A stretch of 64,000 nucleotides of DNA from an uncultured Lachnospiraceae bacterium (lineage in GTDB: Bacteria > Bacillota > Clostridia > Lachnospirales > Lachnospiraceae). The position numbers and the translations under genes are program-made. The notes below the pieces were generated by a model. The model had not been told where the DNA came from. It was given only the letters and a program-made list of their open reading frames with translations, and did no database searches. The first letter of the stretch is position 1; each line of letters opens with the position of its first letter. The stretch lies in contig CADCII010000008.1 of assembly GCA_902801515.1 (NCBI GenBank), positions 1-64,000 of the forward strand, in the 5' to 3' direction. Shown piece after piece: positions 1 through 64,000 of this stretch.

Positions 1-2
1 AT

Positions 3-3000
3 GATGACACCTGCGTGATTACAGTTGAAGACACGCTGATCTACAGATCCTATGCTGATGAATTGAAGAATATTCTCGATAAGATCTTCACGCAGCGATG
101 CGGGGTTGATCTGAAGCTTACTGTTGCGTTCCGCAAGCCGGATCTGGCTCAGAATTCTTCAAGGCTCGGAGAACTTGAATATCAGCAGAGACTGCGCCAT
201 GTCATGGATATATCTGCCGAAAGTGTGCAGAGCGAAGAGGATTCGGCAGGCGATGCTGAGAAGAGCTGTGATGCGGCCGCTGACAAAACTCATACTGCAG
301 ATAAGAAGCAGACGTCCGGCACGAAGAAGGGAAGATATTCCAGAAAAGGCAAGAGCAGGAGATCCGGCGGTGAGAGACAGCTGAAGTACTCGGACGATCC
401 GGATGTGGTTTATGGAAGAGACTTCAATGATGACGCTATTGAGATCATCTCCATCACAGACGCGATCGGAACAGTCACGATCCGAGGACAGGTCAGTTCT
501 CTGGAAATCAGGAACATTCACACAAAGTCCGGTTCAGACCTGTCGATCGTCCTGATGTCTGTCACGGACTTTACGGATACCATGAGCGTGAAACTGTTCA
601 TTGACCCTGAGCAGTGCGGACAGTTTACGTCGGAAGTAAGCACCGGCTCATTTCTGAAGATCAAAGGCGTAGTCTCGGTCGATAAATACGATTCCGAACT
701 GTCCATCTCCAGTGTGAGCGGAATCAGGAAGATTGCTGATTTCCGCGTGCATCGTATGGACAACGCCCCGGTAAAGAGAGTCGAGCTTCACTGCCATACG
801 AAAATGAGCCGTATGGATGCTGTCGCTGACGTTGCATCCATCGTGAAGACAGCTTCTTCATGGGGACATACCGCGATCGCAGTCACTGACCACGGCGGAG
901 TGCAGGCGCTTCCGGATGCCTGGCACGCTGTCCCGAAGGGATCTGATTTCAAGATCATCTACGGCTGCGAGGCGTATCTGGTCGATGATGAAGTACAGGC
1001 GGTTGTAAACGCAAAGGACCAGACATTTGACGGCAGTTTTGTCGTATTCGATCTGGAGACAACCGGCTTTTCCCCGGTCGACGACCGGATCATTGAGATC
1101 GGCGCAGTCAAGATCGAGAACGGAAAGATCACCGGACGGTTCTCTGAATTCGTGAATCCGCAGATCCCGATCCCGTTCAGGATCGAGCAGCTGACGTCGA
1201 TCAATGATTCGATGGTGCAGGATGCGGACACAGTCGACAAGGTCCTGCCTGCGTTCATGGAATTTTGTGACGGTGCGGCTCTGGTCGGACACAATGTATT
1301 CTTCGATATCAGTTTCATTGAAGAAAACTGTGACCGTCTCGGCATCGCGCATGATTTCACCTATGCGGATACAGTGACAATTGCCAGATGTCTGCTCCCG
1401 AACCTGGGCAGGTTCAAGTTGGACACGGTTGCAAAAGCGCTGAACATTCCTCTGGGGCATCACCACCGGGCGGTGGACGATGCAGAGTGCACTGCAGCAA
1501 TCTTCCTCAAGTTCCTGGACATGCTTCATGACAGAAAGATCTTCAGGCTGGATGAGGTAAATGAAAACTGCAGACCGGGCCCGGACCAGATCCGCCATCT
1601 GCATTACTATCATATTATTCTTCTGGCGCAGAATGAGACAGGCCGCGTAAACCTGTACCGCTGCGTCTCCGAGTCGCACCTGAAATACATGTTCAACGGC
1701 CGTCCCATGCTGCCGCGCAGTTTCCTGAGCGCCCACAGAGAAGGCCTGATCATCGGCTCTGCGTGCGAGGCTGGCGAACTGTTCCAGGCGATCGAGAGAG
1801 GCGCTGCAAGGAAAGAACTCAAGAAGCTGGTGGATTTCTATGATTATCTTGAGATCCAGCCGCTCGGCAACAACATGTTCCTGACTGTGCCCAAATACGA
1901 CAAGCAGGGGAATCTGAAAAATGAGCCGAAGACCGTAGAGGACCTGAAGAATTATAACCGCAGAGTCGTCGCTCTCGGTGAAGAATACGGAAAACCGGTC
2001 GTCGCGACCTGCGACGTTCATTTCCTGAATCCGGAGGATGCGATCTACAGAGAGATCCTGATGACGGACTTTGAAGACGGTGAGGAGCAGCCGCCTCTGT
2101 ACCTCAGGACGACGGAGGAGATGCTTAAGGAATTCGAATATCTGGGAGAGGAGAAGGCAAGGGAAGTTGTCATCACCAACTCCAACCTGATCGCGGACCG
2201 GGTGGAGCGGTTCAGCCCAGTGCGTCCGGACAAGTGTCCTCCTGTGATCCCGAATTCCGATGAGATGCTTACGAAGATCTGTTATGACAAGGCTCATGAG
2301 ATCTACGGGGATGAACTCCCTGATGTTGTTGAAGCGCGTCTTCAGAAGGAACTGAATTCCATAATTTCCAATGGATTCGCTGTCATGTATATCATCGCCC
2401 AGAAACTGGTGTGGAAGTCGGTTGCGGACGGTTACCTGGTCGGATCGAGAGGATCGGTCGGGTCTTCCTTCGTCGCAAACATGGCAGGCATCACGGAGGT
2501 TAATTCCCTCCATCCGCACTACCTGTGCCCGTCCTGCCATTACTATGACTTTGACTCAGAAGAAGTGCGAAAGTTTGACGGCATGGCGGGATGTGACATG
2601 CCGGATAAAAAGTGCCCCCGCTGCGGAGCACAGCTGGATAAGCTGGGATTCGACATCCCCTTTGAGACATTCCTGGGCTTCAAAGGAAACAAAGAGCCGG
2701 ATATCGACCTGAACTTCTCGGGTGAGTACCAGTCCAAGGCACATAAATACACGGAGGTCATCTTCGGGGCAGGCCAGACCTTCCGCGCAGGAACTGTCAC
2801 CGGCGTAGCCGACAAGACTGCATTCGGTTATGTCAGAAAATACTTTGACCAGAAGGGAGAGCACCGCAGAGGAGCGGAGATCGACCGCCTGTCCAAAGGT
2901 ATAGTCGATGTCAGGAAATCCACAGGGCAGCACCCGGGCGGTATCATCGTCCTTCCCTACGGAGAGGACATAAATACATTTACGCCGATCCAGCATCCGC

Positions 3001-4127
3001 CGACAGACGACAATACGATTACTACGCATTTTGACTACCACAAGATCGACCATAACCTTCTGAAACTTGACATACTCGGACACGATGATCCGACCATGAT
3101 CCGTATGCTGGAGGACCTTACCGGCGTGAGCGCGACGGATGTTCCTCTGGACGATAAAGAGGTCATGAGCCTGTTCCAGGATACGCATGCGCTTGGCATC
3201 ACACCGGATGATATCGGCGGATGCCCCCTGGGTTCACTGGGCATTCCGGAATTCGGAACAGAGTTCGCCATCCAGATGCTTGTGGATACGAAACCGCAGT
3301 ACTTCTCCGATCTGGTCCGGATAGCAGGCCTTGCCCACGGAACAGACGTATGGCTGGGCAATGCCCAGGATCTTATCATGAATAAGATCTGTACCATCTC
3401 AACGGCTATCTGTACCCGTGACGATATCATGATCTACCTGATCGGCAAAGGAATGGATCCCGAGCTGTCATTTACCATCATGGAGAAGGTCCGGAAGGGT
3501 AAAGGACTGACAGCTGAGTGGGAAGAAGAGATGAGAAAACACGGTGTACCGGACTGGTACATCGAATCCTGCAACAAGATCAAATACATGTTCCCGAAGG
3601 CGCACGCGGCTGCATACGTCATGATGGCGTGGCGTATCGCCTGGTTTAAGATCAATTATCCGCTGGCCTACTACGCAGCTTATTTCTCCATCCGCTCACC
3701 CGGATTCGACTATGAACTGATGTGTCAGGGGCAGGACGCTCTGCTGCGCCATATCAGGGACTTTGAGGCTAAGGACAGCAATGAAGTCCAGCCGAAGGAA
3801 CAGGAGCAGTACAAGGCGATGAAAGTCGTCAGGGAGATGTACGCCCGCGGCTATGAGTTCATGAAGATCGATCTGACCAGATGCCGCGCGACCAAGATCA
3901 GCATCGTGGACGGAAAACTGATGCCGTCTCTCAACAAGATCGACGGACTGGGCGACAGTGCGGCGGCCAAGATCGTAGATGCGGTCAAGGACGGACCTTT
4001 CCTGTCCCTGGATAACTTCAGGGAGCGTACCGAGTGCTCGAAGACTATCGTAGAAAAACTGGTGAAACTGGGAATCTTGGAAGGACTTCCAGAATCCAAC
4101 CAGCTGAGCATATTTGATCTCATATAA
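3..4127 (+). CDS. polC: DNA polymerase III PolC-type alpha subunit (5' end cut by window)
   Basis: This is the replicative polymerase of Gram-positive bacteria with built-in 3'-5' proofreading. The frame is open to the left edge, so the start and perhaps 50-100 residues are missing; the GTG at 15 is only an internal codon. Domains in order: N-terminal part, a Lys/Ser-rich low-complexity stretch (about 225-390), an OB-fold (about 450-760), a PHP domain beginning ELHCHTKMSRMDA (about 783), and a DEDD exonuclease inserted in it with FDLETTGFSPVDDRIIEIGA (about 1045). A Cys-rich zinc motif follows (CPSCHYYDF ... CPRCGAQL, about 2530-2630), then the polymerase palm with SRGSVGSSFVANM and the catalytic PDIDLNFSGEYQ (about 2698). 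The inserted exonuclease and zinc motif separate PolC from DnaE. The next gene follows after 16 bp. Confidence 0.97.
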   Translation, partial: DDTCVITVEDTLIYRSYADELKNILDKIFTQRCGVDLKLTVAFRKPDLAQNSSRLGELEYQQRLRHVMDISAESVQSEEDSAGDAEKSCDAAADKTHTADKKQTSGTKKGRYSRKGKSRRSGGERQLKYSDDPDVVYGRDFNDDAIEIISITDAIGTVTIRGQVSSLEIRNIHTKSGSDLSIVLMSVTDFTDTMSVKLFIDPEQCGQFTSEVSTGSFLKIKGVVSVDKYDSELSISSVSGIRKIADFRVHRMDNAPVKRVELHCHTKMSRMDAVADVASIVKTASSWGHTAIAVTDHGGVQALPDAWHAVPKGSDFKIIYGCEAYLVDDEVQAVVNAKDQTFDGSFVVFDLETTGFSPVDDRIIEIGAVKIENGKITGRFSEFVNPQIPIPFRIEQLTSINDSMVQDADTVDKVLPAFMEFCDGAALVGHNVFFDISFIEENCDRLGIAHDFTYADTVTIARCLLPNLGRFKLDTVAKALNIPLGHHHRAVDDAECTAAIFLKFLDMLHDRKIFRLDEVNENCRPGPDQIRHLHYYHIILLAQNETGRVNLYRCVSESHLKYMFNGRPMLPRSFLSAHREGLIIGSACEAGELFQAIERGAARKELKKLVDFYDYLEIQPLGNNMFLTVPKYDKQGNLKNEPKTVEDLKNYNRRVVALGEEYGKPVVATCDVHFLNPEDAIYREILMTDFEDGEEQPPLYLRTTEEMLKEFEYLGEEKAREVVITNSNLIADRVERFSPVRPDKCPPVIPNSDEMLTKICYDKAHEIYGDELPDVVEARLQKELNSIISNGFAVMYIIAQKLVWKSVADGYLVGSRGSVGSSFVANMAGITEVNSLHPHYLCPSCHYYDFDSEEVRKFDGMAGCDMPDKKCPRCGAQLDKLGFDIPFETFLGFKGNKEPDIDLNFSGEYQSKAHKYTEVIFGAGQTFRAGTVTGVADKTAFGYVRKYFDQKGEHRRGAEIDRLSKGIVDVRKSTGQHPGGIIVLPYGEDINTFTPIQHPPTDDNTITTHFDYHKIDHNLLKLDILGHDDPTMIRMLEDLTGVSATDVPLDDKEVMSLFQDTHALGITPDDIGGCPLGSLGIPEFGTEFAIQMLVDTKPQYFSDLVRIAGLAHGTDVWLGNAQDLIMNKICTISTAICTRDDIMIYLIGKGMDPELSFTIMEKVRKGKGLTAEWEEEMRKHGVPDWYIESCNKIKYMFPKAHAAAYVMMAWRIAWFKINYPLAYYAAYFSIRSPGFDYELMCQGQDALLRHIRDFEAKDSNEVQPKEQEQYKAMKVVREMYARGYEFMKIDLTRCRATKISIVDGKLMPSLNKIDGLGDSAAAKIVDAVKDGPFLSLDNFRERTECSKTIVEKLVKLGILEGLPESNQLSIFDLI

Positions 4128-4143
4128 CTATAGAAAGGCTGAA

Positions 4144-4689
4144 ATGAGTAATATCTTTTTTCCATCTGAACTGATCAGTTCCACATACCGGATCGATTTC
4201 GAGAGACTGTACCAGGAAGGATACCGGGGAATCTTATTTGACATAGACAACACACTGGTTCCTCACGGTGCGCCTGCAGATGAGCGGGCAATACGTCTGT
4301 TTGAGCGGCTGAAGAAGATTGGCTTCCAGTGCTGTCTGGTCTCAAACAATAAACAGCCCCGTGTGGAGATGTTCAACAAGGATGTCAATGTCCACATTGT
4401 ATGGCTTGCCCACAAGCCGCTCCCCGGAGGATACCGGAAGGGCATGCAGAAGATGGGGACCGATATCTCCAACACTCTGCTGGTGGGCGACCAGATCTTC
4501 ACAGACCTGTGGGGCGGAAGCTTTATGGGAATGTATACGATCCTTGTAAAGCCCATCAATCCGAAGGAAGAGATCCAGATCGTACTGAAGAGGATCCTTG
4601 AAAGACCGATTCTCTGGCTGTACCGGCATTCCAGGTCGTATTCCTGTGAGCATGAGATCACAGATTCCGAAAGACTGAACTGTATGTGA
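4144..4689 (+). CDS. YqeG family HAD-IIIA phosphatase
   Basis: A 181-residue haloacid dehalogenase-superfamily phosphatase of the YqeG group. HAD motif I is LFDIDNTLVPHG with both Asp residues, motif II is around CCLVSNNKQPRV, and motif III/IV is LLVGDQIFTDLWGG. YqeG proteins are cytoplasmic; some members are phosphatidylglycerophosphate phosphatase-like, but the substrate here cannot be read from sequence. The ATG at 4144 is chosen because GAAAGG lies 5-10 bases upstream; the frame extends to an earlier ATG at 4114 inside the end of polC. It is 4 bp from aroK, suggesting co-transcription. In many Firmicutes yqeG lies beside shikimate genes, as here. Confidence 0.88.
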   Translation: MSNIFFPSELISSTYRIDFERLYQEGYRGILFDIDNTLVPHGAPADERAIRLFERLKKIGFQCCLVSNNKQPRVEMFNKDVNVHIVWLAHKPLPGGYRKGMQKMGTDISNTLLVGDQIFTDLWGGSFMGMYTILVKPINPKEEIQIVLKRILERPILWLYRHSRSYSCEHEITDSERLNCM

Positions 4690-4693
4690 TAAA

Positions 4694-5287
4694 ATGAGTG
4701 ATCAGGTGAATGATAAGATGTGTGACAAAGTAAGGAATCAGGAAAAAGGAAACAATATCGTCCTGATCGGCTTCATGGGAACAGGCAAAACCTCGCTTGG
4801 CAAAGCCGCGGCCAGAAAACTGAAAATACCATTCCTTGACACGGACGATTTGATCGTCAAGAAGGAAGGAATGACAATCAATGAGATCTTCGCCACGAAA
4901 GGCGAGGCTTATTTCAGAAGTCTGGAGACACAGATCATAAAAGAATTGCAGGAACTGGAAGGCGGTCATGTGATCGCTGCCGGAGGCGGCCTTCCGCTGA
5001 GAGAAGAAAACAGGCCGCTTCTGAAAAAACTGGGTCAAGTGATCTATATCCGGACCAGCCCGCAGATCCTTGCAGAACGTCTTGAATCCGATACGAAAAG
5101 ACCGGTACTTAAGCAGGGAGATGGAACCATCCTGGAGAAAGTAGAGAGGATCCTGGGCGAGCGCGAACCAAAATACGTGGACGCAGCAGATATCATAATA
5201 GAAAATGACGGCAGGTCATTTTTCAATACAGCAAAAAAACTCATAAACATATACAGAAAAGGAGGAGAATACAATGATCAGTCATGA
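4694..5287 (+). CDS. aroK: Shikimate kinase
   Basis: Phosphorylates shikimate with ATP to shikimate 3-phosphate in the aromatic amino acid pathway. The P-loop GFMGTGKTSLG sits near residues 28-38, followed by the shikimate-binding DTDD region, an AxGGG loop (IAAGGGLPLRE) and the LID segment around TKRPVL. It has 197 residues, slightly longer than usual (about 170), because of a polar N-terminal extension (MSDQVNDKMCDKVRNQEKG). A start closer to NNIVLIGFMG is possible but no Met is present there. The gene overlaps the following cupin gene by 14 bp. Confidence 0.95.
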   Translation: MSDQVNDKMCDKVRNQEKGNNIVLIGFMGTGKTSLGKAAARKLKIPFLDTDDLIVKKEGMTINEIFATKGEAYFRSLETQIIKELQELEGGHVIAAGGGLPLREENRPLLKKLGQVIYIRTSPQILAERLESDTKRPVLKQGDGTILEKVERILGEREPKYVDAADIIIENDGRSFFNTAKKLINIYRKGGEYNDQS

Positions 5288-5618
5288 AGGGACGAAGTAC
5301 AGAGAACACATGAGAGACGGCAGAGGCACCGTTACGATCCATGACGTACTTTCCAAGGAAGATCTCAATGGACACGGCAGACTGTATGCACGCATCGTGC
5401 TCCCTGCAGGCGCAAGCATAGGCTGGCATGTTCATGAAGGCGAGACAGAACCGTTCTACATCCTGAAGGGTGAGGGAACATTCATCGACAATGACCATGT
5501 CGCACACATTGTACATCCGGGCGACGTGTGCACGATCGAAGCAGGCCAGGGTCATTCCATGGAAAATAACTCCGATGAAGACCTGGAGATGATGGCACTG
5601 ATCTACTATGTCGATTGA
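5274..5618 (+). CDS. Small single-domain cupin protein
   Basis: A 114-residue protein made of one cupin beta-barrel. Motif 1 is visible as GWHVHEGETEPFYILKGEG, giving the His-x-His...Glu metal ligands, and motif 2 as HPGDVCTIEAGQGHSMENN with the fourth ligand His. Single-domain cupins of this type bind a divalent metal; their substrates range from sugars to small signalling molecules and cannot be assigned here. The start at 5274 is preceded by AGGAGG and lies within the last codons of aroK, so translation is probably coupled. No signal peptide or membrane segment is present. Confidence 0.85.
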   Translation: MISHEGTKYREHMRDGRGTVTIHDVLSKEDLNGHGRLYARIVLPAGASIGWHVHEGETEPFYILKGEGTFIDNDHVAHIVHPGDVCTIEAGQGHSMENNSDEDLEMMALIYYVD

Positions 5619-5636
5619 CGGCGCAGGAAAAACCTG

Positions 5637-5665
5637 TTGAATTATGCCATCCGATATATTAGAAT
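5637..5665 (+). promoter_or_regulatory. Sigma-A promoter of efp
   Basis: TTGAAT (5637-5642), a 17-bp spacer and TAGAAT (5660-5665) sit 43 bp before the efp start, whose AGGAGG is at about 5695. The position after the cupin stop indicates that efp has its own promoter. Confidence 0.65.
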
Positions 5666-5707
5666 GAATTCAGTTTTTGAGACAGTAAACGAAGGAGGAT
5701 TCTATAT

Positions 5708-6265
5708 ATGATTTCTGCAGGAGATTTCAGAAACGGTCTTACACTTGAAATCGATGGACAGGTCATGCAGGTTCTGGAGTTCCAGCATGTCAAGCCGGGC
5801 AAGGGCGCCGCATTTGTCCGTACGAAGATGAGAAACGTCATCGACGGTGGTGTGGTCGAAAAAACATTCCGCCCGACTGAGAAGTTCCCCCAGGCGAGAA
5901 TAGACCGCATTGATATGCAGTATCTGTATCAGGATGGCGATCTCTATAACTTTATGAACGTTGAGACTTACGACCAGATTGCGATCAACAGCGAAATCGC
6001 CGGCGACAGCATGAAGTTCGTCAAGGAAAATGAGATGTGCAAGGTCCTGTCCTACAACGGTTCCGTATTCGCTCTCGAGGCACCGCTCTTTGTAGAGCTG
6101 GAAGTAACCGAGACAGAGCCGGGCGTCAAGGGCAACACCGCAACAGGCGCAACCAAGCCCGCAATCGTCGAGACCGGCGCACAGGTCATGGTTCCGCTGT
6201 TTGTCAATATCGGCGACAAGCTGAAGATTGACACCAGGACCGGTGAGTATCTGTCCAGAGTCTGA
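5708..6265 (+). CDS. efp: Translation elongation factor P
   Basis: EF-P binds between the P and E sites of the ribosome and relieves stalling at polyproline stretches. The 185-residue length is standard. The N-terminal KOW-like domain carries the loop [15 protein letters not shown], whose tip lysine is the usual modification site, and is followed by two OB-folds ending in the family signature [13 protein letters not shown] strong Shine-Dalgarno (AGGAGG) precedes the ATG. No modification enzyme (EpmA/EpmB or YmfI type) was seen in the window. A rho-independent terminator follows. Confidence 0.98.
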
Positions 6266-6286
6266 CAGTCGACCTACTATGATTTT

Positions 6287-6321
6287 AAAAGCCATCCGGT
6301 TTTTTTTCCGGATGGCTTTTT
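6287..6321 (+). terminator. Rho-independent terminator after efp
   Basis: A 13-bp stem AAAAGCCATCCGG / CCGGATGGCTTTT with a loop of T residues is followed by further T residues. It lies 21 bp after the efp stop. The A-run on the 5' side makes it potentially active in the opposite direction as well. Confidence 0.9.
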
Positions 6322-6339
6322 GTATGTGCAGGCATTATA

Positions 6340-6516
6340 AATGGCTTGTACCCTGCAGGCAAACAATTCAGCAGGAACGAAGCTGAGATCCACTGTTTAC
6401 GAAGACCAGGTGTCCGGGAGAAGAGCGACAATGCATGCGAATCTCCCGGACACCCGGTCGTAGTTAACAGTTAGCTCAGCGTAGTGGGCTGAGTTTGCCG
6501 CAGGGTACAAGCCATT
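6340..6516. repeat. 177-bp long imperfect palindrome between convergent genes
   Basis: The outer arms AATGGCTTGTACCCTGC (6340-6356) and GCAGGGTACAAGCCATT (6500-6516) are perfect complements. Pairing continues through GCAAAC, GCTGAG, ACTGTT and ACGA to an inner perfect 13-bp stem GGTGTCCGGGAGA (6409-6421) / TCTCCCGGACACC (6442-6454) around a 20-nt loop. Only small bulges interrupt it. It has no coding potential and no T-run. It sits between efp (+) and the activase (-), just after the efp terminator. It could be a small non-autonomous mobile palindrome (MITE/REP-like) or a structured 3' RNA; the sequence does not decide. Confidence 0.8.
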
Positions 6517-6531
6517 AAATTATATTATGCT

Positions 6532-9500
6532 TCACTGCAGATTCTTTACTGCCGTCGACAGCATCAGCTTAATACGATTAAGCTGGTTGACTTCAGACGC
6601 GCCCGGGTCGAAGTCGATGGCTGCAATATTCGCCTCCGGGTGCTGACGTCGCACTTCCTTGATGACGCCTTTTCCGACAACGTGGTTCGGGAGACAGCCG
6701 AATGGCTGTACGCATACGATATTCGGAGTACCGTCCTTGATCAGCTCCAGCATCTCTGCTGTAAGGAACCATCCCTCGCCGGTCTGGTTGCCCAGCGATA
6801 CGATATCTTTTGCCATCTCTCCAAGTTCTCTGATATGACGCGGCGGCTCAAAACGTCTGGATGCAGCCAGTGCCTCATTTCCGGCCTTGCGGACATATTC
6901 GATATAGGAGATTACCCAGTTGCAGATACGTGCTGTCCACTTGTTCGCGTAGTGATTCTGCGCTTTGAAGTTTGTATTGTAGAAACTGTACAGGAAGAAG
7001 TCGGCCATCTCAGGCTGAACGGCTTCGGCACCTTCTCTTTCCAGAAGTTCCACAAGATGATTGTTGGCAGCCGGCAGATACTTGACCAGGATCTCTCCGA
7101 CAATGCCGACTCTCGGCTTTTTCTCATCTGTGATCGGCAGTTTATCGAATTCAGATACGATCTTTCTGCAGATCTTGCGGAAGCGTCCCATGGAAATGCT
7201 TCCTGACATCAGGAATTCTCTGCATTCTGCCTCCAGTCTGTCATGGAGTCTGTCGGCGCTTCCTTTCTCAATCTCGTATGGCCTCACATGATAGAGGCAC
7301 TTCATGAACAGATCTCCAAGTACAATAGAGTAGATCAGTCTCTGCGCCAGCGGGATGCTGACCTTGAATCCCGGATTGGACTCAAGTCCCTGGACGGAAG
7401 CGGAGATTACAGGGACATTCTCCAGACCGGCTTTCTTCAGAGCCCTGCGGAAGAATCCCATGTAGTTGGACGCGCGGCAGCCGCCTCCTGTCTGTGACAT
7501 CACGATCGCTGTTCGGTTCAGGTCGTATTTGCCGGACGTAAGCTCTGCCATCATCTGTCCGACGACGATAATGGAAGGATAGCAGGCGTCGTTATTGACG
7601 TATTTCAGGCCGATATCCACGGATTCCTTCTCGTCCGGATCTACGCATACCAGGTTGTAGCCGGAAGAGCGGAGAGCCGCTTCAAGAAGGTTGAAATGAA
7701 TAGGGCTCATCTGAGGGCAGAGGATCGTGTAATTCTTCTTCATTTCCTTCGTAAAGACAACAGGATTGATCGCCGCAGAGTGCAGTTCACGCATATACGG
7801 ATGCTGTGAGCGGATGCGGATCGCGGCCAGAAGAGAACGGATTCGGATTCTGGCGGCACCCAGATTGTTGACTTCATCGATCTTCAGGCAGGTATAGATT
7901 TTGTCGGATCCTGCAAGGATATCCTGGACTTCATCAGTGGTGACGGCGTCTACTCCGCAGCCAAATGAATTCAGCTGGATCAGATCCAGGTCGTCTCTGG
8001 TCTTGACATACTCAGCAGCTGCATAAAGCCTTGTGTGGTACATCCACTGGTCCAGTACGGTCAGAGGACGTTCGATCTCGGCCAGATTGGAGATGCTGTC
8101 CTCCGTAAGCACGGCCATTCCGAAGGAATTGATCAGTTCAGGAATACCGTGGTTGATCTCCGGATCGATATGATAGGGACGTCCTGCGAGAACGATGCCG
8201 TGCCTTCCGGTCTTCTCCAGATACTCCAGAACTCTCTGTCCCTCGTCATAGACGGCCTGACGCGCGTGTTCCAGTTCAGCCCAGCCTGCTTCAACCGCTT
8301 CGCGGATCTCATTTCCGGGAATATTCGGGTACAGGTCGACCAGCTGTTTCTCCACAGTGTCTTTGTTGGTAAATGCGACAAACGGGCATTCAAACCGGAT
8401 TCCCTGATCCCGGAGATTTTCGACATTGTTTTTGATGTTCATAGGATAGGAGGTGACGATGGGGCAGTCGTAGTGATTGCCGGCGTCCTTGAACTCCTGT
8501 CTCTCATAAGGCACGCAGGGATAGAAGATCGTCTTGATACCCTGTGCGATCAGCCATTCAATGTGACCGTGAGCGATCTTGGCCGGATAGCATTCTGACT
8601 CAGAGGGAATGGACTCGATTCCCAGCTCATAGATCCGGTGAGATCCTGGCGGAGAGAGAATGACTCTGTACTTCAGTTTTGTAAAGAATGTATGCCAGAA
8701 CGGATACAGCTCATACATATTCAGCACACGCGGGATCCCGATAATGCCGCGGTCTGCCTCGTCTTCAGGAAGTGATTCCCTGCGAAACAGCAGTTTTTCC
8801 TTGAACTCATAAAGGTTCGGCAGATTATCCTTATTCTTTTTCAGTCCCAGTCCGCGTTCGCAGCGGTTTCCGGAGATGAACTGTCTGCCTCCGGAGAACC
8901 GGTTGATAGTCAGGCGGCAGTGGTTCGTGCAGCCCTGGCATTTTGCATTGTGAGTGGTATATTTCAGGGAGTTGATCTGGTCGATGGACAGCATGGTAGT
9001 CTGCTTCGGCTCAGCTCCCTCTTTTTTGTCGTCTTCGTGGAAGCGCTCCCTTGCGATCAGGCCTGCTCCGAAAGCACCCATGATTCCTGCAATGTCAGGA
9101 CGGATGGCTTCGCAGTTTGCGGTCTTTTCAAAAGCACGAAGTACGCCGTCATTGTAAAATGTTCCGCCCTGCACAACGATGTGGCGTCCGAGTTCGGAAG
9201 CGTCCGAGACCTTGATAACCTTGTAGAGCGCATTTTTAATAACAGAGTAAGACAGACCTGCAGAGATGTCCTCGACTGAGGCGCCTTCCTTCTGAGCCTG
9301 CTTAACTTTGGAATTCATAAAGACAGTGCAGCGTGTTCCGAGGTCAAACGGATGCTCAGCAAACAGGGCTGCTTTTGCGAAGTCCTGTACCGAATAGTTC
9401 AGTGATTTCGCGAATGTTTCGATAAATGAACCGCATCCTGAAGAGCATGCTTCATTGAGCAGCACAGAATCAACAGCATGATTCTTAATCTTGATGCACT

Positions 9501-10782
9501 TCATATCCTGTCCGCCGATGTCCAGGATACAGTCGACTTCCGGGTCGAAGAAGGAAGCTGCGTAATAGTGAGCTATGGTCTCAACTTCACCTTCATCCAG
9601 CATCAGGGCAGCCTTCATCAGCGCTTCGCCGTATCCCGTGGAACAGGACCATGCGATATTCGCATCCTCAGGAAGCAGAGAATAGATCTCCTGGACTGCA
9701 GAGATGACAGTTTTCAGGGGATTGCCATTATTGTTGGAGTAGAAGGAATACAGCAGTTCTCCGTCTTCTGACACCAGAGCTGCCTTGGTGGTTGTTGAGC
9801 CTGCATCGATCCCGAGATAGCAGTTTCCGGAATAGGATTCCAGGTCAGCCGTCTTCACATTGTACTTCTCCTGGCGCTGTATGAAATCGTCGTATTCTTT
9901 TCTGGAAGAAAAGAGCGGATCCATGCGCGGCACTTCGAATTCAATCTTGATTCCGTTACGGAGCATATCGATGAATTCGGACATCGGCCTTGCGCCTTTC
10001 CCCTCTGCATTCAGCGCGGAACCAATCGCGGCAAACAGATGTGAATTATCCGGTATGATCGCATGTTCATCGTCAAGCTTCAGCGTGCGGATGAAAGCCT
10101 GTCTCAGTTCGCTGAGGAAATGAAGCGGTCCTCCCAGGAAAGCAACATATCCCCGGATCGGACGTCCGCAGGCAAGGCCTGAGATCGTCTGGTTCACGAC
10201 TGCCTGGAAGATAGAAGCAGACAGGTCTTCCTTGGTGGCACCTTCATTGATCAGCGGCTGTATATCTGACTTTGCGAAAACGCCGCAGCGGGCAGCTATC
10301 GTATAAAGCGACTTATAATCCTTCGCATATTCATTTAAACCGGCGACATCCGTCTGAAGCAGAGAAGCCATCTGATCGATAAATGAACCTGTGCCGCCTG
10401 CGCAGGTTCCGTTCATTCTCTGATCGATGCTGTTCCCGTCGAAATAAATGATCTTGGCGTCTTCGCCGCCCAGTTCTATGGCTACGTTGGTCTGGGGAGA
10501 GTGCTGCTGAAGACTTGAAGAGACAGCAACCACTTCCTGGATGAAAGGAACCTCCATATTGCCGGCAAGGGTCAGTCCGCCGGAACCGGTAATGACCGGG
10601 CTGACGATCCTGTCACCCAGTTTGTCAGATGCCTCCTGGATCAGATCGGCGAGGGTTCCCTGGATATCGGCAAAATGCCTCCTGTAATCAGAAAACAGAA
10701 GCTGGTGGTCAGCATCAAGGACCGCAATCTTGACAGTGGTGGATCCGATGTCTATACCGAGTGAGTAAACTGCGTTATCCAT
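6532..10782 (-). CDS. Giant 2-hydroxyacyl-CoA dehydratase activase (double BcrAD/BadFG ATPase plus DUF2229)
   Basis: A 1416-residue ATP-dependent activator. These proteins hold a [4Fe-4S] cluster and inject a high-energy electron into 2-hydroxyacyl-CoA dehydratases or related reductases. Two tandem ASKHA ATPase modules are visible. The first starts YSLGIDIGSTTVKIAVLD with GTCAGGTGSFIDQM; the second starts CYLGIDAGSTTTKAALV with NEACSSGCGSFIETF. They are followed by a Cys-rich segment (CQGCTNHCRLTINRF) and a DUF2229/dehydratase-like C-terminal half with GIPRVLNMYELYPFWHTFF and several conserved Cys. ATG 10782 is chosen; a TTG 9 bp upstream lies too close to AAGGAG. No separate dehydratase subunits are adjacent, so the partner is unknown. 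Length and architecture match the long activases common in Clostridia. Confidence 0.9.
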   Translation of the reverse strand: MDNAVYSLGIDIGSTTVKIAVLDADHQLLFSDYRRHFADIQGTLADLIQEASDKLGDRIVSPVITGSGGLTLAGNMEVPFIQEVVAVSSSLQQHSPQTNVAIELGGEDAKIIYFDGNSIDQRMNGTCAGGTGSFIDQMASLLQTDVAGLNEYAKDYKSLYTIAARCGVFAKSDIQPLINEGATKEDLSASIFQAVVNQTISGLACGRPIRGYVAFLGGPLHFLSELRQAFIRTLKLDDEHAIIPDNSHLFAAIGSALNAEGKGARPMSEFIDMLRNGIKIEFEVPRMDPLFSSRKEYDDFIQRQEKYNVKTADLESYSGNCYLGIDAGSTTTKAALVSEDGELLYSFYSNNNGNPLKTVISAVQEIYSLLPEDANIAWSCSTGYGEALMKAALMLDEGEVETIAHYYAASFFDPEVDCILDIGGQDMKCIKIKNHAVDSVLLNEACSSGCGSFIETFAKSLNYSVQDFAKAALFAEHPFDLGTRCTVFMNSKVKQAQKEGASVEDISAGLSYSVIKNALYKVIKVSDASELGRHIVVQGGTFYNDGVLRAFEKTANCEAIRPDIAGIMGAFGAGLIARERFHEDDKKEGAEPKQTTMLSIDQINSLKYTTHNAKCQGCTNHCRLTINRFSGGRQFISGNRCERGLGLKKNKDNLPNLYEFKEKLLFRRESLPEDEADRGIIGIPRVLNMYELYPFWHTFFTKLKYRVILSPPGSHRIYELGIESIPSESECYPAKIAHGHIEWLIAQGIKTIFYPCVPYERQEFKDAGNHYDCPIVTSYPMNIKNNVENLRDQGIRFECPFVAFTNKDTVEKQLVDLYPNIPGNEIREAVEAGWAELEHARQAVYDEGQRVLEYLEKTGRHGIVLAGRPYHIDPEINHGIPELINSFGMAVLTEDSISNLAEIERPLTVLDQWMYHTRLYAAAEYVKTRDDLDLIQLNSFGCGVDAVTTDEVQDILAGSDKIYTCLKIDEVNNLGAARIRIRSLLAAIRIRSQHPYMRELHSAAINPVVFTKEMKKNYTILCPQMSPIHFNLLEAALRSSGYNLVCVDPDEKESVDIGLKYVNNDACYPSIIVVGQMMAELTSGKYDLNRTAIVMSQTGGGCRASNYMGFFRRALKKAGLENVPVISASVQGLESNPGFKVSIPLAQRLIYSIVLGDLFMKCLYHVRPYEIEKGSADRLHDRLEAECREFLMSGSISMGRFRKICRKIVSEFDKLPITDEKKPRVGIVGEILVKYLPAANNHLVELLEREGAEAVQPEMADFFLYSFYNTNFKAQNHYANKWTARICNWVISYIEYVRKAGNEALAASRRFEPPRHIRELGEMAKDIVSLGNQTGEGWFLTAEMLELIKDGTPNIVCVQPFGCLPNHVVGKGVIKEVRRQHPEANIAAIDFDPGASEVNQLNRIKLMLSTAVKNLQ

Positions 10783-10884
10783 ATATTTCAAAAACTCCTT
10801 TTTACCCCAAAAACTGAGTATGAATGAGATTTTTCTTCCTAATTATAGTCAGTGATTACAGATACAGTCTGTTGCACTTAGAGC

Positions 10885-10913
10885 ATTATAATACTTTCGA
10901 ATGCTTTGGGCAA
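10885..10913 (-). promoter_or_regulatory. Promoter of the activase gene
   Basis: On the minus strand TTGCCC (10908-10913), a 17-bp spacer and a perfect TATAAT (10885-10890) lie about 100 bp upstream of the activase start, leaving a leader of roughly 95 nt in which no known riboswitch was recognised. Confidence 0.6.
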
Positions 10914-10944
10914 ATATTGCTCATTATGGTAAGACCCATTAGTC

Positions 10945-10974
10945 TTTACTAACAGGGCTGTATGCTGATAGAAT
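10945..10974 (+). promoter_or_regulatory. Promoter of tgt
   Basis: TTTACT (10945-10950), an 18-bp spacer and TAGAAT (10969-10974) lie 55 bp before the tgt start. The -10 box matches those assigned to efp, yajC and serC in this window. Confidence 0.5.
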
Positions 10975-11029
10975 GCCTTGAGAAATAAAACGCCATAATA
11001 ATTAAATAAATCAGGCAGGAGAAAATGAT

Positions 11030-12175
11030 TTGAGCAGACATTATAAACTGATCACTGTTGACGGACGGGCAAAGCGGGGAGAGCTTACGACTGTACACGG
11101 GACCGTTCAGACTCCGGTCTTCATGAATGTCGGGACAGTCGCCGCGATCAAAGGCGCTGTGTCTACGGATGACCTGAGGCAGATCGGTACGCAGATCGAA
11201 CTTTCCAATACGTACCATCTACATGTGAGAACAGGGGATGAAGCCATAAAAAAGCTGGGCGGGCTTCATAAACTTATGAACTGGGATCGTCCGATCCTGA
11301 CAGATTCAGGCGGATTCCAGGTATTCTCTCTTGCGACACTCAGAAAGATCAAAGAGGAGGGGGTAACCTTCCGGTCTCACATTGATGGCCATAAGATCTT
11401 AATGGGGCCTGAGGAGAGTATGCAGATCCAGTCGAATCTTGCCTCTACGATTGCAATGGCTTTTGACGAGTGCCCTTCTTCCAGAGCTGACAGGGAATAT
11501 GTGCAGGCATCTGTTGACCGCACTTACCGCTGGCTGGTCCGCTGCAAGGAGAAGATGGCGCAGCTGAACAGCCTGTCTGATACCATCAACCCAAACCAGA
11601 TGCTCTTCGGTATCAATCAGGGTGCGGTCTTTGATGATATCCGGATCGAACACGCGAAGAGGATCACAGAACTTGACCTTGACGGGTATGCTGTCGGCGG
11701 ACTGGCTGTCGGAGAGACACACGAGGAGATGTACCGAATTCTTGACGGGACCGTACCGAATCTTCCCCAGGATAAACCGGTTTATCTTATGGGTGTAGGC
11801 ACGCCGCTGAATATTGTAGAGGGCGTATACCGCGGAGTCGACTTCTTTGACTGTGTATATCCGTCAAGAAACGGAAGGCATGGACACGCCTACACACATC
11901 ACGGTAAGATCAATCTCAACAACGCGAAGTTCACATTTGACGAGACTCCGATCGAGGAAGGCTGCGGGTGCCCGGCGTGCAGGAGCTATTCCAGAGCATA
12001 TATCCATCATCTGTTCAAGGCAAAAGAGATGCTGGGAATGAGACTGCTGGTGCTTCATAATCTTTATTTCTATAATCACCTGATGGAAGAGATAAGAGAC
12101 GCCATTGATGAACACAGGTATGAGAAGTTCAGGCAGGACTTTACAGAAGCGTATGTAGAGAATGAGTCTAAATAA
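11030..12175 (+). CDS. tgt: tRNA-guanine transglycosylase (queuine tRNA-ribosyltransferase)
   Basis: Exchanges guanine-34 of GUN-anticodon tRNAs for the queuosine precursor preQ1. The 381 residues are normal for the bacterial enzyme. The general acid/base Asp is in LTDSGGFQVFSL, the substrate region is around FDECPSS, and the nucleophile Asp is in FFDCVYPSRNGRHGHAYT. The zinc site is CGCPACRSYSRAYIHHL with its later His. The start is TTG at 11030, preceded by AGGAG at 11017-11021 with 8-nt spacing. queA and queH lie elsewhere in the window, so queuosine is made, but the genes are not in one operon. yajC follows, as in many Firmicutes. Confidence 0.97.
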   Translation: MSRHYKLITVDGRAKRGELTTVHGTVQTPVFMNVGTVAAIKGAVSTDDLRQIGTQIELSNTYHLHVRTGDEAIKKLGGLHKLMNWDRPILTDSGGFQVFSLATLRKIKEEGVTFRSHIDGHKILMGPEESMQIQSNLASTIAMAFDECPSSRADREYVQASVDRTYRWLVRCKEKMAQLNSLSDTINPNQMLFGINQGAVFDDIRIEHAKRITELDLDGYAVGGLAVGETHEEMYRILDGTVPNLPQDKPVYLMGVGTPLNIVEGVYRGVDFFDCVYPSRNGRHGHAYTHHGKINLNNAKFTFDETPIEEGCGCPACRSYSRAYIHHLFKAKEMLGMRLLVLHNLYFYNHLMEEIRDAIDEHRYEKFRQDFTEAYVENESK

Positions 12176-12178
12176 GTC

Positions 12179-12207
12179 TTGAACCACTGTCTCAAGTTGT
12201 GTAGAAT
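12179..12207 (+). promoter_or_regulatory. Promoter of yajC
   Basis: TTGAAC (12179-12184), 17 bp and TAGAAT (12202-12207) lie directly after the tgt stop and 40 bp before the yajC start, which has AGGAGG. Confidence 0.6.
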
Positions 12208-12247
12208 ATTGAGAGCATTCAATCATATTTAGGAGGATCAATTCGAA

Positions 12248-12595
12248 ATGAATCTTACACTTTTAACTGCTGCAGGCGCAGGCGGAATGGGCGGCATGCT
12301 CATGATGGTCATCTATATTGTCGTTATCTTCGGCGCTATGTATTTCTTCGCGATCCGTCCCCAGAGGAAGGAGCAGAAGAGAATGGCTGCGCTTCTGAGC
12401 ACGATGGAAGTCGGCGATACGGTCGTCACCTCCAGCGGATTCTACGGAACGATTATCGCTGTATCCGAGGAAGACTGCATTGTTGAATTCGGCAACAACA
12501 GAAACTGCCGAATCCCCATGAGAAAGAGTGCGATCGTTGAGATCGAGAAGGCTTCCGACGGTGTATCTGAAGCGCCGGCAGCTGATAAGAAGTGA
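12248..12595 (+). CDS. yajC: Preprotein translocase accessory subunit YajC
   Basis: A 115-residue single-pass membrane protein that associates with SecDF-SecYEG. After a short Gly/Ala-rich N-terminus it has one hydrophobic segment (MLMMVIYIVVIFGAMYFFAI), then the family signature RPQRKEQKRM and a small cytosolic beta domain (MEVGDTVVTSSGFYGTI). Neighbour tgt and family length support the call. It is followed by a terminator facing the convergent Lrp-type regulator. Confidence 0.95.
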   Translation: MNLTLLTAAGAGGMGGMLMMVIYIVVIFGAMYFFAIRPQRKEQKRMAALLSTMEVGDTVVTSSGFYGTIIAVSEEDCIVEFGNNRNCRIPMRKSAIVEIEKASDGVSEAPAADKK

Positions 12596-12639
12596 CCGTA
12601 ATTCGGGAGACGTACTTGAATATCATTATGAAGCTTACA

Positions 12640-12677
12640 GAAAGGCTGCCGGATAACCGGCAGCCTTTCTGCGTTTT
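12640..12677. terminator. Terminator between yajC and the Lrp-type gene
   Basis: A 13-bp perfect stem GAAAGGCTGCCGG (12640-12652) / CCGGCAGCCTTTC (12657-12669) with a 4-nt loop is followed by TGCGTTTTATAAAA. It lies between convergent genes and could serve yajC; the T-run is modest. Confidence 0.75.
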
Positions 12678-12741
12678 ATAAAAGACTTTGTGTCTGAATC
12701 GGCAATCAGAGTGCGGAGAACAGGACCCGATACGTTCTGTC

Positions 12742-13200
12742 TCAGTCCGGCTCCTGCTCAAAACCAGAAGAGTGAATATTCTTGACGGTCCTGAGTACAT
12801 AGTGAGTCCTTGTCAGGCGCACGCCCGGGTAATCCTTGATCCGGTTATGGATCTGTTCCAGATGGTCGCTGGACCTGCAGCAGATCTTAAGCATGAAATC
12901 AAATTCTCCGGTCAGGTAGTAGCAGGCAATGATATTGGGATCTACATTGATATGTTTAATGAAATCGTCATTAAACCGGGGGTGCTCCATGCCTATCTCC
13001 ATCAGGACCGTGATGTCATTGCCGAGTTTTCCGTCATCGCAGATAACGGTATAAGACTGAATAAGTCCTGACTTTTCCATCTTCTTAATACGCTCGATCA
13101 CAGTCGAGACAGACAGATGGATGGTCTTGCTGATATCAGATGCGGTCTGCCGGGCATTCTGTTTCAGTTCTGTAAGAATCTGATAATCAAGATTATCCAT
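12742..13200 (-). CDS. Lrp/AsnC family transcriptional regulator
   Basis: A 152-residue regulator. The N-terminal winged helix-turn-helix is visible in TASDISKTIHLSVSTVIERI, and the C-terminal RAM/Lrp ligand-binding domain follows with GNDITVLMEIGMEHPRF and ITACYYLTGEFDFMLKI-like segments. Lrp/AsnC proteins usually sense amino acids. The gene is divergent from leuB-ilvD-ilvB with 142 bp between, so control of branched-chain amino acid synthesis is a reasonable inference. The specific effector cannot be read. A clear AAGGAG precedes the ATG on the minus strand. Confidence 0.93.
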   Translation of the reverse strand: MDNLDYQILTELKQNARQTASDISKTIHLSVSTVIERIKKMEKSGLIQSYTVICDDGKLGNDITVLMEIGMEHPRFNDDFIKHINVDPNIIACYYLTGEFDFMLKICCRSSDHLEQIHNRIKDYPGVRLTRTHYVLRTVKNIHSSGFEQEPD

Positions 13201-13237
13201 AGGGGTTACTCCTTAATTCGCGGAAGTTTTTGGAATT

Positions 13238-13255
13238 ATGCCGGTATTATAACAT
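13238..13255 (-). promoter_or_regulatory. Promoter core of the Lrp-type gene
   Basis: On the minus strand ATGTTATAATACCGGCAT contains a perfect TATAAT (13246-13251). The same 18 bp recur exactly at 53593-53610 in front of the methionine synthase reactivation gene. The -35 region is weak. Confidence 0.55.
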
Positions 13256-13272
13256 AAATATTTCGATTGTGG

Positions 13273-13301
13273 TTGAAAAAACAAAAAAGATATTTTAATA
13301 T
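13273..13301 (+). promoter_or_regulatory. Promoter of leuB-ilvD-ilvB
   Basis: TTGAAA (13273-13278), a 17-bp A-rich spacer and TAATAT (13296-13301) lie 41 bp before leuB. The promoter faces away from the Lrp-type gene and the two overlap in the same 142-bp gap. Confidence 0.6.
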
Positions 13302-13342
13302 GAGCAGAGCATGAATATCGCTTTGGAAAGGAACCTGGAATT

Positions 13343-14443
13343 ATGAATGCAGAGAGCAGGAACTATCAGATCGGCGTGATATACGGCGACGGAATTGGCC
13401 CGGAGATTGTCCGTGAAGCAGTCAAGGTCCTTGACGCGGCGTCCGCGAAATTTGGTTTTAAACTGAATTACACACAGCTGTATCTGGGAGGCTCTTCAAT
13501 TGACAGATTTGGCGTGCCTCTTACTGAAGAAACGGTAGAACTGGCGAAGAAGAGCGACGCAGTACTGATGGGATCCATCGGAGGAGATCCGGCGACAAGC
13601 CCCTGGTATAAACTGGAACCCTCAAAACGGCCTGAGGCAGGCCTTCTTGCGATTCGCAAGTCACTTGGCCTGTTTGCCAATCTCCGTTTTTCGAAACTGT
13701 TTGATGATCTTAAAGATTCCTGTCCTCTGAAAGAGTCCATCGCTTCAGAAGGAATTGATTTTGTTATTCTGAGAGAACTGACAGGCGGTCTTTATTTCGG
13801 AGAACATAAGACGGAAGTTGTGGACGGAGAAGACGTAGCGACGGATGTACTGACCTACTCAGACACAGAGATACGCCGTATAGCTGTCAAAGCTTTTGAT
13901 ACAGCAATGCTTCGCAGCAAGAGGCTGACTCTCGTAGACAAGGCGAATGTCCTGGATTCTTCCAGGCTCTGGAGAAAGGTTGTAGCTGACGTTGCAAAGG
14001 ATTATCCTGAAGTCACTCTTGACTATATGTTTGTTGACAACGCTTCGATGCAGCTTGTGCGCAGACCGTCCCAGTTTGATGTGATCCTGACAGAGAATAT
14101 GTTCGGAGATATCCTGTCTGATGAAGCGTCCATGGTTACAGGCTCCATCGGCATGCAGCCAAGTGCATCCCTTGCGGAGGGAACCTTCGGTCTCTATGAA
14201 CCAAGCCACGGCAGCGCTCCGGATATCGCAGGCACAGACAAGGCCAATCCGCTGGCAACGATCCTGTCCGCATCCATGATGCTCCGCTATTCACTGGGAG
14301 AAGAAGAGGCTGCATCTGCCATTGATCAGGCTGTGGAGAATGTACTGAAAAAGTACAGGACGCCGGATCTGGTAACACAGAATGAACAGATTGAACAGGT
14401 CGGATGCTCAAGAATGGGCGACCTGGTTGCTTCTGCATTATAA
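13343..14443 (+). CDS. leuB: 3-isopropylmalate dehydrogenase
   Basis: Oxidises and decarboxylates 3-isopropylmalate to 2-oxoisocaproate with NAD in leucine synthesis. The 366 residues fit the family. The N-terminal [12 protein letters not shown], the substrate loop with [10 protein letters not shown], the metal-binding region around [21 protein letters not shown] and the NAD-binding [18 protein letters not shown] are all present. leuA and leuCD are not in the window. ilvD follows after 22 bp, so the two are probably one operon. Confidence 0.96.
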
Positions 14444-14465
14444 AACAACAGGAGGAATGATCGAT

Positions 14466-16139
14466 ATGAAAAGTGATGCTGTTAAGACAGGCGTTACCCA
14501 GGCACCTCACAGGTCTCTGTTTAATGCGCTCGGTTTTACTCAGGAAGAAATGAAGAAACCTCTGATCGGTATCGTAAGCTCATACAATGAGATCGTACCC
14601 GGTCATATGAATATCGATAAGATCGTTGAAGCCGTACGCATGGGAGTAGCCATGGCGGGCGGTGTTCCGCGTGTATTCCCGGCTATCGCTGTCTGTGACG
14701 GTATCGCCATGGGACATGAGGGTATGAAGTATTCCCTTGTCACAAGAGACCTGATCGCCGATTCGACGGAATGTATGGCAAAGGCGCATCAGTTCGACGC
14801 TCTTGTCATGGTTCCCAACTGCGACAAGAATGTTCCCGGCCTTCTGATGGCAGCGGCAAGGATCAATGTACCGACGATCTTCGTATCCGGCGGTCCCATG
14901 ATGGCTGGTCACGTTTATGGCAGGAAGCGTTCGCTCAGTTCCATGTTTGAAGCAGTGGGTGAGTTCTCGGCGAAGAAGATTACTGAAGAACAGCTTCAGG
15001 AATATGAGCGCAAGGTATGTCCTACCTGCGGCAGCTGCAGCGGCATGTATACTGCGAACAGTATGAACTGTCTGACTGAAGCGCTGGGCATGGGTCTTGC
15101 AGGAAACGGGACGATCCCGGCTGTATACTCAGACAGGCTGCGTCTTGCGAAGCATGCCGGAATGAAGATCATGGAGCTTCTGGAGAAGAATATCCGTCCC
15201 AGAGATATCATGACAGAAGAAGCCTTCATGAACGCGCTGACTGTGGACATGGCGCTTGGATGTTCCACCAACTCCATGCTTCATCTGCCTGCGATCGCGC
15301 ATGAAGCGGGCGTGGAGATTAATGTGGATATCGCAAATGAAGTATCCGCACGTACCCCGAACCTCTGCCATCTGGCACCGGCAGGTCCAACCTATATGGA
15401 GGATCTCAATGAGGCAGGCGGCGTATATGCTGTCATGAAGGAACTTACGAAAAAAGACCTTCTGAACCTCGACTGCATGACAGTTACAGGAAAGACAGTC
15501 GGCGAGAACATCGCTCCCTGTGAGAATCTTGATCCATCGGTCATAAGGCCCCTTGAAGATCCGTTCTCACCCACAGGCGGACTGGCTGCACTTAAAGGCA
15601 ACCTTGCCCCGGATTCCGGCATCGTCAAGAGATCCGCTGTCGTTCCTGAGATGATGGTGCACGAAGGTCCTGCAAGAGTCTTTGACTGCGAGGAAGATGC
15701 GATCGAAGCAATACTCGGCGGTAAGATCAATGCAGGAGACGTAGTTGTAATCCGGTATGAAGGTCCCAAGGGCGGCCCCGGCATGAGAGAGATGCTGAAT
15801 CCGACCAGCGCAATTGCAGGCATGGGTCTGGGAAGCAGTGTTGCCCTGATCACGGACGGACGTTTCTCCGGAGCTTCAAGAGGCGCTTCTATAGGACATG
15901 TTTCACCGGAAGCCGCAGTCGGAGGACCGATCGCGCTTGTAGAGGAAGGTGATATCATTTCCATCGATATCCCTAATTACAAACTGGAGCTTAAGGTTCC
16001 GGATGATGTTCTGGCTAAGAGAAAGGCTGCATGGAAGCCGAGAAAGCCGAAAATCACAGACGGATATCTTGCACGTTATGCGGCACTCGTCACCAGCGGA
16101 AACCGCGGGGCTATCCTGAAAGTCCCGGGAGAGGAATGA
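14466..16139 (+). CDS. ilvD: Dihydroxy-acid dehydratase
   Basis: Dehydrates 2,3-dihydroxy-isovalerate and -methylvalerate to the 2-oxo acids in valine/isoleucine synthesis. It is a 557-residue Fe-S enzyme with cluster-ligand cysteines in [10 protein letters not shown] and [16 protein letters not shown], and the C-terminal [19 protein letters not shown] signature. ATG 14466 is chosen because AGGAGG lies 10 nt upstream; the in-frame ATG at 14457 is too close to it. ilvB begins 4 bp after the stop, so the genes are translated from one message. Confidence 0.97.
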
Positions 16140-16143
16140 TATT

Positions 16144-17859
16144 ATGAAGCTGAATGGGTCACAGATCCTGATTGAATGTCTGAAAGAACAGGGAGTCGAC
16201 ACAGTCTTCGGATATCCCGGAGGCGCGATCCTGAATGTTTACGATGAACTGTATAAGCACAGTGAGATCCGTCATTTTCTGACTTCCCATGAGCAGGGTG
16301 CCTGCCATGCGGCTGACGGATACGCGAGAGCCACCGGCAGAGTCGGTGTCTGTTTCGCAACTTCCGGTCCCGGTGCCACGAATCTTGTCACCGGTATCGC
16401 GACAGCGAATATGGATTCTGTTCCGCTGGTTGCAATCACCTGCAATGTAGGAACGTCCCTTCTGGGTAAGGATTCCTTCCAGGAGGTCGATATCGCTGGC
16501 GTCACGATCCCGATCACAAAGTACAATGTGATCGTAAAGGACGTGAACACACTTGCTGATACCATCCGCAAGGCATTCCGCATTGCCAGGAGCGGGCGTC
16601 CGGGACCTGTCCTCGTTGACCTGACCAAGAATGTCACCGCCGAGACAGCGGAGTATACCCCGGTAAAGCCGGACGAGATTCTCCCGAACTCAGGAGAGAT
16701 CATTGAAGCAGATCTGCAGAAAGCAGCTCAGATGATCAACGAAGCAAAGCGGCCGGTTATCTTTGTCGGCGGCGGAGCAGTGATCTCGGGCTGTTCCAGA
16801 GAACTGAAGAAACTAGTCGATACGATACAGGCTCCGGTATGCGATTCGCTGATGGGCAAAGGCGCTTTCAATGGAAATGACGAGCGGTATCTCGGCATGG
16901 TCGGTATGCACGGGACCAAGGCTGCGAATCTGAGCGTATCACACTGTGACCTTCTTCTTGCTGTCGGCTGCCGTTTCTCAGACCGTGTCATCGGCAATCC
17001 GAAGCAGTTTGCGAAAGGTGCGAAGATCGTCCAGATCGATATCGATCCCGCGGAAGTCAACAAAAACATCAAAGTGGATGTCTGCGTGATCGGTGACTGC
17101 GGAGAAGTACTCAAGAGACTCAATCCGCTTCTTGAGAAGAAGGAAGTCTCCGAGTGGCTTCAGGAGTCCCTGGAACTTACAAAGAAGTTCCCGCTTCATT
17201 ACGATGAAGACCGTCTTACCGGTCCTTTCATCATGGAAGAGATCTACAGGCTGAGCGACGGAGACGCGAGGATCGTCACGGAAGTCGGACAGCATCAGAT
17301 GTGGGCTGCCCAGTATTTCAGGTACAGCGAACCCAGGCAGCTGTTCACATCAGGCGGCCTCGGGACTATGGGATACGGTCTTGGGGCTTCCCTTGGAGTC
17401 AAGACCGCATGGCCGGGCAAGATTGTCGTCAATGTTGCCGGAGACGGATGTTTCCGCATGAACATGAATGAACTTGCGACTGCCAGCCGTTACAATATTC
17501 CGATCATTCAGGTAGTCATGAATAATTCTGTACTTGGCATGGTGCATCAGTGGCAGGAACTGTTCTACGGCGGACGGTATTCCCATACGATCCTGAAGGA
17601 CAAGGTCGATTACTGCAAGCTTGCAGAAGCACTTGGATGCGCCGCGTTCCGTGTGACAAAGCGCGAAGAATTTGCTCCTGCGTTTAAAAAGGCGGTTGAG
17701 CTGGGATGCCCGGTTCTTCTTGACTGTGTGATCGGTGAAAATGACAATGTCTACCCGATGGTTCCGGCGGGACACGCGATCTCAGAAGCATTTGACCAGG
17801 ATGACCTGGGCGGACGCAAGAGCAGCGGTGCCAGAACCAGAAAAAAAGATGAGATATGA
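16144..17859 (+). CDS. ilvB: Acetolactate synthase large subunit
   Basis: A TPP-dependent enzyme condensing pyruvate with pyruvate or 2-oxobutyrate. It has 571 residues. The N-terminal PYR domain has EQGVDTVFGYPGGAIL with the catalytic Glu in the HEQGACHAADGYARA region, the central FAD/DHAP-type domain follows, and the C-terminal PP domain carries GDGCFRMNMNELATASRYN with the NN of the TPP motif. No regulatory small subunit (ilvN) follows; the next gene is serA with its own promoter. ilvN may lie elsewhere, or the enzyme may be catabolic or unregulated. Confidence 0.95.
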   Translation: MKLNGSQILIECLKEQGVDTVFGYPGGAILNVYDELYKHSEIRHFLTSHEQGACHAADGYARATGRVGVCFATSGPGATNLVTGIATANMDSVPLVAITCNVGTSLLGKDSFQEVDIAGVTIPITKYNVIVKDVNTLADTIRKAFRIARSGRPGPVLVDLTKNVTAETAEYTPVKPDEILPNSGEIIEADLQKAAQMINEAKRPVIFVGGGAVISGCSRELKKLVDTIQAPVCDSLMGKGAFNGNDERYLGMVGMHGTKAANLSVSHCDLLLAVGCRFSDRVIGNPKQFAKGAKIVQIDIDPAEVNKNIKVDVCVIGDCGEVLKRLNPLLEKKEVSEWLQESLELTKKFPLHYDEDRLTGPFIMEEIYRLSDGDARIVTEVGQHQMWAAQYFRYSEPRQLFTSGGLGTMGYGLGASLGVKTAWPGKIVVNVAGDGCFRMNMNELATASRYNIPIIQVVMNNSVLGMVHQWQELFYGGRYSHTILKDKVDYCKLAEALGCAAFRVTKREEFAPAFKKAVELGCPVLLDCVIGENDNVYPMVPAGHAISEAFDQDDLGGRKSSGARTRKKDEI

Positions 17860-17860
17860 T

Positions 17861-17890
17861 CTGACCTGCCGCTCATAGCTGTAGTATAAT
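17861..17890 (+). promoter_or_regulatory. Promoter of serA
   Basis: A perfect TATAAT (17885-17890) with a weaker CTGACC (17861-17866) 18 bp upstream lies just after ilvB, about 70 bp before the serA start. Confidence 0.5.
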
Positions 17891-17962
17891 GATCTATATG
17901 GTTATCTGTTCCAGTCAGACGTAAGAGTTACATTAATCATTAATCATGGGAGGAGAATGAAT

Positions 17963-19120
17963 ATGTACAGATATGCTTGTCTGAATGCGATCAGCCCGAA
18001 GGGACTGAACTGCTTCGATGGTAATTACGAGAAGACGGAAGATATAAACAGCGCAGATGCCGTACTGGTAAGAAGCGCCAATATGCATGAGATGGATCTT
18101 GGCAGCAGTGTCCTGGCAATTGGACGCGCAGGCGCCGGCGTTAACAACATCCCGCTGGATGCATGCGCTGAGAAGGGCATCGTAGTATTCAATACCCCGG
18201 GAGCCAACGCAAACGGCGTCAAAGAGATGGTCTTTGCAGGTATGCTTCTTGCTGCACGTGACGTCGTAGGCGGCGTGAACTGGGTCAGTGAGAACGCAGG
18301 CGATGAAAATATTGCGAAATCCGTAGAAAAACAGAAGAAGCAGTATGCCGGGACAGAGATCTCTGGAAAGAAACTTGGAGTGATCGGTCTTGGCGCAATC
18401 GGCAACATGGTTGCCAACACTGCCGTCGCTCTGGGAATGGAAGTCTATGGATACGATCCGTTTATCTCTATCAACTGGGCATGGAACCTGAACCGTGAGG
18501 TAAAGCATATCACGGATATTGAGACGATCTACAGAGAGTGTGATTACATCACTATTCATGTACCGCTGCTGGATTCCACCAAGGGGATGGTCAATGCGGA
18601 GGCGGTCTCCATGATGAAGGAGAACGCAGTTATCCTCAACTTTGCAAGAGACCGTCTGGTGGACGAAGAGGCAGTGCTCAAGGCACTTGACGAAGGAAAG
18701 ATCCGCCGTTATGTATGCGACTTCCCGAATACAACGACTGCAGGACACAAAGGTGTCCTCCTGATCCCGCATCTTGGAGCATCCACTGAGGAGAGTGAAG
18801 AGAACTGCGCTGTCATGGCAGTTGCCGAACTGCGCGACTACCTTGAGAACGGCAATATCCGCAACAGTGTCAATTATCCTGCCTGCAATATGGGAGAATG
18901 CCGCACAGCTCACCGCGTAGCTGTCGCTCATAAAACTTCCATGAACCTGTCAGGGGCCATCACGGATGCACTTTCTTCCATGAGCTGCACAAATATATCC
19001 AATACAAGCCGCGGTGAGTATTCCTACATGCTGGTCGATATCGATTCTGATCTCAATGAAGGCGCAGTCAAAGCGGCAGAGGCGATCGATGGTGTGATCA
19101 GAGTCCGCGTCGTGAAGTGA
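17963..19120 (+). CDS. serA: D-3-phosphoglycerate dehydrogenase
   Basis: First step of serine synthesis: oxidises 3-phosphoglycerate to 3-phosphohydroxypyruvate. The 385-residue protein has the substrate domain (GRAGAGVNNIPLDAC), the NAD-binding Rossmann motif LGVIGLGAIGNMVANTA, the catalytic His in IPHLGASTEESEENCA and a short C-terminal ACT-type domain (about the last 70 residues), the likely site of serine feedback. ATG 17963 is preferred over the ATG at 17957, because AGGAG ends at 17955 and gives 7-nt spacing. serC, the next pathway step, lies 18 kb downstream beyond the purine genes. Confidence 0.95.
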   Translation: MYRYACLNAISPKGLNCFDGNYEKTEDINSADAVLVRSANMHEMDLGSSVLAIGRAGAGVNNIPLDACAEKGIVVFNTPGANANGVKEMVFAGMLLAARDVVGGVNWVSENAGDENIAKSVEKQKKQYAGTEISGKKLGVIGLGAIGNMVANTAVALGMEVYGYDPFISINWAWNLNREVKHITDIETIYRECDYITIHVPLLDSTKGMVNAEAVSMMKENAVILNFARDRLVDEEAVLKALDEGKIRRYVCDFPNTTTAGHKGVLLIPHLGASTEESEENCAVMAVAELRDYLENGNIRNSVNYPACNMGECRTAHRVAVAHKTSMNLSGAITDALSSMSCTNISNTSRGEYSYMLVDIDSDLNEGAVKAAEAIDGVIRVRVVK

Positions 19121-19178
19121 TGTAATAGCTGGAACAGAAGGTATTTGTTATACATCAGCTGCCGGAAGGGGGACAGGC

Positions 19179-21584
19179 ATGAATCAGAAATTATATGACC
19201 GCATGGACTGGGGAAGGATAGAAGGCCTGGTATATTCTGAGGAGAATCAGCCGCATGATTTTCTCGGAGCATTTATCACAGATGACGGAATTCTGGTTCA
19301 GGCATTTTTTCCGACAGCTGCTGAAGTGTCGGTCAAAACGAAGGATTCGTCTGCAAAGATGGAACTGATGGATGAGAATGGGTTCTTCGCCGTGCTTCTT
19401 CCGGGAACAAAGATTCCTGAGTATACACTGGAAGTAAGATATGATGACGGCAGGAAGGTCAGTTTTGCTGATCCCTATTCATTTGATCCGCAGCTTCCAG
19501 AGAAGATCCTGAAGAAGTTCAAAGCCGGGATCTGCTATGATATCTATCGTTATCTGGGATCCCATCCGATGACGGTAAACGGAGTGGCCGGCATGTATTT
19601 TGCCGTATGGGCTCCCAATGCTGTCCGCGTCAGTCTCGTCGGAGACTTCAATGACTGGGACGGCAGACGCCTGCCGATGCGTAAGCTGGAAGAGTACGGA
19701 ATCTTTGAACTGTTTGTTCCGGGAATGGGCGCCGGAACACTCTACAAATATGAGATCAAGGCAAAGCAGGGACTTACCTATCTGAAGAGTGACCCGTATT
19801 CATTTTCCCAGGAAGTGCGTCCGGATACAGCCTCTGTCACGACAGATCTTTCTGCCTATAAGTGGAAGGATGAGAAATGGATGGCAGAGAGGGAATCTCT
19901 GTCCTACAAGGAGCTGAAAGGCCTCCCGATGTCTGTCTACCAGATCCATCCGGGAACCTGGAAGAAACCTGATGATGACAGGGAGTTTCTCAATTACAGG
20001 GAACTTGCCCGTGATCTTGCCGGATATGTCGAAGAGATGGGATATACACATGTCGAACTTCTTCCGGTCATGGAGCATTCGGAAGACTCCAGCATGGGAT
20101 TCCTGACGTCTCTTTATTACGCACCGACAAGCAGATACGGAAGTCCTGAGGACTTCATGTATTTTGTCGACTACATGCATCAGCATGGGATCGGTGTGAT
20201 CCTGACGTGGGTTCCAAGTCATTTCTCAAGAGACCTGAACGGACTCAGCGGGTTCGATGGGACCAATCTCTATGAACACAGGGATTCAAGGCAGTCTCTG
20301 TTTACGGCAGACGGAGGTCTGATCTTTAATTACGCCCGTCCTGAAGTGAAGAATTATCTGATCGCCAATGCTCTGTTCTGGACAAAAGAGTATCATGTGG
20401 ACGGAATTCGTGTGGATGACCTTGCAAGAATGCTCTATCTTGACTATGGAAAGCGGCCGGGAGAGTGGGTCGCCAATCTGTACGGCGGAAATGAAAACCT
20501 GGATGCTGTTGAGTTCTTCAAGCATCTGGATTCGATCTACCGCAAAGACTGTCCGGGAGCACTGTTGATCGCCGAGGATAATTCCCAGTGGCCAATGGTG
20601 ACGACTCCCGTGGACGATGATGGCCTGGGCTTTGATTACAAGTGGAATGCCGGGTTCAAAGATTCACTGATTGAGTATATGCAGCTTGATCCGATCTTCC
20701 GCGGACCGCATCACCAGGAACTGATATTCAGCATGGTCTATAACTACTCAGAGAATTTCATGCTCGCGCTTGGGATCGGAGATGTTATGGACGCCTATGG
20801 ATCTGCTTATGCCAAGGTTCCCGGCAAGAAGAAAAATAAACTTGCAAACCTTCGTGCTATGTACGGTTATATCATGATGCATCCGGGCAAAAAACTCTTT
20901 GCAATGGGATGTGAGCTTGCCCAGAAGGCGGGCCTGAATCCGGAAAGAGGCGTTGACTGGTCTGTTCTGGAAGATGAAGACAATCAGATGTTCCGCGCAT
21001 ACTGTGCAGCGCTGCTGAAGTTCTACAGGGAGAATCCTGCGCTGTACGCACTGGATTACGAGCCTGAAGGATTTGACTGGATCAACAATATCTCTGCAAA
21101 TGAGAATATGCTGGTGTTCCTTCGCAAGAGCGCGATCGAAGAGCAGATGCTTCTTGTTGTGGTCAATTTTTCCAACCTCACATATGCAAATCATAAGATT
21201 GGCGTACCGTTCTGTGGAAAGTACAAAGAAGTATTCAATTCCGACGCTGAAGCGTTCGGCGGAGAGGGGAATGTCAATCCTCGCGTGAAACGGTCGAAAG
21301 CTGACGAGTGCGATGAACTGCCCAACTCGATCAGAGTGACAGTGCCGCCTATGGGGATCAGCGTTTTCACCTGCACAAGAGTGGAGGAGACGGAAGAAAA
21401 ACCTGCAGTTAAGAAAACTGCTGCCAGGACAGCAGGCAAGAAGAAAACTGTGACTAAGAAAACAGCCGGCAGTTCAGCGGCAAAGACTGCAGGAAAAGCG
21501 AAGAAGACTTCCTCTTCAGGTGAGAAGAAAAAATCGCTTAAGGAAGAACTTGAAGCAAAAGTGCTCCGTGAGGACCACAGATAA
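19179..21584 (+). CDS. GlgB-like GH13 protein with lost catalytic residues and Lys/Ala-rich tail
   Basis: By overall similarity a 1,4-alpha-glucan branching enzyme (801 residues): N-terminal CBM48-like modules (YFAVWAPNAVRVSLVGDFN), a GH13 barrel with YTHVELLPVMEH, APTSRYGSPEDF and YHVDGIRVDDLARML, and a C-terminal all-beta domain. The nucleophile Asp (RVD) and acid Glu (LLIAEDNS) remain. However, the region I Asp of the usual ILDWVPxHF is Thr (ILTWVPSHF, about 20200), and the region IV His-Asp of LSHDEVVH is replaced (LGIGDVMD, about 20770). It is therefore probably not a normal branching enzyme and may be a glycogen-binding or regulatory homologue. The last 80 or so residues are Lys/Ala/Thr-rich, resembling histone H1 tails. 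No other glycogen genes are adjacent. Confidence 0.85.
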   Translation: MNQKLYDRMDWGRIEGLVYSEENQPHDFLGAFITDDGILVQAFFPTAAEVSVKTKDSSAKMELMDENGFFAVLLPGTKIPEYTLEVRYDDGRKVSFADPYSFDPQLPEKILKKFKAGICYDIYRYLGSHPMTVNGVAGMYFAVWAPNAVRVSLVGDFNDWDGRRLPMRKLEEYGIFELFVPGMGAGTLYKYEIKAKQGLTYLKSDPYSFSQEVRPDTASVTTDLSAYKWKDEKWMAERESLSYKELKGLPMSVYQIHPGTWKKPDDDREFLNYRELARDLAGYVEEMGYTHVELLPVMEHSEDSSMGFLTSLYYAPTSRYGSPEDFMYFVDYMHQHGIGVILTWVPSHFSRDLNGLSGFDGTNLYEHRDSRQSLFTADGGLIFNYARPEVKNYLIANALFWTKEYHVDGIRVDDLARMLYLDYGKRPGEWVANLYGGNENLDAVEFFKHLDSIYRKDCPGALLIAEDNSQWPMVTTPVDDDGLGFDYKWNAGFKDSLIEYMQLDPIFRGPHHQELIFSMVYNYSENFMLALGIGDVMDAYGSAYAKVPGKKKNKLANLRAMYGYIMMHPGKKLFAMGCELAQKAGLNPERGVDWSVLEDEDNQMFRAYCAALLKFYRENPALYALDYEPEGFDWINNISANENMLVFLRKSAIEEQMLLVVVNFSNLTYANHKIGVPFCGKYKEVFNSDAEAFGGEGNVNPRVKRSKADECDELPNSIRVTVPPMGISVFTCTRVEETEEKPAVKKTAARTAGKKKTVTKKTAGSSAAKTAGKAKKTSSSGEKKKSLKEELEAKVLREDHR

Positions 21585-21627
21585 CACCTTCCGACAGGCA
21601 TCAAATTAATACAGAAACTGCATGAAG

Positions 21628-21663
21628 CAGCCGGACTCTCAGTGGGAGTCCGGCTGTTAATAT
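21628..21663 (+). terminator. Terminator after the GlgB-like gene
   Basis: An 11-bp perfect stem CAGCCGGACTC (21628-21638) / GAGTCCGGCTG (21646-21656) with a 7-nt loop is followed by TTAATATTTTG, 44 bp after the stop codon. Confidence 0.85.
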
Positions 21664-21786
21664 TTTGTAGATATTCATAAAAAAGTTCATTAATCCATAA
21701 AAATAGTTAGGAAAAACAGCCAACAAATATTGCTATAATTCCCAACTTGTTTTATCATGTAGTAAGAAGAATCAGTATAGTTCTAT

Positions 21787-22446
21787 TCAGAATTCGGAGT
21801 TGTCTGAAGATTGTTTTGCTTCATCCAGATAACTGTAGAGCGTGTATTTTGAGATGCCGAATATCTGGCAGACTTTGGGGCCCGACTTGGTAATCAGGAA
21901 TGCGCCGGAATCGTTCAGATAACGGATGGCACGGATCTTTTCTGATTTATCCATGAGCGAAGCCGGTTTACCGATCATGCGGATAGACTGGTCGATGAGA
22001 GAATCCAGCAGATCGGCGACATTGGTTGAGATGGGTTCTGGCTCTCTGGAATCAAGCAGTGACGCATTGTATGTATGTATTACATTCTCCATCGCAACGG
22101 TGAGCGTGATATCAGAGTTGATGCCGAGAATACCGATGGGTTTTCCTTTCTCGTCACGGAGAAATACCGTGCTTGACTTGAGGATCTTTCCGTCGCGGGT
22201 CTTAGTCAGGTAGGCAAGTTTGTCAACATGCGTTTCCTCTGCGTCACGGAAGGCTTCAAGAGCAATCTTTGAAGGACCGTCACCTATCCGGCGTCCGGAG
22301 ATATGCCCGTTTTCAATCGCTATGATCGTATGGTCAAGGTCGCCTGAAGTAAGATCATGAAGCACAATCTCACAGGTATCGCCGTAATGCACCGCAAGAG
22401 CCTTAACGATTCTTCTGGCGAAATCGAATTGTGTTGACTGTTTCAT
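21787..22446 (-). CDS. YheO/DauR-like PAS and helix-turn-helix regulator
   Basis: A 219-residue transcription factor. The N-terminal two thirds form a YheO-type PAS domain (CEIVLHDLTSGDLDHTIIAI ... GKPIGILGINSDITLTVAME). The C-terminus is the DauR-type helix-turn-helix (GPKVCQIFGISKYTLYSYLDE). Relatives control amino acid or nucleotide catabolism genes, for example DauR of Pseudomonas. It is divergent from ssnA with 102 bp between, so it is the best candidate for the regulator of the purine cluster. The ligand is unknown. Confidence 0.85.
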   Translation of the reverse strand: MKQSTQFDFARRIVKALAVHYGDTCEIVLHDLTSGDLDHTIIAIENGHISGRRIGDGPSKIALEAFRDAEETHVDKLAYLTKTRDGKILKSSTVFLRDEKGKPIGILGINSDITLTVAMENVIHTYNASLLDSREPEPISTNVADLLDSLIDQSIRMIGKPASLMDKSEKIRAIRYLNDSGAFLITKSGPKVCQIFGISKYTLYSYLDEAKQSSDNSEF

Positions 22447-22507
22447 GAATATTTTCGCCTCTTTTCTGAAAAATTATGAAAAGTAGTTTTTTCTGTCCTG
22501 CAAATTT

Positions 22508-22536
22508 ATTTTAAGGTAAACAAAAAGTTTTGACAA
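22508..22536 (-). promoter_or_regulatory. Promoter of the YheO-like regulator
   Basis: On the minus strand TTGTCA (22531-22536), a 17-bp spacer and TAAAAT (22508-22513) lie about 60 bp before the regulator start. The -35 box overlaps the ssnA ribosome binding region, so occupancy could affect both genes. Confidence 0.6.
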
Positions 22537-22548
22537 GGAGGTAGGGAG

Positions 22549-23907
22549 ATGCTTTTAGTAGGAAATGGAAGAGTTTTCACACTGGATCAGGAACACCCAT
22601 ACCTGAAAGACGGTGCTGTAGTGATAGACGGGGAAGCGATCCGGGAAGTAGGTCCTTTTGAGGAGATGAAGAAGAAATATCCGGACGCTGAATTCGTGGA
22701 CGCCCACGGCCAGCTGATCATGCCCGGATTCATCAATGCCCATACGCATATCTATTCCGGACTTGCAAGAGGACTTGCGATCGACGGCAACAATCCCACC
22801 AATTTCTTTGAAGTTCTGGACGGGATGTGGTGGAATATCGACCGTCATCTGACTCTGGACGGTACCAGAGCCTGTGCGTACGCAACCATCCTTGACTGCA
22901 TCCGGGACGGCGTGACGACAATCTTTGACCACCATGCTTCCTTCTTGGAGATTCCTGGCAGCCTGTTCGCGATCAAGGACGTTGCGAAGGAACTGGGAAT
23001 TCGTTCCTGCCTGTGCTATGAGGTTTCAGAGCGCGACGGCGAAGAGAAGTGCCTGCAGTCCATTAAGGAAAATGCAGACTTTATCACCTGGGCTCAGAAG
23101 GAAGACGATGACATGATCAAGGCTATGTTCGGCGGACATGCCCTGTTCACGATATCGGACAAAACATTTGAGAAGATGGTTGAAGCCAACGACGGAAGGA
23201 CAGGCTTCCACATCCATGTTTCTGAAGGTATGAACGATGTATGGGACAGCCTTCAGAATTACGGATGCCGTCCGGTTGAAAGACTGCTGAACAACAATAT
23301 CCTCGGACCGATGACCATGCTGGGACACTGCATCCACCTGAACGGTGACGAGATGGATATCATCAAAGAGACCGGGACTATGGCAGTGAATAATCCGGAA
23401 TCCAACATGGGCAATGCCGTAGGATGCGCGCCTGTGCTCCAGATGCTGAAGAAGGGTATTACGGTCGGAATGGGAACCGATGCGTACACCCATGACATGC
23501 TGGAATCCCTGAAGGTATTCCTGATCATCCAGAGACATAATGCAGGACTTCCGAATGTTGCTTTCGGTGAAGCGCTCCAGCTGCTCCTTGAGAACAACGC
23601 GAAGATCTGTGCGAAGTACTTTAAGAAGCCTCTGGGTGTCCTGAAGGAAGGCGCTGCCGCGGACGTCATCGTCATGGATTACAAGCCCTTCACGCCGATC
23701 GATGAAAACAATCTCGGCGGCCATATGATCTTCGGGCTTATGGGCAAGAACTGCAGGACTACAATCATCAACGGCAAAGTCCTGTACAAAGACCGAGAAT
23801 TTGTCGACATCGATGAAGAGAAGATCAATGCTTGGACGATGGAACAGGCATGCAGCCTCTGGGGAGCTCTTAACCACAGAGAGTACAGCCCCAAGTCGTA
23901 TCTGTGA
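22549..23907 (+). CDS. ssnA: SsnA-type amidohydrolase of the purine cluster
   Basis: A 452-residue metal-dependent aminohydrolase of the SsnA family (amidohydrolase superfamily, related to guanine and chlorohydrolase deaminases). Metal ligands are visible in the N-terminal MPGFINAHTHIYSGL, a His in FHIHVSEG, LGHCIHL and the late Asp in MGTDAYTHDM. ssnA lies with xdh, ygfK and yge genes in E. coli and in gut anaerobes that degrade uric acid. A hydrolytic step on a purine-ring intermediate is inferred; the exact substrate is not shown by sequence. A strong AGGAGG-like site precedes the ATG. ygfK follows after 53 bp. Confidence 0.92.
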   Translation: MLLVGNGRVFTLDQEHPYLKDGAVVIDGEAIREVGPFEEMKKKYPDAEFVDAHGQLIMPGFINAHTHIYSGLARGLAIDGNNPTNFFEVLDGMWWNIDRHLTLDGTRACAYATILDCIRDGVTTIFDHHASFLEIPGSLFAIKDVAKELGIRSCLCYEVSERDGEEKCLQSIKENADFITWAQKEDDDMIKAMFGGHALFTISDKTFEKMVEANDGRTGFHIHVSEGMNDVWDSLQNYGCRPVERLLNNNILGPMTMLGHCIHLNGDEMDIIKETGTMAVNNPESNMGNAVGCAPVLQMLKKGITVGMGTDAYTHDMLESLKVFLIIQRHNAGLPNVAFGEALQLLLENNAKICAKYFKKPLGVLKEGAAADVIVMDYKPFTPIDENNLGGHMIFGLMGKNCRTTIINGKVLYKDREFVDIDEEKINAWTMEQACSLWGALNHREYSPKSYL

Positions 23908-23960
23908 TAATAAATGAATGCGCAATACAATAACTCAGTGAACCGGAAGGAGGTTATATC

Positions 23961-26957
23961 ATGGGTGATCTTATGCGTCTGATACCTTACAGACAGCTTC
24001 TCAACTGGACTCTGACAGAGTACCGCGAGAGAGGAAGTATCTTCGGCGTATCCAAAATAGTCACAAGAGGTGACCGAAAATATCCGATTTTCAAGGGAAA
24101 GATCGAGACCGTATTCGGTCCTGCGGCAGGCCCGAACACACAGCTTGCACAGAACCTTATCGCTTCTTACTGTGCCGGCGCTTCCTGGTTTGAACTGAAG
24201 ACAGTCCAGAAGATGGACGGCCGGGAACTGGCAGCCTGTGTCCCGAAACCCTGTATCGCTTCGGGAGATGAGTGCTATAACTGCGAATGGTCCACTGAGC
24301 TGGAAGTCGGACAGGCTTATGAAGAGTATGTAAAAGCATGGTTTGTGATTCATATCCTTGCTCTGGAACTCGGCCTGGGTGATCCTGACGCGATCGTGTT
24401 CAACATGTCCGTCGGATACGATCTGGACGGTATCAAGACGCCCAAGATGCAGAAGTTCCTGGATGAAATGATCGAAGCGAAGAATACCGCTCTGTTCAAG
24501 GATTGTGTAAAGGCTTCTCTGGAAGCCATTGAAAGCGGGCTTCTGAAGAATGTGACAAAGAAAGATATTCTCGCGATCCCGTCGAAGATATCGGATTCCG
24601 TCACAGAGTCAACGCTTCACGGATGTCCCCCGAAAGAGATAGAAGCGATCGCTTCTTATCTGCTTCAGGAGAAACATCTCAATACCTATGTAAAATGCAA
24701 CCCGACCCTGCTGGGATATGAATTCGCGAGAACGACACTGGACAGCCTGGGATTTGATTACATTGCATTTGACGACCATCATTTCCTGACGGATCTTCAG
24801 TGGGAAGATGCAGTCCCCATGTTTGAGAGACTGATCAAACTGTCCGCCTCCCTTGGACTGGATGTCGGCATCAAGCTTACGAACACATTCCCGGTAGATG
24901 TAAAAGCCGGCGAGCTTCCCAGCGAAGAGATGTACATGTCTGGAAGGAGCCTGTATCCGCTGACCATTCAGCTGGTATCCAGGATCGCGAAGCAGTTCAA
25001 AGGAAAACTTCGCATTTCCTATTCCGGCGGTGCTGATTACTTCAATATCCACGATCTGGTAGCAGCGGGCGTATGGCCGGTCACTATGGCGACCACTCTG
25101 CTCAAACCGGGCGGATACCAGAGAATGCACCAGATTGCAGAACTTCTGTCCGATATCCCTGCTGCTGCATGGAAGGGCGTGAATGTGGATGCTGTATGCA
25201 GCCTGGCAGAGAAGGCGCTTGAGAACCCGAGATACCGCAAGCCGATCAAACCGCTTCCGGACAGGAAGATGGAAGAGCCGCTTCCTCTTCTTGACTGCTT
25301 CGATTCTCCGTGCAGCAGCAACTGCCCGATTCATCAGGATATCCCGGCGTACCTGCGTGCTATGGAAGAAGGAAGGTCAGAGGATGCGCTGAACATCATT
25401 CTTGAACGCAATCCGCTTCCGTTCATTACGGGCACAATCTGTCCGCATACCTGCGTAGACCGCTGCATGCGCAATCACTATGAAGAGGGCGTCCATATCC
25501 GCGAAGTTAAACTGCAGGCAGCCAAGAAGGCATTCAACAGGATCATGGAGACCACACAGAAGGTCGCTGCAAACAGCAGCAAGAAGGCTGCTGTCATCGG
25601 CGGAGGACCGGCTGGTCTTGCCACAGCCGCTTTCCTGAGCCGTGCGGGAATACCTGTAACTATATTTGAGAAGAGGGATGTTCTCGGCGGAGTCGTTCGT
25701 TCGGCAATCCCGTCATTCCGTATCGATGACAAGGCGATCGGACGCGATATTGATCTGTGTCTGAGGTATGGAGCCGAGTTCAGGACCGGATGCGAGATAA
25801 CAGATATTGCCGCTCTCAAAAAAGAAGGCTACACGGATGTGATCGTTGCCGTCGGTGCATGGAAACCGGGCAGAGAGACTCTAGAGTATGGAAAAGCTCT
25901 TGATGCTCTGGACTTCCTGGCTTCGATAAAAGCAGACGAGTCTTCGGTAAGCCTTGGTGAAAATGTTGTCGTTATCGGCGCAGGCAACACGGCCATGGAT
26001 GTTTCCCGTGCGGCAATCCGCATGAGCGGCGTAAAGAATGTCAAACTTGTATACCGCAGGACAAAACGTTATATGCCGGCGGATGAAGAAGAACTTAGAG
26101 AGGCAATCGAAGACGGAGTAGAGTTCTGCGAGCTTCTGGCTCCTGTCGGATTAAAGGACGGCATACTCGAATGCAAGGAAATGAAACTGGGAGAGCCGGA
26201 TGAGAGCGGACGCCGCAGCCCTGTCGATACAGGAAAGACTATCCAGATCCGCTGCGACAGTGTGATCACGGCAGTCGGAGAGAGAGTCGATGTATCGCTG
26301 CTTAAGGGCATCGGGGCGAAACTGGACGGCAAGGATCGTCCGGTCGTGGATGCTCACTGCCAGACAACAGTGGACGGCGTCTATGCAGTAGGTGACTGCA
26401 GAAGAGGACCTGCAACAGTTGTCAAGGGCATAGCAGACGCTATGGCTGCAGCTGAAGATATCGCCGGGATCGATCTGACAACCTACGCCAGCGAGAATGG
26501 AGCGGGAGATATCGATACCTACAGAGCAAAGAAGGGCGTTCTGACTACAGAGGTTAACGAGAAGCCGGATAACAGATGTCTCGGCTGCCCGACCGTATGC
26601 GAAGTATGTACGGATGTCTGCCCGAACAGAGCAAATGTTTCCGTGACCGTTGAGGGACTGGCGAAGCCGCAGATCCTCCATGTTGACGGTATGTGCAACG
26701 AGTGCGGAAACTGCGCAGTATTCTGTCCGCATACAGGAAGGCCGTACAGAGACAAACTGACTCTGTTCTGGTCACAGGAAGATATGGATGATTCTGAGAA
26801 CACCGGATTCCTGGTATTGGAAGGAACAAAGGTAAAACTTCGTTTCGCTGGCAAGATCCAGGAAGTTGATGTGGCTGATGAGAAGTGCGGTCTGTACGAA
26901 CCGCTGAGAAAAGTGATACTCACTGTGATACAGGAGCACTCTTATCTGATTGGATGA
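23961..26957 (+). CDS. ygfK: YgfK Fe-S/flavin oxidoreductase (putative selenate reductase subunit)
   Basis: A 998-residue multi-domain redox protein. The N-terminal half resembles dihydroorotate/dihydropyrimidine dehydrogenase barrels (VKCNPTLLGYEFARTTLDSL, GGADYFNIHDLVAAGVWPVT). Next comes a GltD-type Cys-rich linker (CFDSPCSSNCPIHQDIPAY ... CPHTCVDRCM), an FAD-binding motif (AAVIGGGPAGLATAAFLSRA) and an NAD(P) motif (VVVIGAGNTAMDVSRAA). A C-terminal ferredoxin-like module has CLGCPTVCEVCTDVCP and CNECGNCAVFCPHTG. The architecture suits electron exchange between NAD(P)H, flavin and Fe-S clusters. In the purine cluster it is a likely redox partner of XDH or a reductase of a purine intermediate. 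The ATG follows GGAGG. Confidence 0.92.
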   Translation: MGDLMRLIPYRQLLNWTLTEYRERGSIFGVSKIVTRGDRKYPIFKGKIETVFGPAAGPNTQLAQNLIASYCAGASWFELKTVQKMDGRELAACVPKPCIASGDECYNCEWSTELEVGQAYEEYVKAWFVIHILALELGLGDPDAIVFNMSVGYDLDGIKTPKMQKFLDEMIEAKNTALFKDCVKASLEAIESGLLKNVTKKDILAIPSKISDSVTESTLHGCPPKEIEAIASYLLQEKHLNTYVKCNPTLLGYEFARTTLDSLGFDYIAFDDHHFLTDLQWEDAVPMFERLIKLSASLGLDVGIKLTNTFPVDVKAGELPSEEMYMSGRSLYPLTIQLVSRIAKQFKGKLRISYSGGADYFNIHDLVAAGVWPVTMATTLLKPGGYQRMHQIAELLSDIPAAAWKGVNVDAVCSLAEKALENPRYRKPIKPLPDRKMEEPLPLLDCFDSPCSSNCPIHQDIPAYLRAMEEGRSEDALNIILERNPLPFITGTICPHTCVDRCMRNHYEEGVHIREVKLQAAKKAFNRIMETTQKVAANSSKKAAVIGGGPAGLATAAFLSRAGIPVTIFEKRDVLGGVVRSAIPSFRIDDKAIGRDIDLCLRYGAEFRTGCEITDIAALKKEGYTDVIVAVGAWKPGRETLEYGKALDALDFLASIKADESSVSLGENVVVIGAGNTAMDVSRAAIRMSGVKNVKLVYRRTKRYMPADEEELREAIEDGVEFCELLAPVGLKDGILECKEMKLGEPDESGRRSPVDTGKTIQIRCDSVITAVGERVDVSLLKGIGAKLDGKDRPVVDAHCQTTVDGVYAVGDCRRGPATVVKGIADAMAAAEDIAGIDLTTYASENGAGDIDTYRAKKGVLTTEVNEKPDNRCLGCPTVCEVCTDVCPNRANVSVTVEGLAKPQILHVDGMCNECGNCAVFCPHTGRPYRDKLTLFWSQEDMDDSENTGFLVLEGTKVKLRFAGKIQEVDVADEKCGLYEPLRKVILTVIQEHSYLIG

Positions 26958-27040
26958 ATCTGGTAAGAAGTATCTTATCAGTTGAAACCGACCGGATGTA
27001 TCGTATAACCGTACAATTGACTTGATATTTAAGCTGACAG

Positions 27041-27078
27041 CAATTCCACGAAGGATCACTTGATTCTTCGTGGAATTG
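27041..27078. repeat. 13-bp perfect inverted repeat upstream of xdh
   Basis: CAATTCCACGAAG (27041-27053) and CTTCGTGGAATTG (27066-27078) are perfect complements with a 12-nt loop, 28 bp before the xdh start. No T-run follows. It may be an operator, an mRNA processing hairpin or an attenuator. Confidence 0.8.
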
Positions 27079-27105
27079 TGGTGCGCACATGGATGGACTA
27101 TCGAT

Positions 27106-30100
27106 ATGGGAGAATTATATACATTTACAGTAAACGGACAGTCTGTAAGTACACAGGAAGACAAGCCGCTCCTCAGATATCTGAGGGACGACCTGAAACT
27201 TTACTCTGTCAAAGACGGCTGCTCGGAAGGTGCCTGCGGCGCCTGTACGATAATTGTGGATGGAAAGCCAGTCCGTTCATGTATACAGAAGACCAGCAAA
27301 GCCGTGGGCAAAACTATCCTCACTGTTGAGGGATTGTCTATTGAAGAGAAAGAAGCCTTTGTCTATGCATTCGGTGCCTGCGGAGCGGTACAGTGCGGTT
27401 TCTGCATCCCTGGTATGGTGATGAGCGGAAAGGCTCTTCTGGACGTTAATCCGGATCCCACGGATGAAGAGATCAAGGCAGCAATCAAAGGAAATGTATG
27501 CCGCTGTACCGGATATGTGAAGATCATTGAAGCAATCCGTCTTGTCGGAGCGATCCTGAGAGGAGAGAAAGAGATCGACCCGTCCCTCGAAGAGGGAAAT
27601 GAATACGGTGTCGGTAAAAGAGCTTTCCGTGTTGATGTACGCAGAAAGGCTCTTGGATACGGGAAGTATCCGGACGATATCGGGCCTGAGTACTTTGTTA
27701 AAGAAAACAGTCCTGAGGCTCTCGAGATAGAGAGACAACTGGCGGAATCTGCAAGTGACGGAATCACTGCTGGATTCGCAGCACAGTTTGACAGTGCTCA
27801 TCATCTGAAGGCAGGCTCCAGCCTCAGCAGGATCGATGATCCCGGATGCAACTGGTGCGCTATCGTGCCTGAAGATATGCCGCCCATGGCCTATTGCTCT
27901 GCTGTGCGTTCTGAATACGCGAGAGCAAAAGTTCTGAAGATCGACGCTGAAGCGGCAAGGATGCTGCCCGGCGTGCTTGGAGTGCTTACTGCAGCTGATG
28001 TGCCGGTCAACAAGGTCGGACATATCATCTATGACTGGGATGTGATGATTGCCGAGGGTGATATCACAAGAATGTGCGGGGACGCGATCTGCCTGGTAGT
28101 CGCAGAATCTCCTTACATCATGGAGCAGGCTAAAAAACTAGTGAAGATCGAATATGAACCGCTTGAGCCGGTACATGATCCGCAGGAAGCAGCCAGGCCT
28201 GACGCTCCGAAGATCCATCCCGAACTGGATATCGAAGGGAATCTGTGCGCATCCAGACACATCGTAAGAGGAAATCCGAAAGAAGCGATCGCATCCTCTG
28301 CGTTTGTGGTTACCGAGAGCTTTGAGACTCCATTTACAGAGCATGCCTTCCTGGAGCCGGAATGCGCAGTCTCATTTCCATACAAGGATGGTATCAAGAT
28401 ACTATCTACCGATCAGGGTGCCTATGCGACCAGAAATGAAGTTGCCCACATGTTCGGATGGGAGCAGGAGAGGGTCGTTGTTGAAAACCAGCTGATCGGC
28501 GGTGGTTTCGGAGGAAAAGAAGACGTTACGACCCAGCATATAAGCGCTCTTGCCGCATGGATATTCAAGCGTCCGGTCAAGGCAAAGTTCACCCGCCAGG
28601 AGTCGATTAATTTCCATCCGAAGCGCCATCCCATGAAAGGTACCTTCACGGTAGGATGCGATGAAAACGGAATAATCCAGGGACTGGACTGCGAATTCAC
28701 TTTTGATACAGGCGCCTATGCGTCCCTGTGCGGCCCTGTCCTGGAGAGAGCGTGTACACATGCAGTGGGTCCATACTGCTACCAGAATACAGATATCCGC
28801 GGATACGGATACTATACGAATAACCCGCCTTCAGGAGCGTTTCGAGGTTTTGGCGTATGCCAGACAGAATTTGCACTTGAGTCCGTCCTGAACAAACTGG
28901 CTGACATGGCCGGGATCACGCCGTGGGAGATCCGTTACAGAAATGCGATAGAGCCCGGCAAGGTTCTGCCGAACGGACAGATTGCCGATGTATCGACTGC
29001 CCTTAAGGAAGCGCTTGAGGCTGTAAAACCATATTATGACGCACATCCCGGAAGAGCGGGAATTGCATGCGCCATGAAGAATGCCGGCGTCGGCGTCGGG
29101 CTTCCCGATGACGGCAACGCCCTTCTTCGTGTTGAGAACGGATCGCTTGTAATCTATACCTGTGCGTCCGATATAGGACAGGGAGGTTATACCGTCTTTT
29201 CCCAGGATGCGGCCGAAGCGACAGGACTTCCGAAGTCCCGCATACGGATGGGGATCAGCAGTACGGAAAATGCTCCTGATTCAGGTACCACTTCAGGATC
29301 CAGACAGACACTGGTGACAGGGGAAGCAGTCAGAGGAGCTGCCTTCCTGCTCAGAGACGCCATGGCGGCGGCGGAGATAGTTTCGCGCAGACTGACTGAA
29401 GAGGGGAGCAGTGTCAGCGAGACAGATCCGGCAAAGATCCGCAGCCTCATACTGGATACTTTGAAGACATCTCCTGCATATCAGACTCCGAGATCAGCGG
29501 ATAATGAGACCGCACAGTACGGAACAGGACTTGAGTTCGCGCCGCGCACGGACGAGGGACCTTTTGTCAGCCCGAATATGACAGTGTCGGATGACGGCAG
29601 GATCAGCGGACGCGGAAGCGGACTGAATCAGGGAACCTACGGAAGAAAAGGAACACAGACGAAGATCTGCGGATCTCCGGTTGACGATCCGTTCTCTGCG
29701 CTTGACATGCTTGAAGGTATGAGCTTCAGTTACCGGTATTTTGAACCGACCGATAAACTTGGCGCTGATGTCCCCAACCCGAAGAGTCATATCGCATACG
29801 GTTACGCAGCCTGCTGTGCAATCCTGGATGATGAGGGAAAAGTGACGCACATCTACTCCGCCTATGACGCAGGCAAGGTCGTCAACCCGATCTCAATTCA
29901 GGGACAGATCGAGGGCGGAGTCCTTATGGGCATGGGCTATGCATGCACGGAGGATTTTCCGCTGAAAGACTGCAGACCGGCGGCCAAATACGGCAGACTC
30001 GGCCTTCTGCGGGCACCGCAGATACCTGAGATCAATGCAATCTATGTTGAGAAGGATGAACTGATGGGCGTCTCTTACGGGAGTAAGGGAATCGGTGAGA

Positions 30101-30204
30101 TCACAACCATACCGGCCGCGCCTGCAATTGCCGGGGCATACTATGCGCTCGACGGTCAGATACGTAATAAACTGCCGATGGAACACACTTTCTACAGACC
30201 TTGA
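27106..30204 (+). CDS. xdh: Fused Fe-S/molybdopterin xanthine dehydrogenase (Se-dependent XDH type)
   Basis: A 1032-residue molybdenum hydroxylase expected to oxidise xanthine or urate-pathway purines. The N-terminal [2Fe-2S] module has CSEGACGACTIIVDG and the second cluster CGAVQCGFCIPGM ... NVCRCTGY. The molybdopterin part has GGGFGGKEDVTTQ, GAFRGFGVCQTEFALES, SDIGQGGYTVFSQDAAEATG and the active-site Glu in SYGSKGIGEITTIPA. There is no FAD domain, so electrons must pass to another protein, possibly YgfK. The fusion matches the selenium-dependent XDH family; selenium is inferred from the family, not visible. ATG 27106 is preferred; the GTG at 27070 lies inside the hairpin arm and would add 12 non-conserved residues. 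The RBS is weak (GGATGGA). Confidence 0.92.
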   Translation: MGELYTFTVNGQSVSTQEDKPLLRYLRDDLKLYSVKDGCSEGACGACTIIVDGKPVRSCIQKTSKAVGKTILTVEGLSIEEKEAFVYAFGACGAVQCGFCIPGMVMSGKALLDVNPDPTDEEIKAAIKGNVCRCTGYVKIIEAIRLVGAILRGEKEIDPSLEEGNEYGVGKRAFRVDVRRKALGYGKYPDDIGPEYFVKENSPEALEIERQLAESASDGITAGFAAQFDSAHHLKAGSSLSRIDDPGCNWCAIVPEDMPPMAYCSAVRSEYARAKVLKIDAEAARMLPGVLGVLTAADVPVNKVGHIIYDWDVMIAEGDITRMCGDAICLVVAESPYIMEQAKKLVKIEYEPLEPVHDPQEAARPDAPKIHPELDIEGNLCASRHIVRGNPKEAIASSAFVVTESFETPFTEHAFLEPECAVSFPYKDGIKILSTDQGAYATRNEVAHMFGWEQERVVVENQLIGGGFGGKEDVTTQHISALAAWIFKRPVKAKFTRQESINFHPKRHPMKGTFTVGCDENGIIQGLDCEFTFDTGAYASLCGPVLERACTHAVGPYCYQNTDIRGYGYYTNNPPSGAFRGFGVCQTEFALESVLNKLADMAGITPWEIRYRNAIEPGKVLPNGQIADVSTALKEALEAVKPYYDAHPGRAGIACAMKNAGVGVGLPDDGNALLRVENGSLVIYTCASDIGQGGYTVFSQDAAEATGLPKSRIRMGISSTENAPDSGTTSGSRQTLVTGEAVRGAAFLLRDAMAAAEIVSRRLTEEGSSVSETDPAKIRSLILDTLKTSPAYQTPRSADNETAQYGTGLEFAPRTDEGPFVSPNMTVSDDGRISGRGSGLNQGTYGRKGTQTKICGSPVDDPFSALDMLEGMSFSYRYFEPTDKLGADVPNPKSHIAYGYAACCAILDDEGKVTHIYSAYDAGKVVNPISIQGQIEGGVLMGMGYACTEDFPLKDCRPAAKYGRLGLLRAPQIPEINAIYVEKDELMGVSYGSKGIGEITTIPAAPAIAGAYYALDGQIRNKLPMEHTFYRP

Positions 30205-30209
30205 TTCTA

Positions 30210-30237
30210 TTGACATATTTGAACAAACTGGTATGAT
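30210..30237 (+). promoter_or_regulatory. Internal promoter in front of ygeX
   Basis: A perfect TTGACA (30210-30215), a 16-bp spacer and TATGAT (30232-30237) lie 64 bp before the ygeX start. It suggests that ygeX and the genes after it can be transcribed separately from ssnA-ygfK-xdh. Confidence 0.65.
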
Positions 30238-30300
30238 GAAATCAGACAAAAAGTTTGGTTGCTTAAAATCATTTTGAAGCAATATTTCAGGAGAATTATT

Positions 30301-31530
30301 ATGAGTGAACTGGAATTAAGCTGGGTCATGAATAAGATGCCCAAGTCGGATGACAAGTGTCTCGAGATCATGTCTCTTGAGAATGTTGAAAAAGCTCGCA
30401 GATTTCATAAGAGTTTTCCCCAGTACGGCATTACTGCCATGGCTGACCTGAAAAAACTGGCGCAGTACCTCGGACTTGGCGGCATCTATGTCAAGGATGA
30501 ACGCTCGAGATTCGGGCTGAACGCATTTAAGGTCCTGGGAGCTTCATTTGCGATGGGACGCTACATCGCTCATGAACTGGGTGAACATGTCAGCGATATC
30601 ACTTATGACGATCTTACAAGCCCGGAACTGAAGGAAACATTCGGTACCGCGACTTTCTTTACCGCAACCGACGGCAACCACGGAAGAGGTGTCGCCTGGG
30701 CCGCGAGAAGACTGCACCAGAAGGCGGTTGTCCATATGCCGAAAGGCTCGGCAAAATCAAGATACGACAATATAGCAAAAGAAAAAGCGACGGTTACGAT
30801 CGAGGACCTGAATTACGATGACTGTGTACGTCTGGCTGCAAAAGAGGCAGCTGAGACTAAGCACGGTGTAGTGATTCAGGACACAGCCTGGGAAGGTTAT
30901 GAAGATATTCCTTCCTGGATCATGCAGGGATATGGGACAATCTCCCATGAGGCTGCGGAGCAGCTCAGAGAACTCGAGGTGAACCGTCCTTCTCATATCT
31001 TCATACAGGCAGGAGTCGGTTCATTTGCATCCTCAGTAGTGGGATATTTCACCAACCTGTTCCCGGAACATCCGCCGAAGTTCATCATCGTTGAACCCAG
31101 GACTGCAGCGTGTCTCTATAAAGGAGCGGAACTTGGAACGGGTGAGCCGCAGATCGTTAAGGGTGACCTGAAGACGATCATGGCAGGTCTTGCCTGCGGC
31201 GAACCGAATGTCCTTGGCTGGGATATCCTCCGGAATCATGCGGACGCATTCATCGCGATCGACGATTGGGTAGCGGCCAAGGGTATGAGAATGCTGGCGG
31301 TTCCGATGATCGGAGACCCGCATGTTATCTCTGGTGAATCCGGTGCGGCAACAATGGGCACTCTCGGGCAGATCATGATGAACGATGACCTTTGGGAGAT
31401 CAGGGAACTGCTCGGGCTGAATAAAGATTCCCATGTGCTTCTGTTCTCGACAGAAGGCAATACCGATCCTGATTATTTCAGAAGAGTCGTCTGGGACGGC
31501 GCATACGGTATCGGGAAAGAGAATCCGTAA
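30301..31530 (+). CDS. ygeX: Diaminopropionate ammonia-lyase, first copy
   Basis: A PLP fold-type II enzyme converting 2,3-diaminopropionate to pyruvate and two ammonia. It has 409 residues. The PLP lysine lies in RFGLNAFKVLGASFA, the catalytic Asp in FTATDGNHGRGVAW, and a second Asp in LNYDDCVRLA. The phosphate and substrate regions continue with TAWEGYEDIPSWIMQGY, ACGEPNVLGWDIL and GESGAATMGTLGQI. ATG 30301 follows AGGAG with good spacing; the frame extends upstream without a plausible start. In purine degradation this is the step giving pyruvate for energy. A second, clearly diverged copy is at 39621. Confidence 0.95.
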   Translation: MSELELSWVMNKMPKSDDKCLEIMSLENVEKARRFHKSFPQYGITAMADLKKLAQYLGLGGIYVKDERSRFGLNAFKVLGASFAMGRYIAHELGEHVSDITYDDLTSPELKETFGTATFFTATDGNHGRGVAWAARRLHQKAVVHMPKGSAKSRYDNIAKEKATVTIEDLNYDDCVRLAAKEAAETKHGVVIQDTAWEGYEDIPSWIMQGYGTISHEAAEQLRELEVNRPSHIFIQAGVGSFASSVVGYFTNLFPEHPPKFIIVEPRTAACLYKGAELGTGEPQIVKGDLKTIMAGLACGEPNVLGWDILRNHADAFIAIDDWVAAKGMRMLAVPMIGDPHVISGESGAATMGTLGQIMMNDDLWEIRELLGLNKDSHVLLFSTEGNTDPDYFRRVVWDGAYGIGKENP

Positions 31531-31559
31531 GATCCTGATCGCAGATAAGCGGCAACGAA

Positions 31560-31578
31560 CCGGCTGTGAATAAGCCGG
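31560..31578 (+). repeat. Short hairpin between ygeX and ygeY
   Basis: CCGGCT (31560-31565) and AGCCGG (31573-31578) form a 6-bp stem with a 7-nt loop, 59 bp before ygeY, with no T-run. Confidence 0.5.
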
Positions 31579-31636
31579 ATATGAATATTGCAGTACAGAT
31601 GTCTCGTTTTCATTTTATCAAGTAAGGAGGAAAAGG

Positions 31637-33031
31637 ATGGAACTTGATTATGGGAGGATCAAAGAGGCTGCTGAGGGTTACAAGAAAGAGATGACGGCAT
31701 TTCTGCGCGCCATGATCTCTCATCCCAGCGAGAGCTGTGAAGAGAAGGACGTAGTAATGTGCATCAAAGAGGAGATGGAAAAAGTCGGTTTCGACAAGGT
31801 TGAGATCGACGGCCTCGGAAATGTGATCGGCTGGGCCGGAAAGAACGGCGATATCGGAGATGACAAGAAGATCATCGCAATCGACGGCCATATCGATACT
31901 GTCGGTATCGGAAACCGCGAAAACTGGACTGCAGATCCTTACGAAGGATGGGAAGATGATGACGTGATCTACGGAAGAGGCGGATCCGACCAGGAAGGCG
32001 GCACCGCATCCGCTGTATACGCAGTGAAAATCATGAAAGAAATGGATCTGATCCCTGAGGGATACAAGATCATGGTCGTCGGCTCTGTCATGGAAGAAGA
32101 CTGCGACGGACTGTGCTGGCAGTACATCGTCAACAAAGACAAGATCCGTCCGGAATTTGTCATTTCCACCGAGCCTACTGACGGCGGAATCTACAGAGGT
32201 CACAGAGGACGTATGGAGATCCGTGTCGACGTTCACGGCGTATCCTGCCACGGCAGTGCTCCGGAGCGCGGAGACAACGCGATCTACAAGATGGCGGACA
32301 TCATTCAGGATATTCGTGCACTCAATAATAATGACTGCACAGAATCCACAGCGATCAAGGGTCTGGCCAAGATGCTCACTCCGAAGTACAATCCGGATCA
32401 CTATGAAGACGCCAGATTCCTCGGAAGGGGTACCTGCACAGTATCACAAATCTTCTACACCTCACCGAGCCGCTGCGCAGTTGCTGACTCCTGCGCGATC
32501 TCCATCGACCGCCGCATGACTGCAGGCGAGACCTGGGACAGCTGCCTGAAGGAGATCGAAGATCTTCCGTCTGTCAAGAAGTACGGCGATGATGTCAAAG
32601 TCTCCATGTACATGTACGACCGTCCGGCTTGGACCGGAGAAGTCTATGAGACAGAGGCATACTTCCCGACCTGGATCAACAAAGAGAGCGCAGCTCACGT
32701 GAAATGCCTCGTCGATGCGCATAAGGCACTGTACGGCGACAAGAGAATGGGACCGGACAGCCAGAAGGAACTTCGCGACCGTCCGCTGACCGACAAGTGG
32801 ACCTTCTCCACGAACGGCGTTGCGATCCAGGGCCGCTACGGCATCCCGTGCGTAGGATTCGGTCCCGGAGCTGAGAGCCAGGCACACGCACCCAACGAGA
32901 TCACCTGGAAACAGGATCTTGTGAGAGTCTGCGCAGTCCTCACCGCAGCAATCCCGATCTACACCACACTCGAGAAGACAGACGACGTCACAGTCTTCAG
33001 AGCCGGAAAGACAGATAACGACATTCTGTAA
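31637..33031 (+). CDS. ygeY: YgeY family M20 metallohydrolase
   Basis: A 464-residue dinuclear zinc peptidase/amidohydrolase of the M20 clan, in the subgroup annotated as selenium-metabolism linked. Metal and catalytic residues appear in [24 protein letters not shown], the catalytic Glu pair in VMEEDCDGL and the later STEPT segment. C-terminal His ligands lie near ESQAHAPNE. It should hydrolyse an amide or ureido intermediate of purine breakdown, by analogy with its neighbours; the exact substrate is inferred. AAGGAGG precedes the ATG. It lies between ygeX and ygeW as in E. coli-type clusters. Confidence 0.93.
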
Positions 33032-33035
33032 TTAA

Positions 33036-33063
33036 TTGTGTTGACGACGTTGTGTTGACGACG
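33036..33063. repeat. Tandem 14-bp duplication
   Basis: TTGTGTTGACGACG occurs twice back to back (33036-33049 and 33050-33063), directly after the ygeY stop and before the structured element at 33068. Confidence 0.85.
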
Positions 33064-33067
33064 GGAA

Positions 33068-33185
33068 GCACGGGTTTCCTTAGTCGGGCGTGTAGGAACG
33101 CCGGCACTTGGAACGCGTATTCTGCGTTCCTATGTGCCCGCTGCGTTCCGGTTCGAGCGAAAGCGACCCGACGTGGAAACCGTGC
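33068..33185. repeat. Nested palindromic element between ygeY and ygeW
   Basis: An outer stem pairs GCACGGGTTTCC with GGAAACCGTGC. A second level pairs GTCGGG with CCCGAC. Inner arms AGGAACGC / GCGTTCCT and a small GAGCGAAAGC hairpin complete a multi-branched fold of about 115 nt. The element is more GC-rich than the surroundings and ends about 60 bp before ygeW. Its sequence matches no riboswitch class I recognise; it may be a repeat element or an mRNA leader. Confidence 0.65.
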
Positions 33186-33247
33186 GAACGGAGGAAATAT
33201 ATAAGAGAAGTAGTATACAGGATTCATTTTCAGAAAGGAACGTGATC

Positions 33248-34444
33248 ATGGACAAAGGTTTACAGGCTTTTATCGACAAACTGAATACACTGAAGTTCGA
33301 CAATATGTATGAGAACGATTTTTATTTCACATGGGATAAGACCGACGATGAGATCATGGCGCTGTTCACTGTCGCTGATGCACTGAGACATCTGAGAGAG
33401 CAGAACATTTCCACCAAGATCTTTGATTCCGGACTTGGAATCTCCATCTTCCGTGACAATTCCACCAGAACCAGATTCTCCTTTGCTTCAGCCTGCAACC
33501 TGCTTGGTCTGGAAGTACAGGATCTGGACGAGAAGAAGAGCCAGATCGCTCACGGTGAAACTGTCAGAGAGACGGCGAACATGGTTTCCTTCATGGCTGA
33601 CGTCATCGGTATCCGTGATGATATGTATATCGGCAAAGGACATACCTATCAGAAGACCTTCATGGATGCTGTCACACAGGGCCATAAAGACGGTATACTC
33701 GAGCAGAAGCCGACTCTTGTCAACCTGCAGTGCGACGTTGACCATCCGACACAGTGCCTTGCAGACATGGAAGAGATCATCCATTACTTCGGCGGTGTTG
33801 AGAACCTGAAGGGCAAGAAGTTGGCCATGACATGGGCTTATTCTCCCAGTTACGGCAAACCGCTTTCCGTACCGCAGGGCGTTATCGGTCTGATGACCAG
33901 ATTCGGTATGGATGTAGTCCTTGCTCATCCGGAAGGATACGATGTATTCCCGGAATGCGAAGAAATCGCAAGAAAGAATGCGGAGAAGACCGGCGGAAGC
34001 TTCACAAAGACCAACAGCATGGCTGAGGCATTCAAGGATGCGGATATCGTATATCCGAAGAGCTGGGCTCCGTTCGCTGCGATGGAAAAGAGAACCGACC
34101 TGTACGGAAAGGGTGACTTCGACGGCATCGATAAGCTTGAGAAGGAACTGCTTGCGCAGAATGCAGAGCATAAGGACTGGACCTGCAGCGAAGAACTCAT
34201 GAAGACTACAAAAGATGGCAAGGCTCTGTATCTGCACTGCCTGCCGGCTGACATCACAGGAGTTTCCTGTGAGGCAGGTGAGGTCGATGCATCTGTATTT
34301 GACCGCTACATCGATCCTCTGTACAAAGAAGCTTCCTACAAGCCGTACATTATCGCAGCTATGATCTTCCTTGCAAAATGCAAGAATCCGCAGGAGACTC
34401 TGAAGAAACTTGCCGAGGCAAATAAGCCGAGACTGTTCCAGTAA
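33248..34444 (+). CDS. ygeW: YgeW knotted carbamoyltransferase
   Basis: A 398-residue member of the aspartate/ornithine carbamoyltransferase superfamily, YgeW group. The carbamoyl-phosphate loop is IFRDNSTRTRFSFASA, followed by the HPTQCLADMEEII motif and the C-terminal YLHCLPADITG with its catalytic Cys-Leu-Pro. The group differs from OTCase and ATCase in its second-substrate loop. In purine degradation it is thought to run in the catabolic direction, releasing carbamoyl phosphate for carbamate kinase, encoded next. ATG 33248 follows GAAAGGAACGTGATC; the upstream open frame crosses the palindromic element and is not coding. Confidence 0.94.
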   Translation: MDKGLQAFIDKLNTLKFDNMYENDFYFTWDKTDDEIMALFTVADALRHLREQNISTKIFDSGLGISIFRDNSTRTRFSFASACNLLGLEVQDLDEKKSQIAHGETVRETANMVSFMADVIGIRDDMYIGKGHTYQKTFMDAVTQGHKDGILEQKPTLVNLQCDVDHPTQCLADMEEIIHYFGGVENLKGKKLAMTWAYSPSYGKPLSVPQGVIGLMTRFGMDVVLAHPEGYDVFPECEEIARKNAEKTGGSFTKTNSMAEAFKDADIVYPKSWAPFAAMEKRTDLYGKGDFDGIDKLEKELLAQNAEHKDWTCSEELMKTTKDGKALYLHCLPADITGVSCEAGEVDASVFDRYIDPLYKEASYKPYIIAAMIFLAKCKNPQETLKKLAEANKPRLFQ

Positions 34445-34469
34445 TCCGATCAGACAATTATGCTGTTTT

Positions 34470-34494
34470 CAGTGGCGGATACCGTCCGCCACTG
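34470..34494 (+). repeat. Hairpin between ygeW and arcC
   Basis: CAGTGGCGGA (34470-34479) / TCCGCCACTG (34485-34494) is a perfect 10-bp stem with a 5-nt loop, followed by ATATTA rather than a T-run. It lies 21 bp before arcC and may protect or attenuate the message. Confidence 0.7.
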
Positions 34495-34515
34495 ATATTA
34501 ATGGGAGGATAAGAA

Positions 34516-35457
34516 ATGGCACACAGAGTAGTTATTGCGCTGGGCGGAAATGCGCTCGGCAACAATCTTCCCGAGCAGATGATCGCCACACGCCAGACAG
34601 CGAAGGCAATCGTGGATCTGATCGAGGAGGGCTGTGAAGTCGTCATTGCGCACGGGAATGGGCCGCAGGTAGGGATGATACAGAACGCGATGAGCGAACT
34701 GGTGAGATCCGATCCGGAGAAGTACATTACCGTGCCGCTATCTGTATGCGTCGCCATGAGTCAGGGCTACATCGGATATGACCTTCAGAACGCGATGAGA
34801 GAGGAAATGCTTGACCGGGGAATTGATGTCGGTGTCGCGACAGTGCTTACCCAGGTAGAAGTAGATCCGAACGATCCCGCATTTACAAACCCGACCAAAC
34901 CGATCGGCGCTTTCATGACGAAGGAAGAGGCTGAGAAGCTGGTAAGTGAACGTAACTACAACGTTATGGAAGATGCCGGCAGAGGATACCGAAGAGTCGT
35001 TGCTTCCCCGCAGCCGGTATCGATTGTAGAGATCGGTACGATCAAGTCATTGGTTGAGACAAATCATGTTGTCATTGCCTGCGGAGGCGGCGGGATCCCC
35101 GTGTTCAAGACAGAAGGCCATCATCTGAAAGGAGCTGCAGCTGTCATAGACAAAGATTTTGCTGCAGAGGTCCTTGCGGAGCAGGTGGACGCGGATACAC
35201 TCATTATCCTCACAGCCGTTGAAAAGGTCGCGATTCATTTCGGCAAGCCGGATCAGGAAGAACTGTCAGATATCACCACGGAACAGGCGAAGAAATATAT
35301 CGCTCACGGTGAATTTGCCCCCGGATCCATGCTCCCGAAAGTTCAGGCATCGGTCCGGTTCGCGGAATCAAAGCCCGGAAGAAAAGCACTTATTACACTG
35401 CTTGAAAAAGCCAGAGACGGAATCTCCGGTAAGACAGGCACTATGATACACGTATAA
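34516..35457 (+). CDS. arcC: Carbamate kinase
   Basis: Transfers phosphate from carbamoyl phosphate to ADP, giving ATP, ammonia and CO2. It is a 313-residue amino acid kinase-fold protein with VVIALGGNALG at the N-terminus, VIAHGNGPQVGMI, PTKPIGAFMTKEEA and the ADP-binding GGGGIPV region. It occupies the place of yqeA in the E. coli cluster, directly after the carbamoyltransferase, which supports substrate-level ATP formation from purine nitrogen/carbon rather than arginine deiminase metabolism; no arcA or arcB is present. Confidence 0.96.
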   Translation: MAHRVVIALGGNALGNNLPEQMIATRQTAKAIVDLIEEGCEVVIAHGNGPQVGMIQNAMSELVRSDPEKYITVPLSVCVAMSQGYIGYDLQNAMREEMLDRGIDVGVATVLTQVEVDPNDPAFTNPTKPIGAFMTKEEAEKLVSERNYNVMEDAGRGYRRVVASPQPVSIVEIGTIKSLVETNHVVIACGGGGIPVFKTEGHHLKGAAAVIDKDFAAEVLAEQVDADTLIILTAVEKVAIHFGKPDQEELSDITTEQAKKYIAHGEFAPGSMLPKVQASVRFAESKPGRKALITLLEKARDGISGKTGTMIHV

Positions 35458-35470
35458 ATCATGACATATC

Positions 35471-35491
35471 CCGCTTACAGATGAAAAGCGG
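35471..35491 (+). repeat. Short hairpin between arcC and the PLP gene
   Basis: CCGCTT (35471-35476) / AAGCGG (35486-35491) form a 6-bp stem, 29 bp before the next start, without a T-run. Confidence 0.45.
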
Positions 35492-35520
35492 AAAATGGAA
35501 TCAGGAAAGGAGAAACCGTC

Positions 35521-37002
35521 GTGGTAAAGATTGATCTGAGTATCAACAAGGAAAACCTGCAGCACAATATCAAGAAGGCAAAGGAGAACAAGATCCTCAT
35601 TCCGACGATCGATCAGATGATCCATCCGGAGCATACCCCTGAGAAGGTAACGGAGAGTCTGAAAAATGTCGGTCTGTGGGATGTCAATCCTCTGAATCTG
35701 TTCCGCATTACCTGGAAGAATGAAGCAAAGGAAGCCGGCGGACAGTATGTCAGTGTTCCGAACTATGTTGAGATCCCGAGTTCTGTTTCCGGCGTACCGT
35801 GCCGTATCATTGCCATGGTTGGTAAATGGTTCCCGACAGGATGCCATAAAGTCGGCGCATCGTTTGGATGCCTGGCTCCGAGGCTTGTGACCGGACAGTT
35901 TGACGTAGACTCACAGAAGGCTGTCTGGCCGTCAACCGGCAACTACTGCAGAGGCGGCGCATTTAACTCAGCACTTCTTGGAGCCAGAGGCGTAGCGATC
36001 CTTCCGGCAGAGATGAGCCAGGAGCGTTTTGACTGGCTGCATGAGATCGGAGCAGAAGTCATTGCAACTCCCGGCTGCGAGAGCAACGTCAAGGAGATCT
36101 TTGACAAGACAAATGAACTGAAACTTGATCCTCAGTACATGATCTTCAACCAGTTTGCAGAGATGGGCAATCCGCTGTGGCATTACAACGTCACAGGCAA
36201 CGCTCTTGCTGATGTGTTTGAAGCAGTGAAGAAAGACGGAGACCGTTTCGCAGGTGCTTGCTTCACCTCCGGTTCCGCAGGAACCATGTCCGCCGGCGAC
36301 CGTCTGAAAGAACTGTATCCGCATCTGAAACTTGCCGTAGGCGAGGCGCTTCAGTGCCCGACCCTGCTGAACAATGGTTTTGGCGGACACAGAATTGAAG
36401 GTATCGGCGACAAGCATGTCCCGTGGATCCACAATGTAAAGAACACGGATATGGTGATCGACATCGACGATGAAGATTCCCAGAGACTGCTCCGCCTGTT
36501 CAATACACCGGAAGGACAGGCTTATCTGAAGGATGAGCTGAAGCTTGATCCTGAACTGATCGAGAAGCTCACCTGGCTCGGCATCAGCGGCATCGCGAAT
36601 GTCCTGTGCTGCATCAAGATGGCGAAGTATTATGAGTTCACAGAACATGATGTGATCGGCACCGTTCTTACTGACTCTGCAGTAATGTACAAGAGCCGTG
36701 TAGAAGAACTCAATGAGATGTACGGCCCCTACAGTGTGAAGGATGCGGAACTGGATCACAATCTGCATATGCTGAACCTCAAGACGGATGTCATGGAGGA
36801 ACTTACCTATGCAACCCGCAAGCGCATCCACAACCTGAAGTACTACACCTGGGTAGAGCAGCAGGGCATGGAGATCGAAGACCTGAACGCTCTGTGGTAT
36901 GACGTGGAAGGTACCTGGGATGCTGTCCATCATCAGGCAGCCGAGCTCGACGAGCTCATCAAGGCCTTCAATGAGGAAACCGGCGTCCTGGATATGCTTT
37001 GA
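35521..37002 (+). CDS. Unassigned fold-type II PLP enzyme of the purine cluster
   Basis: A 493-residue protein of the cysteine synthase / tryptophan synthase beta superfamily. The likely PLP lysine is in WFPTGCHKVGASFG (about residue 115), the cofactor-stacking Asn loop in WPSTGNYCRGGAFNSA, and the Gly-rich phosphate loop in CFTSGSAGTMSAGDRLKE. The long C-terminal part (about 150 residues) is unlike classical CysK. It starts with GTG at 35521 after AAAGGAG. It is tightly placed behind ygeW-arcC and has no E. coli yge counterpart. A lyase, racemase or beta-replacement step on a diaminopropionate- or serine-like intermediate is possible, but the reaction is unknown. Confidence 0.8.
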   Translation: MVKIDLSINKENLQHNIKKAKENKILIPTIDQMIHPEHTPEKVTESLKNVGLWDVNPLNLFRITWKNEAKEAGGQYVSVPNYVEIPSSVSGVPCRIIAMVGKWFPTGCHKVGASFGCLAPRLVTGQFDVDSQKAVWPSTGNYCRGGAFNSALLGARGVAILPAEMSQERFDWLHEIGAEVIATPGCESNVKEIFDKTNELKLDPQYMIFNQFAEMGNPLWHYNVTGNALADVFEAVKKDGDRFAGACFTSGSAGTMSAGDRLKELYPHLKLAVGEALQCPTLLNNGFGGHRIEGIGDKHVPWIHNVKNTDMVIDIDDEDSQRLLRLFNTPEGQAYLKDELKLDPELIEKLTWLGISGIANVLCCIKMAKYYEFTEHDVIGTVLTDSAVMYKSRVEELNEMYGPYSVKDAELDHNLHMLNLKTDVMEELTYATRKRIHNLKYYTWVEQQGMEIEDLNALWYDVEGTWDAVHHQAAELDELIKAFNEETGVLDML

Positions 37003-37003
37003 T

Positions 37004-37059
37004 TCAATTTGAACAGGTGTATGTTGAACAGGTGCCTGTCACTTGTTCAAGTTTGAATG
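37004..37059. repeat. REP-like palindrome after the PLP gene
   Basis: TTCAATTTGAACAGGTG at the left pairs imperfectly with CACTTGTTCAAGTTTGAA at the right. A second copy of TTGAACAGGTG and the central palindrome GGTGCCTGTCAC lie inside. It may act as an mRNA 3' hairpin or be a dispersed intergenic repeat. Confidence 0.65.
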
Positions 37060-37085
37060 ACATATTCTTCTTTTTGGAGTAGAAT
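37057..37085 (+). promoter_or_regulatory. Promoter of serC
   Basis: ATGACA (37057-37062), a 17-bp spacer and TAGAAT (37080-37085) lie 75 bp before the serC start. This separates serC from the purine genes transcriptionally. Confidence 0.55.
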
Positions 37086-37159
37086 AGTATCTGCCGGCTG
37101 AACGGTTCATACCCGGAAGGCTGTAAAGATCATATGTCATGAACAGAGGAGGTACAGTA

Positions 37160-38251
37160 ATGCTTGAAAACAGAATCTATAACTTTTCCGCAGGTCCGTC
37201 CATGCTTCCGGAAGAGGTACTTCTGAAAGCCCAGAAGGATATGCTTAACTATGAGGGCAGCGGAATGTCCGTCATGGAAATGAGCCACCGTTCCAAGGTG
37301 TATGACAAGATCATCTGTGACGCTCAGGAGAATCTGCGCAAGGTCATGAATATTCCGGACAACTACAAGGTCCTGTTCCTGCAGGGCGGCGCGACCGGTA
37401 TGTTTGCGGCTCTTCCGCTGAACCTTGCAAAGACCGGAACTGCCGACTATATCGTAACCGGTAATTTCTCCGGCGGCGCTTACAAAGAAGCGAAGAAGTA
37501 TCTGAAGGACTGCAGATGCGCAGGCTCCACTGAGTCTGAGAACTTCACCAGGATCCCGAAACAGGAAGAGCTGACTCTGAATCCGGATGCCGACTATGTC
37601 CATATCTGTGAGAACAATACGATATTCGGCAGCAAATGGCACTGGCTGCCTGAGACAGGCAATGTACCGCTTGTAGCTGACCTGTCTTCCTGCATCCTGT
37701 CCGAGCCGGTTGATGTCACGAAGTATGGCGTGATCTATGGCGGCGCTCAGAAGAATATGGCGCCCGCTGGCTTTGCAGTTGTTATCATCCGCGAAGATCT
37801 GCTGGGTCACAAGAGTGATCTGTGCCCGAAGATCTGGGATTTCACGACTCAGGCGGACAAGAACTCCATGATCAACACACCTCCGACCTATCCGATCTAT
37901 GTCTGCAATCTGGTGCTGAACTGGATCCTGAATGATATAGGCGGTCTGGAGAACATGAAGAAGCGCAATCAGGAAAAGGCGGCTATGCTGTATGATTATC
38001 TGGATTCCACGGACTTCTACAAGGCTGCGGTCCAGAAGGACAGCCGCTCCATGATGAATGTCACATTCCGCACCGGCGATGACGAACTGGATAAGAAGTT
38101 TGTCGCAGAATCCGTGGAACATGGATTCAGCAACCTGAAAGGACACCGTCTTGTAGGCGGCATGAGAGCTTCCATCTACAACGGCATGCCGAAGGAAGGC
38201 GTTGAGGCACTGATTGACTTCATGAAGGAATTCGAGAAAGCAAACAGATAA
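37160..38251 (+). CDS. serC: Phosphoserine aminotransferase
   Basis: Converts 3-phosphohydroxypyruvate and glutamate to phosphoserine, using PLP. It has 363 residues. The N-terminal NFSAGPSMLPEEVL signature, the loop LFLQGGATGMFAA, the PLP lysine in YGGAQKNMAPAGFAVV and the C-terminal VGGMRASIYNGMP are all clear. ATG 37160 has AGGAGG 7 nt upstream, better than the ATG at 37139. No phosphoserine phosphatase is next to it; the DUF1015 gene follows instead. Confidence 0.97.
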   Translation: MLENRIYNFSAGPSMLPEEVLLKAQKDMLNYEGSGMSVMEMSHRSKVYDKIICDAQENLRKVMNIPDNYKVLFLQGGATGMFAALPLNLAKTGTADYIVTGNFSGGAYKEAKKYLKDCRCAGSTESENFTRIPKQEELTLNPDADYVHICENNTIFGSKWHWLPETGNVPLVADLSSCILSEPVDVTKYGVIYGGAQKNMAPAGFAVVIIREDLLGHKSDLCPKIWDFTTQADKNSMINTPPTYPIYVCNLVLNWILNDIGGLENMKKRNQEKAAMLYDYLDSTDFYKAAVQKDSRSMMNVTFRTGDDELDKKFVAESVEHGFSNLKGHRLVGGMRASIYNGMPKEGVEALIDFMKEFEKANR

Positions 38252-38264
38252 TAACAGCTTTCAG

Positions 38265-38299
38265 AAGCTCCGCACCCTTGCGGTGCGGGGCTTTATGTT
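38265..38299 (+). terminator. Hairpin between serC and DUF1015 gene
   Basis: AAGCTCCGCACC (38265-38276) / GGTGCGGGGCTT (38282-38293) form a 12-bp stem with a 5-nt loop and one G-U pair, followed by TATGTTTATTTAC. It may be a weak intercistronic terminator that lowers expression of the two genes behind it. Confidence 0.6.
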
Positions 38300-38319
38300 T
38301 ATTTACGAAGGAGCTTGAT

Positions 38320-39624
38320 ATGGCATACAGCTGGAAAGAACTGGGACTGAAGATCCCTAACATTATGCTTCCAAAGGACGGCACCGACTATGAAAAATGG
38401 TCTATCGTTGCCTGCGACCAGTATACTTCCGATCCGGAGTACTGGAAAAAAGCAGATGAGCTTGTCGGCGAATCACCGTCCACCCTTCGGCTGATGCTGC
38501 CGGAGTATTACCTTGGAAAACCTGATGAGGAAGAACGCATCCAGAAGATCCGCAAGGCCATGATTGACTATGTGGATCAGGGCATCCTTAAGACGCTTCC
38601 CGCAGGATGCATCGTTGTGAGGAGAAGTGCAGAGGGGAGAAGCAGGCTGGGTCTTGTGATCAGTGTCGATCTGGATGCATTTGATTATAATGTCGGAGCA
38701 ACCTCTCTGATCCGCTCAACAGAGAAAACGATCGTAGAGCGTATCCCGCCGAGACTCAAGATCAGGAAGGGTGCGCCGATGGAGCTTCCGCATATCCTGA
38801 TCCTGATCGATGACCCTGACCGCACTGTGATCGAGCCGCTTGAAAAAGCGGACGGCGCACAGGTTGTCTATGACACAGACCTGATGCTTGGCGGCGGACA
38901 CATCACCGGTATTTTTGTTCCGGAGGATAAAATGAAAGGCGCTCTCGAGGCCATGTCCGCTTTATTTGACAAGGCCGAGGAACACTATGGCAAAGGCAAG
39001 GCAATGCTCATGGCAATGGGAGACGGCAATCATTCCCTTGCAACGGCCAAAGCAAACTGGGAAGAGATCAAGAAAGGACTCAGTGAGGAAGAACGGGAAG
39101 ACCATCCCGCCAGATATGCACTGTGCGAGCTTGAAAATGTTCACGACGAGGGTATCGTCTTTGAGCCGATCCACCGTGTAATGTTCGCGGAAGACAAAGG
39201 AGACGGTGAGCAGATTCTTGCCCAGACAGTGGAGCTTCTGAAAGAGCAGAACGGTGACGCGTGCCTGGCAGCTGCAGGAACTGCTGCAGGAAAAGACCAG
39301 TATGCGATCCCTGTGATCGCCGGCGGCAAAGAGCAGGTGCTTGTGATCGATCATCCTTCATCCGGCCTTGAGGTCGGAGCGCTCCAGAACGCTCTTGATG
39401 TCCTCGTCAATGAAAAGGGATACAAGATCGACTATATCCACGGAAGCGACGCTGTCAGGTCACTTGCGGCAGATCCGAAGAATGCAGGTTTCCTTCTGCC
39501 TCCGATGGACAAGTTCCGTCTGTTCCCCGCAGTCGCGTCTGACGGAGCCCTTCCGAGAAAGACGTTCTCGATGGGTGAAGCGGTTGAGAAGCGTTATTAC
39601 ATCGAAGCGAGGAGTCTTGTATGA
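38320..39624 (+). CDS. DUF1015 family protein
   Basis: A 434-residue cytoplasmic protein of DUF1015, a family that in Firmicutes commonly sits beside serA and serC. The family hallmark, usually a DGHHR-type motif, appears as MAMGDGNHSLATAKANWEEI. That motif recalls the ParB/sulfiredoxin fold that includes free-serine kinases such as SerK and SbnI, so a kinase or phosphate-transfer role in serine metabolism is a possible inference, not a demonstrated function. ATG 38320 follows AAGGAG; it overlaps the next gene by 4 bp (ATGA), indicating coupled translation with the second diaminopropionate ammonia-lyase. Confidence 0.85.
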   Translation: MAYSWKELGLKIPNIMLPKDGTDYEKWSIVACDQYTSDPEYWKKADELVGESPSTLRLMLPEYYLGKPDEEERIQKIRKAMIDYVDQGILKTLPAGCIVVRRSAEGRSRLGLVISVDLDAFDYNVGATSLIRSTEKTIVERIPPRLKIRKGAPMELPHILILIDDPDRTVIEPLEKADGAQVVYDTDLMLGGGHITGIFVPEDKMKGALEAMSALFDKAEEHYGKGKAMLMAMGDGNHSLATAKANWEEIKKGLSEEEREDHPARYALCELENVHDEGIVFEPIHRVMFAEDKGDGEQILAQTVELLKEQNGDACLAAAGTAAGKDQYAIPVIAGGKEQVLVIDHPSSGLEVGALQNALDVLVNEKGYKIDYIHGSDAVRSLAADPKNAGFLLPPMDKFRLFPAVASDGALPRKTFSMGEAVEKRYYIEARSLV

Positions 39625-40823
39625 AAACGATCAATCTGAAATATATAGCCAATCATCTTCCGAAGACGGATGACCCCTATCTTCATCTTATGTCAAAAGA
39701 AGAGGTGACCATCGCAAGGAACTTCCACAGAAGTTTCCCGCAGTACAAAGAGACTCCGCTCCAGGACCTGAAGAAGATGGCAGAGTATCTCGGAGTCGGA
39801 CGGATCTGTGTGAAGGATGAATCCTGGAGATACGGCCTGAATTCCTTCAAGGTACTTGGAGGCGCTTATTCCATCGCGAAATACCTGGCCAAGGAAATGG
39901 GAAGAGACATCAAGGATCTGCCCTATTCAGTCCTGAAGTCTGAGGAATTCCGCAAAGAACTCGGAAGCGCCACATTTATCTCCGCAACCGACGGCAATCA
40001 CGGACGCGGAGTCGCGTGGACTGCGAGAGAGCTCGGACAGCGCTGCATCATCCTGATGCCGAAGGGGACCAGCCAGTCCAGATTCGACAATATCAAGGCA
40101 CTGGGCGCGGAAGTTACGATCGAAGACCTGAACTACGATGAGTGCGTTCGCAAGGCGTCCACGCTGGCTGATCAGTATGAGCACGGTGTGATCGTACAGG
40201 ATACCTCCTGGGAAGGTTATGAGGATATCCCGCTGTGGATCATGCAGGGCTATGCTGTCATGGCTGATGAGGCTGCCGAACAGTACGGTGAGCGCCCGAC
40301 CCATGTATTCGTACAGGCAGGCGTCGGAGCGATGGCAGGATCCGCAGTCGGGTATTTCGCCTCTCTGTATCCGGACAATCCGCCGAAGATGATCGTCGTT
40401 GAGCCGAACAAGGCAGACTGCATGTTCCGCGGAGCCCAGCGAGGAGACGGAGAGAAGGTCGTCGTTACCGGAGATATGGACTCTATTATGGCAGGTCTTG
40501 CCTGCGGAGAACCCTGCGAGCTTGGCTGGGATCTGTTCAAGAACCATGCAACCGGATTCGTATCGGCAGACGACCTGATGACCTGCAGAGGCATGCGTAT
40601 GCTTGCGGCGAACTTCAAGGAAGATCCGCACATCGTATCAGGTGAATCAGGTGCCGCAACCTTCGGCGCATTTGCATCGATCATGCTTGAGGATTCCCTG
40701 AAGGATGTCAGGGATGAACTGGAACTCGGACCGGATTCCAAAGTCCTGTTCTTCTCCACAGAGGGAGATACCGATCCCGTGCGCTGGAAGAACATCATCT
40801 GGGAAGGCGTCGATTACCGCTGA
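39621..40823 (+). CDS. ygeX: Diaminopropionate ammonia-lyase, second copy
   Basis: A 400-residue paralogue of the enzyme at 30301. The PLP lysine motif is RYGLNSFKVLGGAYSI, the catalytic Asp is in ISATDGNHGRGVAW, the second Asp in LNYDECVRKAS, and the shared TSWEGYEDIPLWIMQGY and GESGAATFG segments are intact, so it should be active. It differs at many positions from the first copy and so is not a recent duplicate. Its start overlaps the DUF1015 stop. Location with serC suggests a role in serine/diaminopropionate balance, or a different substrate such as D-serine or threonine. It is followed by its own intergenic gap before the T-box. Confidence 0.92.
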   Translation: MKTINLKYIANHLPKTDDPYLHLMSKEEVTIARNFHRSFPQYKETPLQDLKKMAEYLGVGRICVKDESWRYGLNSFKVLGGAYSIAKYLAKEMGRDIKDLPYSVLKSEEFRKELGSATFISATDGNHGRGVAWTARELGQRCIILMPKGTSQSRFDNIKALGAEVTIEDLNYDECVRKASTLADQYEHGVIVQDTSWEGYEDIPLWIMQGYAVMADEAAEQYGERPTHVFVQAGVGAMAGSAVGYFASLYPDNPPKMIVVEPNKADCMFRGAQRGDGEKVVVTGDMDSIMAGLACGEPCELGWDLFKNHATGFVSADDLMTCRGMRMLAANFKEDPHIVSGESGAATFGAFASIMLEDSLKDVRDELELGPDSKVLFFSTEGDTDPVRWKNIIWEGVDYR

Positions 40824-40854
40824 ATAATCAGTACCGGTTATCGTTCAGTGACGG

Positions 40855-40884
40855 TTGACACCGGATGCAGCATTGTTGTAAAAT
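40855..40884 (+). promoter_or_regulatory. Promoter of the pheST T-box transcript
   Basis: A perfect TTGACA (40855-40860), 18 bp and TAAAAT (40879-40884) place the transcript start near 40890, at the beginning of the T-box. Confidence 0.75.
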
Positions 40885-40887
40885 CAG

Positions 40888-41184
40888 CGATGGCTGTGAA
40901 CGTGTGTAAGTAGTCGGAAGAAAACCTTAGCAGAGAGCTGTCCCGAGGCTGTGAGGACGGCAGAAGATCTTCAGATGAATTTCAGCACCGGAGCCTTTCG
41001 TGAAAACACCTGGAATACGGTGTCCGCCAGACAGGGCGGATGTCGTCGTTGATGATTAAGCGGATGCAGACTGCCGGCATACTGGCAGGCCGAGTGCAAG
41101 TCAACATGGCTTGAAATTGGGTGGTACCGCGGATTTGTAGAAACAGACCCGTCCCATGATATGTGGGATGGGTCTTATTTTATT
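40888..41184 (+). promoter_or_regulatory. T-box leader controlling pheST
   Basis: A tRNA-sensing riboswitch that allows transcription when uncharged tRNA-Phe accumulates. The diagnostic T-box core GGGTGGTACCGCGG is at 41119-41132. The likely specifier codon TTC (Phe) at 40981-40983 sits in the context GAATTTCAGC in the Stem I region. The terminator stem GACCCGTCCCA (41146-41156) / TGGGATGGGTC (41164-41174) is followed by TTATTTTATTTC. The antiterminator would pair the T-box core with the terminator's upstream arm. The whole 390-bp gap before pheS is accounted for by promoter, T-box and RBS. Confidence 0.95.
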
Positions 41185-41213
41185 TCAGAAAAAAGGAAAG
41201 AGGAAAAGTAACT

Positions 41214-42257
41214 ATGGCAAATCTGGAAGAACTCAGAGGAAAGATTGCAGCCATCCGGGAAGAGATCCGCAAAGAAACTGCGAATCTGCAGGATTCCAAG
41301 GCAGTCTATGAGCTTAAGAAGAGTTTCCTGGATAAGAGCGGCAGGATCGGACAGCTCATGAGATACATGAAGGATGTCGATCCTTCTCAGAGAGCGGAAT
41401 TCGGCAAAAATGTCAACGCACTCAAGGACTGGGCGCTTGAACATTTCAATTCCATGGATGAGGAAATGCGGCGCAGGGAAGTGCAGGCGCAGTATGAGCG
41501 TGAGAAGATCGATATAACCATGCCGTCTCACAGACGCACAGCCGGCAATCTTCATCCGGTCACTCAGGTCAGGAACCAGCTGATCGACATTTTCTCCGGT
41601 ATGGGATTTGAGATCTTTGAGGGAACTGAAGTTGAGAATGATTATTACAACTTCACGGCACTGAACACGCCCAAGGATCATCCGGCAAGAGACATGCAGG
41701 ATACCTTCTATCTGTCTCCGGATTTTGTTCTGCGCACGCAGACTTCGGCGGCACAGATCCATGTCATGGAAAATGAGAAACCCCCGATCAAGATCCTGAG
41801 CCCGGGCAAGGTCTTCCGCTCAGACGATGACGCGACCCACAGCCCGATGTTCTCCCAGATGGAAGGTCTGGTAGTGGATAAGGGGATCACCCTCGGAGAC
41901 CTGCAGGGAATGCTTGACGTATTCGTCAAGAAGGTATTCGGCGACGAGACACGCACCCGCCTTCGTCCTTCATTCTTCCCGTTCACGGAGCCTTCGGTCG
42001 AAGTTGATGTAAGCTGCTTCGAGTGCGGCGGCAAAGGATGCAATTTCTGCAAGCATACCGGATGGATCGAGATCCTGGGAGCAGGTATCGTCAACAGGAA
42101 AGTCCTGGAGAACTGCGGTGTTGATCCTGATGTATATTCAGGTCTAGCGTTCGGTATCGGTATCGAGCGTGTCGCCATGCTGAAGTACGGTATCAACAAC
42201 ATCAAGCAGCTGTTCGAATCAGATCTCAGAGTGCTTGAGCAGATCAATGACAAATAA
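41214..42257 (+). CDS. pheS: Phenylalanyl-tRNA synthetase alpha subunit
   Basis: Catalytic subunit of the alpha2-beta2 PheRS. It has 347 residues: an N-terminal coiled-coil (about residues 1-90) that binds tRNA-Phe, then the class II catalytic core with motif 2 around [18 protein letters not shown] and motif 3 [17 protein letters not shown] zinc-type Cys cluster appears in [15 protein letters not shown] 41214 after GAGGAAAAG is chosen; the frame runs back into the T-box terminator. pheT follows after 23 bp. Confidence 0.98.
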
Positions 42258-42280
42258 TACGTCAGGGGAGGATTGAAAAT

Positions 42281-44701
42281 ATGATAGCACCACTCAGCTG
42301 GCTGAAAGAATATGTAGATATAGATGTAACGCCCCAGGAACTGCAGGATAAACTGTTTTCCTGCGGATTTGAGGTCGAGGAACTGCACCAGGTAGGTGAA
42401 GATATCTCGGGCGTTGTTGTTGGTCTTGTAGAGACCTGTGAAGCGATCCCGGATACGCACCTGCATCTTACCACCGTCAACGCGGGTGAACATGGTACGT
42501 TCCAGGTATGCTGCGGCGCTGATAATGTCGCTGCAGGCAAAAAGTTCCCGCTTGCACTGGTCGGGGCGACTGTATACGCGACTGCCAGGGATCATGTGAC
42601 CGTCGAAGGCGTCATGACCATTAAAAAGGGCAAGCTTCGCGGATATGAGTCATTCGGTATGCTCTGCTCAGGCACTGAACTGGGTGTCAACGAGGATATG
42701 TTCGAAGGCGCCGGATACAACGGACTTCTGGAACTTCCCGACGACGCTCCGGTCGGAGCGGATGTCAAGCCGATCCTCGGACTGGATGACTGGCTCTTTG
42801 ATATCGCCATCACAGCGAACCGTCCGGACTGCCAGAGCATCTTCGGCATTGCCCGTGAAGTTGCCGCGGTTCTTGGTAAGGAACTGAAGGAACCGGCGCT
42901 GGATTATCATCCGACAGATGTCGAGAAGGAAGGCTTCACCGTTGAGGTGGAAGCTCCCGATCTGTGCCCGCGCTATATCGGCCACTATGTCTATGATGTA
43001 AAGATCGGACCTTCCCCCAGATGGATGCGCAGAAGACTTGCTCTGGTCGGAATGAATTCCATTTCCAACATCGTGGATATCACCAACTATATCCTGATGG
43101 AACTGGGTCAGCCGATGCACGCATTTGACGAGGATTTCATCCGTGAAGGAAGGATCCTCGTACGCCGGGCTCACAAAGATGAGGTGATCACAACTCTTGA
43201 TGAGCTGGATTACAAAATGAATGAGAATACCCTTTGCATCTGTGACGGTGTCGGTCCTGTGGCGCTTGCAGGCGTTATGGGCGGCCTGAATTCCGAGATC
43301 CGTGATACCACGAAGGCTGTTCTGTTTGAGGCTGCAAAGTTCGCACGTGACAACATCCGCCATACCAGCCGCGCCCTCGGCAAGAGAACAGACGCCAGCG
43401 CCAGATATGAGAAGGGCACCGATGAGTACACTACAGTCATGGCAATGAAGAGAGCCCTTCACCTGATCGAAGAGCTTGGCTGCGGCAAGGTTTCAAAGAC
43501 CCACTGTGACTGCAATACCGGCAACTCAGTAGAGCCCGCCGAGATGAAAGTTTCTGTGGAGAAAGTGAACAGCGTCCTCGGAATCACTGTACCCGATGAG
43601 GATATCGTTCGCATCATGAAGAACCTGCAGTTTGATCCTTCGATCAATGGCGATGAACTGACACTGCATGTACCGGCTTACCGTACGGATATCGAGAATT
43701 ATCCGGATATCTCTGAAGAAGTGATCAGGATGTACGGTTATGAGCATATCCAGCCGACACTTCTCAAGAGCGCCAGCGTTACGGCAGGCGGGCTTACGGT
43801 AAGGCAGAGAGGGGAAATGAGCCTGAAGAAGCGTCTGTGCGCAGAGGGTCTGTATGAGGCGATGCATTATTCCTTCTTCAGCCCGGCTGACCTTGACCTT
43901 CTGATGCTTGATCAGGATGATCCGCTCAGACAGGCAGTGCGTCTGATCAATCCGATCAATGAAGATCTGTCCATCATGCGCACAACACTGGCTGCGTCCA
44001 TGCTGCATGCCATCGAGCGCAACCAGAAAAACAACAACCTGTCCGGAAGACTCTTTGAAGTCGCGAACCGGTTCATTCCGAAGAGCCTGCCTCTGACAGA
44101 TTATCCGGACGAGCTGAGTACTCTGTGCGTCGGTATCTGGGGAATGCAGGAAGACTTCTTCTCCCTCAAGGGAATTGCAGATGTGATTGCAGAGCACCTG
44201 CACGTGACATTTACCTATGAAAGGGCACAGAAGCCTTTCCTCCATCCTTATCAGAGTGCGGAGATCTTCTGCGAGGGTGAGAAAGTGGGTTATCTGGGAA
44301 CAGGCTGCTTTGAAGTGATCAGGGATCTGAACCTCAGATTCAGACCCTATATCATGGAACTGGATCTCAGCCTGCTCGAAAAGTATTATTCAAAAGCGCC
44401 CAGATTTACGCCGATCCCGAAATATGCGGTCGAGAAGAGAGATCTTGCCCTTGTAATGGATAAGGACGTCACCTGCGGCCAGGTTGAAGAAGTGATCCGC
44501 GATGCCTGCAAAAAGGTTACCGGTACGTACCTCTTTGACGTATACGAGGGTTCCCAGATCCCGGCTGACAAAAAGTCCATGGCGTTCACAGTCACCTTCA
44601 CTCCGGATGAAGAAGAGTTTACAACGGAGATGGTTGACGGTTACGTCCATAAGATCCTTAAGAACCTGAAGAAATCTCTTGATATTGAAATGAGAGTGTG
44701 A
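42281..44701 (+). CDS. pheT: Phenylalanyl-tRNA synthetase beta subunit
   Basis: An 806-residue regulatory/editing subunit of PheRS. Domains run from the N-terminal tRNA-binding OB-fold (about residues 40-150, with GVVVGLVETCEAIPDTHLH) through B1-B5 domains, with the B3/B4 editing region around ALAGVMGGLNSEI, to the inactive class II-like core. The C-terminal ferredoxin-fold anticodon-binding domain has VEKRDLALVMDKDVTCGQV and ends KSLDIEMRV. Standard length. It is co-transcribed with pheS under the T-box. Confidence 0.98.
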   Translation: MIAPLSWLKEYVDIDVTPQELQDKLFSCGFEVEELHQVGEDISGVVVGLVETCEAIPDTHLHLTTVNAGEHGTFQVCCGADNVAAGKKFPLALVGATVYATARDHVTVEGVMTIKKGKLRGYESFGMLCSGTELGVNEDMFEGAGYNGLLELPDDAPVGADVKPILGLDDWLFDIAITANRPDCQSIFGIAREVAAVLGKELKEPALDYHPTDVEKEGFTVEVEAPDLCPRYIGHYVYDVKIGPSPRWMRRRLALVGMNSISNIVDITNYILMELGQPMHAFDEDFIREGRILVRRAHKDEVITTLDELDYKMNENTLCICDGVGPVALAGVMGGLNSEIRDTTKAVLFEAAKFARDNIRHTSRALGKRTDASARYEKGTDEYTTVMAMKRALHLIEELGCGKVSKTHCDCNTGNSVEPAEMKVSVEKVNSVLGITVPDEDIVRIMKNLQFDPSINGDELTLHVPAYRTDIENYPDISEEVIRMYGYEHIQPTLLKSASVTAGGLTVRQRGEMSLKKRLCAEGLYEAMHYSFFSPADLDLLMLDQDDPLRQAVRLINPINEDLSIMRTTLAASMLHAIERNQKNNNLSGRLFEVANRFIPKSLPLTDYPDELSTLCVGIWGMQEDFFSLKGIADVIAEHLHVTFTYERAQKPFLHPYQSAEIFCEGEKVGYLGTGCFEVIRDLNLRFRPYIMELDLSLLEKYYSKAPRFTPIPKYAVEKRDLALVMDKDVTCGQVEEVIRDACKKVTGTYLFDVYEGSQIPADKKSMAFTVTFTPDEEEFTTEMVDGYVHKILKNLKKSLDIEMRV

Positions 44702-44731
44702 CGTGCTCTCAGTGCCGATGCATTTTTGATG

Positions 44732-44760
44732 TTGACTTAGAGCCCTTGTAATGGCATAAT
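44732..44760 (+). promoter_or_regulatory. Promoter of the 6S-like ncRNA
   Basis: TTGACT (44732-44737), 17 bp and CATAAT (44755-44760) predict a start near 44767, upstream of a 240-nt stretch with no open reading frame. Confidence 0.65.
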
Positions 44761-44766
44761 AAACTT

Positions 44767-45005
44767 GTCTTAACAAGATAACATTACCTGGGGTGCTCGA
44801 CAGTTCTGTTTATTTTTGAACCTACATCGACTTGAACGGGTTTCCTATATCTCTGTGAACAATGTCAGGCCGTCCTCGAACGGAAGACAGCGGCGCAGTT
44901 GCGGTTACCCACCTGGCTTTTAGCTAGGAGTCAAAAGGCGGAGCACCGGCACTCTGGGCTGTGTATAGCAATTCCAGAAAGAGGACATCCGGATATGTCC
45001 TCTTT
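44767..45005 (+). ncRNA. ssrS: Structured noncoding RNA, probably 6S RNA (SsrS)
   Basis: This gap of 333 bp between pheT and queA has its own promoter and a terminator and no coding frame. A closing stem pairs GGTGCTC (44792-44798) with GAGCACC (44941-44947). A terminal hairpin pairs TGTC-CCGT with ACGG-GACA around CCTCGA, and a small hairpin CCTGGC/GCTAGG lies on the 3' strand of the central bubble. This closing stem, bubble and terminal stem plan is that of 6S RNA, which binds sigma-A RNA polymerase. SRP RNA was considered because of GTCAGG...GGAAG, but the GNRA tetraloop and AGCAGC context are missing. A covariance search is needed to settle the class. Confidence 0.6.
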
Positions 45006-45013
45006 CATTGTGT
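44978..45013 (+). terminator. Terminator of the ncRNA
   Basis: AAAGAGGACAT (44978-44988) / ATGTCCTCTTT (44995-45005) form an 11-bp stem with a 6-nt loop, followed by CATTGTGT, a short T-poor tail. It ends 30 bp before queA, so some read-through could express queA. Confidence 0.75.
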
Positions 45014-45034
45014 GTTTAAGAAGATTGACAGATT

Positions 45035-46066
45035 ATGAAAACATCAGATTTTTATTATGAACTGCCCAAAGAACTGATCGCGCAGGATCCGCTGGAGGAC
45101 AGAGCCTCATCAAGACTCATGTGTCTGTCCAGGCAGACCGGAGAGGTGGAGCATCATACATTTCGTGACATTCTTCAGTTTCTGGACCCCGGCGACACTC
45201 TTGTAATAAACAATACAAAGGTCATTCCCGCCCGTCTGATCGGAGAAAAGGAAGGGACCGGAGGCGCCGTTGAGGTCCTGCTTCTGAACCGTGTCAAGGG
45301 CATGGAATCAACCTGGGAGACGCTGGTGCGTCCAGGAAAAAAATGCCGTCCCGGAGCAAGAATCGTATTTGGCGGCGGCCTTCTCACTGCAGAAGTGACA
45401 GATGTGGTGGAAGACGGCAACCGATATGTGAAGTTCACCTATGACGGTGTATTTGAGGGGATCCTGGACCGCCTTGGCGAGATGCCTCTTCCCCCGTATA
45501 TCACACATAAGCTTCAGGACCGCACACGATACAATACAGTGTACGCAAAACTGGACGGATCCGCCGCTGCGCCCACAGCGGGACTTCATTTTACAAATGA
45601 ACTTCTGGAAGAGATACGCAGCAAAGGCGTGAATATCGCTGAGCTTACACTGCATGTGGGTCTTGGTACCTTCCGCCCCGTCAAGGTGGATGATGTAGAA
45701 ACACATCATATGCACACGGAGCACTGCATGATCACTGAGCAGACAGCTAAACTGATCAATGATACGCATGCTTCCGGCCACAGAGTCATCGCAGTCGGAA
45801 CCACCAGCTGCAGGACGCTTGAATCTATGGCGAATGAGGATGGAACGGTCAGGAGCGGAGAGATGGATACATCCATCTTCATTTATCCCGGTTACCGGTT
45901 TAAAGTTATGGATGCACTGATCACCAATTTCCATCTGCCTGAATCTACCCTCGTTATGCTGGTTTCGGCGTTCGCGGGCAAAGATCATATTATGGCAGCC
46001 TATGAAGAAGCAGTGAAAGAGCGTTACCGTTTCTTCTCGTTCGGAGATGCGATGTACATTTTTTAA
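45035..46066 (+). CDS. queA: S-adenosylmethionine:tRNA ribosyltransferase-isomerase
   Basis: Adds and rearranges the ribosyl group of SAM onto preQ1-tRNA, giving epoxyqueuosine. The 343 residues are typical. Signatures are [20 protein letters not shown] at the N-terminus, [27 protein letters not shown] and the C-terminal [19 protein letters not shown]. It works after Tgt (11030) and before the QueG/QueH step. No strong RBS is visible; a short AAGA-rich stretch precedes the ATG. Confidence 0.97.
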
Positions 46067-46084
46067 ATGAAAGGAGCAGATTCT

Positions 46085-47686
46085 ATGCCGGCATGGTTGA
46101 AAAACGCAGTTTTTTATGAGATCTACCCCCAGTCTTTCTGTGATACCAACGCAGACGGTATCGGTGACTTCGACGGAATCATATCGAAACTGGACTATAT
46201 CCGCGATCTGGGCTGCAATGCGCTCTGGATCAATCCGTGTTTTGATTCTCCTTTCAAAGATGCCGGCTATGATGTGCGGGACTATAAGAAGACTGCGCCT
46301 CGCTACGGTACCAATGATGATCTGGTCCGGCTTTTTAATGAAGCTCATGAAAGAGGCATCAAAGTACTGCTGGACCTTGTGCCTGGCCATACCTCCGAGG
46401 AACACCCGTGGTTTCTGAAGAGTAAAGAGGCGGGCCGGAATGAATACTCTGACCGTTATATATGGACTGACTTCTGCTTCCGGGGTACCGGTAATCTGGG
46501 CTATCCCTATGTCGGCGGAGAAGCGGACAGGGCGGGCACTTACCTTCTCAACTTCTTCAAGTGCCAGCCAGCCCTGAACTACGGCTGGCTTGACGCGGAT
46601 GAAGACTGGAAAATGAGCTGCGACAGTGAAGCGGCATTTGCAACCCGGGATGCCATGAAAGATGTCATGCGCTTCTGGATGGACAAAGGCTGTGACGGAT
46701 TCCGGGTGGATATGGCTGCTTCCCTTGTAAAAGGGGATGATGAGAAGAAAACCGGTACGTCCAGGATCTGGAGAAATATCCGTGAGATGATGGACAGGGA
46801 ATATCCGGAATGTGCGTTAGTCGCTGAATGGAGCGATCCCAGGATATCTCTACGGGCGGGTTTTCACTGCGACTTCATGCTGAATCATCCCGGAGAAGCT
46901 TACAGTACTCTGGTCAGGGATTACCATAATCATACGGACCGGAGTATCCTGTCGGATCCTTATTTCACAGGGATAGACCACACCCTTCCGAAATATGAAG
47001 ACCACAGTTTCTTTAAAATGGATTCCGGAAGTGATATCCGACGGTTCATGGATGATTACATGGAAGTATATAACGACACAAAAAAGTGCGGATATATCAG
47101 CATGATCACCTGCAACCATGATACCGTGCGCCCGTCCTTCAACATGACACAGGATGAGCTCAAATTGTTCTATGCGTTCCTGTTCACCATGCCAGGAGTT
47201 CCGTTCCTGTATTATGGTGATGAGATCGGAATGCGCTATCTGAGCATTCCTACCAAAGAAGGCGGATACTTCAGAACAGGTTCCAGAACACCAATGCAGT
47301 GGAACAGCTCTGATAATCTTGGATTCTCACAGGCAGAGAAAGAGAATCTCTATCTGCCGGTAGACCCGGCATGGGATGCCCCGACCGTGGAAGCGCAGGA
47401 CAGGGATCCTGACTCTTTGCTGAATACTGTAAGAAGCCTTCTGAAGCTTCGCTCTGAGCAGCCTGACCTTCAGGCAGAACCGAATCTGGAGATCCTCTAT
47501 ATAAGCCGCAAAGACCTGCCATTCGTCTACAAGAGGGGCAAGAGGATCCTGGCAGTGAATCCGTCCAGCGAGATCACATATGCCAATATCGGCTCTCCGG
47601 ACCGCGATCTTCTGTGGAGCATCGGAAGCGGCACACTGAAAGATGGAACAATCACAGTCGGCGCGCAGTCCTTTGTTGTATTCTGA
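46085..47686 (+). CDS. GH13 alpha-glucosidase / trehalose synthase-like enzyme
   Basis: A 533-residue cytoplasmic glycoside hydrolase family 13 protein without a signal peptide. All four conserved regions are intact: LLDLVPGHTSEEHPWF (I), GFRVDMAASL with the nucleophile Asp (II), LVAEWSDP with the acid Glu (III) and ITCNHDTVRP with His-Asp (IV). YGDEIGMRY and the HTSEEHPWF context resemble trehalose synthase and alpha-1,4/1,6-glucosidases, so the substrate is a short alpha-glucan or disaccharide. ATG 46085 follows AAAGGAG at proper spacing; an ATG at 46067 lies upstream of that site. It contrasts with the degenerate GlgB-like gene at 19179. Confidence 0.88.
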   Translation: MPAWLKNAVFYEIYPQSFCDTNADGIGDFDGIISKLDYIRDLGCNALWINPCFDSPFKDAGYDVRDYKKTAPRYGTNDDLVRLFNEAHERGIKVLLDLVPGHTSEEHPWFLKSKEAGRNEYSDRYIWTDFCFRGTGNLGYPYVGGEADRAGTYLLNFFKCQPALNYGWLDADEDWKMSCDSEAAFATRDAMKDVMRFWMDKGCDGFRVDMAASLVKGDDEKKTGTSRIWRNIREMMDREYPECALVAEWSDPRISLRAGFHCDFMLNHPGEAYSTLVRDYHNHTDRSILSDPYFTGIDHTLPKYEDHSFFKMDSGSDIRRFMDDYMEVYNDTKKCGYISMITCNHDTVRPSFNMTQDELKLFYAFLFTMPGVPFLYYGDEIGMRYLSIPTKEGGYFRTGSRTPMQWNSSDNLGFSQAEKENLYLPVDPAWDAPTVEAQDRDPDSLLNTVRSLLKLRSEQPDLQAEPNLEILYISRKDLPFVYKRGKRILAVNPSSEITYANIGSPDRDLLWSIGSGTLKDGTITVGAQSFVVF

Positions 47687-47754
47687 AGACTGTATATCAA
47701 AGGCAATTAATACGGTGAGGCGCAGCCTGCCCGTATGCTGACAGGAGACAGGAT

Positions 47755-48201
47755 ATGCCCGTTCAGATTCAGATCAGAAAATTAAAAAAAGACGCAAAAC
47801 TGCCAATGTCAGGATCTGCGCAGGCGGCAGGATATGACCTGTATGCATGCTCCGGAAACGGTATTACGAAGATCGCGCCTCACACTACGGCGATGATCGG
47901 TACCGGACTTGCGGCTGCTGTTCCCGAAGGTTATTTCGGCGGTCTGTTCGCAAGAAGCGGACTTGCTGCAAAGCAGGGGCTTCGGCCGGCCAACTGTGTC
48001 GGAGTCCTGGATTCGGACTACAGGGGAGAGATCACGATCGCCCTTCACAACGATACCGATGAAGAACGTTTTGTTGAAGACGGAGAGAGGATCGCGCAGC
48101 TTGTCATCATGCCTTATCTGGCTGTTTCATTTTCGCAGGTCGAAGAACTGGATGAGACAGAGCGCGGAGAGGGCGGCTTCGGACACACGGGGAAGCGCTG
48201 A
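47755..48201 (+). CDS. dut: dUTP diphosphatase
   Basis: Hydrolyses dUTP to dUMP and pyrophosphate, keeping uracil out of DNA. The 148-residue trimeric-type enzyme shows all five motifs: AGYDLYA (1), FARSGLAAKQGL (2), GVLDSDYRGEI with the catalytic Asp (3), GERIAQLVI (4) and the C-terminal P-loop-like RGEGGFGHTG (5). It is 2 bp from queH and has AGGAGA upstream. Confidence 0.97.
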   Translation: MPVQIQIRKLKKDAKLPMSGSAQAAGYDLYACSGNGITKIAPHTTAMIGTGLAAAVPEGYFGGLFARSGLAAKQGLRPANCVGVLDSDYRGEITIALHNDTDEERFVEDGERIAQLVIMPYLAVSFSQVEELDETERGEGGFGHTGKR

Positions 48202-48203
48202 AC

Positions 48204-48845
48204 ATGAACAGTGTGAATTATCAGAAAGAGCTTGATGCGCTTCTGGCGAAGATCAATAAGGAAAATGAATGCACCGGCTCATGCCCGCGTCTTTTTCTTC
48301 ACAGCTGCTGTGCTCCCTGTTCCAGTTATGTCCTTGAGTACCTGTCGGATTACTTTGAGATCACTGATTTTTTCTATAATCCGAACATAGAACCTGAGGA
48401 AGAATACCGCCACAGGGAATCTGAACTTATCAGGCTAATCAGCGAGATGGATCTGAGACATCCGGTTCATTTTCAGGCAGGGCGGTATGATCCTTCGGAA
48501 TATTATGAATCAGTGAAAGGTCTCGAACACATCCATGAAGGGGGCGAACGCTGTTTTGCCTGCTACAGGCTCCGCATGGAAGAGGCTGCAAAGCATGCGG
48601 CAGAAGGCGAATATGATTATTTCACGACAACGCTGTCGATCAGTCCGCTGAAGAATGCTTCAAAGATCAATGAGATCGGGCAGGAACTGGAGGCGGTATA
48701 CGGGGTTAAACATCTGCCCTCGGATTTTAAAAAGAAGGGTGGATATCAGAGATCCATTCAGCTGTCTAAGGAACACGGGCTTTACAGGCAGGACTTCTGC
48801 GGCTGTGTGTTCTCTAAACACGAGAGGGAGAAGGAGAGGAAATAG
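48204..48845 (+). CDS. queH: Epoxyqueuosine reductase QueH
   Basis: The non-cobalamin enzyme that reduces epoxyqueuosine to queuosine in tRNA, replacing QueG. The 213-residue protein has the vicinal cysteines Cys35-Cys36 and Cys39 in FLHSCCAPCSS, a second Cys pair at 117 and 120 (ERCFACYRLRM) and a late CGC in DFCGCVFS, which together bind the Fe-S and metal centre. It completes the queuosine steps with tgt (11030) and queA (45035). It starts right after dut and ends 1 bp before the argH start, so dut-queH-argH is probably one transcript. Confidence 0.95.
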   Translation: MNSVNYQKELDALLAKINKENECTGSCPRLFLHSCCAPCSSYVLEYLSDYFEITDFFYNPNIEPEEEYRHRESELIRLISEMDLRHPVHFQAGRYDPSEYYESVKGLEHIHEGGERCFACYRLRMEEAAKHAAEGEYDYFTTTLSISPLKNASKINEIGQELEAVYGVKHLPSDFKKKGGYQRSIQLSKEHGLYRQDFCGCVFSKHEREKERK

Positions 48846-48846
48846 A

Positions 48847-50241
48847 ATGGCTCAGTTATGGGGCGGCAGATTTACAAAAGAGACAGATAAACTGGTAAAG
48901 AGTTTCAATGACTCTCTGCCTTTTGACCAGAGGCTGTACCGTCAGGATATCCGCGGCAGTGTGGCTCATGCCGCCATGCTTGGCAAGCAGGGCATCATCA
49001 CGGATGAAGAAGCGCAGACGATCATCGAAGGACTGGGAACAATCCTTGCTGACATAGAGAGCGGAAAACTCGTATTTACTGATGAATACGAGGATATCCA
49101 CAGTTTTGTTGAGGCACATCTGATCGACAGGATCGGCGATACCGGCAAGAAACTTCACACCGGCAGAAGCCGCAACGACCAAGTGGCCCTGGATATGAAG
49201 CTCTATATAAGAGATGAGATCAGGGAAACAGACGGAATGCTGAAGCACTTCCTTCAGACGATCCTCCATGTGATAGAAGAGAATCTGGACACTTTCATGC
49301 CTGGATTTACCCATCTGCAGAAAGCCCAGCCTGTGACACTGGCTCATCATTTCGGAGCGTATTTTGAGATGTTCCGAAGAGACAGGGAGCATCTGAGCAG
49401 CCTTGCCCTCCGCATGAATACATGCCCGCTTGGATCCGGCGCTCTGGCAGGCACCACATATCCGCTGGACCGTGACTTTACCGCAAAGGAACTGGGATTT
49501 GACATGCCCACCCGCAATTCCATGGACGGGGTGTCTGACAGAGATTACCTGATCGAATTCCTCAGTACACTGGCAACCTGCCAGATGCATCTGAGCCGTT
49601 TTTCCGAGGAAGTGATCCTGTGGAACAGCAATGAATACCGTTTTGTGGAGATCGATGACGCCTATTCCACCGGCTCCAGCATCATGCCCCAGAAGAAGAA
49701 TCCGGATATCGCCGAGCTTGTACGCGGCAAAACCGGCCGCATCTACGGTGCTCTGGCAAGTCTGATGACGACCATGAAGGGAATCCCGCTCGCCTACAAT
49801 AAGGATATGCAGGAAGACAAGGAAGTCGTCTTTGATGCCATCGACACCATAAAGAACAACATCCGCCTGTTTGACGACATGATCGCAACCATGAAGTTCA
49901 GAAAAGACATCATGGCCGCATCGGCAAAAAACGGATTCACGAATGCCACAGACGCAGCAGACTACCTTGTAGTCAAAGGCGTTCCCTTCCGGGATGCGCA
50001 CGGGATCATCGGAAGACTGGTTCTGTACTGCATCGATAAAAACTGTGCGCTGGACGACCTGTCCCTGGATGAATTCAGACAATTCTCGGACCAGTTTGAC
50101 AGTGACATCTATGATGCAATCTCACTTGAGACCTGTGTCGAGAAACGCCTTACAGCCGGCGCTCCGGGCAGAGAGTCCATGATAAGAGCAATAGAAGCAT
50201 CAAAGCAGTATCTTGCAGACAAGTCGGTAGCAGAACGCTGA
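48847..50241 (+). CDS. argH: Argininosuccinate lyase
   Basis: Last step of arginine synthesis: splits argininosuccinate into arginine and fumarate. It has 464 residues. The N-terminal LWGGRFTKETDKLVKSFNDS, the HTGRSRNDQVALDMKLY segment, the catalytic-loop signature GSSIMPQKKNPDIAE and the substrate region PGFTHLQKAQPVTLAHH are all present. ATG 48847 follows AAGGAGAGG; the open frame extends back within queH but without family similarity. argG is not in the window. Confidence 0.98.
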   Translation: MAQLWGGRFTKETDKLVKSFNDSLPFDQRLYRQDIRGSVAHAAMLGKQGIITDEEAQTIIEGLGTILADIESGKLVFTDEYEDIHSFVEAHLIDRIGDTGKKLHTGRSRNDQVALDMKLYIRDEIRETDGMLKHFLQTILHVIEENLDTFMPGFTHLQKAQPVTLAHHFGAYFEMFRRDREHLSSLALRMNTCPLGSGALAGTTYPLDRDFTAKELGFDMPTRNSMDGVSDRDYLIEFLSTLATCQMHLSRFSEEVILWNSNEYRFVEIDDAYSTGSSIMPQKKNPDIAELVRGKTGRIYGALASLMTTMKGIPLAYNKDMQEDKEVVFDAIDTIKNNIRLFDDMIATMKFRKDIMAASAKNGFTNATDAADYLVVKGVPFRDAHGIIGRLVLYCIDKNCALDDLSLDEFRQFSDQFDSDIYDAISLETCVEKRLTAGAPGRESMIRAIEASKQYLADKSVAER

Positions 50242-50250
50242 AGAATTTCA

Positions 50251-50296
50251 AAAAGAGCCGTACCGGCATCATCAGGCTGTTCGGTACGGCTCTTTT
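50251..50296. terminator. Bidirectional terminator between argH and metH
   Basis: AAAAGAGCCGTACCG (50251-50265) / CGGTACGGCTCTTTT (50282-50296) form a 15-bp perfect stem with a 16-nt loop and terminal T/A runs on both strands, between convergent genes. Confidence 0.9.
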
Positions 50297-50313
50297 GACT
50301 AATATAAAACAGA

Positions 50314-52845
50314 TTAACGGTCGGTGAATACGGCTCTGGCAGCCTCTACTGTTTCCCTTGCGTCTTTCGCGTAGAAGTCGGCACCGATCTGGGCGGCATA
50401 TTCTTTCGTCACAACAGCGCCTCCGACAACTACCTTGCAGGGATGTCCTGCTTCACGAAGGACTTTTATGGTCTTTTCCATGGAAGGAAGAGTGGTTGTC
50501 ATAAGAGCGGACAGGCCGATCAGTTTCACATTATGTTCCTGTGCTGTCTTCAGCACCTTATCCGGCGGGACATCCCTTCCCAGGTCAATCACGGTATATC
50601 CGTAATTCTCCAGCACAACTTTCACTATATTCTTTCCGATATCATGAATATCGCCTTCGACGGTAGCAAGGATGATCGTTCCTTTTGATACGCTTACGCC
50701 GTCTGCTTTCGCGATCCGGTTTTTGATCAGATCAAATCCTGCGGAGGCTGCATTTGCAGCGTTTATAAGCTGAGGCAGGAAAATAAACTGTTTTTCGTAT
50801 CTCTCACCGACTTTGTCAAGTGCCGGGATCAGATCCTGTTCGATGATATCCATTGCGCTTTTACACTCTATAAGGATCTGTGTCTGCCTGCGGACCTCAT
50901 CAGGAAGGCCGCGTATTACTGCATTCTGAATCGCAGAGTCTTCCTGTCTTTTGTCAGAATCGGACTCCGGAGCGTTTGGTGAAGAAGCACCTGACGCAGA
51001 ACCTGCACCCGGATTGTCTGACGAACCTGTTCCTGAAGATGCCTGTGAGACACCTGCCTGGACGGGAGTCTCTTTCGGCCTGTCTGCAAATCTGGCGATA
51101 TAGGCGCTGCAGGACGGATCCTGGCAGGAGAGGGCACGGTAGGACGCAATGGAATCCATGATCTCAAGCTGGTTGGGATTCACGATCGGAAGATCCAGTC
51201 CGCAGTACATTGCCTGCGTCAGGAAACTTACCGTCGCCATCTTTCTCATCGGAAGACCAAAGGAAATATTGCTGACTCCAAGCGTACAGTGTACCTTGAG
51301 GTTCCGGCTGACATATTCTACAGCGCGCAGTGTCTCCATTGCCTGATCCTGCTGCGCTGAGACAGTCAGGGCAAGGCAGTCAATGATGACATCTTCTCTG
51401 GGTATACCATACTCATCTGTCATTTTCAGGATCATTTTCGCGTTTTCGATCCGTTCCTGCGCGTTCTTCGGCATACCGGACTTCTTCAGTGCCAGTCCGA
51501 TCACACATGCTCCATACTTTTTGACGATTGGAAGGATCTGCCTGCATTTCTCCTCATCAGCGCTCACTGAATTGACGATAGCTCTTCCGTTCACTGCGCG
51601 AAGTCCCGCCTCAATGGCGGCAGGAGTGGAAGAGTCGATCTGAAGCGGAAGATCGGTCACACTCTGAACCGCGCGCACGACTTCTGTCATGAGGGAAGGT
51701 TCATCTGCTCCCGGAAGGCCTACATTGATATCGAGGATGTCGGCTCCGGCCTCAGCCTGGTCGATGGCACATTTCATGATGTAATTCATGTCATGCTCGC
51801 GCAGAGCCTGCTGAAAACGCTTCTTTCCAGTCGGATTGATCCGCTCGCCTATGACGCGGACAAAGCCGTCAAGATCAGTAACCCTGCCGGCAGAGCAGAC
51901 ACCGTTGCGAAGGCTTGATTCCGTTGAGTTATCAGAAACACCTGAAAATGAATCAGTATTTCCTGACTCTATGACAGACAGATCTGCTGCAGACATGGCT
52001 TCGCCAAGAGCCTGGATGAAGGAAGGCTGGGTACCGCAGCATCCGCCCATGATATAAACTCCCATCTCAGGATAAACCGCCATCTGCCGGGCAAAATTCT
52101 GAGGCGTCATCGCATAGGCGCCGGTCCTGGGATCCGGCAGACCGGCATTGGGCTTGACAATGACGGGAAGCGCAGTCCTTTCACGGATCGACCGGACCAT
52201 GGGAACCAGATCCACCGGTCCGAGTGAACAGTTGACGCCCACAGCGTCTACACCCAGAGCATCCAGAGTCAATGCCATTGCAGCCGGATCGGTTCCTGCG
52301 AACGTGCGTCCGGTTTTTTCAAAAGTCATTGTCACCCATACGGGAAGAGAAGAGTTCTCTTTTGCCGCCAGCACAGCGGCTCTGACTTCGGCCAGATCGG
52401 TCATCGTCTCAAAAATGACCAGATCAGCTCCTGCTTTTTCCCCGGCTGTGACAATCTGCCTGAAGCAGTCATATGCATCGTCAAATGACAGCGTTCCCAG
52501 CGGTTCCATCAGTTCTCCGATGGGTCCGACATCAAGGGCGACCCGTATTTTCTTCATGCCGGATACACTGTCTGCCGCAGCTTTCGCAGTTTTTATGTTG
52601 GCTGTGATCACCTCAGAGACATCATACCCTGAACCCTCATATTTATGAGAGTTGACGCCAAAGGTATTGGCATAGATTACATCGCTTCCTGCGTTGATGT
52701 AGCGTAGGTGGATATCCCTGACCACTTCCGGATGCTGCATGCCGAATACTTCAGGCTTTTCGCCCATTTTCAGACCTGAGCGCTGAAGCATCGTGCCCAT
52801 GGCACCGTCAAGATATATGATCCTTTTATCTGCACTAGTCATCAT
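50314..52845 (-). CDS. metH: Cobalamin-dependent methionine synthase without reactivation domain
   Basis: Transfers methyl from methyltetrahydrofolate via cobalamin to homocysteine. It has 843 residues against about 1200 for full-length MetH. Domains: homocysteine S-methyltransferase with zinc cysteines in VGVNCSLGP and YIMGGCCGTQPSF; pterin-binding barrel beginning RVIGERINPTGKKRF; cap and B12-binding domains with the cobalamin-ligand motif EGDIHDIGKNIV. The reactivation domain is missing and is supplied by the preceding gene, whose stop overlaps this start by 4 bp. A Ser/Gly/Pro-rich linker of about 45 residues (around 50940-51065) separates the pterin and B12 parts. Confidence 0.95.
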   Translation of the reverse strand: MMTSADKRIIYLDGAMGTMLQRSGLKMGEKPEVFGMQHPEVVRDIHLRYINAGSDVIYANTFGVNSHKYEGSGYDVSEVITANIKTAKAAADSVSGMKKIRVALDVGPIGELMEPLGTLSFDDAYDCFRQIVTAGEKAGADLVIFETMTDLAEVRAAVLAAKENSSLPVWVTMTFEKTGRTFAGTDPAAMALTLDALGVDAVGVNCSLGPVDLVPMVRSIRERTALPVIVKPNAGLPDPRTGAYAMTPQNFARQMAVYPEMGVYIMGGCCGTQPSFIQALGEAMSAADLSVIESGNTDSFSGVSDNSTESSLRNGVCSAGRVTDLDGFVRVIGERINPTGKKRFQQALREHDMNYIMKCAIDQAEAGADILDINVGLPGADEPSLMTEVVRAVQSVTDLPLQIDSSTPAAIEAGLRAVNGRAIVNSVSADEEKCRQILPIVKKYGACVIGLALKKSGMPKNAQERIENAKMILKMTDEYGIPREDVIIDCLALTVSAQQDQAMETLRAVEYVSRNLKVHCTLGVSNISFGLPMRKMATVSFLTQAMYCGLDLPIVNPNQLEIMDSIASYRALSCQDPSCSAYIARFADRPKETPVQAGVSQASSGTGSSDNPGAGSASGASSPNAPESDSDKRQEDSAIQNAVIRGLPDEVRRQTQILIECKSAMDIIEQDLIPALDKVGERYEKQFIFLPQLINAANAASAGFDLIKNRIAKADGVSVSKGTIILATVEGDIHDIGKNIVKVVLENYGYTVIDLGRDVPPDKVLKTAQEHNVKLIGLSALMTTTLPSMEKTIKVLREAGHPCKVVVGGAVVTKEYAAQIGADFYAKDARETVEAARAVFTDR

Positions 52846-53591
52846 TCATAACACCTCAGATTGTGAGACCGGTAAGAACACCTGGATTTCAGCGGACACA
52901 TTCCGCAGCCGCCGAGTACTTTTTCTCTGACATCGCTGCAGATTCCCATGACCGCAGTGACGGATTTCCTGGGAACCATCAGCTGCGATGGGGTCAGAGT
53001 GATTCCGGCTGCTCTCGATGCGTTCAGAAGTTCAAGAACAGGACGCTGATGGGAGAGCGCGAAATCTCCGTACCCGGGTGAGAAGCGGTTCGTAAGATAC
53101 TTATCCTCAGACTTAAGCTCTGCAGAGAGTTTTCTCTCAAAATCATCCGCTGCAGCTTCCACTGCGGCTGACGCGCAGATATCAAGCACAAGCGCATCCG
53201 ACATATCCGTGACTTCCTGCTTCATCAGAACCCTCTCAAGTTCCGCGCCAAGGGTCAGAGCCATGAACACTGCTTCACTGCACCCGTCAAGCAGTCTCGC
53301 GATGTCCTTTCCATGAAGAACTATCGATACACTCTTGTAAGAGCGGCTGTCAGATACGTTCCCTGCTGCAGGGCTGTATCCAGCATCTAGAACGATTGCA
53401 GAGAGCGGCAGGATCCTGTATACGCAGCGTATGCGCGCAGTCTCCAGTACAGTCTGTTCACAGCGGCTGATCTGTTCATCAAGGCGCAGGTCATTTCCCA
53501 TTTCTTCATGCATCAGGGGAGAGCCGCTCTGAAGGCCGAGATACCGGTATATCTCATCTCTGTTCAGTTGTGTGATCTCTGGATTTATCAT
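52842..53591 (-). CDS. Stand-alone methionine synthase reactivation domain protein
   Basis: A 249-residue protein equivalent to the C-terminal AdoMet-binding reactivation domain of MetH, which reductively methylates inactive cob(II)alamin. The signature [20 protein letters not shown] and the following [19 protein letters not shown] are clear; a C-terminal Cys cluster ([13 protein letters not shown]) may bind metal. The start at 53591 fits the family N-terminus ([10 protein letters not shown]). It has no Shine-Dalgarno, and TATAAT lies only 9 bp upstream, so the message may be leaderless. The frame opens further upstream without family-like sequence. Confidence 0.88.
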
Positions 53592-53592
53592 A

Positions 53593-53610
53593 ATGCCGGT
53601 ATTATAACAT
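53593..53610 (-). promoter_or_regulatory. Promoter core of the reactivation-metH operon
   Basis: Minus-strand ATGTTATAATACCGGCAT contains TATAAT at 53601-53606, and is an exact 18-bp copy of the Lrp-type gene promoter at 13238. The -35 region is poorly conserved. Confidence 0.55.
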
Positions 53611-53660
53611 GTATTTGTATAAAATGCAGTGTGCAGAAGGGATTTCCGGGTCCTGCCTTC

Positions 53661-53689
53661 TTGACATACAGCCGATTTCGTTTTAAAGT
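53661..53689 (+). promoter_or_regulatory. Promoter of asd
   Basis: A perfect TTGACA (53661-53666), a 17-bp spacer and TAAAGT (53684-53689) precede a leader of about 245 nt. Confidence 0.6.
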
Positions 53690-53712
53690 TTTCAAGATAT
53701 TGTATGATGTAA

Positions 53713-53918
53713 GGGTCAAAAGCCCTAAAGCTGAGGCAAGCTTGCTTGCCGGAGGCAGAAGGGATGTTGACCCGCCGGACACAGAGCACGCAGTAATTTG
53801 CTTCAGCAAATTACGAAAGTGCGGAGTGTCCTTGGAGCGCGGGAGTTGCGAAGTAACGAAGCGATCCATACATCATAGTTGTGGGCAAAAGGTACTTTTG
53901 ACCACAACATCATTGTGG
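53713..53918 (+). promoter_or_regulatory. Highly structured leader of asd
   Basis: Most of the 351-bp gap before asd folds. Hairpin A has outer arms GGGTCAA (53713-53719) / TTGACCC (53767-53773) enclosing CCCT/AGGG and GGCAAGC/GCTTGCC. Hairpin B has GGACAC (53777-53782) / GTGTCC (53826-53831) enclosing CGCA/TGCG and a perfect GTAATTTGC / GCAAATTAC around TTCA. Near the RBS, GTTGTGG (53878-53884) can pair with CCACAAC (53902-53908), or CCACAA (53902-53907) with TTGTGG (53913-53918); these are mutually exclusive. No lysine-riboswitch consensus is seen. It may be an uncharacterised cis-regulator or a palindromic repeat. Confidence 0.6.
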
Positions 53919-53942
53919 TTTGTCTATGGAGGAGTATTAAAT

Positions 53943-54970
53943 ATGGAAAAATTAAAAGTAGGCATCCTTGGGGCAACCGGTATGGTCGGGCAGAGATTTG
54001 TCACTTTGCTCTCCGATCATCCTTATTTTCAGATAGTGGTTCTTGCAGCCAGCGAGAGATCAAAGGGCAAGACATATGAAGAAGCAGTCGGCGGCAGATG
54101 GAAGATGGATGCTGCCATGCCGGAACTTGTAAAGAATATGGTTCTTTACAATGTAAATGAAATCGAGGAAGTTTCGTCAAAGGTCGATATGGTCTTCTCC
54201 GCTGTCGATATGACCAAGGATGAGATCAGAAGGATCGCTGGACGCCGGATGTCCCGATGGTCATCCCGGAGATCAACCTGGATCATTTCCATGTGATCGA
54301 AGACCAGAAGAAGAGACTTGGCACAAAGAGAGGTTTCATCGCTGTCAAGCCGAACTGCTCGATCCAGTCCTACACACCGGCACTTGCTGCATGGAAAGAG
54401 TTTGAGCCGTATGAGGTAGTCGCGACGACTTACCAGGCGATCTCAGGCGCAGGCAAGACCTTCAAAGACTGGCCGGAGATGAACGGCAATATTATCCCGT
54501 ACATCGGCGGTGAGGAAGAGAAGAGCGAGAAGGAGCCGCTGCGTGTGTTCGGCCATGTCGAGAATGGGGAGATCGTCAGTGCCACAGAGCCGGTCATCAC
54601 CTGCCAGTGTGTCCGTGTGCCTGTCCTGAATGGCCATACCGTTGCAGTGTTCGTCAAATTCCGCAAGAAGGTGACAAAAGAGCAGCTGATCGAGAAGCTT
54701 GTGAACTTCAGCGGTTATCCGCAGGAGCATAATCTTCCAAGCGCTCCGAAGCCATTTATCCAGTATCTGGAAGAGGACGACCGTCCGCAGGTTACTCAGG
54801 ATGTTGATTTCCAGGGCGGCATGGGCGTATCGATCGGAAGACTCCGTGAAGACACGGTCTACGACTGGAAGTTCATCGGCCTTTCCCACAACACGCTGAG
54901 GGGAGCTGCGGGAGGCGCTGTGCTGTGTGCGGAAACTCTGGTATCTCTGGGGTATATCACAGCAAAATAA
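53943..54970 (+). pseudogene. asd: Aspartate-semialdehyde dehydrogenase, interrupted by internal deletion/frameshift
   Basis: Reduces aspartyl phosphate to the semialdehyde for lysine, threonine, methionine and diaminopimelate. The N-terminal part (53943-54296) has [20 protein letters not shown] and runs to [13 protein letters not shown], then shifts frame and stops. The rest continues in the +2 frame from about 54232 with [18 protein letters not shown], the catalytic Cys in VKPNCSIQSY and the C-terminal QGGMGVSIGRLREDTVYDWK. About 20 residues, including the conserved SNNSAxR motif, are missing at the junction near 54230-54234, so this is more than a one-base error. Either the gene is broken or the assembly has a local deletion. 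AGGAG precedes the ATG. Confidence 0.85.
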
Positions 54971-55000
54971 AAAAACGAAGAGAGTACGCAAGGAAATCAA

Positions 55001-57058
55001 ATGGGGAAATCCTTATTTATTGCTGAGAAACCGAGTGTCGCGCAGGAGTTTGCGAGGGCACTCGGCGAAACTATGACCAGATGCGAAGGCTACCAGGAAT
55101 CAGACAACATGGTCGTGACCTGGTGCGTAGGCCATCTGGTATCAATGAGCTATCCGGACGCGTATGATGAGAAATACAAAAAGTGGAGTTTTGATACGAT
55201 ACCGTTTCTTCCGGAAACATTCCGGTATGAGGTGATCCGTTCCTCCGCCAAACAGTTTTCCATCGTACGAAAACTGCTCACAAGGCCGGATGTGGACAAG
55301 ATCTATGTCTGCACGGACTCCGGACGGGAAGGAGAATATATCTACCGTCTTGTCCGCCAGGAAGCGGGCGTGTCCGGCAAAGAAGAGCGGCGTGTCTGGA
55401 TCGACTCACAGACGGAAGAGGAGATCCGCAGAGGAGTACGTGAGGCGAAGGATCTGAGTGCCTATGATACCCTCTCGGACGCTGCATATCTTCGTGCAAA
55501 AGAAGATTATCTGATGGGGATCAACTTCTCCAGAGCACTGACGCTCCGGTACGGAAGGTCCATGGCCGGATTTCTGGGTGAGAAATACTGCGTGGTATCG
55601 GTCGGCCGTGTCATGACCTGTGTCCTTGGGATGATCGTCAGCAGAGAACGGGAGATCAGGGATTTTCAGGAAACTCCATTCTTCAGGGTATTTGCCAGGG
55701 CAATGGCCGGAGACATCCCGTTCCAGGCAGAATGGAAGGCAGCGGAAGGCTCGCGTTATTTCCAGAGTCCGAAACTGTACAGAGAGAACGGTTTTAAAGA
55801 GAGAAAAGATGCTGTCTGTCTGATCGAAGAGGTCAAGGCAGGCGTGAAAGATCCGGGACCATGGGAAGCCAGTGTATCTTCGAATGAGAAGAAAAAAGAG
55901 AAGAAGAATCCTCCTCTTCTCTATAATCTTGCAGAACTGCAGAATGACTGCAGCAGGATGTTCCACATCAGTCCGGACCAGACACTGAATATAGCGCAGG
56001 AACTCTATGAGAAGAAGCTGACCACCTATCCCAGGACGGATGCAAGAGTTCTCTCGACAGCAATCTCCAAAGAGATCCATAAAAACATATCCGGTCTTCT
56101 AAGTTTCCAGAATGCTGCTCCATTTGCCAGAGAGGCACTTGATGCAGGGAAATGGAAGACGATCGCCCGGACGAAATATGTGAATGATTCCCAGATCACG
56201 GATCACTATGCGATCATTCCGACAGGACAGACAGGTGCTTTGAAAGGCCTGTCCTCCACAAGCTTCGGCGTATACTGTCAGATCGTAAAGAGATTCCTTG
56301 GCATATTCTATCCGCCGGCGGAATACCGCAGGATCAGCCTGACACTGGAAAGAGAGGGGGAGAAGTTCTTCTCTACAATCAGGATCCTTGAGAAAGAGGG
56401 CTATCTTGCTGTCATGAAGAAACCGGATAACAAGGACGAATCCGGAAGTCCGTCAACAGACACAGATTCGGACAGCAAAGACAGTCAGGAAAATGAATCT
56501 GAAAGCAATCCGCTCCTGCTTGCGCAGCTGGAGAAACTGCGCAAGGGTGATATTGTTCCCCTGACCGGATTCGAGATCCGGGAAGGAAAGACTTCCCCTC
56601 CGAAGCGGTACAATTCGGGATCTATGATCCTTGCAATGGAGAACGCAGGCCAGCTGATCGAGGATGAGGAACTGAGAGAACAGATACGGTCCTCGGGCAT
56701 CGGAACCAGCGCTACCAGGGCAGAGATCCTGAAAAAGCTTGTGAAAAACAGATACATTTCCCTGAATAAGAAGACGCAGATCCTGACGCCGACCCTGATG
56801 GGGGAGATGATCGTGGATGTAGTCAGGTGCAGTATCCGGCCGCTCCTGAGTCCTGCGTTTACCGCAAGCTGGGAGAAGGGGCTCAACTATGTAGTGGACG
56901 GTTCGGTTACGTCCGGCGACTATATGGCTAAACTTGAAGATTACGTGGCAAAATACACCAATCAGGTAAAAGCGACGGATAACCAGGAACAGATGATTCC
57001 AATGTACCGTTACGCTTCACAGTTTTACAAAAAGAAACAAGTAAAAAACAGGAGGTAG
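55001..57058 (+). CDS. topB: DNA topoisomerase III
   Basis: A type IA topoisomerase that decatenates single-stranded junctions. It has 685 residues. The TOPRIM domain begins LFIAEKPSVAQEFARALG with the Asp-rich VCTDSGREGEYIYRL; the catalytic Tyr is in LTTYPRTDARVLS; GIGTSATRAEILKKLV marks the C-terminal core. An acidic Ser/Asp-rich linker (about 56440-56510, residues 480-505) interrupts the core, and there is no C-terminal zinc-finger region, as in short Firmicute TopB. It starts 30 bp after asd and is followed 7 bp later by the hexapeptide protein. Confidence 0.95.
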   Translation: MGKSLFIAEKPSVAQEFARALGETMTRCEGYQESDNMVVTWCVGHLVSMSYPDAYDEKYKKWSFDTIPFLPETFRYEVIRSSAKQFSIVRKLLTRPDVDKIYVCTDSGREGEYIYRLVRQEAGVSGKEERRVWIDSQTEEEIRRGVREAKDLSAYDTLSDAAYLRAKEDYLMGINFSRALTLRYGRSMAGFLGEKYCVVSVGRVMTCVLGMIVSREREIRDFQETPFFRVFARAMAGDIPFQAEWKAAEGSRYFQSPKLYRENGFKERKDAVCLIEEVKAGVKDPGPWEASVSSNEKKKEKKNPPLLYNLAELQNDCSRMFHISPDQTLNIAQELYEKKLTTYPRTDARVLSTAISKEIHKNISGLLSFQNAAPFAREALDAGKWKTIARTKYVNDSQITDHYAIIPTGQTGALKGLSSTSFGVYCQIVKRFLGIFYPPAEYRRISLTLEREGEKFFSTIRILEKEGYLAVMKKPDNKDESGSPSTDTDSDSKDSQENESESNPLLLAQLEKLRKGDIVPLTGFEIREGKTSPPKRYNSGSMILAMENAGQLIEDEELREQIRSSGIGTSATRAEILKKLVKNRYISLNKKTQILTPTLMGEMIVDVVRCSIRPLLSPAFTASWEKGLNYVVDGSVTSGDYMAKLEDYVAKYTNQVKATDNQEQMIPMYRYASQFYKKKQVKNRR

Positions 57059-57065
57059 ATCTATC

Positions 57066-57737
57066 ATGGAACAGTGTTTAATTGAGAATCTTTATGATCT
57101 TAGCGGAACGATCGCGGCAGATCTGTTTGAAGGATTAAAATATCCGTGGGAGGCTCTGCCTCTGATCGGGGATTATATCAAGAAGATCGGTCCCTCACTT
57201 GACCCCGGAGTCTATGAGCAGAAGGGCGAGAATATCTGGATCGCAAAAAGCGCGACAATCGCTCCGAGCGCATCTATAACAGGCCCCTGCATCATCTGCC
57301 CGGGCGCGACGCTTCGCCAGTGTGCATTTGTCCGCGGCAACGCCATCGTCGGAGAAGGCGCGACCGTAGGAAACTCAACCGAGCTCAAGAACGTTATCCT
57401 GTTCAAAGACTGTGAGGTTCCGCATTACAATTATGTAGGCGATTCAATCCTCGGCATCAAAGCTCATATGGGAGCCGGAGCCATCACCTCGAATGTGAAG
57501 GCAGACCGCAAGAACGTAGTCGTCAAGGACGGCGACAGAAAATATGAGACAGGTCTTCGGAAGTTCGGCGCCATGCTGGGCGACCATGTGGAAGTCGGCT
57601 GCAACAGCGTGCTGAATCCCGGAACTGTCGTCGGACGCTGGAGCAATATCTATCCGCTGAGCATGGTGAGAGGAGTTGTCCCGGAACACCATATCTATAA
57701 GAGCAAAACCGAGATCGTTGTAAAGAGAGAAGATTAA
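57066..57737 (+). CDS. Left-handed beta-helix (hexapeptide-repeat) sugar-phosphate acyltransferase-like protein
   Basis: A 223-residue protein. After about 60 residues of helical N-terminus, an isoleucine-patch hexapeptide repeat region runs from IWIAKSATIAPSASITGPC through GAITSNVKADRKNVVVK to VGCNSVLNPGTVVGRWSNIY. It resembles the C-terminal half of GlmU and related UDP-GlcNAc pyrophosphorylase-like proteins but has no nucleotidyltransferase domain. An acetyl- or acyltransferase role is inferred; the substrate is unknown. An AGGAGG site precedes the ATG. Confidence 0.82.
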   Translation: MEQCLIENLYDLSGTIAADLFEGLKYPWEALPLIGDYIKKIGPSLDPGVYEQKGENIWIAKSATIAPSASITGPCIICPGATLRQCAFVRGNAIVGEGATVGNSTELKNVILFKDCEVPHYNYVGDSILGIKAHMGAGAITSNVKADRKNVVVKDGDRKYETGLRKFGAMLGDHVEVGCNSVLNPGTVVGRWSNIYPLSMVRGVVPEHHIYKSKTEIVVKRED

Positions 57738-57743
57738 TAGTTA

Positions 57744-57770
57744 CAGCCTTTCAGGTTTCCTGAAAGGCTG
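57744..57770 (+). repeat. Hairpin just before parE
   Basis: CAGCCTTTCAGG (57744-57755) / CCTGAAAGGCTG (57759-57770) is a perfect 12-bp stem with a 3-nt loop, 20 bp before the parE start. No T-run follows. Confidence 0.65.
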
Positions 57771-57790
57771 TCTGCAGGTAAGGAAACTAT

Positions 57791-59716
57791 ATGGCAGCCA
57801 AGAAAGCATACAATGCAGATTCGATCACCGTTCTGGAGGGACTGGACGCAGTCCGCAAAAGACCGGGAATGTATATCGGAAGTACCTCCCGCAAGGGACT
57901 CAACCACCTGGTCTATGAGATCGTCGACAACTCCGTCGACGAACATCTTGCAGGCTACTGCAGTGAGATCCATGTGACACTCAATGACGACGGCAGCGCC
58001 ACCATCTCTGATAACGGGCGCGGTATCCCTGTCGGCATGCATAAGCAGGGAGTGTCTGCGGAACGTGTCGTCTTCACGACACTTCACGCAGGCGGAAAAT
58101 TTGACAACAATGCCTACCGTACATCCGGAGGTCTTCACGGCGTCGGCTCCTCAGTAGTCAACGCCCTGTCGGCCTGGATGGATGTACAGGTCTTTCTGGA
58201 CGGCAATATCTACCATGACCGTTATAAGAAGGGCAAGCCCGACCTGAAACTTGAGAACGGGCTTCTCCCGGTCATCGGAAGGACAAGGGTCACAGGAACG
58301 AAGATCTCATTTCTTCCTGATGATACCATCTTCACGCAGACGACCCGTTTCTCATCAGGCGACATCAAAAACCGTCTGCATGAAACTGCCTACCTGAACC
58401 CGGATCTCACCATCATCTTCAGGGATGACAGAGAGGGGCGGGACGAAGAGATCTCTTTCCACGAACCGGAAGGCATCCTTGGTTTCATCAAAGACCTGAA
58501 CCGCAAGAAAGAGCCTGTGTGCGATCCGATCTACATAAAAGGAGAGAGCGACAGTATCATCGTTGAGCTGGCTGTCCAGTATGTAAATGAATTCCACGAG
58601 AATGTTCTGGGATTCTGCAACAATATCTTCAACGCGGAAGGCGGCACCCATCTGACCGGATTCAAGACAGCGTTCACCACTGTCATGAATACCTATGCAA
58701 GGGAACTGGGCATCCTGAAGGAAAAAGACCAGAACTTCACCGGCGCTGACATCCGGAATGGAATGACTGCGGTCATTTCGATCCGTCACCCGCAGCCTTC
58801 ATTTGAAGGGCAGACCAAGACCAAACTGGATAACGCGGATGCTGCCAAAGCAGTTGCTAAAGTGACAGCTGACGAGATTGTGAGATTCTTCGACAAGAAC
58901 CTCACTGTACTCAAGGATGTACTTGGCTGCGCAGAGAAGGCTGCCAAGATCCGCAAGACAGAAGAGAAAGCAAAGACCAACCTGCTGACAAAGCAGAAAT
59001 ACTCATTTGACTCCAACGGAAAGCTGGCAAACTGTGAGAGCCGCGATCCGAAGAAATGCGAGATCTTCATCGTAGAGGGAGACTCCGCCGGCGGATCCGC
59101 CAAGACCGCCCGCGACCGCAGCTACCAGGCCATACTGCCCATCCGCGGCAAGATCCTGAATGTCGAGAAGGCTTCGATTGACAAGATCCTTGCCAACGCC
59201 GAGATCAAGACCATGATCAATTCATTTGGCTGCGGTTTCTCGGAAGGATACGGCAATGACTTTGATATCTCGAAACTTCGGTATGACAAGATCATCATCA
59301 TGGCCGACGCCGACGTGGACGGAGCCCATATCTGCACGCTTCTGCTGACACTGTTTTACAGATTCATGCCGGACCTGATCTATGAAGGGCATGTCTATAT
59401 CGCCATGCCTCCGCTGTACAAGGCGATCCCGTCAAAGGGAAATGAAGAATACCTGTACGATGACGACGCTCTGGCAGTATACAGGAAGAAACATAAAGGG
59501 CCGTTTACCCTGCAACGGTACAAGGGTCTTGGAGAAATGGACCCGGACCAGCTGTGGGAGACAACACTGAATCCGGAGACGAGAACCATGCGCAGGGTGG
59601 AGATCGAAGACGGCCGCGCAGCAAGCGATGTGACTGAGCTTCTGATGGGCTCGGAAGTTCCGCCCCGCAAAGACTTTATCTATGAACATGCCCGCGATGC
59701 CGCGCTTGATGTGTGA
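57791..59716 (+). CDS. parE: DNA topoisomerase IV subunit B (ParE-type; GyrB family)
   Basis: The ATPase subunit of a type II topoisomerase. It has 641 residues. The GHKL ATPase has EIVDNSVDEHLAGYC, GRGIPVGMHKQ and GGLHGVGSSVVNALS; the transducer has QTKTKLDN; the TOPRIM has FIVEGDSAGGSAKTARDR with metal-binding ADVDGAHICTLLL. Pairing with a short A subunit 12 bp downstream favours topoisomerase IV over gyrase; gyrase proper is likely elsewhere in the genome. The DxD and EGDSAGG motifs are intact. Confidence 0.9.
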   Translation: MAAKKAYNADSITVLEGLDAVRKRPGMYIGSTSRKGLNHLVYEIVDNSVDEHLAGYCSEIHVTLNDDGSATISDNGRGIPVGMHKQGVSAERVVFTTLHAGGKFDNNAYRTSGGLHGVGSSVVNALSAWMDVQVFLDGNIYHDRYKKGKPDLKLENGLLPVIGRTRVTGTKISFLPDDTIFTQTTRFSSGDIKNRLHETAYLNPDLTIIFRDDREGRDEEISFHEPEGILGFIKDLNRKKEPVCDPIYIKGESDSIIVELAVQYVNEFHENVLGFCNNIFNAEGGTHLTGFKTAFTTVMNTYARELGILKEKDQNFTGADIRNGMTAVISIRHPQPSFEGQTKTKLDNADAAKAVAKVTADEIVRFFDKNLTVLKDVLGCAEKAAKIRKTEEKAKTNLLTKQKYSFDSNGKLANCESRDPKKCEIFIVEGDSAGGSAKTARDRSYQAILPIRGKILNVEKASIDKILANAEIKTMINSFGCGFSEGYGNDFDISKLRYDKIIIMADADVDGAHICTLLLTLFYRFMPDLIYEGHVYIAMPPLYKAIPSKGNEEYLYDDDALAVYRKKHKGPFTLQRYKGLGEMDPDQLWETTLNPETRTMRRVEIEDGRAASDVTELLMGSEVPPRKDFIYEHARDAALDV

Positions 59717-59728
59717 GGATGACAAGAT

Positions 59729-61969
59729 ATGCCTAATGAAGTAATTCAGACTGAATATGCGGAGATCATGCAGAAGTCATATATTGACTATGCAATGAGT
59801 GTTATCGTCGCAAGAGCGCTTCCTGATGTAAGAGACGGCCTGAAACCGGTCCAGAGAAGGACGCTGTATGACATGCATGAGCTTGGTATCCGCTGGGACA
59901 GGCCTTACAGAAAGTCTGCCAGGATCGTCGGTGATACGATGGGTAAATACCATCCGCACGGCGACAGTTCCATATACGGTGCTCTGGTCGTTCTTGCCCA
60001 GGACTTCAAGATGGGACTTCCGCTGGTAGACGGCCACGGAAACTTCGGGTCCATTGAAGGAGACGGGGCTGCGGCAATGCGTTATACCGAAGCCAGACTC
60101 CAGAAGATCACACAGGAAGCATTCCTCAGTGACCTTGACAAAGGGGTCGTGGACTTCGTACCTAACTTTGACGAGACTGAGAAAGAGCCGTCGGTCCTTC
60201 CTGCCCGTATCCCGAACCTTCTTGTAAACGGTTCGGAAGGAATCGCTGTAGGTATGGCGACTTCCATACCGCCTCATAATCTCGGAGAGGTCATCGACGC
60301 AGTCGTTGCGCTGATTCGGGACAGTTCCCTGACCAGTGAAGACCTTATGAAATATATCAAGGGGCCTGACTTTCCGACCGGGGGGATCATTGTAAATGAG
60401 TCCGAGCTTCCTCAGATCTACAGTACCGGTTCAGGCAAGATCAAGGTGCGCGGAAGGGTAACGGTTGAGAAGATCCCGAGGACAGACCGAAAGAGACTCG
60501 TTGTCACTGAGATTCCCTACACCATGATCGGTGCCGGGATCGGCAAGTTCCTCAATGACGCCGCGGCTCTTGCAGACAGCAAACTCGGAAGCGATATCTC
60601 TGATATATCGAACCAGTCTTCCAAGGAAGGCATACGAATAGTCCTGGAACTTCGAAAAGGAGCGGATCCGGATTATATCGAGAAACTGCTCTATAAAAAG
60701 ACCCGCCTGGAAGATACTTTCGGCGTCAACATGCTTGCCGTATCGGACGGAAGGCCGGAGACTCTGTCTCTTCATGACATTCTGGAGGCTCATATCGACT
60801 TCCAGTTTGAAGTTACCACAAGGAAGTATCAGAGCATGCTCGATTCCGAGCTGCAGAAGAAAGAGATCCAGGAAGGCCTGATCCGTGCAGTTGATGTGAT
60901 CGACCTGATCATTGAGATCCTTCGCGGCTCCAAAGACCGGACCATGGCCAAGAACTGTCTCGTCTACGGCACAACAGACGGAATCAGGTTCAAGTCCCGC
61001 AAGTCAAAGAGCGATGCCGCGAAGCTCCGCTTTACCGACGCGCAGGCTTCCGCGATCCTTGAGATGCGTCTCTATAAACTGATCGGACTGGAGATCGACG
61101 CACTCACTGCTGAATACGAAGAGACTGTCAAAAAGATTGAAAAGTACACAGATATCCTGAACAATTATTCCTCCATGGCGAACGTGATCGTTGAGCAGCT
61201 GGAAGATTTCAGGAAGCAGTATGCGACAGACAGAAAGACTCAGATCACTGAGGCGGAAGCTGTCGTTCTGGAAGAGAAGAAGGCGGAGGCATTCCCTGTT
61301 GTCTTCCTGATGGACCGTTTCGGCTATGCGCGTACGATCGACGAGAGTGTCTATGAGAAGAACAGGGATGCAGCAGATGAGGAGAACAGGATCGTACTTC
61401 ACTGCATGAGTGATTCCAGGCTCTGTGTGTTTACCGACACCGGCAAGCAGCACATCCTCAAAGCAGAGAAGGTACCGCACGGCAAATTCCGTGACAAGGG
61501 AACGCCGATCGACAATCTGTGTAATTATGACTCATCGGAAGAGACCTATCTTCAGGTATACAGCCTTGATGAGATAAAGACACAGAAACTGCTCTTTACG
61601 ACAGCGCACGGCTTTGTCAAGGCAGTTGAAGGATCCGAATTTGACGTTGCGAAGCTGACTGTCGCAGCCACGAAGCTGGAAGAAGGCGACCGTCTTGTCG
61701 ACGTCCATCCGGTTCATTTCCAGACCAGCATGGTCATTGCTACCAGAAACAATTACCTGCTCCGGACACAGGAAGAATCCATTCCGGTTCAGAAGAAGGG
61801 AGCAAGAGGTGTCTACGGCATCAGGCTGACTTCCGGGGATGAGGTTGACAAAGTGTACTATCTGGAGGACGGAGCCCCGACAGAGGTAGAAATCTCAGGC
61901 AAAACGGTATCACTTAACCGTCTCCACATAGCAGAACGCGGCGGAAAGGGCACAAAACTTCGCAAATAA
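59729..61969 (+). CDS. parC: DNA topoisomerase IV subunit A (ParC-type; GyrA family)
   Basis: The DNA-cleaving subunit. It has 746 residues, shorter than a usual GyrA (over 800). The N-terminal breakage-reunion domain has KPVQRRTLYDMHELG, HPHGDSSIYGALVVLAQDF and the catalytic Tyr in AAAMRYTEARLQKI. A coiled-coil arm follows. The C-terminal beta-pinwheel is reduced, with only a degenerate GyrA-box-like segment, QKKGARGVYGIRL, which fits ParC. It is co-transcribed with parE. Confidence 0.92.
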   Translation: MPNEVIQTEYAEIMQKSYIDYAMSVIVARALPDVRDGLKPVQRRTLYDMHELGIRWDRPYRKSARIVGDTMGKYHPHGDSSIYGALVVLAQDFKMGLPLVDGHGNFGSIEGDGAAAMRYTEARLQKITQEAFLSDLDKGVVDFVPNFDETEKEPSVLPARIPNLLVNGSEGIAVGMATSIPPHNLGEVIDAVVALIRDSSLTSEDLMKYIKGPDFPTGGIIVNESELPQIYSTGSGKIKVRGRVTVEKIPRTDRKRLVVTEIPYTMIGAGIGKFLNDAAALADSKLGSDISDISNQSSKEGIRIVLELRKGADPDYIEKLLYKKTRLEDTFGVNMLAVSDGRPETLSLHDILEAHIDFQFEVTTRKYQSMLDSELQKKEIQEGLIRAVDVIDLIIEILRGSKDRTMAKNCLVYGTTDGIRFKSRKSKSDAAKLRFTDAQASAILEMRLYKLIGLEIDALTAEYEETVKKIEKYTDILNNYSSMANVIVEQLEDFRKQYATDRKTQITEAEAVVLEEKKAEAFPVVFLMDRFGYARTIDESVYEKNRDAADEENRIVLHCMSDSRLCVFTDTGKQHILKAEKVPHGKFRDKGTPIDNLCNYDSSEETYLQVYSLDEIKTQKLLFTTAHGFVKAVEGSEFDVAKLTVAATKLEEGDRLVDVHPVHFQTSMVIATRNNYLLRTQEESIPVQKKGARGVYGIRLTSGDEVDKVYYLEDGAPTEVEISGKTVSLNRLHIAERGGKGTKLRK

Positions 61970-61991
61970 GAAGGAAAATTCCGAAAAACCC

Positions 61992-62020
61992 TTGTATTTA
62001 CTGCATTTCAGTGGTAGTAT
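61992..62020 (+). promoter_or_regulatory. Promoter of rimP-nusA
   Basis: TTGTAT (61992-61997), 17 bp and TAGTAT (62015-62020) lie between parC and rimP. Confidence 0.5.
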
Positions 62021-62045
62021 ACATACGAATTTGATACTGATGATA

Positions 62046-62078
62046 AGAAGAACGGGCCGAAAAAGCCCGTTCTTCTTC
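62046..62078 (+). repeat. Leader hairpin before rimP
   Basis: AAGAAGAACGGGC (62046-62058) / GCCCGTTCTTCTT (62066-62078) is a perfect 13-bp stem with a 7-nt loop, ending 20 bp before the rimP start. It could end parC transcription or, as it lies after the promoter, act in the leader of the rimP-nusA operon. Confidence 0.65.
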
Positions 62079-62097
62079 CATGTGTAAGAGGAGATCT

Positions 62098-62562
62098 ATG
62101 AACCGAAGCGAGTACGAGAGCAGAACGGAAGCTCTGGTCCTTCCGATCCTGGAAGAGAGGGGCTGGGAACTGGTCGACGTCGAGTTTGTGAAAGAAGGGA
62201 GCACCTGGTATCTGCGTGCTTACATTGACAAACCGGGCGGTATCACTGTGGATGACTGCGAGGTCGTGAGCCGGGCGCTTGAGGCGAAACTGGACAGTGA
62301 AAATTTCATTTCCGAGGCTTACATCCTTGAAGTTTCTTCTCCGGGTCTGGGGCGTGCCATTAAGAAAGATAAAGATTACGTCCGCAACGAAGGAAAAGAG
62401 ATCGAGCTTCGGCTCTACAAACCATTTGAACACAGCAAGGAATTCAGGGGAGTCCTGAAGTGCTGGGACGCAGACAGTATTACGATCACTGTCGATGATG
62501 AAAGAGATCTTGTATTTGCCAGGAAAGACCTCGCGCTTGTACGCGAAGCGTTTGACTGGTGA
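62098..62562 (+). CDS. rimP: Ribosome maturation factor RimP
   Basis: Helps assemble the 30S subunit. The 154-residue protein has the two-domain RimP fold: an N-terminal alpha/beta domain (RGWELVDVEFVKEGSTWYLR, YIDKPGGITVDDCEVVSRAL, LEVSSPGLGRAI) and a C-terminal SH3-like barrel (VDDERDLVFARKDLALVREA). ATG 62098 follows GAGGAG; the frame extends 18 bp upstream. rimP-nusA-ylxR is the standard Gram-positive order. Confidence 0.96.
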   Translation: MNRSEYESRTEALVLPILEERGWELVDVEFVKEGSTWYLRAYIDKPGGITVDDCEVVSRALEAKLDSENFISEAYILEVSSPGLGRAIKKDKDYVRNEGKEIELRLYKPFEHSKEFRGVLKCWDADSITITVDDERDLVFARKDLALVREAFDW

Positions 62563-62607
62563 ATCTGATAATAAAAAAGCCGTATACAGGAGGGTAAAGG
62601 AAAAACA

Positions 62608-63843
62608 ATGAATGATGAACTGTTTGATGCTCTGGTAATTCTTGAAAAAGAGAAAAACATCAAGAGCGATGTTCTGCTTGAGGCTATCGCAAAATCACTG
62701 GAGCAGGCCTGCCGGAATAACTTCAACCGCCAGGACCTGAACAATATTGTGGTAGACCTGAATCAGCAGAAGAAGAGTTTTGGTATCTTTCTCGCAAAAG
62801 AGGTCGTTGAGACGGTCGAGGATAACATGACCCAGATCAGTCTTGCCGACGCCATGATGATCGATCCGTCCTACCAGGTGGGTGACGTGATCAATGTGGA
62901 TATCAATTCCCGCGCGTTTGGCCGTATCGCCGTACAGAATGCGAAGAATGTTATCCTTCAGCAGATCCGCGAGGCAGAGAGAAAGAGCCTGTTCGCCGAC
63001 TACTATGACAAGGAGAACAAGGTTGTCACTGGTGTTGTCCAGAGATTTATCGGCCGCAATGTCGCTATCAATCTCGGCAAGGTGGACGGCATCCTGAATG
63101 AAAGTGAAATGATCAAGGGTGAGAACTATTACCCGAACCAGAGGATCAAGGTCTATGTCCTTCATGTGGACAACACACCGAAGGGACCGAGGATCCTTGT
63201 TTCCCGCAAACATCCGAATCTTGTACGCTGCCTGTTTGAGCAGGAGGTTGCGGAAGTTGCCGACGGAACGGTACAGATCATGGCAATCGCCCGCGAAGCC
63301 GGTTCCAGATCCAAGATGGCAGTTCTGTCCAACTCTGAGAATGTCGATCCGGTCGGCGCATGCGTAGGCCAGAACGGAAGCCGTGTTGCCATGGTCGTGG
63401 ATGAACTGAACGGTGAGAAGATCGATATCGTAAACTGGGATGAAAACCCCGCATACTTTATCGAGAATGCGCTCAGTCCTGCCAAGGTCGTCACTGTCCT
63501 TGTCGATGAAGAGGATAAGCAGGCCAAAGTCGTTGTTCCTGACTATCAGCTGTCTCTTGCAATCGGACGTGAAGGCCAGAATGCGAGACTTACCGCAAGA
63601 CTTACCGGTTTCAAGATCGATATCAAGTCTGAGACACAGGCGATCGAGTCCGGCGAACTGGATGAGTTCCAGGAAGAATACTACAACGATGGATACGATG
63701 AAAACGGTGAGCAGTATCCGGAAGAGTATTATGACGACGGACAGTACTCTGAAGACGGTGTCTACTATGACGACGGTTCCTATGAGGATGACGGTGTCTA
63801 CTATGACGACGCATCCTACGTGGATGAAAACCAGACGGAATGA
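62608..63843 (+). CDS. nusA: Transcription termination/antitermination factor NusA with acidic Tyr-rich tail
   Basis: Binds RNA polymerase and nascent RNA to modulate pausing and termination. It has 411 residues. The N-terminal polymerase-binding domain is followed by S1 (around VTGVVQRFIGRNVAINLGKV), KH1 (VDPVGACVGQNGSRVAMVV) and KH2 (LAIGREGQNARLTARLTG). The last 60 or so residues are an unusual low-complexity acidic tail with repeated YYDDG/EDGVYYDD units (about 63660-63840). Typical Gram-positive NusA ends soon after KH2. AGGAGG precedes the ATG, and ylxR follows. Confidence 0.96.
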   Translation: MNDELFDALVILEKEKNIKSDVLLEAIAKSLEQACRNNFNRQDLNNIVVDLNQQKKSFGIFLAKEVVETVEDNMTQISLADAMMIDPSYQVGDVINVDINSRAFGRIAVQNAKNVILQQIREAERKSLFADYYDKENKVVTGVVQRFIGRNVAINLGKVDGILNESEMIKGENYYPNQRIKVYVLHVDNTPKGPRILVSRKHPNLVRCLFEQEVAEVADGTVQIMAIAREAGSRSKMAVLSNSENVDPVGACVGQNGSRVAMVVDELNGEKIDIVNWDENPAYFIENALSPAKVVTVLVDEEDKQAKVVVPDYQLSLAIGREGQNARLTARLTGFKIDIKSETQAIESGELDEFQEEYYNDGYDENGEQYPEEYYDDGQYSEDGVYYDDGSYEDDGVYYDDASYVDENQTE

Positions 63844-63866
63844 ATTATACAGGAGGATGATCTCCC

Positions 63867-64000
63867 TTGAGTAATCAGAAAAAACCAGTGCTTCGCCGGT
63901 GTGTCGGATGCGGTGAGATGAAGGATAAAAAAGACCTGATCCGTGTCGTGCGCACTCAGGAAGGTGAGATCCTTCCGGATAAGACCGGAAGGGTAAATGG
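63867..64000 (+). CDS. ylxR: YlxR (DUF448) RNA-binding protein, cut by window
   Basis: The first 44 codons of a YlxR-family protein: RRCVGCGEMKDKKDLIRVVR with the conserved Cys pair, then a stretch ending DKTGRVN, typical of the family. It starts with TTG at 63867, placed 10 nt after AGGAGG (63851-63856); the nearby ATG at 63857 leads to a stop. YlxR is a nucleoid or RNase P-interacting small protein in some bacteria. The 3' end is missing at the right edge. nusA-ylxR adjacency is standard. Confidence 0.9.
   Translation, partial: MSNQKKPVLRRCVGCGEMKDKKDLIRVVRTQEGEILPDKTGRVN

Follow-up and report, generated by a model that had tools for sequence, protein, structure and literature searches.

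The anaerobic breakdown of uric acid is already a known pathway, its biochemistry having been worked out for the homologs in E. coli (PMC12507026; commentary in PMC12990295), and the XdhAC enzyme of Clostridium sporogenes has been reported to reduce urate (PMC12990295). In Clostridium and Clostridioides the sigma54 regulon of DioR takes in ygeW-ygfK-ssnA-ygeY, dpaL, tdcF and yqeB, with its function given as Unknown (PMC6615313). Across gut bacteria the regulation of uric-acid genes "remains poorly understood" (PMC12507026). The literature searched gave no description of the ssnA-tied regulator treated below, of its group and site (the search term DauR mostly matching unrelated words), of the PLPx-ThrCl pair or of a PLP step; to the known pathway we add, by inference, its regulation and a PLPx module.

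The window, the whole stretch of 64,000 nucleotides of an uncultured Lachnospiraceae bacterium of gut or rumen that was analysed, very probably carries a catabolic operon of the published reductive uric-acid pathway under a pathway-specific regulator, with the uncharacterised enzyme PLPx as a member of the regulon, a reading drawn from sequence comparison.

Gene content and predicted route

The cluster occupies 21787-35457, where the open reading frames are those of the regulator (REG), ssnA, ygfK, a fused xdhAC, ygeX, ygeY, ygeW and carbamate kinase (Table 1). A first-pass annotation had described a run from ssnA to carbamate kinase behind a divergent regulator, and the gene identities, established computationally, agree with it: every gene it named is an intact open reading frame lying close to the position given, all seven named enzymes score above curated cut-offs in an NCBIfam profile search, and REG matches PAS_6 and HTH_22. 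Its interval, 21787-37002, holds for the named genes, but 37002 is the end of PLPx, which it left unnamed, and ygeX2 was also missed. Read from the sequence, the ATG at 30301 is a likelier start for YgeX than the TTG at 30259, and the residues that we take to be catalytic in YgeX are conserved. YgeW matches its profiles only from residue 42-44 on. Porcincola intestinalis (locus L166) has the same gene order as the window's cluster and shows synteny for the serA-like gene as well. The label DUF1015 in Table 1 is our presumption.

Table 1. Positions, strands and supporting scores of the genes and predicted operators in and around the cluster.
Feature	Coordinates	Strand	Evidence
serA-like phosphoglycerate dehydrogenase, upstream of cluster	17957..19120	+	best match TIGR01327, 233 bits, below cut-off 454
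REG, regulator	21787..22446	-	PAS_6 E 7e-35 and HTH_22 E 2e-19 (Pfam)
O1, predicted REG operator in REG-ssnA gap	22499..22533	.	19.9 bits
ssnA, aminohydrolase, predicted ring opening with YgfK	22549..23907	+	642 bits vs cut-off 444; 31% identity with E. coli SsnA
ygfK, Fe-S flavoprotein reductase	23961..26957	+	1290 bits vs 835; 42.5% identity with E. coli YgfK
xdhAC, 2Fe-2S and molybdopterin fusion, predicted urate reductase	27070..30204	+	TIGR03311 (Se-dependent XDH) 1122 vs 830; TIGR03313 (XdhD type) 194 vs 1102
O2, weak predicted operator 5' of ygeX	30241..30275	.	6.9 bits
ygeX, diaminopropionate ammonia-lyase	30259..31530	+	584 bits vs 532
ygeY, M20-family ureido hydrolase	31637..33031	+	612 bits vs 321; 57% identity with E. 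coli YgeY
ygeW, knotted carbamoyltransferase	33134..34444	+	785 bits vs 500; 62% identity with E. coli YgeW
arcC/yqeA, carbamate kinase	34516..35457	+	375.5 bits vs 358; 60% identity with E. coli YqeA
PLPx, uncharacterised fold-type II PLP enzyme, cysteine-synthase-like	35521..37002	+	all 18 genomes of the family sample that carry it are ssnA+
serC, phosphoserine aminotransferase	37139..38251	+	507 bits vs 444
Gene labelled DUF1015	38278..39624	+	recurs adjoining serC; no NCBIfam match
ygeX2, second diaminopropionate ammonia-lyase	39621..40823	+	TIGR03528, 561.6 bits vs 532

None of hyuA, an FAD subunit or a permease was seen within the run, as the first-pass annotation had said, and its suggestion that such steps may be encoded outside the window is borne out for HyuA, with candidates for the other two elsewhere in this genome. 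A search of the genome's contigs placed hyuA (TIGR02033, 554 bits against a cut-off of 393; 41% to E. coli HyuA), an xdhABC set, yqeB and yqeC-mocA on contig 23, two copies of selD elsewhere, and two PF00860 permease candidates, one full (C1) and one split over two frames (C35); PF01968, tried as the HyuA model, was the wrong family and gave 0 matches. The XdhB homolog within the xdhABC set is a candidate FAD partner of XdhAC. The genome as a whole therefore holds intact SsnA and YgfK, an XdhAC-type molybdenum hydroxylase, HyuA, YgeW, carbamate kinase, YgeY and YgeX, and the earlier assignment to anaerobic purine (uric acid) breakdown is upheld by the enzyme-family scores together with hyuA; the low identity of SsnA to its E. 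coli counterpart (31%) counts against it.

If the enzymes act in this organism as their homologs do, urate would be reduced to 2,8-dioxopurine by XdhAC, the pyrimidine ring reduced and opened by YgfK and SsnA, and the hydantoin opened by HyuA from the other contig. The two ureido groups would then be removed by YgeW with carbamate kinase and by YgeY, with ATP gained from carbamoyl phosphate, and 2,3-diaminopropionate would be converted to pyruvate and ammonia by YgeX.

The hydroxylase is the step at which another substrate might enter, with the cluster oxidising other purines or N-heterocycles (xanthine, hypoxanthine or nicotinate-like compounds) in a selenium-dependent manner instead of reducing urate. 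The name of its profile is selenium-dependent xanthine dehydrogenase, it has no adjoining FAD partner and a separate XdhABC lies on contig 23. It also differs from XdhD at the column of Glu606, the residue suggested for urate orientation, which is Asn in 96/97 XdhAC-type sequences, in a stretch that aligns poorly. Such an oxidation is nonetheless very improbable, the complete downstream set of YgfK, SsnA, YgeW, YgeY, YgeX and HyuA fitting the reductive urate route and the C. sporogenes XdhAC being a reported urate reducer (PMC12990295), an enzyme to whose type the TIGR03311 proteins would belong, judging from the fusion. The reduction of urate is accordingly retained as the predicted entry step.

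The divergent regulator and its predicted operator

REG is the sole PAS_6 match in the genome and has no NCBIfam match at E 0.001. The earlier description of it as DauR-like stands at the family level (PAS_6 with HTH_22) and fails beyond it, with 28.6% identity to E. coli YheO/DauR and a separate position in the tree, where a branch with support 98/97 splits 91 ssnA-linked or ssnA-genome regulators from YheO, given an arbitrary root, rough bootstrap and the long branch of YheO. A direct link to D-arginine control was rejected on this tree. The view of it as a dedicated regulator is supported, and far from being confined to this genome it accompanies ssnA in most ssnA+ genomes of the family sample: PAS_6 occurs in 60/68 ssnA+ and 34/329 ssnA- genomes (Fisher p 1.5e-37, a value that, like the others given here, overstates the evidence as related genomes are not independent), being absent from 8/68 ssnA+ genomes. 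In 36/68 it lies divergently within 1 kb of ssnA, and the ssnA-linked group recurs in Oscillospiraceae and Atopobiaceae.

A motif built from 36 REG-ssnA gaps, the window's included, revealed a conserved, AT-rich palindrome of 35 bp, with a log-likelihood ratio of 564, where six dinucleotide shuffles reached 121-143. In 1.2 Mb of sequence all 45 sites of at least 20 bits lay at pathway gene starts, with 0 sites in block-shuffled data; 32 of these were in training loci and 13 in held-out loci. The held-out sites, all 13 at pathway promoters, came from 12/32 loci, the motif scoring below 20 bits in the other 20. Since pathway genes crowd these loci, part of this closeness to their starts would arise anyway (24-31% of bases); in the held-out set 24% of bases and 45% of AT-rich 35-mers lie near such starts, and at the 45% rate 13/13 would arise by chance with a probability of 3e-5. 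Among eight regulators encoded away from ssnA, scanned singly, five had a site of at least 19.9 bits and three only 8-9 bits. Best matches 5' of ygeY were weak (4.6, 9.7 and 1.2 bits in L144, L148 and L149), and by this matrix the site is weak or absent in Coriobacteriia loci.

We infer that REG, the divergent PAS_6/HTH_22 protein, binds this palindrome in the REG-ssnA gap as the pathway-specific regulator. The motif might instead belong to AT-rich intergenic regions as such, as a promoter or an element of DNA structure, in keeping with its composition, its overlap with a sigma70-like promoter in the window and the want of a strong copy both at the three remote regulators above and at the loci of G136, G241 and G186 that hold PLPx with a regulator (-6.1, 6.4 and 10.6 bits). 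This is improbable given that the held-out sites were all at pathway starts where 45% would be expected of AT-rich stretches, that in the majority of the 36 gaps the motif lies outside the promoter hexamers, and that it is strong near five remote regulators and absent at three tested PAS_6 genes of ssnA- genomes.

Taking the palindrome as the operator of REG, its placement may indicate the sign of regulation. Measured to the -35 hexamer, the site stands 26 bp away towards REG in 28/36 gaps and 25-26 bp away towards ssnA in 23/36; each promoter was taken as the hexamer pair with the top score within a short stretch, a choice that will be wrong in some rows. In most relatives measured the centre of the site falls some 61-62 bp ahead of each of the two divergent promoters, a placement that would fit a class I activator. 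This geometry is inapplicable to the window because O1 sits 15 bp before the ssnA ATG. O1 overlaps a sigma70-like promoter on the REG strand (22536-22508), and in the window's genus, where it overlaps the apparent REG promoter, the effect may therefore be repression. O1 is the top-scoring site of the window and O2 the second, which, read by eye, follows TTGACA..TATGAT. An 18-base pattern of the O1 core had no second copy in the genome, a search that is no test of significance because the reversed control pattern had 2 matches. The matrix found nothing convincing on contig 23 (best 3.6 bits, at the contig end) or at the two permease loci, and with no operator at the hyuA locus there, nothing visible places hyuA in this genome's regulon. 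The regulator group with its concrete predicted DNA site makes uric-acid regulation testable in gut Lachnospiraceae.

PLPx, ThrCl and the second ygeX

PLPx is proposed as an extra member of the uric-acid regulon, which may act on the diaminopropionate step or close to it, partnered in other lineages by ThrCl, a threonine-synthase-like enzyme, and in the window's by YgeX2. It occurs in 18/397 genomes of the family sample (E 1e-100), all 18 of them ssnA+ (p 2e-15). The PLPx-ThrCl pair is present in 6/7 ssnA+ genomes without ygeX (Fisher p 0.001), and in the window's genus a second ygeX stands in place of ThrCl, two ygeX being found in 3/3 genus genomes searched; G033, G253 and G262 have two ygeX copies and no PLPx. 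In four relatives (G026, G237, G291 and G310) PLPx and either REG or ygeX have a predicted intergenic operator in common.

PLPx falls short of the cysteine synthase equivalog (CysK 87.7 bits against 351), with similarity in the core stretch only, and the AlphaFold models were too poor to use (pLDDT 38.6 for PLPx, 42.5 for ThrCl). The nearest solved sequences of the two are cysteine synthase and threonine synthase, and serC and serA-like genes lie adjacent, with serC coming after PLPx or the PLPx-ThrCl pair in several relatives, all of which would suit a separate module of serine, cysteine or threonine metabolism that came to lie beside the cluster accidentally or by hitch-hiking. The restriction of PLPx to ssnA genomes holds only for the family sample, as the phylum has many homologs in other settings: they occur in 76/329 genomes at E 1e-60, and among the loci from 32 of these, picked from the better scores, 19 had no ThrCl, only 3/19 having purine-type genes within about 8 kb. 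Purine-type genes were found in 13/13 of the ThrCl-paired loci, which, together with the 18/18 ssnA+ genomes, the shared operators and the pair's presence in most ygeX-less ssnA+ genomes, makes a separate amino-acid module doubtful, though it keeps an appreciable share of the probability.

With PLPx held to be a regulon member, its chemistry can be suggested more tentatively. PLPx with ThrCl (here YgeX2) might form a second terminal module under the PAS_6 regulator, carrying out a beta-replacement on 2,3-diaminopropionate or aminoacrylate to give O-phosphoserine or serine, with SerC, SerA and DUF1015 channelling uric-acid carbon to 3-phosphoglycerate or serine rather than losing it as pyruvate, a scheme that we consider rather unlikely. 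PLPx-ThrCl is a candidate for finishing the pathway in ssnA+ genomes without ygeX, genomes that surveys using ygeX as a marker would miss, and, like the regulator site, it matters for any prediction of uric-acid clearance by gut bacteria.

Comparison with known systems

E. coli YheO/DauR shares the PAS_6 family with REG, as a control profile match confirmed, and presumably the HTH_22 domain; its gene, unlike REG, does not adjoin uric-acid genes. The DioR regulon likewise groups pathway genes under one regulator, but DioR is a sigma54 enhancer-binding protein (PMC6615313) whereas the window has a PAS_6/HTH_22 protein and sigma70-like promoters. With the C. sporogenes route the window has in common an XdhAC-named, here predicted, urate reductase (Liu et al., 2025, via PMC12990295).

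The E. coli K-12 pathway (ygeWXY-hyuA-yqeA and ygfK-ssnA-ygfM-xdhD; PMC12507026) has the same SsnA, YgfK, YgeW, YgeX, YgeY, carbamate kinase and HyuA homologs. The first-pass annotation was correct that gene order and regulator differ from this region: the window has a single run of ssnA-ygfK-xdhAC-ygeX-ygeY-ygeW-arcC, with hyuA and an FAD subunit on another contig, and a PAS_6/HTH_22 regulator in the place that the putative sigma54-type YgeV takes in E. coli, no ygeV match being found in loci L049-L121 (the window's genus mates L106 and L112 included). XdhAC stands where E. coli has XdhD-YgfM, and the window carries in addition PLPx and a second ygeX.

Gene content of the run and of the wider genome

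All of the genes named in the first-pass annotation were found intact, with the seven enzyme identities scoring above curated-model cut-offs. The interval then proposed extends into an unnamed gene encoding a cysteine-synthase-like PLP enzyme (PLPx), whose best curated match of 87.7 bits is far under the cut-off of 351. A gene near serC, downstream of PLPx, is presumably a DUF1015 member. Both YgeX copies retain K77, D120 and D189 of E. coli YgeX, which we take to be the catalytic residues. The hydroxylase belongs to the fused TIGR03311 class rather than to XdhD. SsnA shares 31% identity with E. coli SsnA, which weighs against the pathway reading.

Features of the window discussed in the text
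Feature	Position	Strand	Remark
REG	21787-22446	-	divergent regulator gene
O1	22499-22533		predicted REG operator, 19.9 bits; within motif training set
ssnA	22549-23907	+	
O2			predicted REG operator ahead of ygeX, 6.9 bits (weak); after TTGACA..TATGAT
PLPx	35521-37002	+	
serC			downstream of PLPx
second ygeX	39621-40823		downstream of PLPx; above its curated cut-off
6S RNA	44782-44964		Rfam match above gathering score
Clostridiales-1 RNA	53705-53875		Rfam match above gathering score

In loci L056, L058, L063, L065 and L072 a protein of 127-131 aa, presumably RidA, is encoded between arcC and ygeW inside the uric acid operon, which would suit a role in clearing the 2-aminoacrylate that YgeX is expected to form. 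In the published pathway, urate is converted to 2,8-dioxopurine, followed by YgfK/SsnA, HyuA, YgeW with YgeY and finally YgeX to yield pyruvate (PMC12507026; PMC12990295). XdhAC of C. sporogenes is reported to reduce urate, the physiological electron donor being listed as open (PMC12990295). The column of XdhD Glu606 holds Asn in 96 of 97 XdhAC-type sequences and a gap in the other, within a poorly aligned stretch. In Mogibacterium and relatives (L156-L158, L162, L167, L168) both XdhD-YgfM and XdhAC types lie around ssnA-ygfK, together with an xdhABC set.

The steps absent from the run had been tentatively attributed to other proteins or to genes outside the window, and candidates for hyuA, the FAD subunit, selD, yqeB/yqeC and a permease were indeed found on other contigs. 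HyuA on contig C23 scored 554 bits against a cut-off of 393, its neighbours (named by sequence reading) being yqeB, xdhA, xdhB (FAD), xdhC, adenine deaminase and a yqeC-mocA fusion. Identities to the E. coli proteins were 41% (HyuA), 46% (YqeB), 43% (XdhA), 43% (XdhB) and 31% (YqeC), with a weak match for the MocA half of the fusion (E 0.01). Two selD genes above cut-off lie on C34 and C54, and PF00860 permeases on C1 (full-length) and C35, the latter (L117:8526-9907) broken across two overlapping frames and perhaps a pseudogene or assembly error. On paper, the uric acid pathway would be complete, its genes divided between two or more loci. C23:8698-10038, close to the second purine locus, encodes a GTPase with a long His/Asp-rich stretch, which we take to be CobW/HypB-like.

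PLPx and its threonine-synthase-like partner

PLPx was found in 18 of 397 sampled Lachnospiraceae genomes (E 1e-100), all among the 68 with ssnA (p 2e-15, the genomes being related and not independent), and the threonine-synthase-like ThrCl in 15 (E 1e-120), all among those 18. The three PLPx genomes without ThrCl are the window's genus, with two ygeX copies; G033, G253 and G262 have two ygeX copies without PLPx. Seven of the 68 ssnA genomes lack ygeX (E 1e-60), six of them encoding PLPx and ThrCl (Fisher p 0.001, genomes again related and not independent) and the seventh, G375, neither; ygeX is also present in 12 of the 18 PLPx genomes. In L179, PLPx-ThrCl lies between ygfK and ygeY, the slot of ygeX in L152, and the near relatives L148 and L149 keep PLPx with no ygeX between ygfK and ygeY, a second ygeX further out being possible. 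In G026 and G237 PLPx shares a predicted operator with REG, and in G291 and G310 it shares one with ygeX. PLPx-ThrCl is followed by serC and a serA-like gene in G136, G167 and, past an opposed ORF, G186, and by serC in G237; in G295 and G226 it was seen without adjoining uric acid enzymes.

In a phylum-wide sample, ThrCl was present at 13 of 32 PLPx loci examined, all 13 with purine-type genes (ssnA, ygfK, hyuA, xdh, guaD or close ygeY, within ~8 kb). Only 3 of the 19 PLPx loci without ThrCl hold such genes, such that PLPx is not confined to uric acid settings. The pair has been seen only in family genomes with ssnA or beside purine-type genes, ssnA not always being in view. At L262, L266, L268, L270 and L271 it is followed by a protein of 182-185 aa, read as a putative XRE-cupin regulator and one more local regulator class, then by permease, hyuA/ygeY/ygeW or xdh genes. 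No description of REG or the PLPx step was found among the literature matches listed, a prior description being possible; in the text of PMC12507026 'regulat' occurs twice, and a word search gave no 'PLP', threonine synthase, cysteine synthase, SerC or RidA.

Predicted operator

An EM search of 36 REG-ssnA gaps, the window's included, generated a 35-bp motif (consensus TTCTAAAAAATTTTTAGGTAACCTAAAAATTTTTT) with a log-likelihood ratio of 564 compared with 121-143 for six dinucleotide shuffles. A scan of the 67 other ssnA loci (35 training, 32 held-out; 1,205,126 bases) with a 20-bit threshold yielded 45 sites, every one of them near a pathway start (600 bp upstream to 150 bp inside a gene start, with regulator, PLPx and permeases counted as pathway genes), and zero sites in block-shuffled data. 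Sites occurred in 32/35 training and 12/32 held-out loci, the 13 held-out sites preceding REG, ygeX, ssnA, xdhAC, a permease or PLPx. Such regions cover 24% of the sequence of held-out loci and 45% of the AT-rich 35-mers there and, at the harsher rate of 45%, 13/13 would arise by chance at ~3e-5. Single scans of eight regulators away from ssnA gave 35.7, 30.2, 23.5, 20.8, 19.9, 8.9, 8.4 and 8.3 bits. Scores were -2.7 for the second PAS_6 gene of G138, 10.6 (G186), 6.4 (G241) and -6.1 (G136) for PLPx loci holding a regulator, and 1.5, -3.5 and -5.9 for PAS_6 genes in three genomes without ssnA. Coriobacteriia loci scored low by this matrix (best 17.1).

On the REG side, 26 bp separate the site centre from the -35 in 28/36 gaps; towards ssnA the spacing is 25-26 bp in 23/36, which puts the centre at roughly -61 to -62 relative to the transcription start. 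The window's O1 overlaps an apparent REG promoter (TTGTCA-17-TAAAAT) and ends 15 bp ahead of the ssnA ATG. These positions suggest that REG would act as an activator in relatives and possibly as a repressor in the window. The window's predicted operator is degenerate, oddly placed and in the training set, which counts against the regulatory reading. The 18-base core had one genome match at ≤2 mismatches versus two for the reversed control. No convincing site was found on C23, and hyuA does not visibly appear to belong to the regulon in this genome.

The regulator and gene order

Of the 397 family genomes, 68 carry ssnA and 94 PAS_6, with both in 60 (Fisher p 1.5e-37, related genomes not being independent); in 47/68 ssnA has a PAS_6 match no more than 12 kb away, and in 36/68 one that is divergent and within 1 kb. 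Among 80 named ssnA loci, 58 hold a REG-like match (37 at ≥42% identity), and no ygeV-type activator was found in L049-L121. The window regulator, described earlier as DauR-like, does carry PAS_6 and HTH_22 domains, but the ssnA-linked group that it belongs to is set apart from E. coli YheO by a branch with support 98/97 in a tree of 122 rows, the root of which is arbitrary and the bootstrap not settled, YheO and some others being long branches. This branch holds 91 rows, comprising ssnA-linked regulators of Lachnospiraceae, Oscillospiraceae, Anaerovoracaceae and Atopobiaceae and ten regulators whose genes, in genomes that have ssnA, lie apart from it; the G133 regulator branches just outside. 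Across the branch, on the side of YheO, lie PAS_6 proteins from three genomes without ssnA, those of the additional PAS_6 genes in G138 and G262, that of the ssnA-neighbouring PAS_6 gene in G127, and those of Collinsella and other Coriobacteriaceae. The diverged Collinsella protein near ssnA (L183, L185-L199) was either recruited separately or has diverged rapidly.

Among named relatives, the closest are MAGs of Lachnospiraceae, many of which bear rumen (RUG) names. In cultured Porcincola intestinalis (L166) the order is serA-glgB-REG-ssnA-ygfK-xdhAC-ygeX-ygeY-ygeW, with a single short unassigned ORF between glgB and REG. In the most frequent family order arcC-ygeW-ygeY-ygeX-REG is divergent from ssnA-ygfK, behind which come hyuA and/or xdhAC; in the window's genus all of the genes lie on one side of REG.
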